NCBI RefSeq assembly: GCF_002079305.1
Contig: NZ_CP015039.1
Coordinates: 4,015,501-4,079,500 of the forward strand
Direction: 5' to 3'
Length of the DNA stretch: 64,000 nt
Source of the DNA: Rhodovulum sp. P5
GTDB taxonomy: Bacteria; Pseudomonadota; Alphaproteobacteria; Rhodobacterales; Rhodobacteraceae
The notes beneath the pieces are model-generated. The model saw only the letters and a list, made by a program, of their open reading frames with translations. It was not told where the DNA came from and did no database searches. A program made the position numbers and the translations under genes. Positions 1 through 64,000 of the stretch are shown here, piece after piece (the first letter of the stretch is position 1; each line of letters begins with the position of its first letter).

Positions 1-282
1 CTAACGGAGTTGCGCCTTGACGTCGGACAGGAAATTGAGCGTGGAACCGCTGAACGCTCTTGCGTCGATGTCGGGTGAGAATGCCTTCTCAAAGGCCATA
101 TCGAGCCCATCGGCATTGTCTCTGATGAACGAATCGATTTCCTCGATCAGCGCGACATGGCGCGATGCCGGAACGCTTCGTGCATAGGCCGCAACGATTT
201 CTGGGACGGTTTCGCCTTCGATATCGAAATCCTGATGGAACCACCCCGATATGAGTGTTTGGAGTTCGGGGTAGTCGCTCAT
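1..282 (-). CDS. CdiI-type immunity protein
   Basis: A 93-residue acidic cytosolic protein beginning MSDYPELQTLISGWFHQDFD, which resembles the small CdiI_2-type immunity proteins of contact-dependent inhibition systems. The internal ATG at 282 is preferred over upstream starts because it overlaps the toxin stop codon as ATGA, giving translational coupling. The expected role is to bind and neutralise the toxin encoded immediately upstream. The family assignment rests on the opening residues, the size and the position, and the pairing is inferred from the 4-base overlap. The stop codon lies at the very edge of the window, so the downstream neighbour is unknown. Confidence 0.75.
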   Translation of the reverse strand: MSDYPELQTLISGWFHQDFDIEGETVPEIVAAYARSVPASRHVALIEEIDSFIRDNADGLDMAFEKAFSPDIDARAFSGSTLNFLSDVKAQLR

Positions 283-1109
283 GGAATCGGAAAGGCTGTT
301 AGGATGAAATAGGGTTTGTTGCCGACGATCTCCTTCTTCAGCACCACGCGGATCTTGGACATTTCCTGTGCGGTTTGCGATCCCCGCACCACTCCCCGCC
401 CGATTACTTTTCCAAGTGCGACCTCGAAACCATGAGGTTCTCCGACAGACGCAGTCTTTGCCCAAGTCTGAATTGCCGCCTTGTTCTGCCTTAGGCAGGC
501 GGCGACTGCTTTCTCCGCTTCGCTCAGCGTCCGGAAGGTCGATGCGGCCCGAATGCGCCGCTGTTGTGAAAGGCGCTGCAGCAACTCAGCGTCGCTCTTT
601 CCGACGTGGCGCGCGATGGCATGCCCCCCGGCCTTTTCTGAGGCTTTCAGCGTGATGGTGCCACCGCGGATCGCGGCCGCCCGAAGCATTCCTGCAAAAC
701 CCGCCGCCAGCGGAACGGCAATATCGACGACGAGTCCGACGGTCCGCGCATTTTTTTCATCGGCGCCCATCAATTCGGCCGCAGCGGTTGCCGTCTGCGC
801 TGTGAGCGTCATTCGTGTCTTTCCACTCACCACCTGGTAGACGTTCGTGCCGATGGTATCGGCGCCATGCAGGGCAAGTGTTCCACCGGCGATCTTGGTT
901 ACCGTTGTGGGCTCGGGGACAAGGAGGAGTGCGGCCCCACCAATGAGTTCAACCGCGCCAAACAAAGCTCCTGCAACGCCCCAAAGACGCGTTGAAAGGG
1001 TAGCTTCTTCTTCGATCGTCTCCCCTTCCAGAAGTGCTGCGAGTTGGAGGGGGGTGAGTACGATTTCTAGGCCGTCCTCAGTTGTCTCGGCGCGAACAGC
1101 GTCTGGCAT
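279..1109 (-). CDS. RNase A-like polymorphic toxin
   Basis: A 276-residue protein (from the ATG at 1109; a TTG at 1136 would add nine residues). The N-terminal half carries hydrophobic segments at about residues 42-64 and 125-143. The C-terminal ~110 residues match the bacterial RNase A-like toxin fold seen at the end of some CdiA effectors: GGHAIARHVG with candidate catalytic His at about 163/168, an Arg/ASTF block, and a terminal YFILTAFP segment with Tyr and Thr. The expected activity is RNA cleavage in a target cell. There is no signal peptide, haemagglutinin repeat, PAAR or VgrG domain, so the delivery route cannot be read from this window. The gene has visibly lower GC than carB, consistent with transfer. 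The start codon is uncertain. Confidence 0.75.
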   Translation of the reverse strand: MPDAVRAETTEDGLEIVLTPLQLAALLEGETIEEEATLSTRLWGVAGALFGAVELIGGAALLLVPEPTTVTKIAGGTLALHGADTIGTNVYQVVSGKTRMTLTAQTATAAAELMGADEKNARTVGLVVDIAVPLAAGFAGMLRAAAIRGGTITLKASEKAGGHAIARHVGKSDAELLQRLSQQRRIRAASTFRTLSEAEKAVAACLRQNKAAIQTWAKTASVGEPHGFEVALGKVIGRGVVRGSQTAQEMSKIRVVLKKEIVGNKPYFILTAFPIP

Positions 1110-1300
1110 GGCAATCCCAAAAGGTGAGGTTTGCAAACAAGCGCTTCAAGAAGTAGTCACCAGAAAACACGCGGCAACCAACAAACATCACCCCGTATTT
1201 TGCGGGAGATTAGCGATTCTGACAAGGAAACCCCGCAGACCGGGCCGAATACCCTGAATGATTGAAGGATAGTATCCCGCGATAAGAAGAATCTGCCCCG

Positions 1301-1329
1301 GTTATATATATCGCGACCTGTTCGGTCAA
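1301..1329 (-). promoter_or_regulatory. Promoter of toxin/immunity pair
   Basis: On the minus strand, TTGACC (1329-1324) and TATAAC (1306-1301) are separated by exactly 17 bases, a near-consensus sigma70 promoter in an AT-rich patch just downstream of carB. Transcription would start near 1294, leaving an untranslated leader of about 160-185 bases before the toxin start. Assignment is by pattern only. Confidence 0.55.
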
Positions 1330-1382
1330 AGCCATTGCTGGCGCCTAGGAGGACGATCAGCTTCCAGCCTTATCTCTCGGCC

Positions 1383-4676
<3,294 letters not shown>

Positions 4677-4741
4677 TGGGCCGTCCCCCGGAATGGCAAA
4701 TTGCTGCGGGTTATAGCCAAGCGCGTTTGGGGTGCAAGGGC

Positions 4742-6016
4742 TCACTCGCCCGGGAAGGGCCGTGGTGATGTTCGGGCGGCCATGCGCGTAACGACAAGCC
4801 CCAGCAACAGCAGCGTTCCCACGGCGACCGAGGCCGCCGTTATCCCGGGCAGGGGAAGGTTCTGCAGTTTGACCAGGGCCACGACGCTGCCGAAACAAAG
4901 CGTCGCAAACGCCAGGGACAGGCGCAGGGCGGGGTTCGGTAGCGCCAGCATGGCCGGGGCAAGCAGAACCTGCAGCAGGAAATAGTGGGCCCAACTGAAC
5001 GGCCCGAAGAGACCCAGAAGCAGAGTCAGTTGAAACAGCAGGAAGACCGGCCGCCAGGCCGCGGCGATGCGCCGGGCGGCCGCCAGCGATGCCGCCAGCA
5101 GGGCAAGAAGCGCCGTCTTCGAGATCAGGCCGATCAGGGCCGGCGGGTTGTGGACGAGTGCATTCGTCATGGCGCTGTCATTTGGCGGGATCAGGCCGGT
5201 AGCATAGAACAGGCCGTAAAGCGCCGAATTGGCCGAGAAGTTCACCCCGCTCAGCACCATGGTGCCGCGAATCGTCGACAGCGTGTCGAGGAAGGCCGCG
5301 TTCAGCGCGGGACTGACGAGCAACAGATTTCCCCCGCAGAACCCGGCCGTGGCCAGCGCAAATGCGGCGATGGCTCGCCACCTGCGTTCAATGAGAAAGA
5401 TCAACAGCAATGCGGCCGGTGTCAGCTTGAGCGCGGTGGCCACCGCAAGCGCAAGCCCGGCCGCCCTGTCGCGCCCATACGCCATCCGCTCCACCGCCAG
5501 CAGGCACAGGACGGCCACCGCGATTTGTGGCTGCATCAGGTCCAGCGCAAAGGCCGGAATCACGCCGGTCTGCAGCAGCAGGGCCGAGAACAGGCCCCAT
5601 TGCCAGAACGGGATCGCCACGGCCCTACGGACAAGACGCCAGGCCAGCCAGACGCCGAACCCCAGCATCGGAATCAGGATCGTGGCCGCGAGGTTGAAGA
5701 AGGCAAGCGGGCCCATGATTTTTGTCAGCGGGGCAACGAGGACCGCCCAGAGGGGCGGGTAGATATAGGGGAACGCAGGCTGCTTGCCCGCGCCAAGGGC
5801 CTGAAGATCGGCCTGCCAGACCTTCGGCGTGGTGTTCACGAAGCTGTCGGCGGAGACCACGTAGACAAGTTCCGGTCGCCCCGTCGCTATCATGTGGCCT
5901 GCCATATAGACCGCCGCAAGATCGTCGGCCCAGTTGCCCCAGACGCGATGCAGGACGACCGCCGACCAGAGGCCAAGGCAAAGCAGGCCCAGCACAAGGG
6001 ATCGTCTGTCGTTCAA
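4742..6016 (-). CDS. GT87-type membrane glycosyltransferase
   Basis: A strongly hydrophobic protein of about 424 residues with around ten predicted membrane helices, resembling the DUF2029/GT87 family of polyprenyl-phosphate-sugar-dependent mannosyltransferase-like enzymes. An acidic [12 protein letters not shown] loop follows the first helix, where these enzymes place catalytic aspartates, and a [10 protein letters not shown] segment comes later, as is common in the family. The TTG at 6016 is preferred because GGAAGG lies 8 bases upstream and the next residues lead straight into the first membrane helix; the longer frame overlaps the bchE control region. Substrate unknown. Confidence 0.7.
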
Positions 6017-6153
6017 GGGATTGCCCTTCCTTGCCCGTCCGCCAGCGTCGCCCGGGGGTATGCCCGAGCAACTGTAAAGACTTCGCGAAAAAGAGGGCTG
6101 TTCGGGACGGCGGAAAAGGCCACCAAGGGCCGCCCGACATTCCTTACACCGAT

Positions 6154-6167
6154 TTGACATGTGTCAA
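6154..6167. promoter_or_regulatory. FNR/FnrL-type box upstream of bchE
   Basis: TTGACATGTGTCAA is a perfect inverted repeat of the form TTGAC-N4-GTCAA, the FNR/CRP-family operator pattern. It is centred about 62 bases before the bchE start. In Rhodobacter sphaeroides FnrL activates bchE when oxygen is low, so the site makes biological sense. A DNR/NnrR-type regulator is an alternative because both half-sites are TTGAC. Confidence 0.6.
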
Positions 6168-6179
6168 GTTGGCTTGACA
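6162..6179. promoter_or_regulatory. PpsR/CrtJ operator upstream of bchE
   Basis: TGTCAAGTTGGCTTGACA fits the PpsR/CrtJ consensus TGT-N12-ACA and is palindromic in its outer 7+7 bases. PpsR/CrtJ is the aerobic and light-dependent repressor of bacteriochlorophyll and carotenoid genes. The site overlaps the right half of the FNR-type box, so activator and repressor should compete for the same DNA. Confidence 0.7.
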
Positions 6180-6222
6180 GGCAATGTGTCATGTTCGCCC
6201 GCAAATCACGGGGAGTCGATCC

Positions 6223-7863
6223 ATGCGAATTTGCTTTGTCCATCCCAACTACCGCTCTGGCGGGGCCGAGATCGCCGGAACCTGGCCGCCGGCCTGGGTC
6301 GCGTATCTGACCGGCTCTCTGCGGCGGGCAGGGTATGACGACATCCACTTCGTCGACGCGATGACGGATAACCTGACCGAGGACGACCTGCGCGCGCAGC
6401 TCAAGACGCTGCAGCCCGACGTGGTCGCAACCACCTCGATCACGCCTTCGATCTATGCGGCCGAACGCACGCTGGAAATCGCGAAGGAAGAAGTCCCGAA
6501 CGCGCTGCGCGTGCTTGGCGGCATCCACGCCACCTTCATGTTCAAGCAGGTCCTGTCCGAGGCGCCGTGGATCGACGTGATCTGCCGGGGCGAGGGCGAG
6601 GAAATCATCGTCGAACTGATGAACGCTGTGCGCGACGGTAACTGGCCGGACTGCCGCCGGGACATCAAGGGCCTTGCCTTCCTTGATGGGGACGAGATCA
6701 TCTCGACCGCCGCGGCGCCCACGGTCAAGGACGTCGATTCCATCAAGCCCGACTGGGATATCCTTGAGTGGAAGAAATACATCTATGAGCCCCTGAACTG
6801 CCGGGTTGCGATCCCGAACATGGCGCGCGGTTGTCCGTTCACCTGCTCCTTCTGCTCGCAGTGGAAGTTCTGGCGCGACTACCGCATCCGTGACCCGAAA
6901 CTGGTGGTCGACGAGATCCAGGAACTGGTCGAGAAGCACGATATCGGCTTCTTCATCCTCGCCGACGAGGAACCGACCATCAACCGCAAGAAGTTCATCG
7001 CCTTCTGTCAGGAACTGATCGACCGCGGTCTGCCCGACAAGGTGAAATGGGGCATCAACACGCGGGTGACCGACATCCTGCGCGACGAGGAGCTTCTGCC
7101 GTTCTACCGCAAGGCGGGTCTGGTCCACATCTCGCTGGGGACCGAGGCCGCGGCGCAGCTCAAACTCGACCAGTTCAACAAGGAAACCCGCGTCGAGGAC
7201 AACAAGCGCGCGATCCAGTTGCTGCGCGACGCCGACATCCTGACCGAGGCGCAGTTCATCGTCGGGCTCGACAACGAAACCCCGGAGACGCTGGAAGAGA
7301 CCTTCCAGCTCTGCTGGGACTGGCAGCCCGACCTCGCCAACTGGGCGATGTACACGCCGTGGCCGTTCACGCCGCTCTTCCAGGAGCTGCACAACAAGGT
7401 CGAGGTGTTCGACTACTCCCGCTACAACTTCGTGAACCCGATCATGAAGCCCGAGGCGATGGACCGCGCGGAACTTCTGGACCGCACGATGAACAACTAT
7501 CGCCGGTTCTACATGCGCAAGGCGCTGTTCCACTATCCGTGGCGCGGCACCGGGTTCCGCCGTCGTTACCTGCTGGGCTGCCTGAAGGCGTTCCTCAAGG
7601 CCGGTGTTGGCCGGACCTTCTACGACCTTGGCAAGAACAACTACTGGGGGCCGCAGTCGAAGGACAAGGTCAAGTTTGACTTCGACATGTCCCGCAAGCC
7701 CGCCAAGGCGCAGGTCGAGGACTGGGAGTCCAACGCCGACCGCGCCGCCCAGGCCAAGGCCCGGCGCCAGTCCAAGGATGACAGCTTCAAGATGCCCCAG
7801 GGCGATGCGGCGGCTGACGTGCGCGTCTGCGGCGGCGGCGACCAGCAGATGGAAGACGCCTGA
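6223..7863 (+). CDS. bchE: Anaerobic Mg-protoporphyrin ester cyclase
   Basis: A 546-residue radical SAM enzyme that forms the isocyclic (fifth) ring of bacteriochlorophyll from Mg-protoporphyrin IX monomethyl ester without oxygen. The N-terminal ~140 residues form a cobalamin-binding-type domain (IHATFMFK region). The radical SAM cluster motif is C204-x3-C208-x2-C211 in [17 protein letters not shown]. The ATG at 6223 is chosen because GGGGAG precedes it and [19 protein letters not shown] is the conserved N-terminus. It overlaps bchJ by one base. The upstream region carries overlapping FNR-type and PpsR-type operators, predicting expression under low oxygen. Its presence marks the organism as a phototroph. 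Confidence 0.97.
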
Positions 7864-8459
7864 TGAAAGACACCCAATCCGGCCATGAGGGCCGGATCGG
7901 ACCGAATGCCGTGCTCCAGCTTCTCCCTGTGCTGGAGACGGCGGGTGGCGCGGCGCTGCGCGACGAGATGATGCATGCGGCGGGCCTTGATGCGCCCCCG
8001 TCCGACGCCGGCCTGATGGATGAGGGTCCGGCCGCCGCGATGCATCGCGCGCTGCGCCGCCGCCTTCCCCAACGTGCGCCCGACCTTTTGAGAGAGGCCG
8101 GGGCACGCACGGGGGAATACATCCTTGCACATCGTATCCCGGCACCGGCCCAGCGGGTGCTCAAGGCGCTGCCGGCCTTCTTGTCGGGGCCGATGCTGGC
8201 CAAGGCCATCGCCAAGCACAGTTGGACCTTCGCCGGGTCCGGGGAATTCACCGTGATCTCGACCCGCCCGCTGGTGTTCGAATTGCGGGACAATCCGCTG
8301 ATCCGCGGCGAAAGCGCGCCGCACCCGATCTGCGGCTGGCACGAGGCGGTGTTCGACACGCTGTTCCAGACACTGGTCGACAAGCGGCTTCGAACGCACG
8401 AGACGAAATGCACCGCAAGCGGCAGCCCGGTCTGCCGGTTCGAGATTTCGCGGGGCTGA
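7863..8459 (+). CDS. bchJ: Bacteriochlorophyll biosynthesis protein BchJ
   Basis: A 198-residue protein following bchE with a TGATG overlap, the standard bchEJ arrangement of Rhodobacter. The C-terminal half is a V4R (4-vinyl reductase) domain, with the HPICGWHEAVFDTLFQTLVD helix and two late cysteines (ETKCTASGSPVCRFEI). BchJ was first named an 8-vinyl reductase; later work assigned that reaction to BciA/BciB, and BchJ is now thought to help handle or deliver tetrapyrrole intermediates. The Cys-containing tail fits a small-ligand or metal-binding V4R fold. Confidence 0.92.
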   Translation: MKDTQSGHEGRIGPNAVLQLLPVLETAGGAALRDEMMHAAGLDAPPSDAGLMDEGPAAAMHRALRRRLPQRAPDLLREAGARTGEYILAHRIPAPAQRVLKALPAFLSGPMLAKAIAKHSWTFAGSGEFTVISTRPLVFELRDNPLIRGESAPHPICGWHEAVFDTLFQTLVDKRLRTHETKCTASGSPVCRFEISRG

Positions 8460-8494
8460 GCGGCAGACCGTGACACGATGCAATGCCGCGTGAT

Positions 8495-8520
8495 CGGCGG
8501 GCCGTGCGGTCGGCCCGTCG
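8495..8520 (+). terminator. Hairpin after bchJ
   Basis: An inverted repeat CGGCGGGCCG / CGGCCCGTCG with a 6-base loop lies 35 bases after the bchJ stop. It is followed only by TCGTT rather than a full T-tract, so it may terminate weakly or protect the mRNA 3' end. Confidence 0.4.
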
Positions 8521-8627
8521 TTGGCGCGATTGGGCTGACGCCCCTTGAGCCCGCGTAGCACACTGTTGCAGGCGACGGCGGCACGTCACCGGAAAGCGCC
8601 CCGCCGAGGGATATCTTGCGCACGCCC

Positions 8628-8656
8628 TTGACTTCCGCGCCCATCGACGGTGTATC
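8628..8656 (+). promoter_or_regulatory. Probable aspS promoter
   Basis: TTGACT and TGTATC are spaced 17 bases apart, ending 36 bases before the aspS start. The -35 is good and the -10 weak. Pattern match only. Confidence 0.4.
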
Positions 8657-8692
8657 GGCCCGGACCTTTTCACGTGCCAGAGGACCCGGCCC

Positions 8693-10471
8693 ATGCACCC
8701 CTTTCGCAGCCATACCTGCGCCGATCTGACCAAAGCCCATGTGGGCGAAACCGTGCGCCTGTCGGGCTGGGTGCATCGCGTGCGCGACCACGGGGGCATT
8801 TTGTTCATCGACCTGCGCGACCATTACGGCGTGACGCAGGTTCTGGCCGATCCCGACAGCCCGGTGTTTGCCGAGGTTGAAAAGGTCCGCGCCGAATGGT
8901 GCATCCGGATCGACGGCGAGGTGAAGGCCCGCGATGAAAGCCTGATCAACCCCAAGATCCCGACCGGCGAGATCGAGATCTTCATCCGCGACATGGAGGT
9001 TCTGGGCCAGGCCGAGGAATTGCCGCTGATGGTCTTCGGCGATCAGGAGTATCCCGAGGAAACCCGCCTGCGTTACCGCTATCTCGACCTGCGGCGCGAG
9101 GTGATGCAGGACAACATGAAGCTGCGCTCCGACGTTGTCGCCTCGATCCGGCGGCGGATGTGGGACAAGGGGTTCCGCGAATACCAGACGCCGATCATCA
9201 CCGCGTCGAGCCCCGAAGGCGCGCGCGACTTCCTCGTGCCCTCGCGTCTGCATCCGGGCAAGTTCTACGCGCTGCCGCAGGCGCCCCAGATCTTCAAGCA
9301 GTTGATCATGGTGTCGGGCTTCGACCGGTATTTCCAGATCGCCCCCTGCTTCCGGGATGAGGACCCCCGCGCCGACCGCTCGCCCACCGATTTCTACCAG
9401 CTCGACATGGAGATGAGCTTTGCCACCCAGCAGGACGTGTTCGACACGATCCAGCCGGTGATCGAGGGCATCTTCGAGGAATTCGGCGGCGGCCACACCG
9501 TCGACAAGCACTGGCCGCAGATTTCCTATGCCGATGCCGCGAAATGGTACGGCACGGACAAGCCCGACCTGCGCAACCCGATCAAGATGCAGGATGTCAG
9601 CGAACATTTCCGCGGCAGCGGTTTTGCCATCTTCGCCAAGCTGCTGGAGCAGGAAGGGACGGAAATCCGCGCCATCCCGGCCCCCGGCGGCGGGTCGCGC
9701 AAGTTCTGCGACCGGATGAACAGCTACGCCCAGAAGGAAGGGCTGCCCGGTATGGGCTACATCTTCTGGCGCGATGGCGACAACGGGATGGAGGCCGCCG
9801 GGCCGCTGGCCAAGAATATCGGGCCGGAACGGACGGAGGCGATCCGCCAGCAACTGAAACTCGGCAAGGGCGATGCGGCGTTCTTCCTCGGTGGGAAGCC
9901 CTCTTCGTTCGAGGCCGTCGCGGGGCGTGCGCGCAACGTGATCGGCGAAGAGCTGAAGCTGACCGAGCAAAATCGGTTCGCCTTTGCGTGGATCGTCGAT
10001 TTCCCGATGTACGAAAGGGATGACGAGACCGGCGATATCGATTTCAGCCATAACCCGTTCTCCATGCCGCAAGGGGGGATGGAGGCGCTGGAGGGCGATC
10101 CGCTGAACGTGCTGGGCTATCAGTACGACCTTGCCTGCAACGGCTATGAACTGGTGTCGGGCGCGATCCGAAACCACCGGCTGGACACGATGTTCAAGGC
10201 GTTCAGCCTTGCCGGCTATACCGAGGGCGAGGTGCGCGAACGCTTCCCCAGCCTCGTCAACGCCTTCCGCTTCGGCGCGCCGCCCCACGGTGGGTGTGCT
10301 GCCGGTATCGACCGCATCGTGATGCTCTTGGCCGACCAGGTGAACATCCGCGAGGTCATCATGTTCCCGATGAACCAGCGGGCCGAAGACCTGATGATGG
10401 GCGCGCCGACCATGCCGTCGAACGAACAGTTGCGCGAGTTGAACCTGCGCGTCATCCCGCAGGAGGATTGA
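8693..10471 (+). CDS. aspS: Aspartyl-tRNA synthetase
   Basis: A 592-residue class IIb aminoacyl-tRNA synthetase that charges tRNA-Asp. Visible parts are the N-terminal OB-fold anticodon-binding domain (about residues 1-110), motif 2 in [19 protein letters not shown], a bacterial-type GAD insertion in the middle, and motif 3 in GIDRIVMLL near the end. The length is normal for bacterial AspRS. AspRS lacking a partner GatCAB-free system can be discriminating or not; that cannot be told by eye. The stop codon overlaps the start of a restriction endonuclease gene by one base (TGATG), an unusual partner for a synthetase. Confidence 0.97.
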
Positions 10472-11253
10472 TGCTGGCCGCGTTGCGGGAGCGGGGCTTC
10501 GACGTCCTGACCCGCAACCATGCGGGGGCGATCCTTGCCCACGACTTCCCCGCAGAGACGGCGGAACTGGTGCAGGCGCTTCTGGCCCATCGCATCGCGC
10601 TGGCCGAGATCGTGGGCGGCGGCGGCGGGGAAAGCGGCCAGACCCAGCGGTTGCGCCACAGTCTGGCCGATATGGGCTGGGCCAAGCACAGCTTTGCCGT
10701 CAGGACGATGGTCGACGGGATCGAGCGCGAGGCGATCAGCCATGAAGTCGACCATGTCCGCTTCGGCACGGCAGGGACGTTGGCGCTTGAGATCGAATGG
10801 AACAACAAGGACCCGTTCTTTGACCGCGATCTTGAGAATTTCCAGCGGCTGCATGCGCTTTCGGCCATCTCGGTCGGGATCGTCGTGACCCGCGGCGCGT
10901 CTATGCAGGAGGCGTTTCTGCCACGCATCACCGCATGGATGGAGGCAAACGGGCTGGCGTCTGAAGACGATCTTGACCGGTTGGGGATCGCCGAACGCAC
11001 CCGGGCCCAGCGCCAGACCGTGGCGCGCGCCGTGGCCCGCGGCATGCCCTTTGCTGAGGCCTTCGCCCGCGCCTTCGTGGCCAGCAAATATGGCCCGGCC
11101 TCGACCCATTGGCGCAAGCTTGAGGCGCGCGTGGCGCGTGGTGTGGGAAATCCCTGTCCGCTGCTTTTGATCGGAATGCCCGAAAGCCTGTTGTCCGAGG
11201 CTGACCTGCCCCCGGCCCCGACGCCGCGCGACCTATTCGGCGGCGATGCCTGA
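10471..11253 (+). CDS. BglII/BstYI-type restriction endonuclease
   Basis: A 260-residue protein resembling the BglII/BstYI family of type II endonucleases, which cut at GATC-cored palindromes. The signature is around residues 94-120: D94, then LALEIEWNNKDPFFDRDLENF with the E107-x-E109 catalytic pair of the PD-(D/E)xK fold. AGGAGG lies directly before the ATG inside the end of aspS, so it is translationally coupled to that gene. Its 3' end overlaps by 21 bases that of the convergent MT-A70 methyltransferase gene, which supports a restriction-modification pair. The recognition site is not known from sequence; a GATC-containing hexamer is the family expectation. Confidence 0.75.
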   Translation: MLAALRERGFDVLTRNHAGAILAHDFPAETAELVQALLAHRIALAEIVGGGGGESGQTQRLRHSLADMGWAKHSFAVRTMVDGIEREAISHEVDHVRFGTAGTLALEIEWNNKDPFFDRDLENFQRLHALSAISVGIVVTRGASMQEAFLPRITAWMEANGLASEDDLDRLGIAERTRAQRQTVARAVARGMPFAEAFARAFVASKYGPASTHWRKLEARVARGVGNPCPLLLIGMPESLLSEADLPPAPTPRDLFGGDA

Positions 11254-11874
11254 GTTGTAGGCGTAGGTCTTCCAGTCGGGCTTGTAATCGGCATCCGCCT
11301 GATTGCCCCAGACCGTCCAGCCCTTGCGAATACCGCGGCCGAAAAGCTCCAGATAGGGGCCCCAGGAACAGTCCTCGATCAACGCGTATTGTTCGTCGGG
11401 TTTACGGGAATGTTCGCGCTTGCGGGTCTGTACCATGTTTACCTGCCGCCGACCGGGCGCCAGCGTGCGGGCGTTCTTGCCCCGCGTACCGAACAGCAGA
11501 AGTTCCGTGACATTGCGGAAGTAGAACCCCACGCCGCGCCCGTCCGACCCGCCATCCTTGCGGATCTTGTGCCAGACGATATTCGATTTGTATTCGAACC
11601 CCCAGGCGGTCAGCACCTGCAAGCCCTCTGGCAAGAGCGCGTTGGGCACCCACAGATAGCAATGGGCGCGGTCTTCCAGATGGTCGGCCACAGGCAGGGC
11701 GCAGATTTCCTCGACCGTCAGGGTCGGATAGCGCGACAACCGCTTGTGTTCCGGCGCGACCTTTCCCGTGCGGTTGATGAACCGCCATGGCGGGTCCGCC
11801 AGAACGGTGGCAAACCGGTCCTCGCCTAGGAAATCTTGCAGGTCTTGTGCCGCCGATGCGCCCATATCCAACAT
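11233..11874 (-). CDS. MT-A70 DNA adenine methyltransferase
   Basis: A protein of about 213 residues of the MT-A70 family that transfers methyl from SAM to adenine N6. The catalytic DPPW motif is near residue 28 (TVLADPPWRF), and the domain continues through the SYP/LTVEEICALPV region to a C-terminal LFGRGIRKGWTVWGNQ block typical of the family. An ATG at 11874 is chosen; a TTG at 11910 would add twelve residues but has no ribosome-binding site. It converges on and overlaps the endonuclease gene, so it most likely protects the host DNA against that enzyme. Confidence 0.82.
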   Translation of the reverse strand: MLDMGASAAQDLQDFLGEDRFATVLADPPWRFINRTGKVAPEHKRLSRYPTLTVEEICALPVADHLEDRAHCYLWVPNALLPEGLQVLTAWGFEYKSNIVWHKIRKDGGSDGRGVGFYFRNVTELLLFGTRGKNARTLAPGRRQVNMVQTRKREHSRKPDEQYALIEDCSWGPYLELFGRGIRKGWTVWGNQADADYKPDWKTYAYNSGIAAE

Positions 11875-12039
11875 ATTGGCGGATTTCCCTTGCTGCTCCA
11901 ACTGGAACAATATGAGAACAAGGCGGGGATTTCAATTCCTTTCCTTGACGGCGGGCATGCGGGGCCGCCGAATCCGCTTTCGGTTGGCCGCGGAAAGTGA
12001 CAGCAACGGCCCGGGACAAGGAAGCGAAGGACAGGTTGC

Positions 12040-12756
12040 ATGACGAAGGCTCAACCGCTCGGGGCCCCCGTGCCCGACTGGACCGCGCCCGTGTGGCCGG
12101 CGCGGCAGACCCTTGACGGGCGGTGCGCCGTGCTGGAGCCGCTGTCGGCAGAGCGGCATGCGGCAGACCTGCACCTGGCCAATTCCGCGGACGCGTCGAT
12201 CTGGCACTACCTGCCATACGGGCCGTTCGCGTCGCTGGAGAGTTTCGAGGACTGGATGACAGGCGTCACCTCCCATGACGACCCGGTGTTCTTCGCCGTC
12301 CGTGATCGGCAGAGCGGCCTGTGCACGGGGGTATTGAGCTATCTGCGAATCCAGCCGCAGGCGGGCTCCATCGAGATCGGGCATGTGAATTTCTCGAAAG
12401 CCTTGCAGCGTACCCCCGCCGCGACCGAGGCCGTGACCCTGCTGGTCGGCTGGGCGTTCGAGGCGGGATATCGGCGGGTGGAATGGAAGTGCAACACGCT
12501 GAACATGGCCTCTCGCCGGGCGGCGCAAAGGTTCGGGCTCAGCTATGAGGGCATCTTCCGGCAGCATTCGGTGGCCAAGGGGCGCAATCGCGACACCGCA
12601 TGGTTTGCTGCGATCGATGCGGAATGGCCCGCACTGAAGGCCGCCTATAGCCGCTGGCTGGCACCATCGAATTTCGACGCGGCGGGCCGGCAGATCGAAC
12701 GGTTGAGCGACCTGACGCGCCCCGTTCTGGTCGCGGCGGACCCCGAACTGTCCTGA
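12040..12756 (+). CDS. GNAT acetyltransferase, RimJ/RimL type
   Basis: A 238-residue acetyl-CoA-dependent N-acetyltransferase. The N-terminus (TLDGRCAVLEPLSAERHAADL) and the later EWKCNTLNMASRRAAQRFGLSYEG-type segment are characteristic of the RimJ/RimL branch, which acetylates protein N-termini, amino acids or small molecules; the substrate cannot be inferred here. The ATG at 12040 follows a GAAGGA-type ribosome-binding site. It stands alone between the restriction-modification pair and the epimerase gene. Confidence 0.85.
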   Translation: MTKAQPLGAPVPDWTAPVWPARQTLDGRCAVLEPLSAERHAADLHLANSADASIWHYLPYGPFASLESFEDWMTGVTSHDDPVFFAVRDRQSGLCTGVLSYLRIQPQAGSIEIGHVNFSKALQRTPAATEAVTLLVGWAFEAGYRRVEWKCNTLNMASRRAAQRFGLSYEGIFRQHSVAKGRNRDTAWFAAIDAEWPALKAAYSRWLAPSNFDAAGRQIERLSDLTRPVLVAADPELS

Positions 12757-12818
12757 AGGCTTGCGCTGCATTGAGGCACGGTCGATAACCCAGCAAACCG
12801 CCACGAAAGGAAAGACCC

Positions 12819-13223
12819 ATGATCGGCCGCCTGAACCATGTCGCCATTGCCGTGCCGGACCTCGACGCCGCGTCGGCGCAATATGCCAACACGCTGGGGG
12901 CCAAGGTCGGTGCCCCGCAGGATGAGCCCGACCATGGCGTGACCGTGGTCTTCATCGAACTGCCCAACACCAAGATCGAACTTCTGTATCCGCTGGGCGA
13001 TGCCAGCCCGATCAAGGGGTTTCTGGAAAAGAACCCCTCCGGCGGTATCCACCATATCTGCTACGAGGTGGACGATATCCTTGCCGCGCGCGACAAGCTG
13101 AAGGATCAGGGCGCCCGCGTGCTGGGCACGGGCGAACCCAAGATCGGCGCCCACGGCAAGCCGGTGCTGTTCCTGCATCCCAAGGATTTCAACGGGACGC
13201 TGGTCGAGCTGGAACAGGTCTGA
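12819..13223 (+). CDS. mce: Methylmalonyl-CoA epimerase
   Basis: A 134-residue vicinal-oxygen-chelate protein that interconverts the (S)- and (R)-epimers of methylmalonyl-CoA in propionyl-CoA metabolism. Metal-binding positions are visible: H7 (LNHVAIAV), the HH pair at 78-79 (GGIHHICYEV) and E130 in the terminal LVELEQV. The length is standard. AAAGGA precedes the ATG. The GTPase MeaB, which serves methylmalonyl-CoA mutase, is encoded at 43.9 kb in the same window. A strong hairpin follows the gene. Confidence 0.93.
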   Translation: MIGRLNHVAIAVPDLDAASAQYANTLGAKVGAPQDEPDHGVTVVFIELPNTKIELLYPLGDASPIKGFLEKNPSGGIHHICYEVDDILAARDKLKDQGARVLGTGEPKIGAHGKPVLFLHPKDFNGTLVELEQV

Positions 13224-13233
13224 TCTCAAGACC

Positions 13234-13258
13234 CCGCCCCGGATCAGGTCCGGGGCGG
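13234..13258. terminator. Bidirectional terminator between mce and EI24 gene
   Basis: A perfect 10-bp stem CCGCCCCGGA / TCCGGGGCGG with a 5-base loop lies between two convergent genes. It has no strong T-tract on either side, but its placement fits a shared terminator. Confidence 0.55.
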
Positions 13259-13263
13259 AGGGC

Positions 13264-13968
13264 TCAGGCGGCAACGGGATCGCGCGCCGCCAGCCCGTTG
13301 ACGATATGGGTGAAGACCGCCGCCGCCAGAATCGGGATCACGAGGTTCACCAGCGGGAAGGTCAGCGGCACCGCCATCAAAAGCCCGGCAGCGAAGATCG
13401 TCAGGCTATGCCGCTTGCGCAACTCTCGCGCGCCCTTGCGGCCCAACCGACGCATGCCCGCCATCTGGAAATATTCGCGGCCCAGAAGGAAGCCGTTCAC
13501 CGCCCAAAACAGGAAGGGGGCTAGCGGCCCGACGAAGAAATACAGGACCAACGCGACAAGGTTCACCCCGATCAGCACGCCGAGGAAGCCGATGCTGTCC
13601 ATGATCTGGTCGGTGATCGGTATGGCGTGCGGTTCCGGCAGACCGGGGTAATGACGCGCCTCCACGGCCTCGGCCACGTCGTCGAGGAAGATGCCGGTAA
13701 AGGCCGAGGCGACCGGCACCATCAGGAAGACCGACATCACGATCATCAGCAGGAACGACGCGCCGGAGAGGATCTCGTCAACCCAATGCACCTCGCCGAT
13801 CCAGGGCAGGGTGAAGGTGTCGGGCACGAACCAGCCGATCAGGAAGAACACCAGCGCATAGATCGCGGCGAGCAGAAGCACGCTCAACCCGATGCCCAGG
13901 AACAGAACCCTGCGGAAGGCGCGGTCGCCGATCTGGCCAAGCGTTTTCAGAAAGGCAGTAAGGATCAT
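13264..13968 (-). CDS. EI24/CysZ-like membrane protein
   Basis: A 234-residue integral membrane protein resembling the EI24 (PF07264) family, which includes the E. coli sulfate-uptake protein CysZ. Four to six hydrophobic helices are visible, with the conserved LDDVAEAVEARHYPGLPEP loop in the middle and a GREYFQMAGMRRLGRKGARELRK segment before the last helices. The ATG at 13968 is chosen because it overlaps the upstream nitroreductase stop as ATGA. Sulfate transport is possible but not shown; no sulfate-assimilation genes are nearby. Confidence 0.82.
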   Translation of the reverse strand: MILTAFLKTLGQIGDRAFRRVLFLGIGLSVLLLAAIYALVFFLIGWFVPDTFTLPWIGEVHWVDEILSGASFLLMIVMSVFLMVPVASAFTGIFLDDVAEAVEARHYPGLPEPHAIPITDQIMDSIGFLGVLIGVNLVALVLYFFVGPLAPFLFWAVNGFLLGREYFQMAGMRRLGRKGARELRKRHSLTIFAAGLLMAVPLTFPLVNLVIPILAAAVFTHIVNGLAARDPVAA

Positions 13969-14543
13969 TCCGACACCCATTCGGTGATTGCGTTCAGATC
14001 GGGTCGTGGCCGTTCCGGCGGGGCCGTGGTTTCGGTGCCGATGAAGATCAGCCCGGCGACCTGTTCGGACGGGGCCAGCCCAAGGCCGGTTTCGACGAAG
14101 CCGCGATCATGGGAGGGCCAGCCCGACAGCCAGTTCGCCCCCCAGCCCGCCGCCAGCGCGGCATTCAAAAGCGCAAGGCAGACCGCCCCGGCGGAATAGG
14201 TCTGTTCGATTTCCGGGATCTTGTCGGAAGGTTTCGGGGACGCGATCACGGCCACGCACAGCCCGCCATCTTCATAGGCTTTTGCCGCTTTCGCGATGGC
14301 CTCGGGCGTCTGGCCCAATGCAGGCCCCCGTTCCTGCACCAAACCGGCAAGGCGGCGCAGGGCCGGGGCCTCAAGCACGATGAAGCGCCAGGGTTCCAGC
14401 TTGCCATGATCGGGACTGCGCGCGGCGGCAGTGAGGATTGGGATCAACTCATCGCGCGTGGGCACCGGCAGGCTCAGCGTCTTTGCCGGGCGCGAGCGGC
14501 GGGTGAGCAGGAAGTCCAGCACCTCGGGACGTGGGGTGGGCAT
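13965..14543 (-). CDS. Nitroreductase-family flavoprotein
   Basis: A 192-residue FMN-dependent nitroreductase-like protein, close in form to E. coli YdjA. The N-terminal LTRRSRPAKTL segment carries the Arg residues that bind FMN phosphate, followed by AARSPDHGKLEPWRFIVLE and a GWGANWLSGWPS segment near the flavin. It probably reduces nitro- or quinone-type compounds using NAD(P)H, with substrate unknown. It is co-transcribed with the membrane protein gene downstream (4-base overlap). Confidence 0.88.
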   Translation of the reverse strand: MPTPRPEVLDFLLTRRSRPAKTLSLPVPTRDELIPILTAAARSPDHGKLEPWRFIVLEAPALRRLAGLVQERGPALGQTPEAIAKAAKAYEDGGLCVAVIASPKPSDKIPEIEQTYSAGAVCLALLNAALAAGWGANWLSGWPSHDRGFVETGLGLAPSEQVAGLIFIGTETTAPPERPRPDLNAITEWVSE

Positions 14544-14637
14544 GCTTATCTCCGTTTACCTTGTCCTGATGTCGGCCATCGCGGCGCGCGGTTCAACCCC
14601 GCTTGACCCCGGCCGCCTGATCGGACAGCAACATGCC

Positions 14638-14889
14638 ATGTGCGATCTTGCCCATCTGGCCGACCCCGGTACCGAGATTTCCGTTCGCGTGACGCCGAAA
14701 GCCTCGCGCAACCGGGTTGTGGTGGAGGAGGGGCAGGTGCGCGTCTATGTCACCACCGTGCCGGAGGGCGGCAAGGCCAATGCCGCGGTCGTCAAGCTGC
14801 TGGCCAAGGCAGTCGGCGTTCCGAAGTCGCGGCTGGAACTGATCCGGGGGCAGACGTCGCGCGACAAGGTTTTTCGCGTTTTGGAGTGA
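14638..14889 (+). CDS. DUF167 (YggU-family) protein
   Basis: An 83-residue protein of the DUF167/YggU family, recognised from SVRVTPKASRNRVV, VYVTTVPEGGKANAAVVKLLAKAVGVPKS and the terminal GQTSRDKVFRV. The family is widespread but has no firm function. The ATG at 14638 matches the conserved length; an upstream in-frame ATG near 14539 would overlap the divergent nitroreductase start. Confidence 0.85.
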   Translation: MCDLAHLADPGTEISVRVTPKASRNRVVVEEGQVRVYVTTVPEGGKANAAVVKLLAKAVGVPKSRLELIRGQTSRDKVFRVLE

Positions 14890-14921
14890 GGCGGCGCAGG
14901 CAACTGGGGAAGATATGATAA

Positions 14922-14957
14922 ACAATCACCCGGCGCGCGGGACGCACCGGGTGTTGT
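14922..14957. terminator. Terminator between DUF167 and VPLPA genes
   Basis: A stem made of ACAA-(t)-CACCCGG and CCGGGTG-TTGT, with one bulged base and a 13-base loop, lies between two convergent genes. CTCTTT follows on the plus strand. Confidence 0.5.
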
Positions 14958-14995
14958 GAAAGCTCTTTAGCCGGCGTCGCGAAACCGGCGTGCGA

Positions 14996-15625
14996 TCATG
15001 CGTGGCGCTGACGTGCAACCAGCCCGAGGCCACCAAATGCGGCCAGCAGCAGCGGCAGAGCTGCCGGAAGCGGCACCGCAGGGGCCCCCACCTCCGAGGT
15101 GTAGACGAAATTGTCGATTCCGATATCCCAGTCGGTGCCCCACTGGAAATAGGCGGTTCCGGTCAGAGTGACGCCCGGCGTCAGGGTGACCGACGTTCCG
15201 GTATGATCGACGATGTCCTGCTGCCAGACGATGTTCCACGCGCTGTCGTAGATGCGGAAGCTCGCATCGCGGGGCGTTACACCGCTACGATAGTTGCCGA
15301 AGTCGAAAGCATCGAACGTGATCTGGTAGCCGGCATCGACATCGAACTGAAGCTCGCCCACGTTTCCGTCGGCAGAGGCGTAGGCGACGTCGACAAGCTC
15401 CGAATAGCCGGTCGTCCAATGCTCGACATGTTCTTCGTAGACCGTCGCGTTCGCATACCCGTCACGGGTGCGGTTCGTCACATCGACATAGGTGCTGTCG
15501 CCGATCGAGTCGTCGAAGGGCGTGTAATCGCCGGTGACCTCATCAAAAGTCATGGTCACAGTCTCGGCGTAGGACGGAACGGCCATCATCGCCGCGAGGC
15601 CCAATGCGGGCAGCAAAAGCTTCAT
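14996..15625 (-). CDS. Exported VPLPA-CTERM protein
   Basis: A 209-residue protein with a Sec signal peptide (MKLLLPALGLAAMMAVPSYA), a beta-rich middle, and a C-terminal sorting tail of the VPLPA-CTERM kind: VPLPAALPLLLAAFGGLGL followed by a basic end ARQRHA. Such tails are thought to be recognised by exosortase/archaeosortase-like enzymes, as in the PEP-CTERM system. The middle (FDEVTGDYTPFDD..., ending WDIGIDNFVYTSEV) resembles carbohydrate-binding-type jelly rolls, but that is inference. The ATG at 15625 has GGGGA at good spacing. A near-consensus promoter lies just upstream. Confidence 0.82.
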   Translation of the reverse strand: MKLLLPALGLAAMMAVPSYAETVTMTFDEVTGDYTPFDDSIGDSTYVDVTNRTRDGYANATVYEEHVEHWTTGYSELVDVAYASADGNVGELQFDVDAGYQITFDAFDFGNYRSGVTPRDASFRIYDSAWNIVWQQDIVDHTGTSVTLTPGVTLTGTAYFQWGTDWDIGIDNFVYTSEVGAPAVPLPAALPLLLAAFGGLGLVARQRHA

Positions 15626-15659
15626 TTCATTCCCCAAAAACGAGTTCCAAACTATTAAA

Positions 15660-15689
15660 ATTGTAATTGGCGTTATCGTCGTGGGTCAA
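15660..15689 (-). promoter_or_regulatory. Promoter of VPLPA-CTERM gene
   Basis: On the minus strand TTGACC (15689-15684) and TACAAT (15665-15660) are spaced 18 bases apart, placing the transcription start about 27 bases before the ATG at 15625. Confidence 0.55.
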
Positions 15690-15825
15690 GTCGTCGACCT
15701 GATCCTGCACACGGAATCCCAGCTGTCTTGCTGCTTGAACCTGTATTTACGCTGCTGGACGCAACCCTGTGCGGCAAGGCACAACTTTCCCGGGATGACA
15801 AGGGTGTGCGGCTCCCGCAGGCGCC

Positions 15826-17127
15826 TCAAGGGTTTTCCGACAGGCCCTTGAATCGCTGTTCCTGCCGGGCGGTCCAGTTGACGGTCAGGCGATAGCCATC
15901 TTCGACCTGTTCTTCGCCTTCGACAATGCCCTGCTCGAACAACCAGGCCCGCTTGCGCCCCTCCGAATAGGGCAGGGTCAGCACCCGACGCTCTCGCGTT
16001 TCGTCCAGCGCCGCGGTGATCGCTTCCAGCAGTGGCTCCATCCCCTCGCCGGTCCAGGCCGACAAGGTCACGATGTGGTCGTGGCGCGTTGCCACCGCCG
16101 CAATCGCCTCACGGCGGTCTGCAGGCAGAAGGTCCGTCTTGTTCCAGACCTCGATCAACGGGGTGTCGCGCATGACGCCAAGATCGTCGAGGATGGTCCG
16201 GACATCGGCGGCCTGCTCCTCGGTCTCGTCATGGGCGATGTCGCGGACATGGAGGATAAGGTCGGCCTCCAGCACCTCCTCCAGCGTGGCGCGGAAAGCG
16301 GCGACAAGCTGCGTGGGCAGGTCGGAGATAAAGCCCACCGTGTCGGACAGGATGACCTTTAGCCCGGTGGGCAACGCAACCGCCCGCATCGTCGGGTCGA
16401 GCGTGGCAAAGAGCATGTCCTTGGCCAGCACCTCCGCCCCGGTCATCCGGTTGAAGAGCGTGGACTTGCCCGCATTGGTGTAGCCTACCAGCGCCACCAC
16501 AGGGAAGGGCACCTTACGCCGCGCCGCGCGGTGCAGGTCTCGGGTCTTGACCACCTTCGACAACTGCCGCCGGATCCGTGTGATCGCCTCGTCGATGGCG
16601 CGGCGGTCGGCCTCGATCTGCGTCTCGCCGGGGCCGCCGACGAAGCCAAGCCCGCCGCGCTGCCGCTCCAGGTGGGTCCATGCGCGCACCAGCCGCGTGC
16701 GCTGATAGGACAGCGCGGCCAGTTCCACCTGAAGCACGCCTTCCCGTGTGCGGGCGCGGTCGGCGAAGATTTCCAGGATCAGGCCGGTCCGGTCGAGGAT
16801 CTTGACCTTCCAGTCCCGTTCAAGGTTGCGCTGCTGAACAGGCGTGACTGGCCCGTCGATCAGGACCAGTTCGACCTCGGCCTGTGACAGCCGTTCGCGC
16901 AACTCTTCTATCTTGCCCGATCCGAACAAGAGCCCCGGCCGCGCCTTTGGAAGCGACACGACCTCATGGCCGACCACGTCGATATCCGGCAGGGCGGCGG
17001 CGAGCGCGACAGCCTCCTCCAGCGCGGGGCCGGGGGCGCGCCGGTCCTTATCGCTTGCGATGTCGGGATGCAGCACCCAGGCGCGCGTCACCCGGGGGCT
17101 GTGATCCTCAAATCCGCCGGAACTCAA
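15826..17127 (-). CDS. hflX: GTPase HflX
   Basis: A 433-residue ribosome-associated GTPase that splits or rescues stalled ribosomes under stress. It has the N-terminal HflX domain with a glycine-rich [13 protein letters not shown] segment (about residues 65-80), then the G domain: G1 GYTNAGKS, G3 DTVGF and G4 NKTD. It starts with TTG overlapping the hfq stop (TTGA), with GGTGAGGA immediately upstream inside hfq. The hfq-hflX order is the common proteobacterial pair. Confidence 0.95.
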
Positions 17128-17357
17128 TCCTCACCGTCGTAGAGGTTGATGGGCTGGGACGGCATGATGGTTGAAATCGCGTGTTTGTACACAAGCTGGG
17201 ACTGTCCGTCCCGGCGCAGCAGCACGCAGAAATTGTCGAACCACGTGATCACGCCCTGAAGCTTGACGCCGTTGATCAGGAAGATCGTCACCGGCACCTT
17301 GGTCTTTCGGACGTGGTTGAGAAATGCGTCCTGCAAATTCTGTTTGTCGGCAGCCAT
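17124..17357 (-). CDS. hfq: RNA chaperone Hfq
   Basis: A 77-residue Sm-like protein that forms a hexameric ring and pairs small RNAs with mRNAs. Sm1 ([21 protein letters not shown]) and the Sm2 signature YKHAIST are intact. The short C-terminal tail is typical of alphaproteobacteria. It overlaps hflX by 4 bases and lies 134 bases downstream of trkH. Confidence 0.97.
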
Positions 17358-17491
17358 CGGTCTTTTGCCCTTGTTCTTGTTCTGCCCCGCGGCGGACAGG
17401 CTTTCCTGATGAGCGGAGTATTAAACGAGGTTTATCGAGATTCCAGACCCCTTGATTGATCCATGCGCGAAAAATGCGCGCGGTGTTGCCG

Positions 17492-19015
17492 TCAGTTCCG
17501 CCAGAACTCGGGGTTGAAGAAGGCAATGATTGCAAGGGTCTCCAGCCTGCCCAGCACCATTGCCATCGCCAGGATGATCTTTGCGCCGTCCCCCAGCACG
17601 GCATAGGACAGCGAGGGTTCGGTGGCCGCGGCGGCCAGCGGGCCGGTCGTGGTCAGGGCTGCGACCGTCAGGATCGTGGCGGCCTCGAAGTCGAGACCGG
17701 CGGCACCGAGGGCCGTCATCACCATGGCGACCGACAGCGCGAAGAGCATGAAGAAGACGAAGGCGATCTGCGCCCCCTGCCGCCGGATCCGCCGCGCAAA
17801 GGCCCCCGCGCCCCCGACCGAGGACGGATGGACGAGCTTTTCCATCTCGCGCAGGCCGTGCTTGTAAAGCGCGTAGATCCGCAAGAGTTTCACCCCGCCT
17901 GCGGTCGTGGCCACACCGCCCCCGAAAACCGCGAGTCCCACAAGGATCAGCCCGGGCGTGGCAAGCCCGGACCAGTCGCGCGCGTCGATCCATTCGTTGG
18001 ACGCAAACCCCGTCGTCGTCAGGTAGGACGTCACCGTGAACACCGTGCCCCACAACGCCTTGACCGCGGCCAGCAGGTCCTCTTCGGCCGAAACCTCATA
18101 GGCGCCCAGCCAGTGGCGCGCGAACAGGAAGAACGTCACGACCCACGCGATTCCGACGCCCATCTTGATCTCGACATCCTTTTTCAGGCTGCGCCAGCTT
18201 TCGGTGCGGAAATCGAGCATGAAGGTCTGGCGTGAGAAGGCGAACAGGAAGAAGCACCACAGCATGAACTCGCCCAACAGGCCGCTATGCCCGTACTGGA
18301 CCCCGCCCACCGGCGAGATGCCCGAGGTCGACAGGACCGACATCGCGTGACAGGCCGCGACCAGCGGCCCTTCGCCGGCCAGCAGCATCAGCACCCAAAG
18401 ACCCGCGGTCAGCCCGACATAGACCGGCATCAGCTTGGCGCCGAACCGCTTCAGCCGTTCGCGCATATTGGCCGCCTGTCGCGACTCGGCCGCCCAGCGC
18501 GGTTCCGATCCGGTGCCTTCGCCCGGGCTTGCCGTGACCTCGAACCCGCCAAGATTCATCGGCGCCAGAATCGCGATGGCCGTGACCCACAGGAAGAACC
18601 CGCCCAGCCAGCCCACAATGGCACGCCAAAGATGCAATGCGGCCGACAGATCGCCCGGGTCGTCGAACAGCGAGGCACCGGTCGTCGTCAAGCACGAGAC
18701 CATTTCGAAATAGGCATCCAGAAACGCGGTATTGCCCTGGGCCTCGGCAAAGGGCACGGCAAGGATCAGGGGCAGGACCGTGTAGAAGCCCAGCATCGCC
18801 AACAGGTGGCTGCGGGCCTGGTTGGTGCTGGCGTTGTTGATCGTGGCGAACCCCACAAGGGCGGTCAGCACCGTGAACAGCAACCCGCCATAGAGAAAGC
18901 TGCGGGCGGTCTGCCAGTCATGCTCTGTCACGGCGAGCACGACGACGGGAAACATCGCCACCGTGCCGAAGCCCATCAGGAGGACGAGAAACGGAAGTTC
19001 GGCCAGCCGCTTCAT
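17492..19015 (-). CDS. trkH: Potassium uptake protein TrkH
   Basis: A 507-residue inner-membrane K+ channel subunit of the Trk system. Four pore-loop repeats with the TTG/TSG-type selectivity residues can be read: CLTTTGASLFDD, VLSTSGISPVGG, YLTTTGFASNEW and LTTTGPLAAA. It follows trkA with a 6-base gap and works with TrkA, the cytosolic NAD(H)/ATP-binding gate. The gene is the penultimate unit of the ntr-trk-hfq run. Confidence 0.94.
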   Translation of the reverse strand: MKRLAELPFLVLLMGFGTVAMFPVVVLAVTEHDWQTARSFLYGGLLFTVLTALVGFATINNASTNQARSHLLAMLGFYTVLPLILAVPFAEAQGNTAFLDAYFEMVSCLTTTGASLFDDPGDLSAALHLWRAIVGWLGGFFLWVTAIAILAPMNLGGFEVTASPGEGTGSEPRWAAESRQAANMRERLKRFGAKLMPVYVGLTAGLWVLMLLAGEGPLVAACHAMSVLSTSGISPVGGVQYGHSGLLGEFMLWCFFLFAFSRQTFMLDFRTESWRSLKKDVEIKMGVGIAWVVTFFLFARHWLGAYEVSAEEDLLAAVKALWGTVFTVTSYLTTTGFASNEWIDARDWSGLATPGLILVGLAVFGGGVATTAGGVKLLRIYALYKHGLREMEKLVHPSSVGGAGAFARRIRRQGAQIAFVFFMLFALSVAMVMTALGAAGLDFEAATILTVAALTTTGPLAAAATEPSLSYAVLGDGAKIILAMAMVLGRLETLAIIAFFNPEFWRN

Positions 19016-19021
19016 GGGCGG

Positions 19022-20398
19022 TCAGAAAAAGTCGATGGAGACCTGCAACAGGCGCTCCACCTCCGGCACGTCGGCCGATAGCGAGAAGATGACCACCATG
19101 TCGCCTTCCTCGATGCGCGTCGTGCCGGTGGGGCGGATCACCTTGCCGTCCTTCATCACGGCCCCCATCAGCGCGCCTTCGGGGAAGTCGATATCCTGAA
19201 CCCGCTTGCCCGCCATGGGCGAGGTCGACAAAACCTGCGCCTCCAGCACCTCGGCCTCGGCATCGCCAATCGAGTAGACGCCGCGCACACGCCCGTGGCG
19301 AACATGGCGCAGGATCGAACTGACCGTGGTGGCGCGGGGGTTGATATAGGCGTCGATGTCCAGCGGCCCCATCAGCGATACCAGTGAGGGGTCGTTGACC
19401 AGACAGATCGCCATAGGGCAGCCTTCCATCTTGGCGCGCACGGCGGCCAGAAGGTTGGTCTTGTCGTCGTCCGTCACCGCAAGCACGGCGTCGGCCCGGT
19501 GAACATTGGCCTCGTTCAGCAGGTTGACGTCCAGCCCGTCGCCATTCAGCACGATGGTCCGTTCCAGTTCATCGGCGGCGATCTCGGCCCGGCCGCGGTC
19601 CTTTTCGATCACCTTGGCGCGGATGCGCTCCTCGCTGTTTTCAAGGGCCTTGGCAACGGCCAGCCCGACATTGCCGCCGCCGATGATGACGACCCGTTCC
19701 TGTTTTTTCAGGGTCTTGCCGAAGATCTCCAGCGTCCGGTTCACGTCCTCTGTATGGGCGAAGACGTAAATCTGATCTTCGGGGAACAACTGGTCGCCCG
19801 GTTCCGGGGCGAACAGCGTGCCCTCGCGCCGGACGCCGACCACCAATGCGCGCAGGGTGGAAAACAGGTCGGTCAACTGGCGGAGCGGCGTGTGCACGAC
19901 CGGGCAGTCCTCCTCCAGCGTGATGCCCAGAAGCTGCGCCTGACCCTTCAGAAAGCTCTCGGTATCAAAGGCGGCCGGGGCGGCCAGCCGTTGCAGCGCG
20001 GCCTCGGCCACCTCACGCTCGGGGCTGATGACCACGTCGATCGGCATGTGGTCGCGCCGGTATAGGTCGGAATAGATCGCAGTCAGGTAGGACTGCGCCC
20101 GAAGCCGCGCGATCTTGCGCGGGACGGCAAAGATCGAATGGGCCACCTGGCAGGCGACCATGTTGACCTCGTCCGAATGGGTGGCGGCGATGATCATGTC
20201 CGCATCGCGCGCGCCCGCGCGCTCAAGGATATCGGGGTAGGAGGCATGGCCCGATATCCCCTGCACGTCCAGCGCATCGGTCGCCCGCTGCACCAGATCG
20301 GGGTTGAAATCGACGACGGTAACGTCGTTGCGCTCCCCCGACAGGTGCCGGGCGATCTGCCAGCCCACCTGGCCTGCACCGCAGATGATGACCTTCAT
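19022..20398 (-). CDS. trkA: Trk potassium system regulator TrkA
   Basis: A 458-residue peripheral membrane protein with two RCK_N Rossmann domains (VIICGAGQVGWQIARHL at the N-terminus and VVIIGGGNVGLAVAKAL at about residue 234), each followed by an RCK_C ligand-binding domain. It gates TrkH in response to nucleotides. It sits 55 bases after ntrX; the ntrX-trkA-trkH linkage is typical of alphaproteobacteria. Confidence 0.96.
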   Translation of the reverse strand: MKVIICGAGQVGWQIARHLSGERNDVTVVDFNPDLVQRATDALDVQGISGHASYPDILERAGARDADMIIAATHSDEVNMVACQVAHSIFAVPRKIARLRAQSYLTAIYSDLYRRDHMPIDVVISPEREVAEAALQRLAAPAAFDTESFLKGQAQLLGITLEEDCPVVHTPLRQLTDLFSTLRALVVGVRREGTLFAPEPGDQLFPEDQIYVFAHTEDVNRTLEIFGKTLKKQERVVIIGGGNVGLAVAKALENSEERIRAKVIEKDRGRAEIAADELERTIVLNGDGLDVNLLNEANVHRADAVLAVTDDDKTNLLAAVRAKMEGCPMAICLVNDPSLVSLMGPLDIDAYINPRATTVSSILRHVRHGRVRGVYSIGDAEAEVLEAQVLSTSPMAGKRVQDIDFPEGALMGAVMKDGKVIRPTGTTRIEEGDMVVIFSLSADVPEVERLLQVSIDFF

Positions 20399-20453
20399 TC
20401 AACCGTTCCGACTGGCAAACTTGCCTCATGCATTGCAGAAGGGGCGCGGCCGG

Positions 20454-21857
20454 TCAATCGGCCGCCTCTGCTTCTTCCACATGGGCCACGCGCGCGCCCG
20501 TTTTGGCAGAGGTGACGACGCCCAGAGATTTCAGTTTCCGGTGCAGGGCTGAGCGTTCCATGCCCACGAAACTGGCGGTGCGCGAGATGTTGCCGCCGAA
20601 GCGGTTGATCTGGGTCAGCAGGTATTCGCGTTCGAACAACTCGCGCGCTTCGCGCAGGGGCAGGGTGGCAAGGCTACCCGACAGCAGGACCCGTTCGTCG
20701 TCGTCACCGCCAGTGCTGGGCAGTTCGGACGATGTGATCTCGCCGCTGCTCTCGCCCAGGATCAGCACCCGCTCGATCACGTTCTTCAACTGCCGCACAT
20801 TGCCGGGCCACGTCATGGTCTGCAGCATCGCCTCGGCCTCTCCCGACAGCGCGCGCAGGGGCAGGCCCTGCTCCCGGTTGAAGGTCTCGATGAAATGGTT
20901 GGCCAGTTCGGGGATGTCCTCGCGCCGTTCGTCAAGGGCGGGCACCTGGATCGGGACGACGTTCAGCCGGTGATAGAGTTCCTCGCGGAACGTGCCGGCC
21001 TCGATCTCGGAGGGCAGATCGCGCGTGGTCGATGAAATCACCCGCAGGTCGACGCGGACATTGTCGGCCCCCCCGGCGCGCTGGAACTGCTGGTCGACAA
21101 GAACGCGCAGGATCTTCGATTGCGTCCCAAGCGGCATGTCGGCAATTTCGTCGAAGAAGATCACACCCCCATGGGCCTGTTCCAGAAGGCCCGGTTCCAC
21201 CCCGCGGGCGGTGCTTTCACGGCCAAATAGAACCTCCTCCATCCGCTCCGGCTCGATCGAGGCAGAGTTGACGACGACGAAAGGGCCGGAGGCCCGGTTT
21301 GAATTGGCGTGGATAAAGCGGGCGGCGACCTCCTTGCCGCAGCCGGAGGGGCCCGTCAGCATCACGCGGCCGTTGGACTTGGTGACCTTGTCGAGCTGCG
21401 ATTTCAGCGCCTTGAAGGCGGGGCTGGCACCGATCATCTCTGCCTGTGCCACGTCGCGCCGTTTCAGTTCCACGTTTTCGCGGCGCAGGCGCGAAGCCTC
21501 CATCGCGCGGCGGATCACCACCAGCAACTGATCGATGTTGAAGGGCTTCTCGATGAAGTCGTAGGCCCCCTGCTTGATGGCGGCGACCGCGATCTCGATA
21601 TTGCCATGCCCTGAAATGATGACGATGGGGATATCGGGGTTCGAGCGCTTCACCGTCGACAGGATGTCGATGCCGTCCATCCGGCTGTCTTTCAGCCAGA
21701 TGTCCAGGATGATCAGCGCGGGCGGGTCGGAATTGATCTCCGCCATGCAGGTATCGGAATTCGCGGCAAGCCGTGTCGTGAACCCCTCGTCCTGCAGGAT
21801 GTCCGCGATCAGTTCACGAATGTCGCGTTCGTCGTCGACGATCAGAATATCGCCCAT
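20454..21857 (-). CDS. ntrX: Response regulator NtrX
   Basis: A 467-residue NtrC-family regulator paired with the kinase NtrY. It has a receiver domain with phospho-acceptor Asp in ALIILDIWLKD (about residue 53), an AAA+ domain with Walker A GPSGCGKE, and a C-terminal Fis-type HTH (MERSALHRKLKSLGV). The L1 loop where sigma54 activators carry GAFTGA reads VLFGRESTARGVEPG instead, so it is unlikely to work as a classical sigma54 activator, as with other Rhodobacter homologues. NtrYX has been linked to nitrogen, redox and envelope control in alphaproteobacteria. Confidence 0.94.
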   Translation of the reverse strand: MGDILIVDDERDIRELIADILQDEGFTTRLAANSDTCMAEINSDPPALIILDIWLKDSRMDGIDILSTVKRSNPDIPIVIISGHGNIEIAVAAIKQGAYDFIEKPFNIDQLLVVIRRAMEASRLRRENVELKRRDVAQAEMIGASPAFKALKSQLDKVTKSNGRVMLTGPSGCGKEVAARFIHANSNRASGPFVVVNSASIEPERMEEVLFGRESTARGVEPGLLEQAHGGVIFFDEIADMPLGTQSKILRVLVDQQFQRAGGADNVRVDLRVISSTTRDLPSEIEAGTFREELYHRLNVVPIQVPALDERREDIPELANHFIETFNREQGLPLRALSGEAEAMLQTMTWPGNVRQLKNVIERVLILGESSGEITSSELPSTGGDDDERVLLSGSLATLPLREARELFEREYLLTQINRFGGNISRTASFVGMERSALHRKLKSLGVVTSAKTGARVAHVEEAEAAD

Positions 21858-21860
21858 GGT

Positions 21861-24176
21861 CTACTCCCCTGTCAGCGCCTCAAGTCGTGTCATTGCGTCG
21901 GTCAATCGGGCCGCGTCGTCGCGTTCGGCCAGCACCGGCAGCCGGATTTCCGCCAAGGCCCCGATATGCGCCCCCGGCTGGAACGGGTCGGCATCGTGCA
22001 AATCCAGCCGCCCGCCATGTTCCTCGATGATCTTCTTGACGATGGGCAGGCCCAGCCCGGTGCCGTGGTCCCGCGTCGTGACATAGGGTTCGAAGAGCCG
22101 CCCGCGATCTTCGGGCAGGCCGATCCCGTTGTCGGCAATCCGGATCACCGCGGCCGCGTCCGACTGGCTCAGCGACACGCGGATTTCGGGTTCATACCCT
22201 TCGGGCGCGGCCCCCGTGTCGCGGTAGCTGTCGATGGCTTCGCCCGCGTTCTTGATCAGGTTGGTCAGGGCCTGTGACACCATCGTCGCGTCCAGTTCCG
22301 CGGGCACTGGGCCTTGGGGCAGGTCGCTTGTGAACCGCACCCCCGGCTGGCCACTTTCCTGTAGCACGACCGCGTCGCGCACCAGTTCGGCAAGGTCGAC
22401 CTGCTTCCGGTCAGGCTCCGGCATCCGGGCGAATTTGGAGAACTCGTCGACGATGCGTCGCAGATCGCCCGTCTGGCGAACGATCACGTCGGTCAACTGG
22501 TCCAATGCCTCGGCCTGATCGCCGGCGGCTGCGCGGAACTTGCGCTTGATACGTTCTGCTGACAACTGGATCGGGGTCAGCGGGTTCTTGATCTCATGCG
22601 CGATGCGGCGTGCGACATCGCCCCAGGCGGCCATGCGCTGTGCCGTCACTAGGTCGGTCACGTCGTCGAAGGCCACCACATAGCCTTCCAGCCCGCCCTC
22701 GGCGCCGCGGCGCGTGGCCATGCGGACCAGCAGGTTTTCCATCTTGCCGTGGCGGGTCAGACGAAGTTCCTCCTGCGCCACGCCGCGGGGACCTGCGCGC
22801 AGCTTTTCCAGAAGGGCGGCGAATTCGGGCACGGTGTCGGCCAAGGGCGTGCCGTGGGCCGCGTCCTCATCCAGTTGCAGATGCGTCACGGCAGACCGGT
22901 TCAGAAACTCCACCCGGCCATCGGCATCCAGCCCCATGACCCCCGCCGTGACCGAGGACAGCACGGAATCGAACAACCGCCGGCGAAGTTCGATCTGGCG
23001 GTTGTTTTCCAGAAGCGCCTCGCGCTGGCCTTTCAGTTGCCGGGTCATCTGGTTGAATATACGGCCCAGCATGGCGATTTCGTCGTCGCCCGATTCCTCG
23101 CGCACACGCACGTCAAGATCTCCCGCGCCCACACGCTGCGCCGCCCCGGCAAGGCGCCCGACCGGGCGGGATAGCCGTTCGGCGAACCAAAGTCCAAGCC
23201 ACACGGCGGCAAGGATCAGGATCACGGCAAAGCCCAGATAGAGAAGGCCGAATTCGAACAGGACCTTCCCGCGCTCGTTTTCAAGCTGGTGATAGAGGCG
23301 GACGCTTTCCTGCGTATCGTCCAGAAGGCCCAGAAGCTCTCCATCCACACTGCGCGAGACATATAGCAGGCGGTCGGCAAAGGCCGTCAGGGCGATCAGG
23401 GCGCGGAACTCGTTATTGTCCCAATCCTCGACGATCACGGTCTCGCCGGCATTGGCGCGCGCGATATCTGCGGGCGAGGGTTGCTCGAAATCGAAGAGGT
23501 AAGAGCGGTCGCCGCGGGCCATGATCTCGCCCGCGCCGTTGATGACATAGGCCTCTTTCAGGCCGCGCTGAACGCGCCCCTGAATCTGGGTCAGAAGCTG
23601 GCGCACCTCGCCGTCCGACAACAGGAATGTCGATTGCCGCGCAAGGTTCAGATAGCGGGCCAGCGCCTCGGCATCGGTAGACAGGTCCCGGCGGTGTTCG
23701 TCTTCATAGGCCTCTGCCGCCGAAAGGGATGCGCCGACCACGTTGCGCACCCGGTCGGAAAACCAGCCCTCAAGCCCGATATTGATCGTCAGGCCGGCAA
23801 AGACCGCGACCAGAACGGTGGGGATAAGGGCCACCAGCGCGAAGACCGCGGTCAGGCGCAGGTGCAGTCGCGACCCGGCCGACCGGCGACGCCGCGCGGC
23901 GATCATCCGGGCGATCCGCTGCACCACGAGGCTGGCAAGGACCAGCGCATAGACGAGGTCTGCCAGAACGATGACCCGCAAACCGTTGGAGCCCGCCCCC
24001 TGCCCAAGCGGGCCGAGCAACAGGAAGGTGCCTATGGCCAGAAGCGGCCCCAGCACCACCATGCCCAGCGTTGCGGTATTCTGAAGCCGGCGCGACCTGC
24101 GCCTCTGCCAGAGCCGCTCCAGCAAATGTCTGCCTGTGGCGCGTGCCACCGCTTGCCTCGTTCCCTTGCGCCACAC
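21861..24176 (-). CDS. ntrY: Sensor histidine kinase NtrY
   Basis: A membrane histidine kinase of about 771 residues. Early hydrophobic segments span roughly residues 36-150, followed by an extracytoplasmic sensor loop, a further membrane helix near 320, HAMP, PAS, the H-box (RIAHEIKNPLTPIQLSAERI) and a HATPase domain (NLIKNAGEAID, GLPEDRGRLFEPY, GTGLGLPIVKKI). It phosphorylates NtrX, encoded 3 bases downstream. The start is a GTG at 24176; the exact start is uncertain because the first 30 residues are basic and poorly conserved. Confidence 0.94.
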   Translation of the reverse strand: MWRKGTRQAVARATGRHLLERLWQRRRSRRLQNTATLGMVVLGPLLAIGTFLLLGPLGQGAGSNGLRVIVLADLVYALVLASLVVQRIARMIAARRRRSAGSRLHLRLTAVFALVALIPTVLVAVFAGLTINIGLEGWFSDRVRNVVGASLSAAEAYEDEHRRDLSTDAEALARYLNLARQSTFLLSDGEVRQLLTQIQGRVQRGLKEAYVINGAGEIMARGDRSYLFDFEQPSPADIARANAGETVIVEDWDNNEFRALIALTAFADRLLYVSRSVDGELLGLLDDTQESVRLYHQLENERGKVLFEFGLLYLGFAVILILAAVWLGLWFAERLSRPVGRLAGAAQRVGAGDLDVRVREESGDDEIAMLGRIFNQMTRQLKGQREALLENNRQIELRRRLFDSVLSSVTAGVMGLDADGRVEFLNRSAVTHLQLDEDAAHGTPLADTVPEFAALLEKLRAGPRGVAQEELRLTRHGKMENLLVRMATRRGAEGGLEGYVVAFDDVTDLVTAQRMAAWGDVARRIAHEIKNPLTPIQLSAERIKRKFRAAAGDQAEALDQLTDVIVRQTGDLRRIVDEFSKFARMPEPDRKQVDLAELVRDAVVLQESGQPGVRFTSDLPQGPVPAELDATMVSQALTNLIKNAGEAIDSYRDTGAAPEGYEPEIRVSLSQSDAAAVIRIADNGIGLPEDRGRLFEPYVTTRDHGTGLGLPIVKKIIEEHGGRLDLHDADPFQPGAHIGALAEIRLPVLAERDDAARLTDAMTRLEALTGE

Positions 24177-24238
24177 TCATGCGGCGAATTTATTGGGCCG
24201 GAAACGCTGCGTCGTTCCCGCCACGTGATGTTGCCAAT

Positions 24239-25615
24239 TTACATCAACTTGCGGCGGCGTGTCACGCGGATATCAAGGTCGGTGATCTTTTTTCTCAAGG
24301 TATTGCGGTTGATTCCAAGCAGGTCAGCACATTTGGCCTGATTGCCGCCGGTTGCGTCGAGGGCGATTTCGATCAACGGCAACTCCACCTCGCGCAGGAT
24401 CCGGGAATAAAGGCCCGGGGGCGGCAACACCCCGCCATGCAGATCGAAGTAGCGGCGCAGGTGCTTGGCGACCGAGGCCGACAGTTTTTCCCCGTCACCG
24501 CCGCCGACAAGGGGCTCGATCTCGGGCTGGTTGCCAAGAACGGCCTCGACTTCGGTGCGGGTGATGATCTCCTCGGAACTGGTCACCATCAGACGGCGGA
24601 TCGTGTGTTCAAGCTGGCGCACATTGCCGGGCCAGCTATAGGCGCGGATCAGTTCCATCGCGTCATCGGCGATGGAGCGGGGGGCAGAGCCGTCGCGTTC
24701 GGACCGTGTCAGGAAGTGGTCGGCCAGAAGCGGGATGTCGTCCACCCGTTCACGCAAGCTGGGCACGGCCACGCTGACGCCGCCCAGGCGATAGAACAGG
24801 TCCTGCCGGAATTCGCCCGCTTCCATGCGCGACATCAGGTCGGACTGGCTGGTCGCCATGACCCGCGGGGCGGTGTCGCCGAAACTGTCCAGCATGCGCA
24901 CGATCCGGGCCTGCGCGTCCTCGTCGAAATCGGCGACCTCGTCGAACAGGATCGACCCGCCCTTGGCCCGGGCCACCAGCGTCGAGGGGCCATCGGCGCC
25001 GGCCAGATCGGCCGCGGTGGCAATCACGAAGGGCAGGGACCGGCGGTCGGAGAAGTCGTGGATCGCGCGGGCAATCAGCGACTTGCCGGTGCCGGACTCG
25101 CCGGTGATCAGAACCGGCAGATCGGCATTCATCACCCGGGCCACCAGCCGGTAAAGCGCCTGCATCTGCGGCGTTCGACCCACAAGCGGCAGATCGTCCT
25201 GATCGGCCGAGGTCGTGTCGGGCAGATCGCGCGGGCCGCTGCGCACCCGGCGCTTTGTTTCGAGCGCGCGAGCGGCGCGTTTCATCAGGTCGGGCAGGTC
25301 GAAGGGTTTGGGCAGATAGTCATAGGCCTCTGCCTCCGCCGCCTGAATCGCGGTCATGATCGTGTTCTGCGCCGAGATCACGATCACCGGCAGGCCGGGG
25401 CGCTCCTGCCCGATCTTGGGCAGCATTTCCAGTCCGTTGCCGTCGGGCATGATCACGTCGGAGATCACCAGATCCCCCTTGCCCTCACCCACCCAGCGCA
25501 TCAGCGTCGTCAGCGACGAGGTTGCATGCACCTTGCAGCCCGCCCGGGTCAGCGCCTGTGTCAGAACGGTGCGGATCGTGCGGTCGTCGTCTGCGACAAG
25601 TACGGTTCCGTCCAT
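24239..25615 (-). CDS. ntrC: Nitrogen regulator NtrC
   Basis: A 458-residue response regulator of nitrogen metabolism, phosphorylated by NtrB. It has a receiver domain (DDRTIRTVL; phospho-Asp in [12 protein letters not shown]), a AAA+ domain with Walker A GESGTGKS, and a C-terminal HTH ([16 protein letters not shown]). The segment that should contain GAFTGA is missing: [20 protein letters not shown] runs straight to Walker B. This matches the Rhodobacter capsulatus NtrC type, which activates sigma70-dependent promoters. It lies 15 bases after ntrB. Confidence 0.96.
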
Positions 25616-25630
25616 GATGCTCAGTCCTCT

Positions 25631-26695
25631 CTATTCTTTTGGTGCCACGGGCAGCGAAATTCGGAACACGGTGCGCCCGGGCACCGAGTCGACCGCGATC
25701 CAGCCGCCGTGGTCTGAAATGATCTTGGACACCAGGGCCAAACCCAGCCCGGTGCCGTTTTCCCTGCCCGATATGAAGGGCTCGAAGATATCGCCTGCGA
25801 TCTCGGGGGGAAGGCCGGGACCGTCGTCGATGATCTCCACCTGAAGCGGCACGGGGACGCCCGATCCGTCGGGGTGGCGCATTCTCAGCGACAGGTCATA
25901 GAAGGTGCGCAGGTGGATCGTGCCGCCGGCGGGCCCCGCGGCCTGTGCCGCGTTCTTGATCAGGTTCGTGACCACCTGAATCAGCTGGTCTGAATCGGCC
26001 CATGTCGGCGGCAACGAGGGGTCGTAGTCCTCTACAATCCGCATGTTCGCCGCAAAGCCCACTGCAGCCGATTTGCGCACCCGGTCCAGAATGTCATGGA
26101 TGTTGACCGCCTTGCAGGCCGGCGGGCTGAGATTGCCGAATTGTTCGACCTGATCCAGCAGTTTCACGATGCGGCGGCTTTCGGCGACGATCAGGTCGGT
26201 CATCTCCCGGTCGCCATTGCTGAGGCTCATGGACAGCAACTGCGCCGCGCCGGTGATCCCGGCAAGCGGGTTCTTGATCTCGTGGGCCAGCATTTCAGCC
26301 ATGCCGATGGCCGATTTCGCGGCCGATTGCACCGAATGCGCACGGCCAAGGCGCCCGGCGATCTCTCGCGGTGTGATCAGCAACAGCACATGTTCCGCCG
26401 GGTCGTTCATCGGGGCGATCTGGACGTTGCAATGCACCGGGGGGCGGTTGCCGGCGCTGACTTCGACGTCGTTGATGAAGAGCGCCGCATGGTTGCTGCG
26501 GACCCGCTCGAACGCCTCGTCAAGGGGGGCATCGACGGCAAGCCTGTCGAAGACGGGCACTTCGCGCAGGCCTTTTATGGTGGAATTCACAAAGAGTTCC
26601 GCGGCCGGATTGATTTCGGCGATGCGGTCCTCTGCGTCCAGCAGGAAAGCCGGGATCGGCAGCGCCGTCCAGATCGCGTCCTGGTCGAGGGTCAT
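25631..26695 (-). CDS. ntrB: Nitrogen sensor kinase NtrB
   Basis: A 354-residue cytosolic histidine kinase/phosphatase controlled by the PII protein. It has an N-terminal PAS domain (about residues 8-110), the H-box MLAHEIKNPLAGITGAAQLL and the ATPase motifs NLIKNAAQAAG, DDGPGLPPEIAGDIFEPF and GTGLGLALVSKI. It overlaps dusB by 4 bases (ATGA) and is followed by ntrC, the normal nifR3-ntrB-ntrC operon of Rhodobacter. Confidence 0.96.
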   Translation of the reverse strand: MTLDQDAIWTALPIPAFLLDAEDRIAEINPAAELFVNSTIKGLREVPVFDRLAVDAPLDEAFERVRSNHAALFINDVEVSAGNRPPVHCNVQIAPMNDPAEHVLLLITPREIAGRLGRAHSVQSAAKSAIGMAEMLAHEIKNPLAGITGAAQLLSMSLSNGDREMTDLIVAESRRIVKLLDQVEQFGNLSPPACKAVNIHDILDRVRKSAAVGFAANMRIVEDYDPSLPPTWADSDQLIQVVTNLIKNAAQAAGPAGGTIHLRTFYDLSLRMRHPDGSGVPVPLQVEIIDDGPGLPPEIAGDIFEPFISGRENGTGLGLALVSKIISDHGGWIAVDSVPGRTVFRISLPVAPKE

Positions 26696-27678
26696 GCGGC
26701 GGCCCTCGCCGTTTGCTGGGCCATCGCATCGGGCAGCATGGCCAAGACCTGTTCGGGGTCACGTTCTGTCAACACGCGCTGGCGCAGGGCGCGCGCGGCT
26801 CCGGCGCCGTCCATGTACCAGCCAAGATGCTTGCGCGCCACGCGCAGGCCAAGGTCGCGGCCGTAGAACGACAGCATCGCCTCGTAGTGATCCGCGACCA
26901 CGCGTGCCAGTTCTGCGCCCTTCGGCGCGTGCGGTTCGGTTTTGCCGTCAAGCCCCGCCGCGATCTGGCCAAGCCGCCACGGCGCGCCCTGGGCGCCGCG
27001 ACCGACCATAACGCCCTGGGCGCCGGAGTCCGCAAGCGCCTGCCGCGCGCTGGTCGTATCGACGATATCGCCATTGGCAATCACGGGAATCCCCACTGCC
27101 TCTGTCACGGCGCGGATGGCGGCCCAGTCGGCCCGGCCCTTGTAGAACTGGCAGCGGGTGCGCCCGTGAATGGTGATCATCTGCACCCCGGCAGCCTCGG
27201 CCCGGCGGGCGAGGTCGGGGGCGTTCTGCATCTCGTCATCCCATCCCAGCCGGGTTTTCAGCGTGACGGGGATCGAGACCGCGCCGACCACCGCGTCGAT
27301 CAGGGCCAGTGCACGGTCAAGGTCGCGCATCAGGGCCGAACCGGAATAGCCGCCCACGACCTTTTTCGCCGGGCAGCCCATGTTGATATCGATCATCCGG
27401 GCGCCGTTTTCTTCCACCATGCGGGCGGCGCGGGCCATCCAGACCGGGTCGCGCCCGGCAAGCTGAACAGCGGTTGCAACCTCGCCCAGACCAAGCTCTG
27501 CCCGTTCGCGCACGCCCGGTTTCGCCTGCACCATTTCCTGGCTGGCGACCATTTCGGACACGACAAGGCCCGCGCCGAACGACGCGACCAGCCGACGGAA
27601 CGGCACATCGGTAATGCCCGCCATCGGCGCCAGAAATACCGGCGGATCGAGGGTGATGTCTGCCACCTGAATGGACAA
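26692..27678 (-). CDS. dusB: tRNA-dihydrouridine synthase B
   Basis: A 328-residue flavoenzyme (historically NifR3) that reduces uridine to dihydrouridine in tRNA D-loops. It has a TIM barrel opening with LAPMAGITDVPFRRL, the catalytic Cys102 in INMGCPAKKV, and a C-terminal helical tRNA-binding domain (ARKHLGWYMDG). The start is a TTG at 27678 with AAGGA eight bases upstream; a GTG four codons in is possible. It heads the nitrogen-regulation operon. Confidence 0.95.
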   Translation of the reverse strand: MSIQVADITLDPPVFLAPMAGITDVPFRRLVASFGAGLVVSEMVASQEMVQAKPGVRERAELGLGEVATAVQLAGRDPVWMARAARMVEENGARMIDINMGCPAKKVVGGYSGSALMRDLDRALALIDAVVGAVSIPVTLKTRLGWDDEMQNAPDLARRAEAAGVQMITIHGRTRCQFYKGRADWAAIRAVTEAVGIPVIANGDIVDTTSARQALADSGAQGVMVGRGAQGAPWRLGQIAAGLDGKTEPHAPKGAELARVVADHYEAMLSFYGRDLGLRVARKHLGWYMDGAGAARALRQRVLTERDPEQVLAMLPDAMAQQTARAAA

Positions 27679-27867
27679 GTGATGAATCCTTGTGCGATTA
27701 CCCGCGAATTAGTGCGCCTTGAACCGAATGGCAATTGCAGGCGACCGGCATGCAACCCTTCAAAAGTGCATTGCCCAAAATTTCGGCATATTCGACCGGC
27801 AGATTGCCCCATTGCTCTGCATCGCGACCCCGCCTAAAGAGACGCGACGCTGATTTCGGGGTGGGAC

Positions 27868-29013
27868 ATGTCAGTCACGGCAATCATCGTGGCCGCGGGG
27901 CGCGGTACAAGGGTGGGCGGTGACCGGCCCAAGCAATATCAGGCGCTTGGCGGCAGGGCGGTGCTGGGCCACACGGTCGCCGCCTTCGATGCGCATCCAC
28001 GTGTGACGGGCGTGGTGGTCGTGCTGCACCCCGATGATGACGATCTGTTTGCCGACGCGATGCAGGGGCTGGAGATCGACGTCATCACCGTGCCGGGTGG
28101 GGCCACGCGCGATGCCTCGGTTCAGGCGGGGTTGAACGCGGCGCCCGAGGGAACCGAACGGGTGCTGATCCATGACGGGGCCCGCCCGCTTGTGACGCCG
28201 GACCTGATCGACCGGGTGATCGATGCGCTGGACGACAACCCCGGGGCTGCGCCGGCGCTGCCGGTCACCGATGCGCTGTGGAAGGGGGCTGACGGCAAGG
28301 TGCAGGCCCCCCATCCGCGCGACGGGCTGTTTCGCGCGCAGACGCCGCAGGGTTTTCACCTTCGGGCAATCCTCGCCGCCCATGCGGACCACCCGGGCGG
28401 GGCCGCAGACGATGTCGAGGTTGCGCTGGCCGCCGGTCTTGACGTGGCGATCGTCGCGGGGGACGAGGACAATCTGAAGATCACCCACAAACAGGATTTC
28501 GCCCGCGCAGAGCGGGTCTTGCGGGAGAGGGACATGGATATTCGCTGCGGCAACGGGTTCGACGTGCACGCCTTTTGCGAGGGCGACGGGGTGATCCTGT
28601 GCGGGATCAAGGTGCCCCATACCCATGCGCTGAAAGGGCATTCCGATGCCGATGTGGGCATGCACGCGGTGACCGACGCGATCTACGGGGCACTGGCGGA
28701 TGGCGATATCGGCCAGCACTTTCCGCCCTCCGATCCGCAATGGAAGGGTGCGCCGTCGGATATCTTCCTGAAGCACGCGGTGAACCTTGCCGGGGAGCGG
28801 GGCTATCGCATTGCCAATGCGGACCTCACCCTGATTTGCGAACGGCCCAAGATCGGCCCCGTCGCCGGCGCGATGCGCGCGGAAATGGCGCGGCTGATGG
28901 GCATGGAACTCGACCGGGTCAGCGTCAAGGCCACCACGTCGGAACGGCTGGGCTTCACCGGTCGCGAGGAAGGCATCGCGGCGCTGGCAACCGTCACGCT
29001 GGTGCGGCCGTGA
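27868..29013 (+). CDS. ispDF: Bifunctional IspD/IspF
   Basis: A 381-residue fusion catalysing two steps of the MEP isoprenoid pathway: CTP-dependent formation of CDP-ME (IspD, residues 1 to about 220, with [16 protein letters not shown]) and cyclisation to MEcPP (IspF, from about 222, with metal ligands in GFDVHAF and [16 protein letters not shown]). The fusion is common in alphaproteobacteria. It supplies precursors for carotenoids and the bacteriochlorophyll phytyl tail. It overlaps pgpA by 4 bases. Confidence 0.96.
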
Positions 29014-29504
29014 CGCCCGCGCGCCGGATCGCGACGGCCTTCGGTGTAGGGCTGCTGCGCCCGGCGCCGGGGACGTGGGGGTCGTTGGCCGCCTTGCCGA
29101 TCTTCTGGGCGTTGCACGTCCTTGGCGGCCCTTGGCTTGCGCTTCTGGCCATTGTCTTGGTGACCCTTGTGGGCTGGTGGTCGGTCAAGGCGGCCTCTGC
29201 CGGGTTGTCCGACCCGGATCGGTCAGAGTTCGTGATCGACGAGGTGGCGGGGATGTGGATTGCCCTGCTGCCCGTGTCATTCGGGGCCTGGGCCGCGGGG
29301 GCGGAGATTCTTGCCCTCTATCCCGGCTGGATCGCGGCATTCCTTGGCTTTCGCCTGTTCGACATCTGGAAACCGTGGCCCATCGGCTGGGCCGACCGGA
29401 TGAAGACGCCCTTGGGTGTGATGCTGGATGATGTGCTGGCCGGTATCGTGGCCGCCATCGTGGTTCTTGTGCTTGCGGCCGTCTCGCATATCGTGCTGAT
29501 GTGA
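29010..29504 (+). CDS. pgpA: Phosphatidylglycerophosphatase A
   Basis: A 164-residue inner-membrane phosphatase making phosphatidylglycerol. The GTG at 29010 overlaps the ispDF stop (GTGA). Family hallmarks are the N-terminal [17 protein letters not shown], the acidic [10 protein letters not shown] motif and [13 protein letters not shown], then a last membrane helix. It overlaps the next gene by 4 bases, forming a three-gene operon. Confidence 0.92.
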
Positions 29505-29983
29505 GCTCGATCTCGGAAACCCTTGTCGCCCTTGCGCGTGATCGCGGTGTCATGATCGCAACGGCCGAAAGCTGCACGGGCGGCATGATCTCTGCGGCGA
29601 TCACTGATGTGCCGGGTTCCTCCAGCGTGTTCGACAGGGGCTTTGTGACCTATTCGAACGCGGCCAAGACAGCCATGCTGGGGGTGTCCGAGGCGACGCT
29701 TGCCGCGCATGGGGCGGTGTCGGAAGAGGTCGCGGCCGAGATGGCCGCCGGGGCGTTGGCCCGGTCGGATGCGGCGGTGTCGGTTGCGGTAACGGGAATT
29801 GCGGGGCCCGGCGGATCGGAGTTCAAGCCGGAAGGCCGGGTTTGTTTCGGGCTGGCCCGCAGGGAATCAGAACCTGTGACTGAAACGGTCGATTTCGGTG
29901 CCCTCGGCCGGGCGAATGTCCGTGCAGCCACGCGCGATCATGCACTGAAAATGTTGATCGCTGCCCTGTCGGAACACCCCTGA
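29501..29983 (+). CDS. CinA-family NMN amidohydrolase
   Basis: A 160-residue protein corresponding to the C-terminal amidase domain of CinA (PncC type), which deamidates nicotinamide mononucleotide in NAD recycling. Motifs are AESCTGGMISAAITDVPGSS near residue 24 and VTGIAGPGG near 90. It starts with GTG overlapping the pgpA stop. The N-terminal MoCF-like domain of full CinA is absent, which is the normal short form. Confidence 0.9.
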   Translation: MSSISETLVALARDRGVMIATAESCTGGMISAAITDVPGSSSVFDRGFVTYSNAAKTAMLGVSEATLAAHGAVSEEVAAEMAAGALARSDAAVSVAVTGIAGPGGSEFKPEGRVCFGLARRESEPVTETVDFGALGRANVRAATRDHALKMLIAALSEHP

Positions 29984-30029
29984 TCCGCTGTGCCGTTGGC
30001 ATCGGCCCTGCGCGACAGCGCGCCCCTGA

Positions 30030-30485
30030 CTACGTCTTTTTTCCGTACAACGCTTTCGCCCGGTCCTCGAACGCGCGGACGATGCGCTGCATCGCCTCGT
30101 TGAAGACGGCGCCGATCACACCTTGCAGGACGCGGTTCTTGAATTCGAAATCGACGAAGAACTCGACCTTGCAGCGGTCGGCGCCGATATCCTCGAATTT
30201 CCAGTAGGATCTGAGATAGCGGAACGGGCCGTCCAGGTATTCGGTGTCGATCCGGTGCTGGCCGGGCCAGAGTGTCACCCGGCTGCCGAACCGTTCGCGG
30301 AACACCTTGAACGAGATAACAAGGTCCGCCTCCATCACCTCGTTGTCGCCGAAATCCGTGCGGGAACGGATGCGCGCCGCAGCGGTCCATGGCAGAAATT
30401 GCGGGTAGGACGCCACGTCCGCCACCAGATCGTACATCTGCTGCGCGGTGTAGGGCATCTCGCGGTTTTCCGAATGGCTGGGCAT
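30030..30485 (-). CDS. COQ10/RatA-like START-domain protein
   Basis: A 151-residue single START/SRPBCC-domain protein. [23 protein letters not shown] and [23 protein letters not shown] are hallmarks of the Coq10/RatA family, which binds ubiquinone and assists respiratory electron transfer (mitochondrial Coq10), while E. coli RatA was described as a ribosome-association toxin. The ubiquinone role is more likely in this lineage. The ATG at 30485 gives the standard length. It is divergent from hpt. Confidence 0.88.
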
Positions 30486-30554
30486 GGGACCTGCTGGCTG
30501 CTGACAGTGGGGAGCCGTTTCTGCTATGACGGCCATGAAATCAAGGGGGCAGCC

Positions 30555-31094
30555 ATGGCCGCGGGACCATATGTCATAGACGAACTGCTGTCGGCGAAGA
30601 CCATCGCCGCCCGCGTGGAAGCACTGGCGCATGAGATCACGGACCATTTCGGCGATACCGACAAGCTGGTCGTCGTGGGGTTGTTGCGCGGGTCATTCAT
30701 CTTCATCGCCGATCTGGTACGCGAACTGCACCTGCCGGTGGAGGTCGATTTCATCGAGACGTCATCCTACGGCAATTCCACCGAAAGCTCACGCGAGGTA
30801 CGTATCCTGAAGGACCTGCGCGGTGAGATCGAGGGGCGCGACGTGCTGGTGGTGGAAGATATCGTCGACACGGGCCACACGCTCGCCCATGTCCTGCACC
30901 TGCTGGAGGGGCGCAAACCGGCCCGGTTGAAGTGCTGCGCGCTGCTTGACAAACCCTCGCGGCGTGAGGTCGACGTTCAGGCCGACTGGGTCGGTTTCGA
31001 GATACCGGACAAGTTCGTGGTGGGCTACGGGATCGACTATGCCCAACGGAACCGGAACCTGCCCTACATCGGGGCCGTTCGGTTTACGCACTGA
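30555..31094 (+). CDS. hpt: Hypoxanthine phosphoribosyltransferase
   Basis: A 179-residue purine salvage enzyme converting hypoxanthine (and guanine) with PRPP to the nucleotide. Visible are the [20 protein letters not shown] loop, the flexible [10 protein letters not shown] loop and the PRPP motif [14 protein letters not shown]. The ATG at 30555 follows GGGGGC; the longer frame upstream overlaps the divergent START-domain gene and is not conserved. Confidence 0.94.
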
Positions 31095-31100
31095 TCGGGG

Positions 31101-31988
31101 TCACGCGGACCGCCAATCCCGCCACCAGCCTGCCCACCGCTTGCCCAGATCCTTTGGCGAGCTTGCAAAGAGCCGCGTGCCGAGGCTTTGCGCCTCGTCT
31201 TCCAGAACCTTCTGACGGTCGGCAATCCGGGTGCGGAACGCCGCCCAGAGCGCGGGATCGCCCGGCAGATCGCCGGAGGCCGCGATGAAATCGTCCAGCA
31301 CCGACAGGTCGTGGTGGTCGCCGAGAAGTTCCGAAAGATCCCGTGTCTGCGTGGCGCGGCGCGACAGGATGTCGTCCTTGAGCGGGGACAGGAGCCGGGT
31401 GTGATACCAATGGTATTTCACGCGCTTCCGCCATTCGTGGATCGAAAGCTCGTCCGGCACGTCCGCCGCGGCCTGCCGCGCCTTGCGGGCCCGGCCGAAG
31501 GTCTTTTCCAGACCGGCGCGGATCGCGGCGAACCCTTTCGTCTTCAGTTTCCAATGCGCGGCCCGCTGGCGCAGCGTCTCGAATTCCTCGCGAAAGGCGG
31601 CAAGGTCATCCTCGACATGGGCCTTGGCCGCCGCCGCATCGCGGTTTGCCACCAGGTGGTCGCGGACCGGCGCGAACTCGGTCGCACCGGTGGCAGCGAC
31701 AAGCTTGTCATAGGTTTCAACCATCCCTTCCCTGTCGCGCAGGGCTGACAGGCGCCGGGCCGCGTCGCGGATCACGGCATTCTCTGCCTCGAAATCGGGA
31801 AAGGCCGGCCGGTAGAGCCGGATCAGCCCGCGGAGCTTTTTCGCGCGTTTGCGCAACTGGTGGACCTTTTCATGCAGGTCGATGCCGGGGTCGTCGAGTT
31901 CGGCAAGGCCCGCGTCGATCTCTTCGGTCGCGATCCGGCGCAGCGCATCCTGCGTGGACTTGTCGGAGGCTTTCATCCGGTAGGCCAT
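31101..31988 (-). CDS. CHAD-domain protein
   Basis: A 295-residue, highly charged all-alpha protein of the CHAD family, recognised from the repeated HxxRxxxK-type helices: VHQLRKRAKKLRGLIRLYRPAF and IHEWRKRVKYHWYHTRLL. CHAD domains bind polyphosphate through conserved His/Arg/Lys and often localise to polyphosphate granules. Here it stands alone, without the CYTH triphosphatase domain it is often fused to. The ATG at 31988 is the first sensible start. Confidence 0.88.
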   Translation of the reverse strand: MAYRMKASDKSTQDALRRIATEEIDAGLAELDDPGIDLHEKVHQLRKRAKKLRGLIRLYRPAFPDFEAENAVIRDAARRLSALRDREGMVETYDKLVAATGATEFAPVRDHLVANRDAAAAKAHVEDDLAAFREEFETLRQRAAHWKLKTKGFAAIRAGLEKTFGRARKARQAAADVPDELSIHEWRKRVKYHWYHTRLLSPLKDDILSRRATQTRDLSELLGDHHDLSVLDDFIAASGDLPGDPALWAAFRTRIADRQKVLEDEAQSLGTRLFASSPKDLGKRWAGWWRDWRSA

Positions 31989-32099
31989 CGGTCGAACGGG
32001 TCCCCTCGTTAAATTCCTTCCCGGCCTGTGAACCGCTGCGGTCCGGGCGTCGTACCTTGAATGTAGACGTCCAGAGATTTCCAGCCAAGGGAGAGGTCG

Positions 32100-32507
32100 A
32101 TGTTCAGGTTCGGTGCCGTGTTGGCGATGGCGGTCTGGGCCGCGCTGCCGCTTCGCGCGGGGCCGGTGTCGGATGCGGTACAGGGCGTCATCTCCGACCA
32201 GATTTCGGCATTTCTTGTGGATGACATCGACCGGGCGTTCTCCTTTGCGTCGCCGGGGTTGCGCGATCACTTCGGCATGGCGGGGCGTTTCGGTGAAATG
32301 GTGAAGAACGGCTATCCCATGGTCTGGCGTCCCGGGGATGTCCGGTTCCTGCAGCTTGATGGGGACGGCAAGGCCCGGCGCCAGATTGTCGAGATATCCG
32401 ACCGCGCCGGGCGCCCATTCCGGCTGGAATACGAGATGATCGAGACCGAAGAGGGCTGGCGCATCGACGCTGTTCGGTTTCTGCCGGTGCCGCCGCCCAT
32501 GACCTGA
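32100..32507 (+). CDS. Exported DUF4864 protein
   Basis: A 135-residue protein with a signal peptide (MFRFGAVLAMAVWAALPLRA) and a single NTF2-like DUF4864 domain: QISAFLVDDIDRAFSFASPGLRDHFG, then VRFLQLDGDGKARRQIVEISDRAG and YEMIETEEGWRIDAV. The function of the family is unknown; a periplasmic location is predicted. It converges with the flavin-binding protein gene 3 bases downstream. Confidence 0.85.
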   Translation: MFRFGAVLAMAVWAALPLRAGPVSDAVQGVISDQISAFLVDDIDRAFSFASPGLRDHFGMAGRFGEMVKNGYPMVWRPGDVRFLQLDGDGKARRQIVEISDRAGRPFRLEYEMIETEEGWRIDAVRFLPVPPPMT

Positions 32508-32510
32508 GTG

Positions 32511-33002
32511 TTAGCGGCGTGGCTCACCTAGGTCCGCGGCAGTCAGCCGAAAGGCCTGTCCAAAGCCCCCGTTCAGATGGCCGGAAAGCGGTTCGAACAG
32601 GACGAAGTGGAAATCGGCGAAATCCACGTAAAGCTGGGCCTTCGGTTGAAACGAGAGGTAGTGCGCGCGCATGTCAGCCCGCTCTGCGCTGTCGCGCGGG
32701 ATGAAGCTCGCCCGCGCCTGAACGGTCAGGCGGGGATGGGTCAGCGGATCGCCCTTGTCCCCCGGTTCCCCGACCATAAGCGAACAGAGCGGCGCTTGCC
32801 GAAGGGCGTGTGTATGGGGGGCCAAGTCGGAAATCAGCGTGATCGCGCCCGTGATCGACCCCGGTGCAAGCGCGATGCGTGTCACGAAGGGTGCCCCGTC
32901 CAGCAAAACGCCCAGCGCTGCGAACCGGGCATGTCCGATCAGTCGGGCCGCCAGATCCCGCGCCGCATCATCGGCTGGGCGGAACGGGTCCTTCGGCGGC
33001 AT
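32511..33002 (-). CDS. Pyridoxamine-oxidase-like FMN/heme protein
   Basis: A 163-residue split-barrel protein of the pyridoxamine 5'-phosphate oxidase-like / HugZ group. It starts RPADDAARDLAARLIGHARFAALGVL, followed by strands (APFVTRIAL, GAITLISDLAPHT) and a late DFADFHFVLFEPLSGHLNGGFGQAFRL segment. Members bind FMN or heme; the ligand cannot be decided by eye. It is the last gene of the lgt-midA-pgeF run, 31 bases after pgeF. Confidence 0.82.
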   Translation of the reverse strand: MPPKDPFRPADDAARDLAARLIGHARFAALGVLLDGAPFVTRIALAPGSITGAITLISDLAPHTHALRQAPLCSLMVGEPGDKGDPLTHPRLTVQARASFIPRDSAERADMRAHYLSFQPKAQLYVDFADFHFVLFEPLSGHLNGGFGQAFRLTAADLGEPRR

Positions 33003-33033
33003 CGCGATGTCCTTTCGGGCTGTGCCGGCTGGG

Positions 33034-33789
33034 TCAAAGCCGGATCGCCGAGATCAGCCGCCCGTAATCGACCTCGTGCTCATGCACGCTTCGGCGATAG
33101 GAAAAGAACCGTTCGGGATCGGAATAGGTGCAATGGCGCGTCCACGCGGCCTGTCCGATGCCGGCCTTGCGCAACCGCGCAAGGCTGTAGGCCGGCAGGT
33201 CGAACATCATCCGGTCGCCCTTGCCCGAGGCGAAGAACCGGCCGTTCTCGGCTGTCTCGTCCATGAAGGTTTCAAAGAACTCGGGCCCGACCTCATAGGC
33301 GCGCTGGCTGATCGTCGGGCCGATGATGGCAACCGTGTTGCCGCGGTTGGCGCCGAGCGTTTCCATCGCGTCGAGCGTGGCCTCAAGCACACCGCCAAGA
33401 GCGCCGCGCCAGCCCGCATGGGCGGCGCCCACGACACAGGCCTCCCGGTCGGCAAAAAGCACGGGCTGGCAATCGGCGGTCAGAACCGCAAGGGCAAGGC
33501 CCGGGCGCTTTGTCACAAGACCGTCTGCCCGTGGCAGTTCCGAAAGGGGCCCTTCGATCACGGCGACATCGGCGGAGTGGACCTGGTTGACCGTGATCAG
33601 GCGTTTGGCATCCAGCCCCAGCGACGCGGCGACCCGGGCGCGGTTGATGGCGACGACATTCGACTGGTCGGACGAGCCCCCGCCGCAATTCAGGCCCGAG
33701 AATATGCCAGAAGACGCCCCGCCGCGGCGGGTGAAAAAGCCGTGACGCATGGGGGACAATGCGTCCGAGGTCAGGATTTCGAGCGTCAT
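33034..33789 (-). CDS. pgeF: Peptidoglycan editing factor PgeF
   Basis: A 251-residue YfiH/laccase-domain protein. E. coli PgeF (YfiH) clips misplaced residues from peptidoglycan precursors; other members have purine nucleoside phosphorylase activity. Metal-site motifs are NQVHSADV, TADCQPVLFAD and GAAHAGWRGALGG. It overlaps midA by 4 bases. Confidence 0.92.
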   Translation of the reverse strand: MTLEILTSDALSPMRHGFFTRRGGASSGIFSGLNCGGGSSDQSNVVAINRARVAASLGLDAKRLITVNQVHSADVAVIEGPLSELPRADGLVTKRPGLALAVLTADCQPVLFADREACVVGAAHAGWRGALGGVLEATLDAMETLGANRGNTVAIIGPTISQRAYEVGPEFFETFMDETAENGRFFASGKGDRMMFDLPAYSLARLRKAGIGQAAWTRHCTYSDPERFFSYRRSVHEHEVDYGRLISAIRL

Positions 33790-34850
33790 GGGTCGGCTCC
33801 GGGCGGGGGTGGACTGCCCTTTGGTGTCAGCGCGAGAATCTTGAAGAGCGTTCCCATTTCCTGTGGGTGGGTCAAGCGGCGATGTGCGGCAATATGACTT
33901 TCGAGGGCCGCGCCGGTCATCCCACGGGCGAGAATTTGCGCGCGCTGCGTGATGCCAAGCCGTTCGAGAAACACCCCTTGAGCGGTCATGGCACTCACCC
34001 GCACGTCTGTCGCAGCCTTTGCCAGCGCCTCGAAATCGACATGGGCGGTCAGATCGGCGGCGCCGGGATTGTCCAGCGGCGGTTCGGGGCGGTGCTGGCG
34101 CACGGCCTGCAACGTGTCACCGTATGATCGCCACCCGCCATAGTCGGCAATCAGCGCCGCCCCGCCGTGGATGGCGATGCGCCTTGCGACTTCTGCCATA
34201 ATGGGTTGGGCCGCGGGGCAGGTTTCGACCAGATCGCCGGGCGCGGTGTCGTCAAGGCGATGGTCAAGCTGCGCCAGAGGGGCAGGGGCGGACAGACCAA
34301 AGCCCAGATGGTCGTCGACAATGCCGACCTGACGTTCGCGCCAGCCTGCGGGATCGCGTTGGAACTGGCGGATCGGAAGGGCGTCGAAGAACTCGTTCGC
34401 GACCAGCAGGAGGGGAGCGTCTGGCAAGTCCTCCGGCCGGTCGAGCCATGTGATGTCATGGCCGTCAAGGGTCTGCCGCTGCACGGCGCGCAAGGCGGGG
34501 GAGGCCTCGACCAGATGAACATGCGCGGCGTCGTGAAATCCGGGCAGGGCCTTTGTCGCGCGCAGGATATCCGCCATCAGCGTGCCGCGCCCCGGCCCCA
34601 GTTCGGCAAGTGTCACACGGGCCGGGGCGCCCTGATCCAGCCAGACCTGTGCCAGCCACAGGCCAAGCAGTTCGCCGAACATCTGGCTGATTTCCGGGGC
34701 CGTGGTGAAATCCCCCGCCGCGCCGAACGGGTCGCGGGTTGAGTAGTAGCCATGCTCGGGGTGCAACAGGCACTCCCCCATGAACTCGGCGACAGTGATC
34801 GGACCGGTCGCGGCAATTCGCCGGGAAAGTAGCTTCGCCAGTGGTGTCAT
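33786..34850 (-). CDS. MidA/NDUFAF7-family methyltransferase
   Basis: A 354-residue class I SAM-dependent methyltransferase homologous to NDUFAF7/MidA, which methylates an arginine of a complex I subunit in mitochondria. Diagnostic stretches are the N-terminal GPITVAEFMGECLLHPEHGYY, GDFTTAPEISQMFGELLGLW and the SAM-site ELGPGRGTLMADILR. It overlaps lgt and pgeF by 4 bases each, forming a tight operon. Confidence 0.9.
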   Translation of the reverse strand: MTPLAKLLSRRIAATGPITVAEFMGECLLHPEHGYYSTRDPFGAAGDFTTAPEISQMFGELLGLWLAQVWLDQGAPARVTLAELGPGRGTLMADILRATKALPGFHDAAHVHLVEASPALRAVQRQTLDGHDITWLDRPEDLPDAPLLLVANEFFDALPIRQFQRDPAGWRERQVGIVDDHLGFGLSAPAPLAQLDHRLDDTAPGDLVETCPAAQPIMAEVARRIAIHGGAALIADYGGWRSYGDTLQAVRQHRPEPPLDNPGAADLTAHVDFEALAKAATDVRVSAMTAQGVFLERLGITQRAQILARGMTGAALESHIAAHRRLTHPQEMGTLFKILALTPKGSPPPPGADP

Positions 34851-35737
34851 GTCCGCCGAAAGCGTGCGGTGGCGATGAAGGCGAGCCCCAGAACGATCAG
34901 CGGTATCGACAAAAGCTGGCCCTGCGTCAGACCGGCGCCCTGCCAGTGCACTGCATAGCCCATCGGGTTATCGGGGCTGACGAACTGGAAATCGGCCTGC
35001 CGGAAGAACTCCACGAAGATGCGTCCTATGCCATAGCCGAGGAAGAACACCCCCGCGATGAAACCGGGCCGTTTCAGCGCATCGCGCCGCAGGACCAGCC
35101 ACAGGATCACCGCGCCAAGGACCAGCCCTTCCAGCGTTGCCTCGTATAGCTGCGAGGGGTGGCGCGCGCAGGGGACCTGATCCCAGCCGGGGCAGAACTG
35201 GGCAAGATCGCCCGGAAAGACCATTGCCCAGGGCACATCGGACGGGCGGCCCCACAGCTCGGCATTGATGAAATTGGCCAAACGTCCGAACAGCAGGCCC
35301 TGTGGGGCGGCTATGGCCAGCGCGTCGGAGGCGGACAGCAGCGGGATATCGTGTTTCCGCGTGAACATAATCAGCGCCAGCATCACGCCCAGAAGGCCGC
35401 CGTGAAAGGCCATGCCGCCATGCCAGAGCATCGGGATTTCCCAAGGATGCGACAGGTAGTAGCCGGGCTTGTAGAAGATCACGAATCCCAGCCGGCCTCC
35501 GAGAATCACGCCAAGGATGATCCAGGTCAGCAACTGTTCCACCTGGGCGGCCGTCATCGGCGCGCGGTTTTCCGGCCACAGCTTGGCGTGGTTGACGAGC
35601 ATAACGACCAAGCGCCAGCCGATCACGATCCCCGCGATATAGGCCAGCGCATACCAGCGCAGCGCAAACTCCAGCCCGAGCACGGAAATCGCGAAGATCT
35701 CGGGGTCGAGGTCGGGGAATTGCAGGACGGCTTGCAT
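34847..35737 (-). CDS. lgt: Prolipoprotein diacylglyceryl transferase
   Basis: A 296-residue inner-membrane enzyme transferring diacylglycerol to the lipobox cysteine of prolipoproteins. There are about seven membrane helices; the Lgt signature GRLANFINAELWGRPSDVPW (about residues 149-168) and the downstream RHPSQLYEATLEG are intact. It is the first gene of lgt-midA-pgeF and is divergent from ubiK. Confidence 0.96.
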   Translation of the reverse strand: MQAVLQFPDLDPEIFAISVLGLEFALRWYALAYIAGIVIGWRLVVMLVNHAKLWPENRAPMTAAQVEQLLTWIILGVILGGRLGFVIFYKPGYYLSHPWEIPMLWHGGMAFHGGLLGVMLALIMFTRKHDIPLLSASDALAIAAPQGLLFGRLANFINAELWGRPSDVPWAMVFPGDLAQFCPGWDQVPCARHPSQLYEATLEGLVLGAVILWLVLRRDALKRPGFIAGVFFLGYGIGRIFVEFFRQADFQFVSPDNPMGYAVHWQGAGLTQGQLLSIPLIVLGLAFIATARFRRT

Positions 35738-35834
35738 GGCGGCACTCTGTTGGTTGGTTCAGCGGCGAAGTCAACCTTGAGGTCACTCCGCCTGCGCGCC
35801 ATATAGACGGGGAATGTAAATCCCAGAGGCCGAA

Positions 35835-36077
35835 ATGCAGACCAAGAGCAAATTTCTCGACGACATGTCGAAACTGATGACCAATGCGATGGGCGTGGCC
35901 CAGGGCGCGAAGGACGAAGCAGAGACCGCGATGAAAAGCATGGTCGACCGCTGGCTGGCCGATCGCGATTTCGTCACGCGTGAGGAATTCGACGCGGTTC
36001 GCGCGATGGCGCAGAAGGCGCGTGAGGAAAACGAGGCACTGAAATCCCGGATCGAGGCCCTGGAAGCGGGCCGGTAA
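35835..36077 (+). CDS. ubiK: UbiK/BMFP-family accessory factor
   Basis: An 80-residue amphipathic, coiled-coil protein of the UbiK (BMFP) family, which binds lipids and stimulates ubiquinone synthesis and interacts with the Ubi complex. The conserved core WLADRDFVTREEFDAVRAMAQKAREENEALKSRIEALE is present. The symbol is by family; direct function in this lineage is inferred. Confidence 0.85.
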   Translation: MQTKSKFLDDMSKLMTNAMGVAQGAKDEAETAMKSMVDRWLADRDFVTREEFDAVRAMAQKAREENEALKSRIEALEAGR

Positions 36078-36372
36078 GGTCCGCACGGGTCCGGGCGCCG
36101 CGCCGGGCGCGATGGCAAAGGTGCCCGATTCCGACTTCGGCTGTCAGCCGGGTCTGGCATATCCGACGTCGCCGCAAGGATCGCTCAGGCGGGGTCCGAA
36201 CCCGGACCTCGAAACAGGCGTCGGTTGGATCTGCGCGTCTAAATGCCGACCGCTGCTAATCGACCTTCGTCCGCGGATCGAAATCAACGCCGGGGCATGA
36301 GGCGCGCGCACCGGATCGAAACCAGAGTCATCCGCTCTCCCGGCCTGTGACGTTTCCAGACGTCCGCGTCGT
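36078..36372. other. Intergenic stretch without a clear gene
   Basis: 295 bases between ubiK and the unknown minus-strand gene. Short overlapping frames exist on both strands but none has coding character, and a TCCGAACCCGGA block that recalls a T-arm lacks the rest of a tRNA. I see nothing further that I can support. Confidence 0.3.
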
Positions 36373-36807
36373 TCAGGCCGCGTGGCGCGGTTTTGAGCGA
36401 GGCGCGGCGATCCCGAGTTCGGCAAAGAACTTCGACAGTTGCACCTGCAAAACCCACGGCACATCGCTGAGCTTCACGGCTTCGAATTCCGGGCCGGTAT
36501 TTGCGTCGTTGAGACCACGGCTGATCTGCTCTGCATGCAGGCGGGAGCCGGAGCTCTGCATGATTCTGAAGCATCCATCCTCGGTAGAACTGGCGACAAG
36601 CCAGGCATGGTCGGGTTGGAGCGTGCCCGATGAAATCAGCCAGCGCAGCGTGTTGGTGTCGTGAAAACGCGGGCGGAAGATGACTTCCTCTTCGCCGGCT
36701 GCATTACCGTTCTGCCGCTCATAGCGCGTCGGGGTCCGGCTGCCGCCGCGATATGCGTTCGACGTCGTCGGAGTGTTCCGGGTCGGGGCGTTTGGGTGTT
36801 TCTGCAT
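36373..36807 (-). CDS. Unknown 144-residue protein
   Basis: Not recognised. The reading frame has a codon pattern rich in G/C third positions like the surrounding genes, while the competing frames do not. The first ~35 residues are basic, Thr/Asn/Pro-rich and probably disordered (or the true start is later). The core, from about residue 43, reads FRPRFHDTNTLRWLISSGT with an aromatic HAWLVASSTEDG strand and a C-terminal KFFAELGIAAPRSKPRHAA. No signal peptide or membrane helix. It is isolated in a sparse 1.3-kb region. Confidence 0.5.
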   Translation of the reverse strand: MQKHPNAPTRNTPTTSNAYRGGSRTPTRYERQNGNAAGEEEVIFRPRFHDTNTLRWLISSGTLQPDHAWLVASSTEDGCFRIMQSSGSRLHAEQISRGLNDANTGPEFEAVKLSDVPWVLQVQLSKFFAELGIAAPRSKPRHAA

Positions 36808-37362
36808 CGCGTGTGTCTTTCACATCTTGTTGCATGGGACGGCTGCGAAACTCGACGATGAAATTTCCGCCGTCTTTTAAGTGAATAGACCCTGAATGCA
36901 GGCATCGTAGGGCAGAAAACGGCGGAATTCTGGGCCTTTCCTAGGCCGGGGCCCGGTTGGAGAGGCTGCCATGACACAGTCCCGCATCCCGTTTCCGTAA
37001 GGGTTTGTCAGGATCTTTCTGCTGATTGTCCGGCGGGGGCGTGTCTGCCAGGGCGCAGACATGTGCAGTTCTCCGCGGCCGTCCGTGCATGTGAGTCGGC
37101 GATGGTGCGAAGATGCGTCGGGGGCACGGGCGATCAGGGGCGCGGTCGTGACGGCGTTCTGGGCGCAGCCGACGAAATGTCGGAGATATCCCCAGATATA
37201 GGGGGTGGCGGAACCGCCGTTACAAAAATTACGCTTTACACGTTGGGTCTTTGACCGCACCATATCTAGTAAGGGTCGGGAAATAGTTAACCAGACCTTC
37301 GAGCGGGCACCTAAGCCTTGTGGGCTGCCAAATGCACAAGGCAACAACAAGAGAGGCCGGGC
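36808..37362. other. Sparse intergenic region
   Basis: About 555 bases without a convincing gene. A 9-base inverted repeat (TTCCGCCGT at 36865-36873 and ACGGCGGAA at 36919-36927) and a GC hairpin near 36936-36958 are present. A 157-residue minus-strand frame overlaps it but has no coding character. It should contain the promoter of the YbjN-like gene, but I see no clean -35/-10 pair. Confidence 0.3.
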
Positions 37363-37866
37363 ATGTCACTATCCGAAGACTTCCTGCACAGCGACGATCT
37401 TCACCCCATCGATATCGTCGAGCACTTGGCCGAGTACCGCGAATGGGACTTTGACCGGGTTGCCGACGACCAGATCGCGATGGCGGTCGAGGGGCAGTGG
37501 CGGACTTATTCGATCACCCTTGCCTGGTCCGGCCATGACGAGATGCTTCGCCTTATTTGCACCTTCGAGATGGAGCCGCCCGAAGACAGGCTTCCGACTC
37601 TCTATGAGACACTGAATCAGACCAACGACCTGTGCTGGGCCGGGGCATTCACCTTCTGGGCAGAGCAACGGTTGATGGTCTGGCGGCACGGTTTGATCCT
37701 GTCCGGCGACCAGCCGGCGGGTCCGGAGCAGATCGAGCGGATGATCGCGGCGGCCGTGGGCACGTCTGAACGGTTCTATCCGGCGTTTCAGCTTGTCTGC
37801 TGGGGTGACCGGTCGCCCGCAGATGCCTTGCAGGTCGCCATTGCAGAGGCTTACGGGCGCGCCTAA
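37363..37866 (+). CDS. YbjN-domain protein
   Basis: A 167-residue protein with a YbjN (type III secretion chaperone-like) fold, recognised from HPIDIVEHLAEYREWDFDRVADDQI, LRLICTFEMEPPEDRLPTLYETLNQTND and ERMIAAAVGTSERFYPAFQLVCWG. Family members are putative sensory-transduction or chaperone proteins with no fixed function. The ATG at 37363 follows an AGAGG ribosome-binding site. It lies 32 bases before proC and is usually found next to proC in Rhodobacterales. Confidence 0.85.
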   Translation: MSLSEDFLHSDDLHPIDIVEHLAEYREWDFDRVADDQIAMAVEGQWRTYSITLAWSGHDEMLRLICTFEMEPPEDRLPTLYETLNQTNDLCWAGAFTFWAEQRLMVWRHGLILSGDQPAGPEQIERMIAAAVGTSERFYPAFQLVCWGDRSPADALQVAIAEAYGRA

Positions 37867-37898
37867 CCTCCGCCCCCTAAAGGTTGAAGGGGGATCAG

Positions 37899-38720
37899 AT
37901 GAATATGGACGATCTTGCAGCCCGGGGCATGGTTCTGCTGGGCTGTGGCAAGATGGGCGGGGCCATGCTTCAGGGCTGGCTGTCAGGCGGATTGCCCGCA
38001 GCATCGGTTTGGGTGGTCGATCCGCACCCGTCCGACTGGGTAGAGGCGCAGGCAGAGGATGGTCTGCATCTGAACACGGCCTTGCCGGAGTCACCCGCCG
38101 TCGTGCTGTTGGCGGTGAAACCCCAGATGATGGACGCGGCGCTGCCGCAGGTGGCCGCGTTTGCGGATGGGCGGACGATCTTCCTGTCGGTTGCCGCGGG
38201 CAAGACGCTTGACTATTTCGCCGCCGGGTTGGGCGAGGCCGCCCCCGTGATCCGCGCCATGCCGAACACGCCCGCCGCCATCGGGCGCGGCATGACGGCG
38301 ATCATCGGCAATGAAAAGGTGGATGAGGCAGGGCTTGCGCTGGCCGAGTCGCTGCTGTCCGCCGTGGGCCAGACGGTCCGGCTGGAAACCGAGGATCAGA
38401 TGGATGCGGTCACCGCGGTTTCCGGCTCCGGTCCCGCTTACGTCTTTCACCTGATCGAAACGCTTGCCGCCGCCGGAGAGGCCCAAGGCTTGTCGCCCGA
38501 AATCGCCATGAAACTGGCCAAGGCAACGGTCGGCGGGGCCGGCCAACTGGCTGAGGACGCCGCCGAAGACCCGGCCCAGTTGCGGGTCAACGTCACATCT
38601 CCGGGCGGCACGACCGCCGCGGCGCTTGAGGTCTTGATGGACGCCGAAACCGGTTTCCCGGCGCTTCTGACCCGCGCCGTTGCCGCCGCCGCAGACCGCA
38701 GCCGGGAGTTGGGCAAATGA
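37899..38720 (+). CDS. proC: Pyrroline-5-carboxylate reductase
   Basis: A 273-residue NAD(P)H enzyme for the last step of proline synthesis. The N-terminal Rossmann motif is [11 protein letters not shown]; the conserved [19 protein letters not shown] segment and the C-terminal [19 protein letters not shown] signature are present. The ATG at 37899 ([10 protein letters not shown]) follows GAAGGGGG; a TTG five codons earlier lies inside the ribosome-binding site. It overlaps csaA by 4 bases. Confidence 0.95.
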
Positions 38721-39055
38721 CCGAGATCAGTTTCGACGATTTCCTGAAGGTCGATATCCGCGTCGGGCAGATCATCCGCGCCGAACCCTATCCCGAGGCG
38801 CGAAAGCCCGCGATCAAGCTGTGGGTCGATTTCGGCCCCGAGATCGGGGAAAAGAAGAGCTCTGCCCAGATCACCGCGCATTACACGCCCGAAGACCTGC
38901 CCGGGAAGCGCGTGCTTGGCGTGGTCAATTTCCCGCCCCGGCAGATCGGCAAGTTCCTGTCGGAGGTTCTGGTCCTTGGCCTGCCGGATGAAGACGGTGA
39001 AGTCGTGCTGATCACGCCCGACAAGGATGTGCCGGTAGGCGGGCGGATGTTCTGA
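38717..39055 (+). CDS. csaA: CsaA-like tRNA-binding protein
   Basis: A 112-residue OB-fold protein of the CsaA family, reported to bind tRNA and act as an export-related chaperone in Bacillus. The [23 protein letters not shown] start, the [31 protein letters not shown] middle and the terminal [15 protein letters not shown] are diagnostic. It overlaps proC (ATGA). A GC repeat followed by TTTTT near 39060-39075 may end the transcript. Confidence 0.9.
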
Positions 39056-39074
39056 CGCGGCGCGCGGGTTTTTC

Positions 39075-39103
39075 TGGACACGACCGGGAATTCGGGCTAG
39101 GCG
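39075..39103 (+). promoter_or_regulatory. Putative promoter of argDF leader
   Basis: TGGACA and TAGGCG are spaced 17 bases apart. The expected transcription start is at or next to 39110, the ATG of the Arg-rich leader ORF, so that mRNA would begin at its start codon. The -10 is weak, so this is inference. Confidence 0.4.
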
Positions 39104-39109
39104 CGCCCC

Positions 39110-39169
39110 ATGACACTGAACGCACATACCTTGCGACCCCGGTTGCACCGACGCCGCCGCGCTGCCTGA
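39110..39169 (+). CDS. Arg-rich leader peptide of argDF
   Basis: A 19-residue ORF, MTLNAHTLRPRLHRRRRAA, with six Arg codons including four in a row (CGA CGC CGC CGC), located 105 bases before argD. It has no ribosome-binding site, but the predicted transcription start coincides with its ATG, as for the leaderless trpL peptide of Sinorhizobium. A terminator-like hairpin with a T-tract follows 12 bases after the stop. Together they look like a translation-coupled attenuator sensing arginyl-tRNA. I know of no described example at argDF; this is a prediction. Confidence 0.6.
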   Translation: MTLNAHTLRPRLHRRRRAA

Positions 39170-39181
39170 CAGGCCGCCGGT

Positions 39182-39206
39182 CGCGTGCGTCCACGCGTCT
39201 CTTTTT
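39182..39206 (+). terminator. Attenuator hairpin upstream of argD
   Basis: CGCGTG-CGTC-CACGCG forms a 6-bp stem with a 4-base loop and is followed directly by TCTCTTTTT, a proper intrinsic terminator, 68 bases ahead of argD. Its position after an Arg-rich mini-ORF suggests conditional termination controlled by ribosome stalling. Confidence 0.6.
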
Positions 39207-39273
39207 CCCATCGTTGACTTGAACCTGCACCTGGGGCACCCCTAGGTCTTCCGATCCGAAGGATATCCGACCG

Positions 39274-40464
39274 ATGATCCCGTCCGTCCTGCCGACCTAC
39301 AACCGCGCGCCGCTGTCATTCGAGCGGGGCGAAGGCACATGGCTTATCGCGACGGACGGCCGCCGATACCTCGATTTCGGGGCCGGGATCGCGGTGAACG
39401 CCTTGGGCCATGCGCATCCGGCGCTGATCGCGGCACTGACGGAACAGGCGGGCAAGCTGTGGCATCTGTCGAACCTCTACGAGATTCCCGAACAGACCGC
39501 GCTGGCCGAGGCGTTGGTGGTGCAGACCTTTGCCGACACCGCCTTTTTCACCAATTCCGGGACCGAGGCCTGCGAACTGGCCGTCAAGATGGCCCGGAAA
39601 TACTGGTATGAGAAAGGCCAGCCGGACCGCGTGAATATCGTGACCTTTTCCGGTGCGTTCCACGGCCGGTCCTCGGCGGCCATCGCCGCGGCGGGGTCGG
39701 AGAAGATGACCAAGGGCTTCGGCCCGCTTCTTCCGGGTTTCGTTCATCTGCCCTTTGGCGCGCATGATGCGGTTCTGAACAACGCCATCGACGACACGGT
39801 GGCGGCGATCCTGATCGAGCCGGTGCAGGGCGAGGGCGGTATCCGCCCGTTGCCCGATGTCTGCCTGAAAGGCTTGCGCGATCTCTGCGATGAATGTGGG
39901 ACGCTGTTGATCTTTGATGAAGTGCAATGCGGCATGGGCCGGACGGGCAAGCTTTTCGCCCATGAATGGGCGGGTGTCGCGCCCGACATCATGATGGTGG
40001 CCAAGGGCATCGGCGGGGGCTTCCCGCTGGGTGCCGTTCTGGCGACCGAGGACGCCGCCAGCGGCATGACCGCGGGCACCCATGGCTCCACCTACGGGGG
40101 CAATCCGCTGGCCTGCGCGGTGGGCAAGACGGTTCTGGATATCGTGGCCGACCCGGCCTTTCTGGACGAGGTGAACCGCAAGGCAGGGCTTTTCCGCCAG
40201 CGGCTGGAGGGGCTGGTTGCCAGTCATCCGGACGTGTTCGAACTGGTGCGCGGGTCCGGGCTGATGCTGGGGCTGAAATGCAAGGTCACGAACACGGATG
40301 TCGTGCAGGCGGGTTATGACCGGCAGCTCTTGACGGTGCCGGCGGCCGACAACGTGGTGCGGCTCTTGCCGCCTTTGACCGTGAGTGATGACGAGATTGC
40401 CGAGGCAGTGGCCCGGCTCGATGCCGCCGCGGCAACGCTGGCGCCGAAGGAGGCCGGGCAATGA
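39274..40464 (+). CDS. argD: Acetylornithine aminotransferase
   Basis: A 396-residue class III PLP-dependent aminotransferase of arginine (and lysine) synthesis. It has the N-terminal [17 protein letters not shown], the cofactor-site [16 protein letters not shown], the Asp motif [13 protein letters not shown] and the PLP lysine in [15 protein letters not shown] (about residue 245). It overlaps argF by 4 bases. The leader carries a possible arginine attenuator. Confidence 0.96.
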
Positions 40465-41387
40465 CCCATTTTCTGGACATCAACAAGACCGATCCCGGCG
40501 ATCTGCGGGGCATGATCGAACTGGCAAGGACGATGAAATCGGCCCGGGCCGGTCGCCCCAAGGGCGCTGTGGACGACGACCAACCCCTTTCGGGGCGCAT
40601 GGTCGCGCTGATCTTCGAGAAGCCGTCCACCCGGACGCGGGTGAGCTTTGATGTGGGCGTGCGCCAGATGGGCGGGCAGACCATGGTTCTGTCGGGCAGC
40701 GACATGCAATTGGGACATGGCGAGACCATCGCCGATACCGCCCGCGTCCTGTCCCGCTATGTCGACCTGATCATGATCCGGACGTTTGAGGAAGCCACGC
40801 TGCTGGAGATGGCGGAACATGCGTCTGTGCCGGTGATCAACGGTCTGACCAACCGCACCCATCCCTGCCAGATCATGGCCGATGTCATGACCTATGAGGA
40901 ACACCGGGGCAATATCGGCGGCCGCAAGGTGGTCTGGTCGGGGGACGGCAACAACGTCTTCGCCAGCTTTGCCCATGCGGCGGGGCAGTTCGGTTTCGAC
41001 CTGACCTTCACCGGCCCGCCGACGCTGGACCCGGAGATGGTTTTCGTCGAGGAGGCCCGGGCCAAGGGCGTGGCCGTGGAGATCGAGCGCGACCCGTTCA
41101 AGGCAGTTGCGGGCGCCGATCTGGTGGTGACGGATACATGGGTGTCGATGCACGACCCGCAATCGGCGCGGGAACGCCGGCACAACCAGTTGCGCCCCTA
41201 TCAGGTGAACGAACGTCTGATGGACGCGGCAAAACCCGATGCACTGTTCATGCATTGCCTGCCCGCCCATCGCGATGAGGAAGCGACCAGCGCGGTCATG
41301 GACGGGCCCCATTCGGTGATTTTTGACGAGGCCGAGAACCGCCTGCACGCGCAAAAGGCCGTCATGCGCTATTGTCTGGGGGTGTAG
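40461..41387 (+). CDS. argF: Ornithine carbamoyltransferase
   Basis: A 308-residue enzyme condensing ornithine with carbamoyl phosphate to citrulline. The carbamoyl-phosphate loop is [14 protein letters not shown]; the HPCQIMAD and the ornithine/catalytic [11 protein letters not shown] motifs are intact. argD-argF with 4-base overlap is the standard alphaproteobacterial pair. Its substrate carbamoyl phosphate comes from CarAB; carB is at 1.4-4.7 kb. Confidence 0.97.
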
Positions 41388-41403
41388 GGGGCACTGCCCC
41401 CGC

Positions 41404-43845
41404 TCAACCGCGTCGTTTCGCGCGCAGCGTCGGATCGGCGGCGGTCGGGTCCTCCGGCCAGGGGTGCTTGGGATAACGGCCGCGCATGTCCTTGCGCACA
41501 TCGGCATAGGACGACGCCCAGAAGCCGGGCAGGTCCGTTGTGACCTGCACCGGGCGGCCCGCGGGCGACAGCAGTGCAATCCGCAGCGGCAGGCGTTTCG
41601 GCCCGATAGAAGGGTGTTTGGTGACGCCGAAAAGTTCCTGTAGACGGACGGAAATCGACGGCGTCTCGGCGCCGTAGTCGATCGGAACCTTGCGGCCCAG
41701 CGGCGTTTCGAAATGGGGCGGGGCTAGGCGGTCGGCCTGTTGCAGCTGCTCCCATGACAGGCGACCGCGCAGGGCGGGAAGGATATCGAGCCGCTTCAGG
41801 TCCTCTGCGCTGCGCACGCCGCCGAGATAGGGCAGCAGCCAGTCCTCCAGCCCCGCGTTCAGGGCGTCATCGGACAGATCCGGCAGATCGGCGCCTTCGC
41901 GGCACAAGAGTTCGATCCGGGACTGGAACCGCCGGGCCGCGTCGGACCAGGGCAGGCCCAACATCCGAACGCCGTCGAGCATCGCTCTGGCTATGGCCTC
42001 GACCGGGGCGTTTTTCCAGACGCGGTCCTCCAGCACCAGCGCGCCAAAGCGTTCCTGTCGGCGGGCGACGACGCGGTTTTCGCGCCGGGACCAGTCGCAG
42101 ACATCCCGCCAGCCGATGGCCGGCCCATGGGCGGCGCGCAGGTCGGCATCCGACAACGCCGCGGCGAGCCGTATCTTCGCCTCGCGCGCATCGCCGTCGA
42201 GATCGAGGGCGACGATCAGGCGTTGGCCCGCAAGAGCATCGGTTTCGTCCAGCACCGCGCCCTTGCCGCCAGACAGCACAAAACGCGGCTGGTCGCCCTT
42301 GCGTCGCAACCCCACCCGGTCGGGATAGGCCAGTGACGCCATTTCCCCCGGGGACATCGGCCGAGGGCTTTCGGGCGCGCGTGCTGACAGGCGCTTCGCC
42401 TCCTGCCATATGCGAGACAGCCCACCTCGGTCGGGCGGGACGGGAAAGTGACCCTTGGGGTTTTCGATGGCGCGCAGGCGGAGGGACAGATCGCTGCCCG
42501 CCCCCCGCAGCGGATCGCGATCCTCCAGCAGGGCCGCCAGCGGTGCGGCCTGTTTACCGGCAACCAGCAGCATATGCGCCAGCCGGGGGTGGACCGGAAG
42601 GGCGGCCAGCGCGCGTCCGTGGTCGGTGATCCTGCCGCTTGTGTCCAGCGCACCAAGTTGGGCCAGAAGGGCGCGTGCCTCGGCAAAGCCGCCGGGGTTG
42701 GGCGGGGTCAGAAAGGCCATCTCCTCGGGATCGTCGGTGCCCCAAAGCGCGAGGTCGAGCGCGAGGCCTGTCAGGTCGCCGCTTTCGATTTCCGCAGGCG
42801 GGTAGGCGGCGAGCGCGCCGTCCTCTCCCTTGGTCCAGAGCCGGTAGCACATGCCTTCGGCCACGCGGCCCGCCCGGCCCCTGCGCTGCTCGGCCTCGGC
42901 GCGGGTCACGCGTTCGGTCACCAGCCGCGACATGCCGGAATTGGGGTCAAAGCGCGCGCGCCGGGCGCGGCCGCCATCGACCACGACGCGGATGCCCTGA
43001 ATGGTCAGCGAGGTTTCGGCGATGGAGGTCGCCAGAACGATCTTGCGTCCCTCCGCCGACGGTTGGATCGCGGCGCGTTGTTCGGCAAAGGGCATGGCAC
43101 CGTAAAGCGGGCGAATATGGCAGTCGGGCGGTAGGCGGCCGGCGAGTGCGGCGGCGCAGCGGCGGATTTCGCCTTCACCCGGCAGGAAGACGAGGACGCC
43201 TCCGCGGGTTTCGCACACGGCCTCGACCACCAGATCGGCCACGGCCTCGGGCAGGCGGGCGCCTTTTGGCAGCGGTTTCGGCAACCAGCGGGTGTCCACC
43301 GGAAAACTGCGGCCTTCCGAGGTCACCACGGGGGCCGCGTTCATCAGGGCGGCCACCGGGGCGGCGTCGAGCGTGGCCGACATCACCAGAAGCACAAGGT
43401 CCTCGCGCAGCGCCTCTCGGATTTCCCAGGTCAGCGCCAGCCCCAGATCGGCGTTGAGGGAGCGTTCGTGGAACTCGTCGAAGATCACCGCGCCGATGCC
43501 GTCCAGGCCGGGGTCCGACTGGATCATCCGGGTCAGGATGCCTTCGGTCACGACCTCGATCCGCGTTGCCTTGCACGACTTTGTCTCGCCACGGATGCGG
43601 TAGCCGACGGTCTGGCCGACGGCCTCGCCCAGAGTCTCTGCCATGCGTTCGGCAGCGGCCCGCGCGGCCAGACGGCGCGGTTCCAGCATCAGGATCCGCC
43701 CCTCCACCAGCCCCGAGTCGCGCAGGGCCAGCGGCACGCGCGTCGTCTTGCCCGCACCCGGGGGGGCCTGCAGAACGGCGCGGCGCGCCTTGGTCAGCGC
43801 GGCGATCAGGCCGGGCAGGGCGTCGTCGATGGGAAGGCGGGTCAT
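41404..43845 (-). CDS. hrpB: ATP-dependent RNA helicase HrpB
   Basis: An 813-residue DEAH-type helicase. Walker A is APPGAGKTTRVPLAL (about residue 30), motif II reads DEFHERS, motif III VMSATLD and motif VI QRRGRAGRV; a long family-specific C-terminal domain with the terminal PRYPKHPWPEDP-type block follows. The ATG at 43845 (MTRLPIDDALPGLIAAL) matches the family length. The biological role of HrpB is not settled in bacteria. It is convergent with argF (16-base gap) and divergent from meaB. Confidence 0.94.
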   Translation of the reverse strand: MTRLPIDDALPGLIAALTKARRAVLQAPPGAGKTTRVPLALRDSGLVEGRILMLEPRRLAARAAAERMAETLGEAVGQTVGYRIRGETKSCKATRIEVVTEGILTRMIQSDPGLDGIGAVIFDEFHERSLNADLGLALTWEIREALREDLVLLVMSATLDAAPVAALMNAAPVVTSEGRSFPVDTRWLPKPLPKGARLPEAVADLVVEAVCETRGGVLVFLPGEGEIRRCAAALAGRLPPDCHIRPLYGAMPFAEQRAAIQPSAEGRKIVLATSIAETSLTIQGIRVVVDGGRARRARFDPNSGMSRLVTERVTRAEAEQRRGRAGRVAEGMCYRLWTKGEDGALAAYPPAEIESGDLTGLALDLALWGTDDPEEMAFLTPPNPGGFAEARALLAQLGALDTSGRITDHGRALAALPVHPRLAHMLLVAGKQAAPLAALLEDRDPLRGAGSDLSLRLRAIENPKGHFPVPPDRGGLSRIWQEAKRLSARAPESPRPMSPGEMASLAYPDRVGLRRKGDQPRFVLSGGKGAVLDETDALAGQRLIVALDLDGDAREAKIRLAAALSDADLRAAHGPAIGWRDVCDWSRRENRVVARRQERFGALVLEDRVWKNAPVEAIARAMLDGVRMLGLPWSDAARRFQSRIELLCREGADLPDLSDDALNAGLEDWLLPYLGGVRSAEDLKRLDILPALRGRLSWEQLQQADRLAPPHFETPLGRKVPIDYGAETPSISVRLQELFGVTKHPSIGPKRLPLRIALLSPAGRPVQVTTDLPGFWASSYADVRKDMRGRYPKHPWPEDPTAADPTLRAKRRG

Positions 43846-43945
43846 GGGCGCCTTATCGGGGATTTCGCCGGTCTCTGCCAGAGGGGTGGACACCCCCGCC
43901 GACACGCGGCAAGAGAGGGGCCGCCCCAAGAGCCCGGAGCCGCCG

Positions 43946-44929
43946 ATGGACATTGACGACATAGCCAACCGCATCCGCAAAGGGGAGCGTCGGGCGCTGG
44001 CCCGCGCGATCACGCTGGTCGAGAGCGGGCGAGAAGACCACCGGCAAAAGGCGCAAGAACTGCTGGAGAGGTTGGCCGCCACGCCGGGCTACGCGCTGCG
44101 GATCGGCCTGTCGGGCACGCCGGGTGTGGGCAAGTCGACCTTCATCGAGGCGTTTGGCACCATGTTGACCGGGCAGGGGCACAAGGTAGCGGTTCTGGCG
44201 GTCGATCCAAGTTCGGCGCGATCCGGTGGCTCGATCCTCGGCGACAAGACGCGGATGGAGCATCTCAGCCGCGATCCCAACGCGTTTATCCGGCCCTCGC
44301 CCAGCCAGTCGGCGCTGGGCGGTGTGGCACGCCGTACGCGCGAGGCCGTCAGCCTGTGCGAGGCCGCGGGCTTTGACATCGTGCTGATCGAAACCGTGGG
44401 CGTCGGCCAGTCCGAAACCATGGTGGCCGAGATGACCGACCTGTTCATCCTGCTGATGGCGCCGGGCGGCGGGGACGAATTGCAGGGCGTCAAGCGCGGC
44501 ATCATGGAGATGGCCGACATGATCCTTGTGAACAAGGCCGATGGCGACCTGAAGCCGGCGGCGGAACGCACGCGGGCCGATTATGCCGGGGCGCTGCGCC
44601 TGCTGCGGCACCGGCCGCAGGACCCGGAAGGCTTCCCCAAGGCCGTCTGCGTCTCGGCCGTCGAAAAGGCGGGGCTGACGGATGCGTGGGCGGAAATGCA
44701 GGCACTGGCCGACTGGCGCCGGGAGCAGGGGCATCTGGATCGGCGTCGGGCGGAACAGGCGCGCTACTGGTTCGCCGAGGAAGTCCGGCGCGGCCTGCTG
44801 GCCCGGTTGGAGCATGACCCCGAGATGCAGGCCCGCATGCGTGACATGGGCGAGCAGGTGGCACGGGGCGATCTGACCGTGGCGCGGGCGACGTCGGACA
44901 TGCTGAACGTTCTGGGGGCCGCGTCGTGA
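43946..44929 (+). CDS. meaB: Methylmalonyl-CoA mutase chaperone MeaB
   Basis: A 327-residue G3E-family GTPase that protects and reactivates the B12-dependent methylmalonyl-CoA mutase. G1 is GTPGVGKSTFIEAFG; VAVLAVDPSSARSGGSILGDKTRM, ETVGVGQSE and NKAD are diagnostic of the MeaB/ArgK branch. The ATG at 43946 follows GGAG. A GATase gene overlaps its end (GTGA). The epimerase of the same pathway is at 12.8 kb. Confidence 0.94.
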   Translation: MDIDDIANRIRKGERRALARAITLVESGREDHRQKAQELLERLAATPGYALRIGLSGTPGVGKSTFIEAFGTMLTGQGHKVAVLAVDPSSARSGGSILGDKTRMEHLSRDPNAFIRPSPSQSALGGVARRTREAVSLCEAAGFDIVLIETVGVGQSETMVAEMTDLFILLMAPGGGDELQGVKRGIMEMADMILVNKADGDLKPAAERTRADYAGALRLLRHRPQDPEGFPKAVCVSAVEKAGLTDAWAEMQALADWRREQGHLDRRRAEQARYWFAEEVRRGLLARLEHDPEMQARMRDMGEQVARGDLTVARATSDMLNVLGAAS

Positions 44930-45666
44930 AACCGTTCCTGATCCTGCAACTGCGTCCCGAGACGGAGGCCTCTGACGACGAATTCGACGCGATCCTGCGC
45001 AAGGGGGGTATCGACGCGGGCCATGCCCATCGCATCCGTCTGGATCAGGCGGACATCCCTGCGGGGCTGTGCCTTGACGACTATTCCGGTGTGATCGTCG
45101 GGGGCGGCCCGGGCTGCGTGTCGGACCCGGAGGATACCAAATCGGCCCTCGACAAGCGCATGGAAGATGCCGTCATGGGCCTGATGCCAGAGATCACGGC
45201 GCGCGACTTTCCCTTCATGGGCTGCTGCTACGGCATCGGCATTCTTGCCCATCACCTTGGTGCCGAGGTCAGCAAGGCCTGCTATGGCGAACCGGTTGGG
45301 GCGACGACCTGCGTTCTGACGGCGGACGGGCGCGCCGACCCGCTGCTGGCAGATGTACCGGATACCTTCCGCGCCTTTGTGGGGCACAAGGAAGCCGTGC
45401 AGCACCTGCCCGAGGGCTGCGTGCACCTTCTGGAATCCGAACCCTGCCCGTTCCAGATGATCCGCTATCGCGACAACGTCTATGCCACCCAGTTCCACCC
45501 CGAGGCCGACAGCGACGGGTTCGAGGTGCGGATCCGGATCTACAAGGACCGCGGCTATTTCCCGCCGGACACCGCCGCGGACCTGGTGGCTATGTGTCGG
45601 GCAGAGGATGTGCATGCGCCCGAAACGATCCTGAGGCGGTTCGTGGCGCGCTATGGCCGTGACTGA
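44926..45666 (+). CDS. Class I glutamine amidotransferase protein
   Basis: A 246-residue protein with one GMP-synthase-like glutamine amidotransferase domain. The nucleophile is in FMGCCYGIGILAHHLG (Cys within GCCYG), with ATQFHPEAD carrying the catalytic His and the following Glu. There is no synthetase partner domain, so it may hydrolyse gamma-glutamyl compounds or serve an unknown acceptor. It starts with GTG overlapping the meaB stop. Confidence 0.87.
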   Translation: MKPFLILQLRPETEASDDEFDAILRKGGIDAGHAHRIRLDQADIPAGLCLDDYSGVIVGGGPGCVSDPEDTKSALDKRMEDAVMGLMPEITARDFPFMGCCYGIGILAHHLGAEVSKACYGEPVGATTCVLTADGRADPLLADVPDTFRAFVGHKEAVQHLPEGCVHLLESEPCPFQMIRYRDNVYATQFHPEADSDGFEVRIRIYKDRGYFPPDTAADLVAMCRAEDVHAPETILRRFVARYGRD

Positions 45667-45678
45667 CCGGATAAGCGC

Positions 45679-45707
45679 TTGACGCCCCCGGCGTTTGCGC
45701 GTATGCG
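45679..45707 (+). promoter_or_regulatory. rpmB promoter
   Basis: TTGACG and TATGCG are separated by 17 bases, ending 69 bases before the rpmB start: a good match for a strong sigma70 ribosomal-protein promoter. Confidence 0.55.
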
Positions 45708-45775
45708 ACCCGGACGGAATTTGCGGCGCTGCCTTACGCGGCGCCGATTGCATTATCGAGACAAGGAAAACACCC

Positions 45776-46063
45776 ATGTCGCGCGTCTGCGAACTGACCG
45801 GAAAAGGGCCCATGAGCGGCAACAATGTCAGCCATGCCCACAACAAGACCAAGCGCCGGTTCCTGCCGAACCTCAACGACGTGACGCTGATCTCCGACGT
45901 GCTGGGGCGCTCGTTCAAGCTGCGCGTGTCGGCGGCGGCGCTGCGCACGGTGGACCACCGCGGGGGGCTTGATGCCTTCCTCGCCAAGGCCGGTGACAGC
46001 GAACTGTCCGAAAAGGCGCTGAAGATCAAGAAAGACATCGAGAAGGCGCAGGCCACCGCCTGA
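45776..46063 (+). CDS. rpmB: 50S ribosomal protein L28
   Basis: A 95-residue basic ribosomal protein, recognised by [32 protein letters not shown] and the C-terminal [17 protein letters not shown] (the longer alphaproteobacterial form). The ATG at 45776 follows AAGGA. It is a single-gene unit with its own promoter and terminator. Confidence 0.97.
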
Positions 46064-46090
46064 CCTTTCGGTATTTCGAACGATGTTCCG

Positions 46091-46114
46091 GGCCCCGCCT
46101 TGGCGGGGCCTTTG
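46091..46114 (+). terminator. rpmB terminator
   Basis: GGCCCCG-(CCTTGG)-CGGGGCC makes a 7-bp stem (9 bp if the loop is tight), followed by TTT, 27 bases after the rpmB stop. Confidence 0.7.
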
Positions 46115-46241
46115 GCGTTTCGGGTTTGGCCCGGGGGGGCGCTGTCTTCCTGGACATGCAAAGATGTTTCACGGGCTTGCCTTTGGTGCCATGTTTGGCG
46201 ATCAATCCGCAGGGCGCGCGTGAATGACAGGGAGAAACGAG

Positions 46242-46730
46242 ATGAACCTGAAGACCCTATCCCTTGCCGGTCTGGCTGCCGCCGTCTTGGCCTTGCCCGC
46301 TTTCGCCGGGGACATTGCCATTGAGGACCCGTATGCCCGTGCTTCGACCATGATGTCGAAATCCGGTGCGGCCTTCATGACCATCGTGAACGCAGGGGCG
46401 GCGGATGACCGTCTGGTCGCCGCGACGTCCGATGTCGCGGACAAGGTGGAACTGCATACCCACAAGGAAGACGCCAATGGCGTGATGCGCATGGTCGAGG
46501 TCGAGGAAGGCTTCCCGGTTCCGGCGGGGGGGCAGCGGGAACTCAAACGCGGGGGCGACCACGTGATGTTCCTTGGCCTGACCCGTCCGCTGGAGCAGGG
46601 CGACATGGTCAAGATGACGCTGACCTTCGAACAGGCTGGCGAGATGGAGATCGAGGTTCCCGTCGATCTGACGCGCGACCCGATGATGAAGCCCGGCACG
46701 ATGGGCGGTCAAATGAAGATGGGGAACTGA
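46242..46730 (+). CDS. Periplasmic copper chaperone PCu(A)C
   Basis: A 162-residue exported protein with a signal peptide (LKTLSLAGLAAAVLALPAFA) and the PCu(A)C fold. It carries Cu(I) to cytochrome oxidase. The motif pieces are VELHTHKEDANGVMRMVEV (His and Met ligands) and LKRGGDHVMFLGL (HxM). The end is an additional Met-rich tail, DPMMKPGTMGGQMKMGN, that could bind a second copper. The ATG at 46242 follows GGGAG. No Sco or oxidase gene is nearby. Confidence 0.92.
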   Translation: MNLKTLSLAGLAAAVLALPAFAGDIAIEDPYARASTMMSKSGAAFMTIVNAGAADDRLVAATSDVADKVELHTHKEDANGVMRMVEVEEGFPVPAGGQRELKRGGDHVMFLGLTRPLEQGDMVKMTLTFEQAGEMEIEVPVDLTRDPMMKPGTMGGQMKMGN

Positions 46731-46756
46731 GCCCCGACTGCGGAAAGCCCTTTGTT

Positions 46757-46777
46757 GCCCGGCGCCTGCCGCCGGGC
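46757..46777. terminator. Bidirectional terminator, PCuAC/sirtuin
   Basis: GCCCGGCG-(CCTGC)-CGCCGGGC makes a perfect 8-bp stem between two convergent genes. No pronounced T-tract on the plus side; TTTGTT precedes it. Confidence 0.5.
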
Positions 46778-46792
46778 ACGACCGGTGGACGA

Positions 46793-47485
46793 TCAGCGGC
46801 CCAGCATCTCGTCCACCCAAGCCGGGACAAGAACCGAGGCCGGCCCCTGCCGCGCCTCGTCGAAATCGTGGATGTTCTCGGACGGGTCTAGGTTCAATTC
46901 CAGCGTCCGCGCCCCGGCCCGCCCGGCATCCTGAACGAAGGCCGCGGCGGGGTAGACGCTGCCCGATGTTCCGATGGACACGAACAGGTCCGCGGCCCTC
47001 AGCGCGTCCCAGATCGCTTCCATGTGATAGGGGAATTCGCCGAACCAGACGATGTCGGGCCGCGTGGCGGGGGCCTTGCAGGCCGGGCAGGGGTCGTCGG
47101 CGCGCATCTCCATCGGCGCGTCCCATTCATGGGCGCAAGCGGCGCATTTGGCCCGGGTAATGGCCCCATGCATGTGCAGCACGTTCCGGCTGCCTGCGCG
47201 TTCGTGCAGGTCGTCGATATTCTGGGTGACGATCAGCACGTCGCCCGGCAGCGCCTGTTCCAGCCGGGCAAGCGCGGCATGGGCGGCATTCGGGATCGCC
47301 TCCGCCGCGTTCTTGCGGCGGGCATTGTAGAACGCATGCACAAGGGCGGGGTTTCGGGCAAAGCCTTCGGGCGTGGCGACCTCGGTCAGGTCGTATTGCG
47401 ACCAGATGCCGCCGGTATCCCGAAAGGTTCCAAGCCCGCTTTCGGCGGAAATTCCGGCTCCTGTCAAAATCACGATCTTGGTCAT
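46793..47485 (-). CDS. cobB: NAD-dependent deacylase (sirtuin)
   Basis: A 230-residue class III sirtuin. It has the NAD site GAGISAESGLGTFRD, TQNIDDLHERAG, the catalytic His in LHMHGAI, and two zinc CxxC pairs (CAAC and CPAC). A Tyr-x-x-Arg (FYNARR) near residue 54 matches the acyl-pocket pair of SIRT5/CobB-type desuccinylases. AAGGAGG sits before the ATG at 47485. It is divergent from the LMW phosphatase gene. Confidence 0.94.
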   Translation of the reverse strand: MTKIVILTGAGISAESGLGTFRDTGGIWSQYDLTEVATPEGFARNPALVHAFYNARRKNAAEAIPNAAHAALARLEQALPGDVLIVTQNIDDLHERAGSRNVLHMHGAITRAKCAACAHEWDAPMEMRADDPCPACKAPATRPDIVWFGEFPYHMEAIWDALRAADLFVSIGTSGSVYPAAAFVQDAGRAGARTLELNLDPSENIHDFDEARQGPASVLVPAWVDEMLGR

Positions 47486-47527
47486 CGCGTCCTCCTTCGA
47501 TAACTGTTCTGAAGAAAGGAGTTGCCC

Positions 47528-47980
47528 ATGACCACCCGTATCCTGTTCGTCTGTCTTGGAAATATTTGCCGATCCCCGACCGCGCATGGCGTCTTTGACC
47601 ATATGGCACGCGCTGCGGGGCAACCGGTCGAGGTCGACAGCGCAGGCACCGGGGGGTGGCATGTGGGCGATCCGCCGGATCGGCGGGCCCAAGCGGAGGC
47701 CGCGAAGCGGGGATATGATCTCAGCCAACTTCGCGCGCGGCAGGCGCAGCCGCAGGACTTTGCCGACTTCGACCTGATCCTTGCGATGGACCGGTCCAAC
47801 CTCGCCGCGCTGGAGCGGATGCGGCCGGAGGGCAATGACACGCCTGTGCGGCTGTTCCTGGAATATTCGGACAGCTTGCAGGAAGAAGTGCCCGATCCCT
47901 ATTACGAGGGCGGGTTCGATCTGGTCCTGGACCTGATCGAGGATGCATCCCGCGGTTTGCTTCGGGACTTGTCACGCTGA
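47528..47980 (+). CDS. Low-molecular-weight protein-tyrosine phosphatase
   Basis: A 150-residue phosphatase of the arsenate-reductase fold. The P-loop CX5R is VCLGNICRSP near the N-terminus, the general-acid Asp is in VPDPYYEGG, and the length is standard. AAAGGAG precedes the ATG at 47528. Substrates are usually tyrosine-phosphorylated proteins of exopolysaccharide machinery, but no such kinase is in the window. Confidence 0.94.
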   Translation: MTTRILFVCLGNICRSPTAHGVFDHMARAAGQPVEVDSAGTGGWHVGDPPDRRAQAEAAKRGYDLSQLRARQAQPQDFADFDLILAMDRSNLAALERMRPEGNDTPVRLFLEYSDSLQEEVPDPYYEGGFDLVLDLIEDASRGLLRDLSR

Positions 47981-48005
47981 ACCGACGCGGGCCGCCGGGC
48001 ACGGC

Positions 48006-48245
48006 TCAACGCAGCGGCAGCCCGACGCGGTACATGCCCTCGGGCAGGTCGAGGGCGGCGCCGATCTCGTGCAACTGGGCCAGGGAAAAGGTGACCTTCT
48101 GCACGCGATCGGTGCGGGGGTCGAGTTGTTCGACCGTGACGCAATCCTCGAACGCGGTCACGATGATGTCTTCCTGCAAGTGATCGGGCCCCTCGTCGAT
48201 GAGGGTGATGACCGTCGCGTCGAAGTCGTGCTCGATGGTGAACAT
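48006..48245 (-). CDS. Small unknown protein, 79 residues
   Basis: Not assigned to a family. An acidic protein (MFTIEHDFDATVITLIDEGPD) with alternating strands, and DCVTVEQLDPRTDRVQKVTFSLAQLHEIGAALDLPEG, which looks like a compact beta-alpha domain. The reading frame and third-position GC are gene-like, and the ATG at 48245 is the only sensible start. No signal peptide or membrane segment. Confidence 0.65.
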   Translation of the reverse strand: MFTIEHDFDATVITLIDEGPDHLQEDIIVTAFEDCVTVEQLDPRTDRVQKVTFSLAQLHEIGAALDLPEGMYRVGLPLR

Positions 48246-48339
48246 GGGATCAGGCTAGCGGCCCGCGGCCGTCTTGTGAAGGGTTTGCACCGGCGGGTTG
48301 TAGCAGGGGATCGGCATGTCATCCGAGGCGCGTGCGGAT

Positions 48340-48353
48340 TTGACACGTATCAA
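48340..48353. promoter_or_regulatory. FNR-type box upstream of DUF6455 pair
   Basis: TTGACACGTATCAA fits the FNR/FnrL operator TTGAT-N4-ATCAA with one mismatch. Its centre lies about 65 bases before the first DUF6455 start, and a weak -10 (TTTAGT near 48376) sits at the spacing expected for class II activation. Low-oxygen induction is predicted. Confidence 0.5.
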
Positions 48354-48411
48354 GGCGTTAAAGCGCCCGCTCCGCTTTAGTGACCGCAATATGAGGTAAC
48401 AGGAGTATGCC

Positions 48412-48681
48412 ATGTCCGGCAAGACCAAGTATGACGAGCATGCCGCGCTGGTCGAAAAGATGGCCGAGGTGCTGGGCGTCGACCTGACCGAAGAGATGAT
48501 GGCCGGCCGCTGGACCCCGGAGGACATGCAGGCGACGGTGTCGCGTTGTCTTGGCTGCACGGAGCCGTCCCATTGCCAGGGATGGCTGAAGGACAATGCC
48601 GAAGGCGCGCGGGAAACGCCGGGCTACTGCCGGAACAAGGACCTGCTGGAAGCGCTACGGGCCAAGCTGGCGACCGCCTGA
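48412..48681 (+). CDS. DUF6455 protein (four Cys), copy 1
   Basis: An 89-residue cytosolic protein, the first of a tandem pair. The C-terminal half has the DUF6455-type spacing C-x2-C-x5-C...C in RCLGCTEPSHCQGWL and PGYCRN, a likely metal or Fe-S site. The N-terminal half is helical (LVEKMAEVLGVDLTEEMM). Function unknown. A good AGGAG ribosome-binding site precedes it, and the upstream FNR-type box suggests oxygen control. Confidence 0.8.
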   Translation: MSGKTKYDEHAALVEKMAEVLGVDLTEEMMAGRWTPEDMQATVSRCLGCTEPSHCQGWLKDNAEGARETPGYCRNKDLLEALRAKLATA

Positions 48682-48686
48682 GAACG

Positions 48687-48947
48687 ATGGAAGATCACGG
48701 CAATCTCTCCATGCATTTCTGGCTGGCCCAGGGCATGGCCCGGACCATCGGCGTGAATGTCAATCAGGCGCTGAACGAGGGCCAGATCGGCCGGGGCGAG
48801 TTTTCGGAACTGATCGCGCGATGTTGCCATTGCGACCGGTCAGACACCTGCATGACCTGGATGGGGCAGCAGGTGAGTGGTGCCGAAGCCCTGCCGGGCT
48901 GGTGTGCGCTCAAGGATCGGTTCGAGGCGCTCAGGGAACTGGCCTGA
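48687..48947 (+). CDS. DUF6455 protein (four Cys), copy 2
   Basis: An 86-residue paralogue of the preceding gene, starting 5 bases after it. The same plan is seen: a helical N-terminus (FWLAQGMARTIGVNVNQAL) and a Cys-rich end with CCHCDRSDTCMTWM and PGWCALKDRF. Conservation of the C-x2-C-x5-C...C spacing in both copies supports a metal-binding role. Divergence is enough for distinct roles or a heterodimer; untested. Confidence 0.8.
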   Translation: MEDHGNLSMHFWLAQGMARTIGVNVNQALNEGQIGRGEFSELIARCCHCDRSDTCMTWMGQQVSGAEALPGWCALKDRFEALRELA

Positions 48948-48953
48948 CCGCAG

Positions 48954-48972
48954 GGCCCCGGTGGGCGGGGCC
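48954..48972 (+). terminator. Terminator after DUF6455 pair
   Basis: GGCCCCG-(GTGGG)-CGGGGCC makes a 7-bp stem with a 5-base loop, 6 bases after the second DUF6455 stop. No T-tract is obvious. Confidence 0.45.
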
Positions 48973-49312
48973 TCACAGCACAGATTGATTCGGGCCGACA
49001 CTTAGCAGTGGGTTCGGCCATTCCCTTGTGCTTGCAGGGCGCCAGCGGTGGCCTCGGTTGCCTTGGTGCGGTCACACCTCTGCAGAATTCTTCCGATCAG
49101 TCCGACAGCCCCGCGGCGATTGTTGCGGGCCCCGGAACGCCTGTCGGACCAGGCTGGGCGGGGCGTCCTGCCATCGCTATGTCATCAAAAACATTGTCGG
49201 GACATGCGGAGAAGGCCACCGCGGGTCGGCGCGCGACCATTCACGCGATGGTAAGAGATGCGCTTTAGTCCTTGGCCGAAGAACCGCACGCGCGATCCAG
49301 GAGGGCATTGGC
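48973..49312. other. Intergenic gap before the PYP/gvp block
   Basis: 340 bases with no convincing gene; short frames (for example 49008-49268) lack a ribosome-binding site. It presumably holds the promoter for the gene at 49313, but I see no clean core elements. Confidence 0.3.
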
Positions 49313-49783
49313 GTGAGCACGGCCAGTCACCCGGGTTTTCAGACCGGGCCCAGCACAGCATGGACGATCGAGTTGTTTCAACGCGACGGTGCACCGCCGC
49401 TGCGTGTGTCCTGCCGGTGCCTCAGCCATCGCAGCCGCCCCGGCGAGAACGGCGAAATGCTGTTTCTTGGCCTGTGGGAATTGCGCAATGGCGGCTACAT
49501 CGTCGCGCGCAGCCTGCTGGATGGCGACGCGCCCAAGGCGACCGCGGACAAGGCGGAGAATCTTGAGACAGCGATGCTTCTGATCGAGGCGGCAACTGCC
49601 GCGCTTGAGAAGAGTGCCGGCATGACCTTCGTGCCCGGGGATCTGTCGCCCACGTCCTTCGGGCAGGCTTTGCAAAGACTGCAATCCCGGTCCGAACGCC
49701 GCCATAGCTTCATGAAGCTGGCGGGGGAGGCGCTGGACGACTGGCAGCGCCTTGTCGGTACCGAATTCGATTCCACCCATTGA
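49313..49783 (+). CDS. Unknown protein at head of PYP/gvp block
   Basis: A 156-residue protein, not recognised. It starts with GTG behind a good GAGGG ribosome-binding site. The order looks like strands (STAWTIELFQRDGAPPLRVSC, LFLGLWELRNGGYIVARSL) then an alpha-helical end (FGQALQRLQSRSERRHSFMKLAGEALDDW). No membrane helix. It is followed 15 bases later by an Ala/Pro/acidic-rich gene and is co-directional with the PYP and gas-vesicle genes. Confidence 0.6.
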   Translation: MSTASHPGFQTGPSTAWTIELFQRDGAPPLRVSCRCLSHRSRPGENGEMLFLGLWELRNGGYIVARSLLDGDAPKATADKAENLETAMLLIEAATAALEKSAGMTFVPGDLSPTSFGQALQRLQSRSERRHSFMKLAGEALDDWQRLVGTEFDSTH

Positions 49784-49798
49784 TGAAGGATGGACGCC

Positions 49799-50563
49799 AT
49801 GGAGCCCAACAAAACCTATAAGCGCCGTGCCGGTACGGTCCGCAGCGAGGCTCGCGCCCATCTGGCTGAGATCCGCAAGGCCCGGATGGCCCGCCGCAAG
49901 CCCGAGGCTGCGGAAAAGGATCACGTGGCCCTGCGTGCGGCCGCCCCTGTCACCCAGCCGGCCCATGATGCCATCGCCATTCGACCCTCTGCCACGCCGC
50001 GGAGCTTTGAACACACGCTGGTTGATCCGGCGCCGACCCCGTGCAGCGATTCGGTTGAGGCAACCGGTCTGGCTGAACCCGCTGTCGAGGAGACTAAAGC
50101 GGACACTGGTGAGGTGGCAGCCACGGCATCCGCTGCCGCAGGTGTCGACGAAGCACCCCTGAGCAACGGGACGACGGACGGGGAATCGGGTGAGGGAGAT
50201 GACCCGCTGGCCTCCTCTGCGCCCGAAGACGCCCCGAAAGACTCCGCGGCCGCGGCGAAAGCCACGGTCCTGCCCGATTCCGAACCGGACGCTGTGGATG
50301 GCGCGTCGCCCGACATGCCCGAGGAGGCCGCGCCCGAAGAGCCGGCTGAGCCTGCGCTGGATTCCAGCAGCGACCTGTTCGATCTTCCCGGTGCCGGAAG
50401 CGGGCTGGTCTGGATGCTTCAGAACGCCGGTGTCGCCACCATGCGCGATCTGGCCGCCGCCGACGCCGATGCGTTGTCGGAACGACTGGGCCTGATCGGC
50501 CAGATCCTGGACATCGGCCACTGGATCGACTTCGCAAAGTCGCAGGTCACCCCCAAGGGCTGA
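49799..50563 (+). CDS. Low-complexity linker protein with C-terminal helical domain
   Basis: 254 residues. A basic N-terminus (KTYKRRAGTVRSEARAHLAEI), a long Ala/Pro/Glu/Asp-rich disordered middle (about residues 45-195), then a compact C-terminal domain LFDLPGAGSGLVWMLQNAGV followed by DLAAADADALSERLGLIGQILDIGHWIDFA, which resembles a helix-hairpin-helix or SAP-like fold. It could be a DNA/RNA-binding or tethering protein. Function unknown. The second ATG (49799) has AAGGA at good spacing; the ATG at 49790 overlaps that ribosome-binding site. Confidence 0.6.
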   Translation: MEPNKTYKRRAGTVRSEARAHLAEIRKARMARRKPEAAEKDHVALRAAAPVTQPAHDAIAIRPSATPRSFEHTLVDPAPTPCSDSVEATGLAEPAVEETKADTGEVAATASAAAGVDEAPLSNGTTDGESGEGDDPLASSAPEDAPKDSAAAAKATVLPDSEPDAVDGASPDMPEEAAPEEPAEPALDSSSDLFDLPGAGSGLVWMLQNAGVATMRDLAAADADALSERLGLIGQILDIGHWIDFAKSQVTPKG

Positions 50564-50576
50564 CCAGCCCCATCAT

Positions 50577-50592
50577 CCCGGCCGCGGCCGGG
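50577..50592 (+). terminator. Palindromic hairpin after linker gene
   Basis: CCCGGCCGCGGCCGGG is a perfect 16-base palindrome (6-bp stem, 4-base loop) starting 14 bases after the stop codon at 50563. No T-tract follows, so termination is a guess. Confidence 0.4.
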
Positions 50593-50619
50593 ACATGTTC
50601 CGTTCTGCCCCGCAGCGTT

Positions 50620-50766
50620 TCAGTGCGTCGCGGGTTGCAGCACGAACTTTGCGTCCGGCAGGAAATCCGACAGGAAAAGTATCATTTCAGATGCTTCTGC
50701 AATCGTTTTGAAGACGTATAGCAGGATGCTTTCGCCATCCTGCATGACGCGCAATTCCACCGTCAT
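50620..50766 (-). CDS. Small antisense ORF, 48 residues
   Basis: A short minus-strand ORF: MTVELRVMQDGESILLYVFK, then TIAEASEMILFLSDFLPDAKFVLQ and PATH. It has a well-formed strand-strand-helix pattern and codon choice like that of real genes, and it sits divergently from the PYP-proximal genes, the only minus-strand ORF in this stretch. The ribosome-binding site is weak (GGGG). Not recognised; a real small protein seems somewhat more likely than chance. Confidence 0.45.
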   Translation of the reverse strand: MTVELRVMQDGESILLYVFKTIAEASEMILFLSDFLPDAKFVLQPATH

Positions 50767-50937
50767 GTTCAGCCCCACACTTCAGTCACCACATTGTCTA
50801 ATAAAAATCATTTGAAGGTCCGCGAATAGCCCTGTCCGCTGGATACAGATTGTTCACTCGTTGGATCGATAACGGGATCAGGATCGGATGGAACCGGTCC
50901 GGAAGAAGCCAATGCCGCCGGAAGGAGCATTCAGCGC

Positions 50938-51363
50938 ATGAAGGAAATTGGGAAACTCTACGAGGCCGATGGCCGGTACGAGTTCCGTCTCGACGAGATG
51001 GGACTGATCGTCCGCGGCGAACACCCGGAATGGGTGATGCAGGCCGCAAGCGAGGTCGTCTCTCAGACGGCGCGGCTTGAAGCAGAAAGCAGGCTTGACG
51101 AGCTGGAAGCGCTTGTCGAGTTCGAGGCCGCAAGCGAGATCGAGGTCGACAGCGCGAAATACGCCAAGAAGGAGCGCTTCGAAACGATCCCGCAATGCAT
51201 CGTCACGATGGGCAAGCTTGACTACCGTTGGGCAGCCCCCGAGGGGCGCGCGATACATGCCGATGAATTCGACGGGCATCCGTATCGACGGATCAACGAC
51301 ATGTCGATGACCTACAACGATTCGTTCCTCCAGAACGAAAACGGCGTCGACACCTCCAAGTAA
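50938..51363 (+). CDS. Unknown protein upstream of pyp
   Basis: 141 residues, acidic and helical: KEIGKLYEADGRYEFRLDEM, then EHPEWVMQAASEVVSQTARLEAE and a charged coiled-coil-like RLDELEALVEFEAASEIEVDS. The C-terminal third (KLDYRWAAPEGRAIHADEFD, YRRINDMSMTYNDSFLQ) is rich in Tyr/Asp. The family is not known to me. It ends 29 bases before pyp and shares its strand, so it is probably co-transcribed and could partner PYP, but this is inference from position. Confidence 0.65.
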   Translation: MKEIGKLYEADGRYEFRLDEMGLIVRGEHPEWVMQAASEVVSQTARLEAESRLDELEALVEFEAASEIEVDSAKYAKKERFETIPQCIVTMGKLDYRWAAPEGRAIHADEFDGHPYRRINDMSMTYNDSFLQNENGVDTSK

Positions 51364-51392
51364 CACCACGGACTGACAGCAAGGATAACACG

Positions 51393-51767
51393 ATGGAAAT
51401 CATTCCTTTCGGCAGCGCGGATCTCGATAACATCCTTTCCCGCGAGCCTCAGCGCGCGGAATACCTGCCCTTCGGTGCCGTTCTGCTCGACCGCAACGGC
51501 ACGATCGTCAAGTACAACAAGGCCGAGGGCCTGATCGCGAGCCGGACCCCCGAGGACGTGATCGGCAAGAACTTCTTCAACGAGATTGCTCCCTGCGCCA
51601 AGGGCAAGCGCTTCCACGGCGAGTTCCTGAAGTTCCACCAGACCGGCCAGATCAACGTGATGTTCGACTACAAGTTCGCCTACAAGGGCGCGAACGTCTC
51701 GGTGAAGATCCACCTCAAGTCGCAGCCCGATGGCCAGCACTGCTGGTTGTTCGTGAAACGCGCCTGA
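51393..51767 (+). CDS. pyp: Photoactive yellow protein (PYP)
   Basis: A 124-residue PAS-fold blue-light receptor whose chromophore is p-coumarate, thioester-linked to a cysteine. Key residues in Halorhodospira numbering are recognisable: Cys69 is C68 (IAPCAKGKRF), Glu46 is E45 and Tyr42 is Y41 (VKYNKAEG), Arg52 is R51. Thr50 is replaced by Ala49. The KNFFNEIAPC core and the CWLFVKRA end are intact, and the sequence closely resembles the Rhodobacter PYP. AAGGA precedes the ATG. The co-located CoA ligase probably activates the coumarate; no tyrosine ammonia-lyase gene is in this window. Confidence 0.96.
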   Translation: MEIIPFGSADLDNILSREPQRAEYLPFGAVLLDRNGTIVKYNKAEGLIASRTPEDVIGKNFFNEIAPCAKGKRFHGEFLKFHQTGQINVMFDYKFAYKGANVSVKIHLKSQPDGQHCWLFVKRA

Positions 51768-51783
51768 CCGGAGCGGCGCGGCG

Positions 51784-52374
51784 ATGCTCACGGAACGGGA
51801 CATCAGTTACGAAGCGACCGTTTCGCCGGAACTCGTCGCCCTTCTGACTGGCGGATGCCACACTGGCGCGCCCGTGCCGACCTGCGAGCCTGAACCGGAG
51901 GACACACCGGCCCAAGAGGTCGACGTTGCCCCCGTTTGTCCGGAGAAACCGGACGGGCCCAAGGCGCCCTGGCAACCGCTTTCCCTGCGCTGCGACGGGC
52001 GACGCCCGGTCTGCATGTCGGGGCTCAGCGTGTGGTGTGATGAAGTCGAGGCAGACTATGTCGACGGGTCCGGGCAGACCGGGATTGGACGACGCCGCTT
52101 CGAACTTTTCTTCACCGAGGAGGGCGACACGGTCGCCCATCTGGTTGTCACACCTCCGGACGCGTTGCCGGCGCGTCCAATTCACCGCGTAGCCATCCTG
52201 TCCGATCTCGGGGACCTCGATCGCTTTCTGCAAGCGAATGATCCTTCCGAATGTCTGGCCGTTGCCCCGTGGGTGCATGCGTCGGACCGGAACGAGGACC
52301 TTTGGGCCGGGCTGCGCGTCGTTCCGCCCTTTCCGCCGGGGTCAACGCTCCGGGACAGAAACCCAATGAACTGA
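51784..52374 (+). CDS. Unknown protein downstream of pyp
   Basis: 196 residues, not recognised. A Cys-Pro-Glu-rich linker (about residues 22-65, with CHTGAPVPTCEPEPEDTPAQ) precedes a compact domain SLRCDGRRPVCMSGLSVWCD with further cysteines, then FELFFTEEGDTVAHLVVTPP and DLGDLDRFLQANDPSECLAV. No signal peptide or membrane helix. It starts 16 bases after pyp (GGAG behind the start) and lies 13 bases before the next unknown gene. Six or more Cys make a redox or metal role conceivable, but unproven. Confidence 0.6.
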   Translation: MLTERDISYEATVSPELVALLTGGCHTGAPVPTCEPEPEDTPAQEVDVAPVCPEKPDGPKAPWQPLSLRCDGRRPVCMSGLSVWCDEVEADYVDGSGQTGIGRRRFELFFTEEGDTVAHLVVTPPDALPARPIHRVAILSDLGDLDRFLQANDPSECLAVAPWVHASDRNEDLWAGLRVVPPFPPGSTLRDRNPMN

Positions 52375-52387
52375 AGGACGAACTGCC

Positions 52388-52891
52388 ATGAACGTCATGA
52401 ATCCCGCAGGACCGATGCCCGTCGACTCCATGTCGCAGATGGGCGACCGGTCCGAGACCCCGTCCGTCGGCATGTCGAGCGAATTCCGCATCCGGCGGGT
52501 CGGCGGTCGCCCGATCGTCTTCCGCGGTTCGGAACTGGCGATGAGCATGAGCTTCACGCCCGAGATTCCGTACTGGTACGAAATGAACATCTACCGCACG
52601 CAAAGCCAGCGATTCGTGCTTGCAGTCCGTGTGTTCTTCCAGTCCGCGGACGAGGAAGATTATGTCCGAGCCTGGGAATTCGATGACCTGAGCGACGTGT
52701 TCGATGCCATCGAGGGCTACGACGCTGCGCAAGACGTCAAGATGACCCTGCCGGCCAAGATCGATACCCTGCCGCCGGCAGCACTTGCGGCCCATGCGCT
52801 GGAACTTCAGGCCAAGGTGTCTGCCGCGCGCGCCCATTATCAAGGTCTTGTCGGCGAGCTGTTTGCCGAAATCGAGTCGAAGTCGGCCTGA
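52388..52891 (+). CDS. Unknown protein between pyp and CoA ligase
   Basis: 167 residues, not recognised. A Met/Pro-rich start (MNVMNPAGPMPVDSMSQMG), a central strand-rich domain (FRIRRVGGRPIVFRG, YWYEMNIYRTQSQRFVLAVR), an acidic RAWEFDDLSDVFDAIEGYDA segment, and a C-terminal helix (ALELQAKVSAARAHYQGLVG). GAAGGA precedes the ATG. It has the strand-strand-helix look of the small proteins at 49313 and 50620, without identifiable homology by eye. Confidence 0.6.
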   Translation: MNVMNPAGPMPVDSMSQMGDRSETPSVGMSSEFRIRRVGGRPIVFRGSELAMSMSFTPEIPYWYEMNIYRTQSQRFVLAVRVFFQSADEEDYVRAWEFDDLSDVFDAIEGYDAAQDVKMTLPAKIDTLPPAALAAHALELQAKVSAARAHYQGLVGELFAEIESKSA

Positions 52892-52907
52892 GGACGGTTT
52901 CGCGCCG

Positions 52908-54155
52908 ATGACTCCGGAGAAACTGGAAAAGGCACGGCCGCCGCTCTTGGGAAAAGACGAGGCGCGGCGCCTCTGTATCGCGCTGATCGAGGCAGAGCAG
53001 GACCGGCTCTTGCGCGAAGGGCGTATCGACAGGACATCCATGATCGGCGCCCGCCTGGCCGGGGCGGGCACGATCGACCCTGACGACCTTCTGATCGACG
53101 AGGCGACACTGGGCTTTGACAGCCTCTCGCTGCTCGATCTGATCATGTCACTCAACCGCTATTTCGGACTCGCGTCCACCGGGGTCGAGGACTACCTGCT
53201 GGTTCAGCGACGTCTTGGCGACTGGGCCGATCTGGTTGCGCATCATTTCGAGCTTGTGGGCCGGGATGCCGAGATAACCTTTACCACGTCTGGCAGCACG
53301 GGCCCCGGAAAGCTAATCCGGCATGGCCGCGATGTGCTTGAGGCCGAGATGTCCGGGGTCGCGGACCTTTTGCAACCGTATCTGCGGCCGGACACCCGGG
53401 TTCTGTCGATGGTCGCGCCCCTGCACATCTACGGGTTTCTCTGGGCGTGTCTCTTGCCGCGGATGACCGGGCTTGAGGTGCGCGATATCGGTGCGTTGTC
53501 GCCCACGCGCTTGCTGCGTGAAGCGCGCAGCGGCGACATCGTCCTTGGCACCCCCTTTACCTGGGCACAGCTTGCGAAGACCGGTGGCAGACTGCCGGAT
53601 GACGTCACCGGCGTCAGTGCCGGGGCAACGTCCACACGGGATACATGGCAGGCCGTTGCCGAAATCGGGCTGGACCGGCTGATCGACATCTTTGGATCGA
53701 CCGAAACCGGTGGCGTGGGTATGCGGGCGGAGGAGGGCACGCCCTTCACCCTGCTGGCGCATCTGACACGCTGCGGCGAGGATATCGCGCGAAAGTCCGA
53801 CCCGACCACGCCCCTTGCCCTTCAGGACCGGCTGGATTGGACCGATGCGCGCGCCTTTCGCGTGCTGGGGCGGAATGACACCGTCGTCCAGATCGCGGGG
53901 ACCAATGTCAACCCGGATGCTGTGCGGGAGGTCTTGCGTGCCGACCCTGCCGTGGCCGATGCTGCGGTGCGGCTGGATGGCGACCGGCTGAAGGCCTTTG
54001 TCGTCCCGACCGACGGGGCAGGCGATACCGGGCCGCTTGAAACGGCCCTTCGGGATCGCGTGAACCGCGAGCTGCCGGCGCCGGCCCGCCCTGACCGGTT
54101 TACCTTCGGCCCCCGGATTCCGCGCAACGCGATCGGCAAGCTGGCCGATTGGTAG
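52908..54155 (+). CDS. pcl: CoA ligase (p-coumarate type), ACP-like N-terminus
   Basis: A 415-residue AMP-forming acyl-CoA synthetase placed next to PYP, where p-coumarate:CoA ligase is expected; it should make p-coumaroyl-CoA, the donor of the PYP chromophore. The P-loop is FTTSGSTGPGKLIRHG (about residues 125-140), with FGSTETGG and a shortened C-terminal domain ending PRNAIGKLADW. Unusually, residues 60-110 (DPDDLLIDEATLGFDSLSLLDLI) look like an acyl-carrier-protein fold with a DSL serine at 72. GAGGA precedes the ATG. Substrate is inferred from position and family. Confidence 0.82.
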   Translation: MTPEKLEKARPPLLGKDEARRLCIALIEAEQDRLLREGRIDRTSMIGARLAGAGTIDPDDLLIDEATLGFDSLSLLDLIMSLNRYFGLASTGVEDYLLVQRRLGDWADLVAHHFELVGRDAEITFTTSGSTGPGKLIRHGRDVLEAEMSGVADLLQPYLRPDTRVLSMVAPLHIYGFLWACLLPRMTGLEVRDIGALSPTRLLREARSGDIVLGTPFTWAQLAKTGGRLPDDVTGVSAGATSTRDTWQAVAEIGLDRLIDIFGSTETGGVGMRAEEGTPFTLLAHLTRCGEDIARKSDPTTPLALQDRLDWTDARAFRVLGRNDTVVQIAGTNVNPDAVREVLRADPAVADAAVRLDGDRLKAFVVPTDGAGDTGPLETALRDRVNRELPAPARPDRFTFGPRIPRNAIGKLADW

Positions 54156-54164
54156 ACCGTTTGT

Positions 54165-54180
54165 CCCCGGTGCGCCGGGG
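54165..54180 (+). terminator. Hairpin after CoA ligase gene
   Basis: CCCCGG-TGCG-CCGGGG makes a 6-bp stem, flanked by TTTGT on the left and TCAAA on the right, extending the pairing. It lies 9 bases after the stop and probably separates the pyp/pcl unit from the chemoreceptor operon. Confidence 0.5.
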
Positions 54181-54233
54181 TCAAATGCCCTTCTCCCCAC
54201 TGGCTGCAACCAAGTCTTAAGGGAGGGGCGGCT

Positions 54234-54311
54234 ATGAGGATCGAGAACGTCGGCGCACCACGGAGTCGCGCGGTCGCACTGCAACAGTTCATCGTGAAGG
54301 ACAGACCATGA
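54234..54311 (+). CDS. 25-codon leader ORF of the chemoreceptor operon
   Basis: [20 protein letters not shown] followed by VKDRP, with a strong GGGAGGGG ribosome-binding site. Its stop codon overlaps the chemoreceptor start (ATGA), so its translation should be coupled to the large gene. The sequence has no obvious repeated residue like an attenuator. It may be a real small protein, a regulatory uORF or chance. Confidence 0.4.
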
Positions 54312-57130
54312 CCTCACAACCGGAAGCCGCCGCGAACGCAGACTTCGAGGCACTGCTGTCCAAGGCGCTGGGTGAGCAAATCCTTGCCGAGTCCTACGCC
54401 CTTACCTTCGATGCCGAAACGCGCATGTTGGTGACGGCGAACGAACCCGCGGTCTTCCTGCTGGAACTCGCCGAGGACAACCTTGGTGCCTACGACTTCG
54501 ACGGGCTGATCGCCCCCGATGGTCTTGACGTGCAGGAGTTGTGGGAGACGGCTGCATCCGGCGTCCGCCCGACCTGGGACGGGGCGCTGGTGGCAAGCCT
54601 TTCTGAATCCCGGCATACAATGACCTTCCGCGCCGTACGCCTGTCTGACGAGGGCGGCGAGCGGCTTTCGGTGGTTGCATTGTCCGCCCCGGTGGCCGAG
54701 CCCGCGCCATCGGAAAGCACGGCTGGCCCGGCCAGCAAGTGGAGTGTGGCGGACGATTACGTCGGCTTCATCGAATACGACGCCGATGGGAACATCATCG
54801 ACGCCAATGACCGCGCGAACATGGCGCTGGAATTCTACGGCGAAAGCATGGTGGGCAAGAACCATGATGCACTTTGGCCCGACAGCGTCACCCAGACCCC
54901 GGAATATGTGGAGTTCTGGGAAAAACTGCGCCAAGGCCGGGTGGTGGAGCGCAAGTACCTGCACGTCACGGCCGAAGGTCAGAACATCTGGCTGCATTCG
55001 ACCTTCATCCCCGTCAAGGATGACATGGGGCAGGTCAAATCGGTCATTCAGTGCCTGATGGACGTCAACGACGACGCCGCCACCGCCGCGATCAACCAGG
55101 CGAAGGTGGATTTCTTCACCCAGAATCTTGGAACCGTCGAATACGACACTGACGGGAACGTCTTGACCGTGTCCGACCGAATGCTGGAAATCGTCAAGTT
55201 CGAGCGGGATGAACTGATCGGCAAGCATCTGCGCCGCTTCACCGTCGCCGACTTCGCGCGTGGCACGGCGTTTGCCGAAGCCTGGGCCGGGGTGATGAAG
55301 GGCGAGTCGCGCGTGATCGACATGCCGCACGTGACCAAGGCGCTTGACATCAACTGGACCCGGTCGCGGTTCGCGCCCCTCAAATCCCCCGATGGCAGCG
55401 TCGAGAAGGTGTTCGAGATCGCCATCGACAACAACAACGAGAAGGTCGACCTCGACCGGCTGCGCAAGCGTTTCAATGCAGTCGATGACCGGCTGTCCGT
55501 GGTCGAATACAAGATCGATGGGTCGATCATCGAGGCGAACGCGACCTTCTGCAAGATGATGGGTCTCAATCCGCTGGAACTGAAGGAACGCGACCACAAA
55601 TCTTTCGTTCCCAAGGATTTTGCAGACTCGCGCCGTTACGACGAATTCTGGGATCGCCTTGTGAAAGGCGAGCGGATCACCGGCCGGTTCCGTCGCTTTG
55701 CCAATGACGGGCGCGATGTCTGGCTGCACGCCACCTATTCGCCCATCGTGTCCGAAGAGGATGGCCTTGTTAAATCCATCCTGTTCTTTGCCATCGACGT
55801 GACAGACTTCCGCAAGACGGAACTGAAGTCAGAGGCCATCCTTCATGCGCTCGACAAGTCGATGATGGTCGTCGAGTACGAGATGGACGGCAGCGTGATG
55901 ACCGCCAACAACTTCTTCCAGGAGCAGATGGGCTATCGGCTGGAGGAAATCCGCGGTCGCCAGCACGCGATGTTCATGGACAAGGAAGAGGCCAAGAGCA
56001 TGGATGCCATGCAGATGTGGGACCATCTGCGCGACGGCGGCAGCCACGAAGGCGAGGTTCTGCGCGTGGGCGCGGGGGGGCAGGAACACTGGCTGCAAAG
56101 CCACTATCACGCCATTCCCGATCTCAACGGCCATTTCACCAAGGTGATCCAGATCGCCTTCGAGATCACCGAAAGCAAGGAAAGGCTGAGCGAGCTTGAA
56201 AGCAAGTGGCAGGCGGCCCTCAGCCATCAGGCCGTGGTCGAATTCGATGCCGAGGGCAAGATCCTGCATGCCAATGACAGTTTCCTGCGCCTTGTCAGCT
56301 ACTCCCTGCGGGAGATCGCGGGCCAGAACCACCACTTCATCTGCACCGCCGACTATATCCGCTCTCCCGCCTACAGCGACTTCTGGATGGCCCTGCGCCG
56401 GGGCGAGCCGCAAAGCGGACGTTTCCACCATGTTGCCCGGTTCGACCGCGATCTTTTCATGCTGGCGCATTATGCCCCTGTCCGGAACTCCAAGGGAGAG
56501 GTCGACCGGATCATCATGTGTGGCTACGACGTGACCGACCAGGTTGCGCTGGAACGCACGGCGAAAGATCAGGCAACCGCCCTCGCGGCCGAAGCCGGCA
56601 AGCTGCGGGACAGCCACCAGGCGGTGCGCCAGGACGCGGAAAACCTGACAAAGGCCATCGAAGGCCTGCGCGAAAGTGCGGAACGCAGCGACGATCTGCT
56701 TGACGGATCGCTGACCGAGATGACAAGCGCCCGTGAAGCGGCCAGCAAGGTCACCGAGATTGTCGAGCTTGTCAGCGACATCGCCGTGCAGACCAATCTG
56801 CTTGCCTTCAACGCCGCCATCGAAGCGGCCCGGGCAGGGGAACATGGTGCGGGCTTCTCCATCGTGGCCGACGAGGTTCGCAAGCTGGCCGAACGCAACG
56901 GCGAGGCGGCCCGCGAAATCTCGCGCCAGATCGAACGTGCCAATGACAGCATCCAGCGCGGCACGAAAGGCACCGAGGAGGCGATCCAGCGGATCAAGGG
57001 CATCGGCGACATGGCGCAAAACCATAGCGGCGGCATGACCGATCTTGTGGATCATGCCGAGACGCAGGAAGCCTCGGCGACCAGCCTCACCCAGGTTGCC
57101 GAAGAACTTCAGCGCGCCGTCAGCAACTGA
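54308..57130 (+). CDS. Soluble multi-PAS chemoreceptor
   Basis: A 940-residue cytosolic methyl-accepting chemotaxis-type receptor with no membrane helices. Residues 25-130 look like a degenerate PAS; five clear PAS repeats follow at about 150-256, 272-378, 391-500, 513-622 and 636-743, four of them with an xxxHxxF/W-type loop ([32 protein letters not shown]). The MCP signalling helix pair spans 745-940 with the conserved tip [19 protein letters not shown] and [20 protein letters not shown]. No CheR-binding pentapeptide is seen at the end. Ligand unknown; heme, flavin or oxygen sensing is typical of such repeats. It overlaps the CheW-like gene by one base. Confidence 0.9.
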
Positions 57131-57528
57131 TGTCGGAGCCGGCGCACCACTCCACCTGGACCACCTTCGGGCTGATGGAGGTGGGAGAGAGCACCCTTGG
57201 CGTGAACATCGCCAACCTGACGGAAGTGCAGCCGATCGATGGGCTGTCGCCGCTGATGGTCTCTCACCCCGCGTTTCTTGGCGCGATGCGGTTGCGCGGG
57301 CGACTGATCCCGGTCTTCGACCCGCGGGTTCTGTGCGGGTTTCCGCGGACCGACACACCGCCGGCCATCGCGGCCATCATGGCCCATGAGGAACGGCTGG
57401 TCGCCCTGGCGGTGGACGAGATCACGGGGCTGGCGAAAGCTGACGAAGCGGCGCTTCAGCGGCTGGAATCCGGCGGTGCCGCGGGGGCGGTCTGTTCTTC
57501 GGAGGGTTCTACCACGACGGCCGCGTGA
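57130..57528 (+). CDS. CheW-like scaffold, 5' piece (frameshifted)
   Basis: A 132-codon frame with a CheW domain start (TTFGLMEVGESTLGVNIANL, FLGAMRLRGRLIPVFDPRVL). It runs out of frame after LESGGAAGA, where a run of five G at 57483-57487 would have to be six to continue as GLFFGGFYHDGRVINVIDP, the normal end of a CheW domain. The gene therefore appears to be one long CheW-CheW-CheW protein interrupted by a missing G. CheW proteins couple chemoreceptors to CheA; no cheA is in the window. Confidence 0.75.
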   Translation: MSEPAHHSTWTTFGLMEVGESTLGVNIANLTEVQPIDGLSPLMVSHPAFLGAMRLRGRLIPVFDPRVLCGFPRTDTPPAIAAIMAHEERLVALAVDEITGLAKADEAALQRLESGGAAGAVCSSEGSTTTAA

Positions 57529-58634
57529 TCAACGTGATCGATCCGCTGGCGCTCTTCTCGCTTCCGGATCTGCCGACAGCAGAACGGTTTCGTAGAAAGG
57601 AAACCGGCTACAAGGTCAGCGGTCGCAAAGCGTATCTGACATTTCAGGCGGGCGGGGCGCGGTTCGCGGCGCCCGCCATCGACGTGCACGGCACCCTGCC
57701 GCGGCAACATGTTGACCGCGACGCGCTTGCCGGTGGTCTTTGCCTTGGATCTGTCCGTGTCAACGGGGTGCGGATTCCGGTGATCGACGCGCCGGGCCTT
57801 CTGGGGCTTGGCACCGCGCGCGAACGCGCCAATCCCGAAATCGTTGTCATCAGCTTCGAGGGGGAGCACCTTCTGGGCCTTGCGGTGGATGTCATCTGCC
57901 GGATCGCGACCTTCGGGGAACAGCAGTTGACCACCGTTCCGGCGCTGCTTGGCGGCGGTAAATCCGCGCTGGGCTTGATGGTGACCGAGGACGACGGAAC
58001 CCAGACCTATGTCATAAGGGTGGAGTATCTGCGCGAGGATCCGGACCTGAAGTCCATCGCGGGGCTGTCCGGCCCCGTGACCGAGACCGACGGCCGGCCT
58101 GCAAAGAAAGGCGACGCGGCCGCAAGGAATGACACCGCGAAGCAGGCCCATGACGACGGCAGGCCCGCCTCGAACACGATCATCCACGAACGCAAGCGCT
58201 ATGTGGTGTTCGAGGCCTGCAGCACATTCGCGATCCCGATCGAAAAGATCATCCGGATCCTCGAACCACCGAAAAAGATCACGCCCTTTCCCGATACGGG
58301 GGGCGGTATCCTCGGCCTGTTTTCCGTGGACGGGCAGCCGACGACACTGGTTTGCCTTTGCCGCTACCTTCACCTTGGCGCACCGGCCGAGACCGACAAG
58401 CGCCGCGTGCTTCTGGCCGGGGACGAAGACCGCCAGATCGGCATTCTGGTCAACTCCGTGGACGGGATCGAAACCTCTACCTGGCGGGCAGAGAATACCG
58501 AACCCTCGGCGTTTCTTGAGCAGATGGTCAAGCTTGGCCGCCCCGAGGCGCAGGTCGTTCTGCCCCGTCTGGATGTAGATGCCCTGTCGGCCCGGATTGC
58601 GCGCGGAAATCGTGCAATGTCGGTCTTCGCTTAA
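57525..58634 (+). CDS. CheW-like scaffold, 3' piece (frameshifted)
   Basis: A 369-residue frame with the last strand of the interrupted first CheW domain (VINVIDPLALFSLPDLP) and two further CheW domains: KAYLTFQAGGARFAAPAIDV with ISFEGEHLLGLAVDVICRI, and RYVVFEACSTFAIPIEKIIR with DDRQIGILVNSVDG-type strands, joined by a charged linker. A GTG at 57525 overlaps the preceding stop and could allow reinitiation. Joined to the 5' piece after restoring one G it gives about 500 residues and three CheW domains, a multi-CheW scaffold beside the chemoreceptor. Confidence 0.75.
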   Translation: MINVIDPLALFSLPDLPTAERFRRKETGYKVSGRKAYLTFQAGGARFAAPAIDVHGTLPRQHVDRDALAGGLCLGSVRVNGVRIPVIDAPGLLGLGTARERANPEIVVISFEGEHLLGLAVDVICRIATFGEQQLTTVPALLGGGKSALGLMVTEDDGTQTYVIRVEYLREDPDLKSIAGLSGPVTETDGRPAKKGDAAARNDTAKQAHDDGRPASNTIIHERKRYVVFEACSTFAIPIEKIIRILEPPKKITPFPDTGGGILGLFSVDGQPTTLVCLCRYLHLGAPAETDKRRVLLAGDEDRQIGILVNSVDGIETSTWRAENTEPSAFLEQMVKLGRPEAQVVLPRLDVDALSARIARGNRAMSVFA

Positions 58635-58693
58635 GCCGTCTTTAAGGTGAAAGGCTTTTAACTAAAGCCGTAGAAAACGGTGAGGACGCAGAA

Positions 58694-59656
58694 GTGACGG
58701 TTCCCAAACCAGAGGCGGGTCATGCGCCCGGTGTCCAGTTGGACGTGATCGACAATCCCTGGCTTGGGCTGCAAAGCCGGCACGGGTTTTTCCAGAACGC
58801 AGAAATCACCGATATCATGGCCCGGGCGCTGTCCTATGTGCGTGCGGGGGTCTGCGTTCACTTCTCCGGCATGGCCGGCCTTGGCAAGACCACGATGGCG
58901 CTTCGGATCGCCGAGGCGCTGGGCCGCCCGGTGTCCTTCATGACCGGAAACGAATGGCTGACCACCAAGGACTTCATCGGCGGCCAGATCGGAGAGACGA
59001 CCTCCACCGTTGTCGACAAATACGTGCAAAGCGTGCGCCGGTCAGAGACGACGACCCGGGCGGACTGGAAGGACTCCATCCTCGCCGTGTCGATGGAGCG
59101 GGGTTACACGCTGGTCTACGATGAATTCACCCGCGCTTCTCCGGCCGCCAATGCCGCGCTTCTGTCGGTCTTGGAGGAGGGGGTTCTGGTGTCCACCGAT
59201 CACACCAGCACCCGCACCTATATCGAGGCCCACCCCGATTTCCGCATCATCCTGACCTCGAACCCGCACGACTATCAGGGCGTGAACATGGCGCCTGACG
59301 CGCTGGTCGACCGGATGGTGACCCTGCGTCTGAAAGAGCCGTCGGCCGAAACGCTGGCCGGGATCGTCGCGGCGCGCAGCGGGCTCGATCCCGAAAACAG
59401 CCGCCGCATCGTCCATCTGGTGCTGCGTGCGCGGGAAAGTTTCGACGTGCATGGCCTGTCGTCGATGCGCACCAGCATCCTGATCGCGCGCCTTGCCGCG
59501 CCGCTTGAGATGGCCGGACAACTGACCGCCGCGGCGTTGGCCCAGATCGCGTCGGACGTCCTTTCGGGACGCGGGGCAGAGATCGGTCCGCAAGATATCG
59601 AACATGCGCTCGACCCGCAGACAGCGCAACAGATGCAACGGATCGTGGGGGCATAG
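58694..59656 (+). CDS. gvpN: Gas vesicle ATPase GvpN
   Basis: A 320-residue MoxR-like AAA ATPase of gas-vesicle assembly. Walker A is GMAGLGKTTMALRI (near residue 61), Walker B VYDEFTRA, sensor region ILTSNPHDYQGVNMAPDALVDRMV, and the C-terminal SSMRTSILIARL. GvpN is needed for normal gas-vesicle growth in other organisms. It starts with GTG behind GAGGA, 59 bases after the CheW-like gene, so the same transcript may carry both. Confidence 0.94.
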   Translation: MTVPKPEAGHAPGVQLDVIDNPWLGLQSRHGFFQNAEITDIMARALSYVRAGVCVHFSGMAGLGKTTMALRIAEALGRPVSFMTGNEWLTTKDFIGGQIGETTSTVVDKYVQSVRRSETTTRADWKDSILAVSMERGYTLVYDEFTRASPAANAALLSVLEEGVLVSTDHTSTRTYIEAHPDFRIILTSNPHDYQGVNMAPDALVDRMVTLRLKEPSAETLAGIVAARSGLDPENSRRIVHLVLRARESFDVHGLSSMRTSILIARLAAPLEMAGQLTAAALAQIASDVLSGRGAEIGPQDIEHALDPQTAQQMQRIVGA

Positions 59657-59658
59657 GG

Positions 59659-59883
59659 ATGAAACGACCCAAGACATGCATGCCGAAAACCGCGCGCCAG
59701 ACGTCGACCGCCGTGGCGCGCACCCGCAAGGAAGCCGCGATCCATCTTGTCCGGGTCGAGTTCGACATGAACCGGCTGGAAATGGGGATCGACCAGGCGC
59801 AAGAGCGGGTCACGCGCTATGCCGAGGAATTGCGCCAGCGCCAGCGCGAACGCGACACCCTCCTGAACATCCTGAAGTCCTGA
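59659..59883 (+). CDS. Small coiled-coil protein in gvp cluster
   Basis: 74 residues: a basic start (MKRPKTCMPKTARQTSTAVA) then one long amphipathic helix (HLVRVEFDMNRLEMGIDQA, then ERVTRYAEELRQRQRERDTL). It starts 2 bases after gvpN. Not assigned to a named Gvp family with confidence; in size and position it resembles accessory coiled-coil Gvp proteins, possibly interacting with GvpN or GvpO. Confidence 0.7.
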   Translation: MKRPKTCMPKTARQTSTAVARTRKEAAIHLVRVEFDMNRLEMGIDQAQERVTRYAEELRQRQRERDTLLNILKS

Positions 59884-59914
59884 TTTTGCGCCACATCACG
59901 GAGGACGCGCCAAA

Positions 59915-60223
59915 ATGGAACAACCCAAGCCCGGCAGCTTCAGCACCGAGGGCGGTGCGGCTGCCATGTCGATGGTCGAGATCATCGCGCTTGCCCGCCG
60001 TGCCCTGACCGCGATGAACGGCAGCCCGATCGACGCCGTCGCGCAATGCGAGGGCGAGGATGACGGATCGTGGCGGGTGGTGATCGACGTGGTCGAAAGC
60101 CCCGCGCGCATGGGCAACAACGATCTGCTGTGCGCCTATGAAATCCGTGTGTCGCCCCAGGGAAAGGTTGCCGGTTTCCAGCGCCTTGGCCGATATCACC
60201 GAGAGGACGGGAGCGTCGGTTGA
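59915..60223 (+). CDS. gvpO: Gas vesicle protein GvpO
   Basis: A 102-residue protein of the GvpO family, recognised from MSMVEIIALARRALTAMNGSP, the WRVVIDVVESPARMGNNDLLCAYEIRV strands and GFQRLGRYHREDG. GvpO is essential for gas vesicles in halobacteria though not part of the shell. GGAGGA precedes the ATG. Its stop overlaps the TTG of gvpJ. Confidence 0.88.
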   Translation: MEQPKPGSFSTEGGAAAMSMVEIIALARRALTAMNGSPIDAVAQCEGEDDGSWRVVIDVVESPARMGNNDLLCAYEIRVSPQGKVAGFQRLGRYHREDGSVG

Positions 60224-60546
60224 GCTTCGAGGTCCAAAGCCCCATTCACAATGACAGCCTTGCCGAGGTGCTGGAACGCATCCTCGACAAGGGCATCGTG
60301 ATTGCGGGCGATATCTCGATCTCGCTGGTCGGGATCGAGCTTTTGACCATCCGGCTGCGCCTGCTGATCGCCACCGTCGACAAGGCGAAAGAGCTTGGCA
60401 TCAACTGGTGGGAAAGCGACCCCCGCCTGACCACCGCCCCCCAGACCGAACACTTGCCGCCTGCGGACTCTGCCGCCGTTGCCGAACGCCTTGACCGGCT
60501 TGAAGCGCAGATCACCCGGCTTGTCGAAATGAAGGAACTTCGCTGA
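60220..60546 (+). CDS. gvpJ: Gas vesicle protein GvpJ
   Basis: A 108-residue member of the GvpA/J/M superfamily: SLAEVLERILDKGIVIAGDI, then LVGIELLTIRLRLLIATVDK and GINWWESDPRL. The shared helix-beta-beta core matches GvpJ rather than GvpA, because the WWESDP motif after the core is a GvpJ/GvpS feature and the C-terminus carries a Glu-rich coiled coil. It probably forms the caps or nucleus of the vesicle. It starts with TTG overlapping gvpO and its stop overlaps gvpH by one base. The major shell protein GvpA is not in this window. Confidence 0.88.
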   Translation: MSFEVQSPIHNDSLAEVLERILDKGIVIAGDISISLVGIELLTIRLRLLIATVDKAKELGINWWESDPRLTTAPQTEHLPPADSAAVAERLDRLEAQITRLVEMKELR

Positions 60547-61121
60547 TGGACGAAAAGAACAAGGACCGGTTCCGCAAGGCCGGCGAGGAAATCGACGTGC
60601 GCCTCGGCGATCTTCTGGGGGATCTTGGGTCCGCGCTGTCAGAGATGATGGACCGGCTGGAAAGCGGGCAATCGCAAGAGGTGCGCCGCGATTACAGCGT
60701 TGACACCGGCAAGGGTCCGATCCGCGCTGAAACCGGTATCCGCGTCCGCGTGGCAGGGCAGGAGGTCGGCAGCACCCGTCAACCCCGCGCCCCGCGCCCG
60801 GTCAACCGCCCAGCGGGCAAGCCCGCCGCCCGCGCCGAAGCGGCCGCACCGGCCAGCCCCAAACCGCGGCCGATCGCGGCTGACATCTTCAGCGATGGCG
60901 GGCAGTGGCAACTGGTCGCCGACCTGCCGGGTATCGACGCAGATGGCCTGACCCTGTCGGAGGAGGGCGCGGAACTCGTCGTTGCCGCCACCGGCCGTGG
61001 CCGCAGGTTCGAGGGCCGGTTCACAATGCCGGAGGGCCTTGGCCTTGCCGACCTTTCCGTTTCCCTCAACAACGGGATTCTTGAGATCACCGCCGAGTTG
61101 CCCGGTGAGGCGGACACATGA
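60546..61121 (+). CDS. gvpH: Gas vesicle protein GvpH (Hsp20-like)
   Basis: 191 residues. The N-terminus has the GvpH-like start (RLGDLLGDLGSALSEMMDRLESGQ), then a Pro/Ala-rich linker and a small Hsp20-type alpha-crystallin-like domain from about residue 110 (DIFSDGGQWQLVADLPGIDA ... GRFTMPEGLGLADLSVSLNNGILEI). It may chaperone shell proteins. It overlaps gvpJ by one base and gvpF/L by four. Confidence 0.85.
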   Translation: MDEKNKDRFRKAGEEIDVRLGDLLGDLGSALSEMMDRLESGQSQEVRRDYSVDTGKGPIRAETGIRVRVAGQEVGSTRQPRAPRPVNRPAGKPAARAEAAAPASPKPRPIAADIFSDGGQWQLVADLPGIDADGLTLSEEGAELVVAATGRGRRFEGRFTMPEGLGLADLSVSLNNGILEITAELPGEADT

Positions 61122-61882
61122 TCTATCTTTACGGATTGCTGGAACCCGGGTGCGAGGTGCCCGAGGCCCTGACCGGTCTGGACGGCGTGACCGGGCCGGT
61201 CGACCTGACGCCGCTGCCCCAGGGCACGCTGATCCACGGGGCCCATGACGGGACCGAGATCAGGCCCAAGCGCCGTTACCTTCTGGCCCATACCAAGGTT
61301 CTGGAAACGGCCGCGAGTGACGCGCCGGTTCTGCCCATGCGGTTTGGCATGTGGGCCAAGGATGTGGCCGAAGTCGCCGACCTGCTGGACGCCCGCGAAG
61401 GCCAGATCGTAAGCGCCTTCGACCGGATTCGGGGGCAGGTGGAACTTGGGCTGAGGATCGATTTCCCGCGCGAGGCGGCCCTGTTCGCGACCCTTCAGGC
61501 GGAGCCCGCGCTGGCCGCGGAACGCGACAAGCTGATGGCGGCGCGCACGCCAAATCACTTCGCACAGGCCGAATTCGGACGCAAACTCGCCGAACGGCTG
61601 GATGCCCGGCGGGGCGCGGCGCAGAAGGAACTGCTGGCATGGCTGAGGCCGCAACTGACATCGCATGTTCTGGGCAAGCCGGAAAGCGACGTGCAGGTTC
61701 TGGCCGCCGATGTGCTGATCCCCGCCGATCAGCAGCAGACCTTCGCCGCGGCGGTAGAGGCACTGGCCGCCGTCTGTGATTTCGCACCGGGGGCAGAGCC
61801 GCAAATCCGCCTGATCGGCCCCGTGCCGCCCTTCAATTTCGTCAAGGTTTCGCTCTCGCCCCACAGAACGGAGGCTGCGTAA
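61118..61882 (+). CDS. gvpF: Gas vesicle protein GvpF/GvpL
   Basis: A 254-residue GvpF/L-family protein. It has the N-terminal ferredoxin-like domain (MIYLYGLLEPGCEVPEALTG), the APVLPMRFGMWAKDVAEVADLL segment that defines the family, and a C-terminal domain ending PPFNFVKVSL. GvpF binds GvpA and is a minor shell/assembly protein. F and L cannot be separated by eye, so the symbol is tentative. It overlaps gvpH (ATGA) and gvpG by one base. Confidence 0.9.
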   Translation: MIYLYGLLEPGCEVPEALTGLDGVTGPVDLTPLPQGTLIHGAHDGTEIRPKRRYLLAHTKVLETAASDAPVLPMRFGMWAKDVAEVADLLDAREGQIVSAFDRIRGQVELGLRIDFPREAALFATLQAEPALAAERDKLMAARTPNHFAQAEFGRKLAERLDARRGAAQKELLAWLRPQLTSHVLGKPESDVQVLAADVLIPADQQQTFAAAVEALAAVCDFAPGAEPQIRLIGPVPPFNFVKVSLSPHRTEAA

Positions 61883-62115
61883 TGGGACTCTTGGGAAAAC
61901 TGCTGACCCTGCCCGTCAAGGGGCCGATGGATGCCTCGGTCTGGGTGGCCGAAAAGATCCACGAGGCTGCCGAGAAGGAATGGAACGACCCCGTGGCGTT
62001 GAAAGCGCAGCTTTCCGATGCGGAACGGCGCCTTGTCGCGGGCGAGATCTCGGAAGACGAATATGACGAGATCGAGGAAGCCCTGCTCGAACGGCTGCAT
62101 ATGGCCAAGGGATGA
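61882..62115 (+). CDS. gvpG: Gas vesicle protein GvpG
   Basis: A 77-residue GvpG-family protein: LGKLLTLPVKGPMDASVWVAEKIHEAAEKEW-type opening in two parts, then a helical acidic end (AERRLVAGEISEDEYDEIEE). GvpG is usually encoded beside gvpF and is needed for assembly. It overlaps both neighbours. Confidence 0.88.
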   Translation: MGLLGKLLTLPVKGPMDASVWVAEKIHEAAEKEWNDPVALKAQLSDAERRLVAGEISEDEYDEIEEALLERLHMAKG

Positions 62116-63596
62116 CGGGGCCGGGCCTGCATGTGGAGGTGACCGACGCCGCCACCCGAGGTGTGATCCGCCTGTCCCGCCGCGATCTTGCCGCTTTGAA
62201 CCTGCGGCCCGGCGACACGGTTTGCGCCACCGCCGGGCGGGCCTGCCACGGCCGGGTCAGCGTCGGCGCGGTTGCGGAAGGGAGCGCGCTGCTCGACCGC
62301 GATCTGGCTGCGAATTGCGACACGTCTCAGGATGGGCGGGTCTTTCTGCGACCGGCCGATCTGCCCCGGATCGAAACGCTTGCTGTGCAACTGGACACGC
62401 CCGCCCCGGTCGAACCGGCGGACCTGTCGGACGCCCTGTTCGACATGGCCCTGACCGAGGGCGACCGCCTGTCGCTGACCCTGCCGCAGGGCCGTACCGT
62501 CGGGGTCGAGGTGATGTCGGTTTCGCCCGGCGGCGCCGGACTCCTCGGGGCCGAAACCTTGGTCACGGTCCAGAACCGGCCGGGAGAGGACGACCGTCTG
62601 GCCGGTATCGGCGGGATGGCAACGCAGATCCGGCGGGTGCGCGAAATGATCGTCGCGCCCCTTGTCCGCCCGGAACTGTTTGAACGACTGGGTATTTCCG
62701 CGCCCCGCGGCGTGCTGTTCTCCGGCCCCCCGGGATCGGGCAAGACCCTGCTGGCCCGGGCCGTTGCGGCCGAGACGAAGGCCGCCTTTTTCCACCTCAA
62801 CGGCCCCGAGATCATCTCCAAGCATTACGGCGACAGCGAGGCTGCGCTCCGCCGCCTGTTCGAGGCCGCCGAGAAACAGGCGCCCAGCATCGTCTTCATC
62901 GACGAGATCGATGCTATTGCCCCCCGCCGCGATGATCTGTCCGGCGACAAGCAGGTCGAACGGCGGGTGGTGGCGCAACTTCTGACCCTGATGGACGGGT
63001 TGTCCGACCGGGGCCGGATCGTGGTGATGGCGGCCACCAACCTGCCAGACGCGCTGGATCCCGCGTTGCGCCGTCCGGGGCGGTTCGACCGTGAGATCCG
63101 GTTTTCGCCGCCCGATGCGGCCCAAAGGCGCGACATTCTCGAGGTGCATCTTGCGAAGTCGCCGCTGGCCGGGGATGTCGATCTTTCCGCATTGGCGGAT
63201 ATCGCCCACGGTTATGTCGGCGCCGATCTGGCCGCGCTGGTGCGCGAGGCGGCCGTGGCAGCGCTTGCCCGCAGCGTAGCCGAGGCCGGGTCAGAGGCCG
63301 CCGTCGATCTGGAAAACCTCGCGATTACGCAAGCCGATCTGGAACACGGGCTGGCCGTAACCTCCCCCAGTGCTCTGCGTGACAGTGCGGTCGATGCCCC
63401 GCCGGTGCGCTGGGAAGATATCGGCGGGCTCGATGCGCCCAAAGCGGCGCTTCAGCGCGCGGTCATGTGGCCGATGGAGCACCGGGAGCGGTTTCGGGAG
63501 CTGGGCGTTCAGCCGCCCCGCGGCATCCTGCTGACCGGCCCGCCGGGTCGGGCAAGACACTCCTCGCCCGGGCGCTGGCCTTTGAAAGCGGGCTGA
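62112..63596 (+). CDS. Cdc48-like double AAA ATPase, 5' piece (frameshifted)
   Basis: A 494-codon frame encoding an N-terminal substrate-recognition domain (double-psi barrel-like, residues 1 to about 150) and a first AAA+ module with Walker A SGPPGSGKTLLARAVA (near 205), Walker B IVFIDEIDAI and arginine-finger PALRRPGRFDREI. A second AAA module starts (LLTGPP) but is cut by a frameshift at 63545-63547, where GGG should be GGGG. ATPases of this type occur in proteobacterial gas-vesicle clusters. It overlaps gvpG by 4 bases. Confidence 0.85.
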   Translation: MTGPGLHVEVTDAATRGVIRLSRRDLAALNLRPGDTVCATAGRACHGRVSVGAVAEGSALLDRDLAANCDTSQDGRVFLRPADLPRIETLAVQLDTPAPVEPADLSDALFDMALTEGDRLSLTLPQGRTVGVEVMSVSPGGAGLLGAETLVTVQNRPGEDDRLAGIGGMATQIRRVREMIVAPLVRPELFERLGISAPRGVLFSGPPGSGKTLLARAVAAETKAAFFHLNGPEIISKHYGDSEAALRRLFEAAEKQAPSIVFIDEIDAIAPRRDDLSGDKQVERRVVAQLLTLMDGLSDRGRIVVMAATNLPDALDPALRRPGRFDREIRFSPPDAAQRRDILEVHLAKSPLAGDVDLSALADIAHGYVGADLAALVREAAVAALARSVAEAGSEAAVDLENLAITQADLEHGLAVTSPSALRDSAVDAPPVRWEDIGGLDAPKAALQRAVMWPMEHRERFRELGVQPPRGILLTGPPGRARHSSPGRWPLKAG

Positions 63597-64000
63597 ATTT
63601 CGTCCCCGTCCGCCCCCCGCGCCTGATGTCGCAATATCTGGGGGAGGCCGAGCGCGCCGTCGCCCGCCTGTTTGAAACCGCCCGCGCGACCGCGCCCACG
63701 CTGTTGTTCTTCGATGAACTCGACGCGCTGGCCCCGCGGCGCAGCGGCAAGGATGCGGTGCTTGACCGGATCGTGGCGCAACTGCTGACCGAAATCGACG
63801 GCTGTGCCGGGCGCGATGGCGTGGTGCTTCTGGCCGCAACGAACAGGGCGGCCTCCATCGATCCGGCTTTGACCCGGCCGGGGCGGTTTGACACGGTGAT
63901 CCCCCTTGGGCTGCCGGACCGCGCCGCGCGGGCCAGCATCCTGCGCGTACATCTGGCCAACCGCCCGCTGGCCGCGGATCTGGACATCGACCGGCTGGCC
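63548..64000 (+). pseudogene. Cdc48-like AAA ATPase, 3' piece (partial)
   Basis: The continuation of the previous gene in the shifted frame, open to the end of the window: SGKTLLARALAFESG (Walker A), PTLLFFDELDALAPRRSGK (Walker B) and PALTRPGRFDTVI (arginine finger). All AAA motifs are intact, so apart from the missing G the gene looks functional. Listed separately because the reading frame as written does not join; the 3' end is outside the window. Confidence 0.75.

Follow-up and report, generated by a model that had tools for sequence, protein, structure and literature searches.

The gene for photoactive yellow protein (PYP) lies close to gas-vesicle (gvp) genes in Rhodobacter capsulatus and Loktanella sp. 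SE62 (PMC3646047, citing Kyndt 2004), and the function of the R. capsulatus protein is given as “unknown” in the table of a 2025 survey (PMC12826048). That survey counted 12 fusions of a chemoreceptor (MCP) with PYP, for which phototaxis was proposed; its account of these fusions gives no count of MCP operons, and its main text does not contain the terms “gas vesicle,” “gvp,” or “CheW” (Dohmen 2025, PMC12826048). In Rhodocista centenaria, the photoreceptor Ppr binds CheW and possibly CheAY (PMC2993699). Sensory rhodopsins, which signal through a separate MCP (Htr; PMC12826048), offer a model for how PYP and an MCP could work together.

Here, we analyze a 64,000-nucleotide stretch of the Rhodovulum sp. 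P5 genome (the window), the last 15 kb of which hold part of an island with PYP, MCP, CheW-domain, and gvp genes. As in R. capsulatus and Loktanella sp. SE62, PYP is encoded near gvp genes; the description of those clusters mentions no pair of chemoreceptor and CheW (PMC3646047), and the R. capsulatus cluster that we examined has other PAS-MCPs at both ends, without a protein of three CheW domains. Whereas PYP is fused to the MCP in the proteins surveyed by Dohmen (PMC12826048), the MCP and the three-CheW adaptor (CheW3) of the island are separate genes. Ppr resembles the island in tying a PYP-containing photoreceptor to CheW, but it fuses PYP to a bilin-binding domain and a kinase, and its abstract makes no link to gvp genes (PMC2993699). 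Sensory rhodopsin and Htr form a membrane complex, whereas the island parts all look soluble and the contact between PYP and the MCP is putative. Three-CheW adaptors also occur in PAS-MCP/CheR/CheD-type/CheW3 operons (L092-L094) and in a CheA/CheW3 cluster of the window's own genome (L068), where CheR, CheD, and CheA were named by eye from translations. Unlike the island proteins, these adaptors have lost the canonical Arg from none of their three domains (4/4 rows). The recurrence of the receptor/adaptor pair and a shared CtrA-type site, described below, give PYP named candidate partners.

Gene content and boundaries of the island

Table 1. Features of the island within the window (positions of the window)
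Feature	Position	Strand	Remarks
orf1	49313..49783	+	no Pfam family; homologues found by tblastn in relatives
orf2	49790..50563	+	C-terminal part weakly HHH-like (under cut-off); acidic in the middle
orfX	50938..51363	+	directly upstream of pyp
PYP	51393..51767	+	TIGR02373 (NCBIfam photo_yellow)
orfY	51784..52374	+	RxDGxRPLxFxG-like motif, common to orfZ (by eye)
orfZ	52388..52891	+	conserved PYP-locus neighbour
p-coumaroyl-CoA-ligase-type enzyme	52908..54155	+	chromophore activation; AMP-binding Pfams
soluble MCP	54308..57130	+	five PAS stretches and MCPsignal; conserved signalling hairpin
CheW part 1	57130..57528	+	CheW domain D1, LRG retained
G/C run	57478..57491	+	apparent frame change between CheW parts 1 and 2
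CheW part 2	57525..58634	+	two CheW domains (D2, D3), each with a replacement of the canonical Arg
CtrA-type full site, perfect	58631..58645	.	TTAA-N7-TTAA; starts 63 bp upstream of gvpN
gvpN	58694..59656	+	TIGR02640, E 2.3e-73
small conserved gene between gvpN and gvpO	59659..59883	+	no Pfam match over cut-off
gvpO-type	59915..60223	+	by place and homologues; no NCBIfam match
gvpJ/gvpA-type	60220..60546	+	PF00741, 66.9 bits
gvpH-type (HSP20-like)	60546..61121	+	profile match
gvpF/L-type	61118..61882	+	under the models' cut-offs
gvpG-type	61882..62115	+	by place and homologues
Cdc48-like AAA ATPase, first piece	62112..63596	+	remainder in another frame

The original prediction described a block running from PYP through a CoA ligase, a PAS-MCP, and CheW to gvpN/O/J/H/F/G and a Cdc48-like AAA gene, and profile matches and homologues bear this out. 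The genes do not form a continuous overlapping series, since gaps of 374 bp (5' of orfX), 152 bp (between the CoA ligase and MCP genes), and 59 bp (between CheW and gvpN) interrupt it, which rules out a single overlapping 15-kb operon. The RNA fold of the 152-bp gap was not clearly above shuffles (z -1.2), and a sigma-70 promoter scan gave nothing useful. The island continues for about 8 kb past the window end with further gvpF/L-type genes, gvpK, an aromatic amino-acid lyase that is TAL-type by context, and gvpA on the opposite strand, so that the gas-vesicle cluster comprises gvpA and accessory gvp genes. PF00741 exceeds its cut-off at three places in the genome, one of them within the window. 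GvpN scores 246.9 bits, slightly under the curated cut-off of 266.8, and the Cdc48-like gene, like CheW, shows an apparent frame change, near 63550.

PYP matches its family model over the full length (180.1 bits; curated cut-off, 143.05). The p-coumaric acid pocket is present, including Tyr42, Glu46, and Cys69, with 7/9 residues identical and two Ile/Val swaps, taking the nine-residue list from PMC12826048 and numbering by a one-residue offset rather than by alignment with the type protein. Among 19 named PYP loci, orfX lies immediately 5' of pyp in 18, orfZ is present in all, and a CoA ligase is nearby in all, as in the window. No orfX match was found in L028, where the pyp match itself starts only at residue 43. 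Homologues of orf1 adjoin orf2 in many relatives, mostly on the strand opposing pyp (tblastn). Pfam has no family for orf1, orfX, orfY, or orfZ, and searches of the PDB with models of OrfZ (pLDDT 86) and OrfX (pLDDT 71) returned no fold at E<=0.001. A plasmid search placed PYP in four records, at <60% identity, and every plasmid match to the MCP was likewise <60% identical.

The receptor/adaptor pair and its recurrence

The MCP scores 109 bits against PF00015 (cut-off, 34.6), has no transmembrane-like segment (maximal 19-residue hydropathy, 1.17), and carries a hairpin core that is invariant in 17/17 aligned rows. Both CheW parts exceed the PF01584 cut-off. The two separate genes of the window correspond to a single three-CheW-domain gene in relatives. 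At least six proteins were among the matches listed in a protein-database search with CheW part 2.

In 16 of the 20 PYP-bearing genomes examined, the pair is found within the gvp cluster or next to it, at several positions. This agrees with the claim that it belongs with PYP and gas-vesicle genes, and the comparison of gene order around gvpN disposes of the possibility that the two adjoin solely in this genome, since relatives keep the pair in the island. Its place directly before gvpN is true of the window but is no general rule: the pair immediately precedes gvpN in 5/16 islands, so what matters is its retention somewhere in the island and not the exact place. The recurrence of the same gene set across genera means that the arrangement exceeds chance. 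The pair is absent from the gvp cluster in Rubrimonas, R. capsulatus, and Cereibacter johrii (Rhodobacterales) and also in Rhodoblastus. Among 394 sampled genomes of the family, a three-CheW protein occurs in 5/5 with PYP versus 12/389 others (p=8e-8, kinship ignored). Four of these five, including that of the window, are among the 16; the fifth is Rubrimonas, which has the pair on another contig. Two candidates were set aside: the apparent MCP beside the G386 gvp cluster is by eye a PAS histidine-kinase/receiver-type protein, and G342, considered as a PYP-less control, matched only a single gvpN-like gene.

In the CheW3 tree, which represents the window by part 2 alone and omits L086 and L091 because their CheW genes are interrupted, the 16 island pairs form one clade, with Salipiger/Alloyangia separate (one-clade test, p=2.5e-7); the gvp-linked class of this tree takes in a TAL-linked contig end (G158) and a relic (G140). 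Judging from these sequences, the pair would most simply have been taken up twice by islands. The MCP tree agrees with the CheW3 tree but does not force two origins. It holds 29/35 sequences, after dropping six that failed the hairpin pattern (the second MCP of L067, L077, L069, L074, L025, and L082), and leaves out the R. isoporae MCP, which is split over two frames.

CtrA-type sites

The gvpN site of the window is one of nine perfect TTAA-N7-TTAA sites in the genome. Allowing <=1 mismatch, CtrA-type sites were found upstream of 31/74 island starts, which are partly estimated, versus 7/237 flanking starts from a simple gene caller; control spacings gave 2-11 of the 74. The enrichment is clearest upstream of gvpN and MCP/CheW3. 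Taken alone, sites at orfX (6/19) are modestly above controls and those at gvpA (5/17) are not. In the 200 bp preceding the MCP gene and in those preceding orfX, the window has no full site (<=1 mismatch). Its gvpN has a CtrA-type site of its own and may thus be transcribed apart from the pair, with one regulator serving both. CtrA controls gvpN, fla2, and mcpB in Cereibacter (PMC11999139), and gas-vesicle genes are over-represented in a flagellar co-expression module of R. capsulatus (PMC4158056).

Readings of the function

Our preferred reading, to which we give a probability of roughly 45%, is that the island is a CtrA-controlled, light/redox-linked unit for vertical positioning, and that the pair is its cytoplasmic sensing branch, probably acting via the cell's CheA. 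The CckA-ChpT-CtrA relay would switch the programme on, so that gas vesicles and the cytoplasmic receptor set are made together. The PAS domains of the receptor would read internal redox or energy, a light signal from PYP, or both, and PYP would either use OrfX/OrfZ as intermediaries or act on the PAS array itself. Coupling of the receptor to the cell's CheA could run through the canonical MCP hairpin and D1 of CheW3. D2 and D3, with their replaced Arg, might instead have a scaffold or client role outside standard coupling. The most likely output would be a swimming bias while cells float; vesicle assembly might be affected too. Two modes of vertical movement, swimming and floating, would then join in one regulated unit.

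The search for CheW domains showed no CheA in the islands: every match there belongs to a three-CheW gene. Elsewhere, CheA-sized CheW-domain frames occur in 19/20 genomes (by frame length), flagellin matches in 20/22 (19 over cut-off), and FliG in 6/7 genomes searched. Missing flagella do not argue for a non-flagellar role: G404 and G410, two genomes with the pair, lack a flagellin match, yet both have FliG. Given these widespread flagellar genes and CheA-sized frames, the pair could still steer flagella. It is unlikely, in our view, that the pair instead works independently of CheA, as an MCP/CheW3 lattice in which D2/D3 would bind a putative client on the gvp side, with GvpN, the AAA ATPase, and OrfX/OrfZ as examples, and thereby gate how vesicles are assembled or positioned. 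Besides the islands without visible CheA, this idea draws on the linkage of the pair to gvp genes instead of che operons, also in the two genomes where PYP is elsewhere (L060, L061), and on the WxxF-like C-terminal end, found in 0/15 island MCP rows but present in the L069 receptor of the window's genome (-WQDF). At the aligned column, another residue takes the place of the canonical Arg in D2 in 18/18 island rows and in D3 in 16/16 main-clade rows. Yet the D2 change is not specific to islands (7/7 unlinked rows have it too), Salipiger/Alloyangia retain the D3 Arg, the position just before the D3 column holds an Arg in 7/16 main-clade rows, and the MCP hairpin and D1 are still canonical (Arg in 28/28 rows). 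Quite improbable is the form in which the kinase-less pair has left flagellar control, reads PYP light and redox, and acts directly on gas-vesicle assembly or placement; if true, chemotaxis parts would have been reused for steering by buoyancy.

The pair could also be a general motility receptor, lodged in an island where CtrA-regulated genes gather and without a tie to PYP or gas vesicles. CtrA jointly controls flagella, chemotaxis, and gvp genes in relatives, and pairs occur away from gvp in six sampled gvpN-less family genomes, in Rubrimonas, and, as a paralogue, in KR11. The pair can therefore function without gvp and PYP. We regard this as somewhat unlikely, given that the pair is kept at several island positions, most simply after the two uptakes, and was not found near gvp in the 3/3 clear PYP-less gvp clusters. 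Multi-PAS receptors are often redox or oxygen sensors. A very unlikely reading is that the pair steers by internal redox/oxygen only, with PYP signaling elsewhere via OrfX/OrfZ and the island shared for ecological reasons. It would fit OrfX and OrfZ being nearer and steadier neighbours of PYP than the pair and, in R. capsulatus, the repression by FnrL of gvp and several MCP genes (PMC4634722). It sits poorly with the three-CheW protein being absent from the three gvpN-positive PYP-less genomes of the family and present in all five with PYP.

Gene order and recurrence of the MCP/CheW3 pair

All the genes named in the original prediction, from PYP to the Cdc48-like ATPase, are in place in the window. 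On the + strand they follow the order orf1, orf2, orfX, pyp, orfY, orfZ, CoA ligase, a soluble five-PAS chemoreceptor (MCP), and a CheW gene in two parts; 3' of CheW part 2 come gvpN, a small gene, gvpO, gvpJ, gvpH, gvpF, gvpG, and the ATPase gene. Intergenic gaps measure 374 bp (orf2-orfX), 152 bp (CoA ligase-MCP), and 59 bp (CheW part 2-gvpN). The cluster runs past the window end: further gvpF/L-type genes and gvpK lie there with a gene for an aromatic amino-acid lyase, and gvpA is encoded on the opposite strand. Histidine ammonia-lyase models score best on this lyase, every one below cut-off, and we call it TAL because of its position by the PYP genes. In relatives, the three-domain adaptor (CheW3) is a single open frame with three CheW domains (D1 to D3). 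In the window, D1 is in one frame and D2 and D3 in another, the apparent junction being a G/C run; the AAA gene has a similar frame change, and the Roseivivax isoporae MCP is likewise in two frames. The changes in the window are either real splits or sequencing/assembly slips.

A pattern-limited scan of named genomes, from which close kin of the window may be missing, turned up 37 loci with PYP; in 19 of these (L011-L029), PYP identity reaches 73% or more. With the window, these are the 20 genomes compared by tblastn and blastp, using window proteins as queries on PYP loci and on neighbouring stretches from a CheW-domain search. The pair lies inside or adjoining the gvp cluster in 16 of the 20, and its presence there is not a peculiarity of the window. 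The location directly before gvpN, which the original prediction singled out as striking, recurs in five genomes (window, R. isoporae, R. halodurans, HLUCCA09, and Rhodovulum 12E13), and the pair is placed elsewhere in the remaining 11. Nine have it at the TAL/gvpA end (Kangsaoukella, Yoonia maricola, uncultured Sulfitobacter, Roseibacterium SDUM158017, Pseudorhodobacter MZDSW-24AT, Yoonia F2084L, Rhodobacter KR11, uncultured 2-1022, and HKCCE3408, which gave no TAL match and has the pair ~2 kb from gvpA), and two have it split around gvpA (Salipiger marinus and Alloyangia mangrovi). PYP itself is outside the pair/gvp cluster in HLUCCA09 (separate contig) and Rhodovulum 12E13 (~170 kb off); in Alloyangia, PYP and pair are on different contigs, both with gvp genes, and the Salipiger PYP match starts only at residue 43, close to a contig end. 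The four genomes with no pair at the gvp cluster are Rubrimonas (pair on another contig), Rhodobacter capsulatus (no CheW3; two other PAS-MCPs at the cluster ends), Cereibacter johrii (separate contigs for PYP and gvp), and Rhodoblastus (its MCP divergent from gvpN is short and of membrane type). Two nameless families, orfX and orfZ, are constant beside PYP, Rhodoblastus included, and are candidate PYP partners.

Coordinates of features in the window and in other stretches read
Feature	Stretch	Position	Remark
orfX	window	50938-51363	also in G671
orfZ	window	52388-52891	
G/C run in CheW3	window	57478-57491	apparent D1/D2 junction
Exact TTAA-N7-TTAA	window	58631-58645	
G/C run in AAA gene	window	near 63550	frame change
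Acidic, partly coiled-coil-like protein	L005	6482-8053	adjoins gvpA; homologues by gvpA in relatives; possibly GvpC-like
PAS-MCPs of other kinds	L077; L025	4021-6078; 371-2947	both ends of R. capsulatus PYP-gvp cluster
Island piece of G140	L084	8224-11312	
Second chemosensory cluster	L068, window genome, at 2.07 Mb	9302-18326	CheA-like, CheR-like, three-CheW genes; 690-aa MCP-type protein, two hairpin-like motifs (by eye)
Two PYP-like matches (~30% identity), two MCP matches	L039, Rhodovibrio sodomensis contig		

Distribution and history of the pair

Among 394 genomes of the family, PYP was found in 5, gvpN in 8, and a three-CheW protein in 17. The five PYP genomes, which overlap with the 20 compared, all have CheW3 (in Rubrimonas outside the gvp cluster), and it was not found in the three gvpN-positive, PYP-negative genomes. 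Co-occurrence of CheW3 is significant with PYP (Fisher, p=8e-8) and with gvpN (p=4e-6), kinship being uncorrected. In a class sample of 385 genomes, gvpN occurs in three: the window's, G657 (PYP-negative, its 22-kb contig carrying no pair), and G671, from another alphaproteobacterial family, which has orfX, PYP, CoA ligase, and gvp genes together (L109, L110), the 40 kb read there containing no pair. The G671 genome also has a second PYP. Thus, the pair is absent nearby from 3/3 clear gvp clusters without PYP (G051, G386, and G657) and from 2/2 PYP-gvp clusters outside Rhodobacterales (Rhodoblastus and G671). G342, one of the three family genomes with gvpN and without PYP, was not counted as a clear gvp cluster, since a gvpN-like gene was its only gvp match.

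The remaining 12 CheW3 genomes of the family sample lack PYP and were sorted by neighbourhood. Two have apparent island pieces: MCP-CheW3-TAL at a contig end in G158, and in G140 orf2 and orf1 with residues 1 to 64 of orfX, which run on into the second half of MCP, CheW3 coming next. No PYP, ligase, gvpN, or TAL was matched at the G140 locus, which looks like a deletion relic. Three (G257, G330, and G328) carry PAS-MCP/CheR/CheD-type/CheW3 operons (L092, L093, and L094; genes named by eye), a possible source of orphan pairs. MCP adjoins CheW3 away from gvp in six (G128, G077, G293, G222, G153, and G039), and G355 has CheW3 with no MCP match nearby.

How often did the pair join the island? The 29-row CheW3 tree unites 16 island rows in one clade (98/96) and places Salipiger and Alloyangia among unlinked pairs. 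Constraining together all 18 linked rows, a label set by gene order that includes the two island pieces, carries a penalty of 61 log units (AU test, p 2.5e-7). The MCP tree has the same placement (clade of 15, 95/87, with Salipiger/Alloyangia outside), but its well-supported branches alone do not require two origins, the bootstrap being unsettled. In the gvpN tree, Salipiger/Alloyangia fall within a group of 19 PYP-gvp rows (97/94), and the pair-less Cereibacter and G051 are beside the window (96/91); hence, these two have likely lost the pair. On these trees, two uptakes would amount to two changes and are the simplest history; an old link with several losses, which may also have occurred, would need more.

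CtrA-type sites

The full CtrA site is TTAA-N7-TTAA according to PMC6180460. Allowing one mismatch at most, within 200 bp upstream of the start, such a site precedes 31 of 74 island starts (orfX 6/19, MCP or separate CheW3 8/19, gvpN 12/19, gvpA 5/17) and 7 of 237 other starts in the same stretches (island excess, p 5.5e-16). With other spacings from N3 to N12, the other starts have 1 to 4 sites and the island starts 2 to 11, with 11 at both N6 and N10; an N6 spacing has been described for some Rhodobacter sites. Sites at gvpN and at MCP/CheW3 are each clearly above controls, those at orfX show a modest excess (shuffle maximum 4; other gaps at most 5), and those at gvpA alone show none (shuffle maximum 5; other gaps at most 4). 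The exact copy in the window is one of 9 genome-wide. Four of the other eight adjoin HPTransfase (ChpT-type), PAS-HisKA, LuxR-type, and GGDEF-EAL genes, and the remaining four have neighbours without obvious tie. Genome-wide, the exact pattern is not commoner than a control pattern (9 versus 11), so the case for CtrA depends on site position.

Domains and possible role of the pair

The hairpin core of MCP is invariant in aligned rows. The canonical Arg of CheW is known to be important from work in E. coli. In CheW3, D1 retains it in 28/28 rows and is the best stretch in 7/7 profile matches to solved structures. In D2, it is replaced in 18/18 island and 7/7 unlinked rows and retained in 4/4 rows from the PAS-MCP operons and the window genome's CheA/CheW3 cluster. 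In D3, the aligned column has lost it in 16/16 main-clade rows and kept it in Salipiger/Alloyangia (2/2), unlinked rows (6/7), and the operon and CheA-cluster rows (4/4). This loss is less sharp than it seems, since in 7 of these 16 the preceding position is an Arg.

Among papers listed on PYP with gas vesicles, or on gas vesicles with chemoreceptors or CheW, we found no report of the pair in PYP-gvp islands at title/abstract level, a coverage mostly outside subscription literature (e.g., Kyndt 2004). The 2025 PYP survey (PMC12826048), in its available portion, counts MCPs in fusions only, whereas here the MCP is a separate island gene. From gene linkage, we infer that the pair may function within the light/gas-vesicle island. 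It could act on gas vesicles directly, or it could be a sensing branch coupled to CheA. Flagellin was matched in 20 of 22 genomes searched (19 over cut-off) and FliG in 6 of 7, and CheA-sized CheW-domain frames, with stop-to-stop length as sole criterion, occur outside islands in 19 of 20 genomes, R. capsulatus being an ambiguous case. Moreover, CtrA (passages of PMC11999139 and PMC4158056) and FnrL (passage of PMC4634722) are each reported to affect motility as well as gas vesicles. Because flagellar genes and CheA-sized frames are widespread and both regulators are reported to affect the two processes, we rate a CheA-coupled branch above a direct role in gas vesicles.
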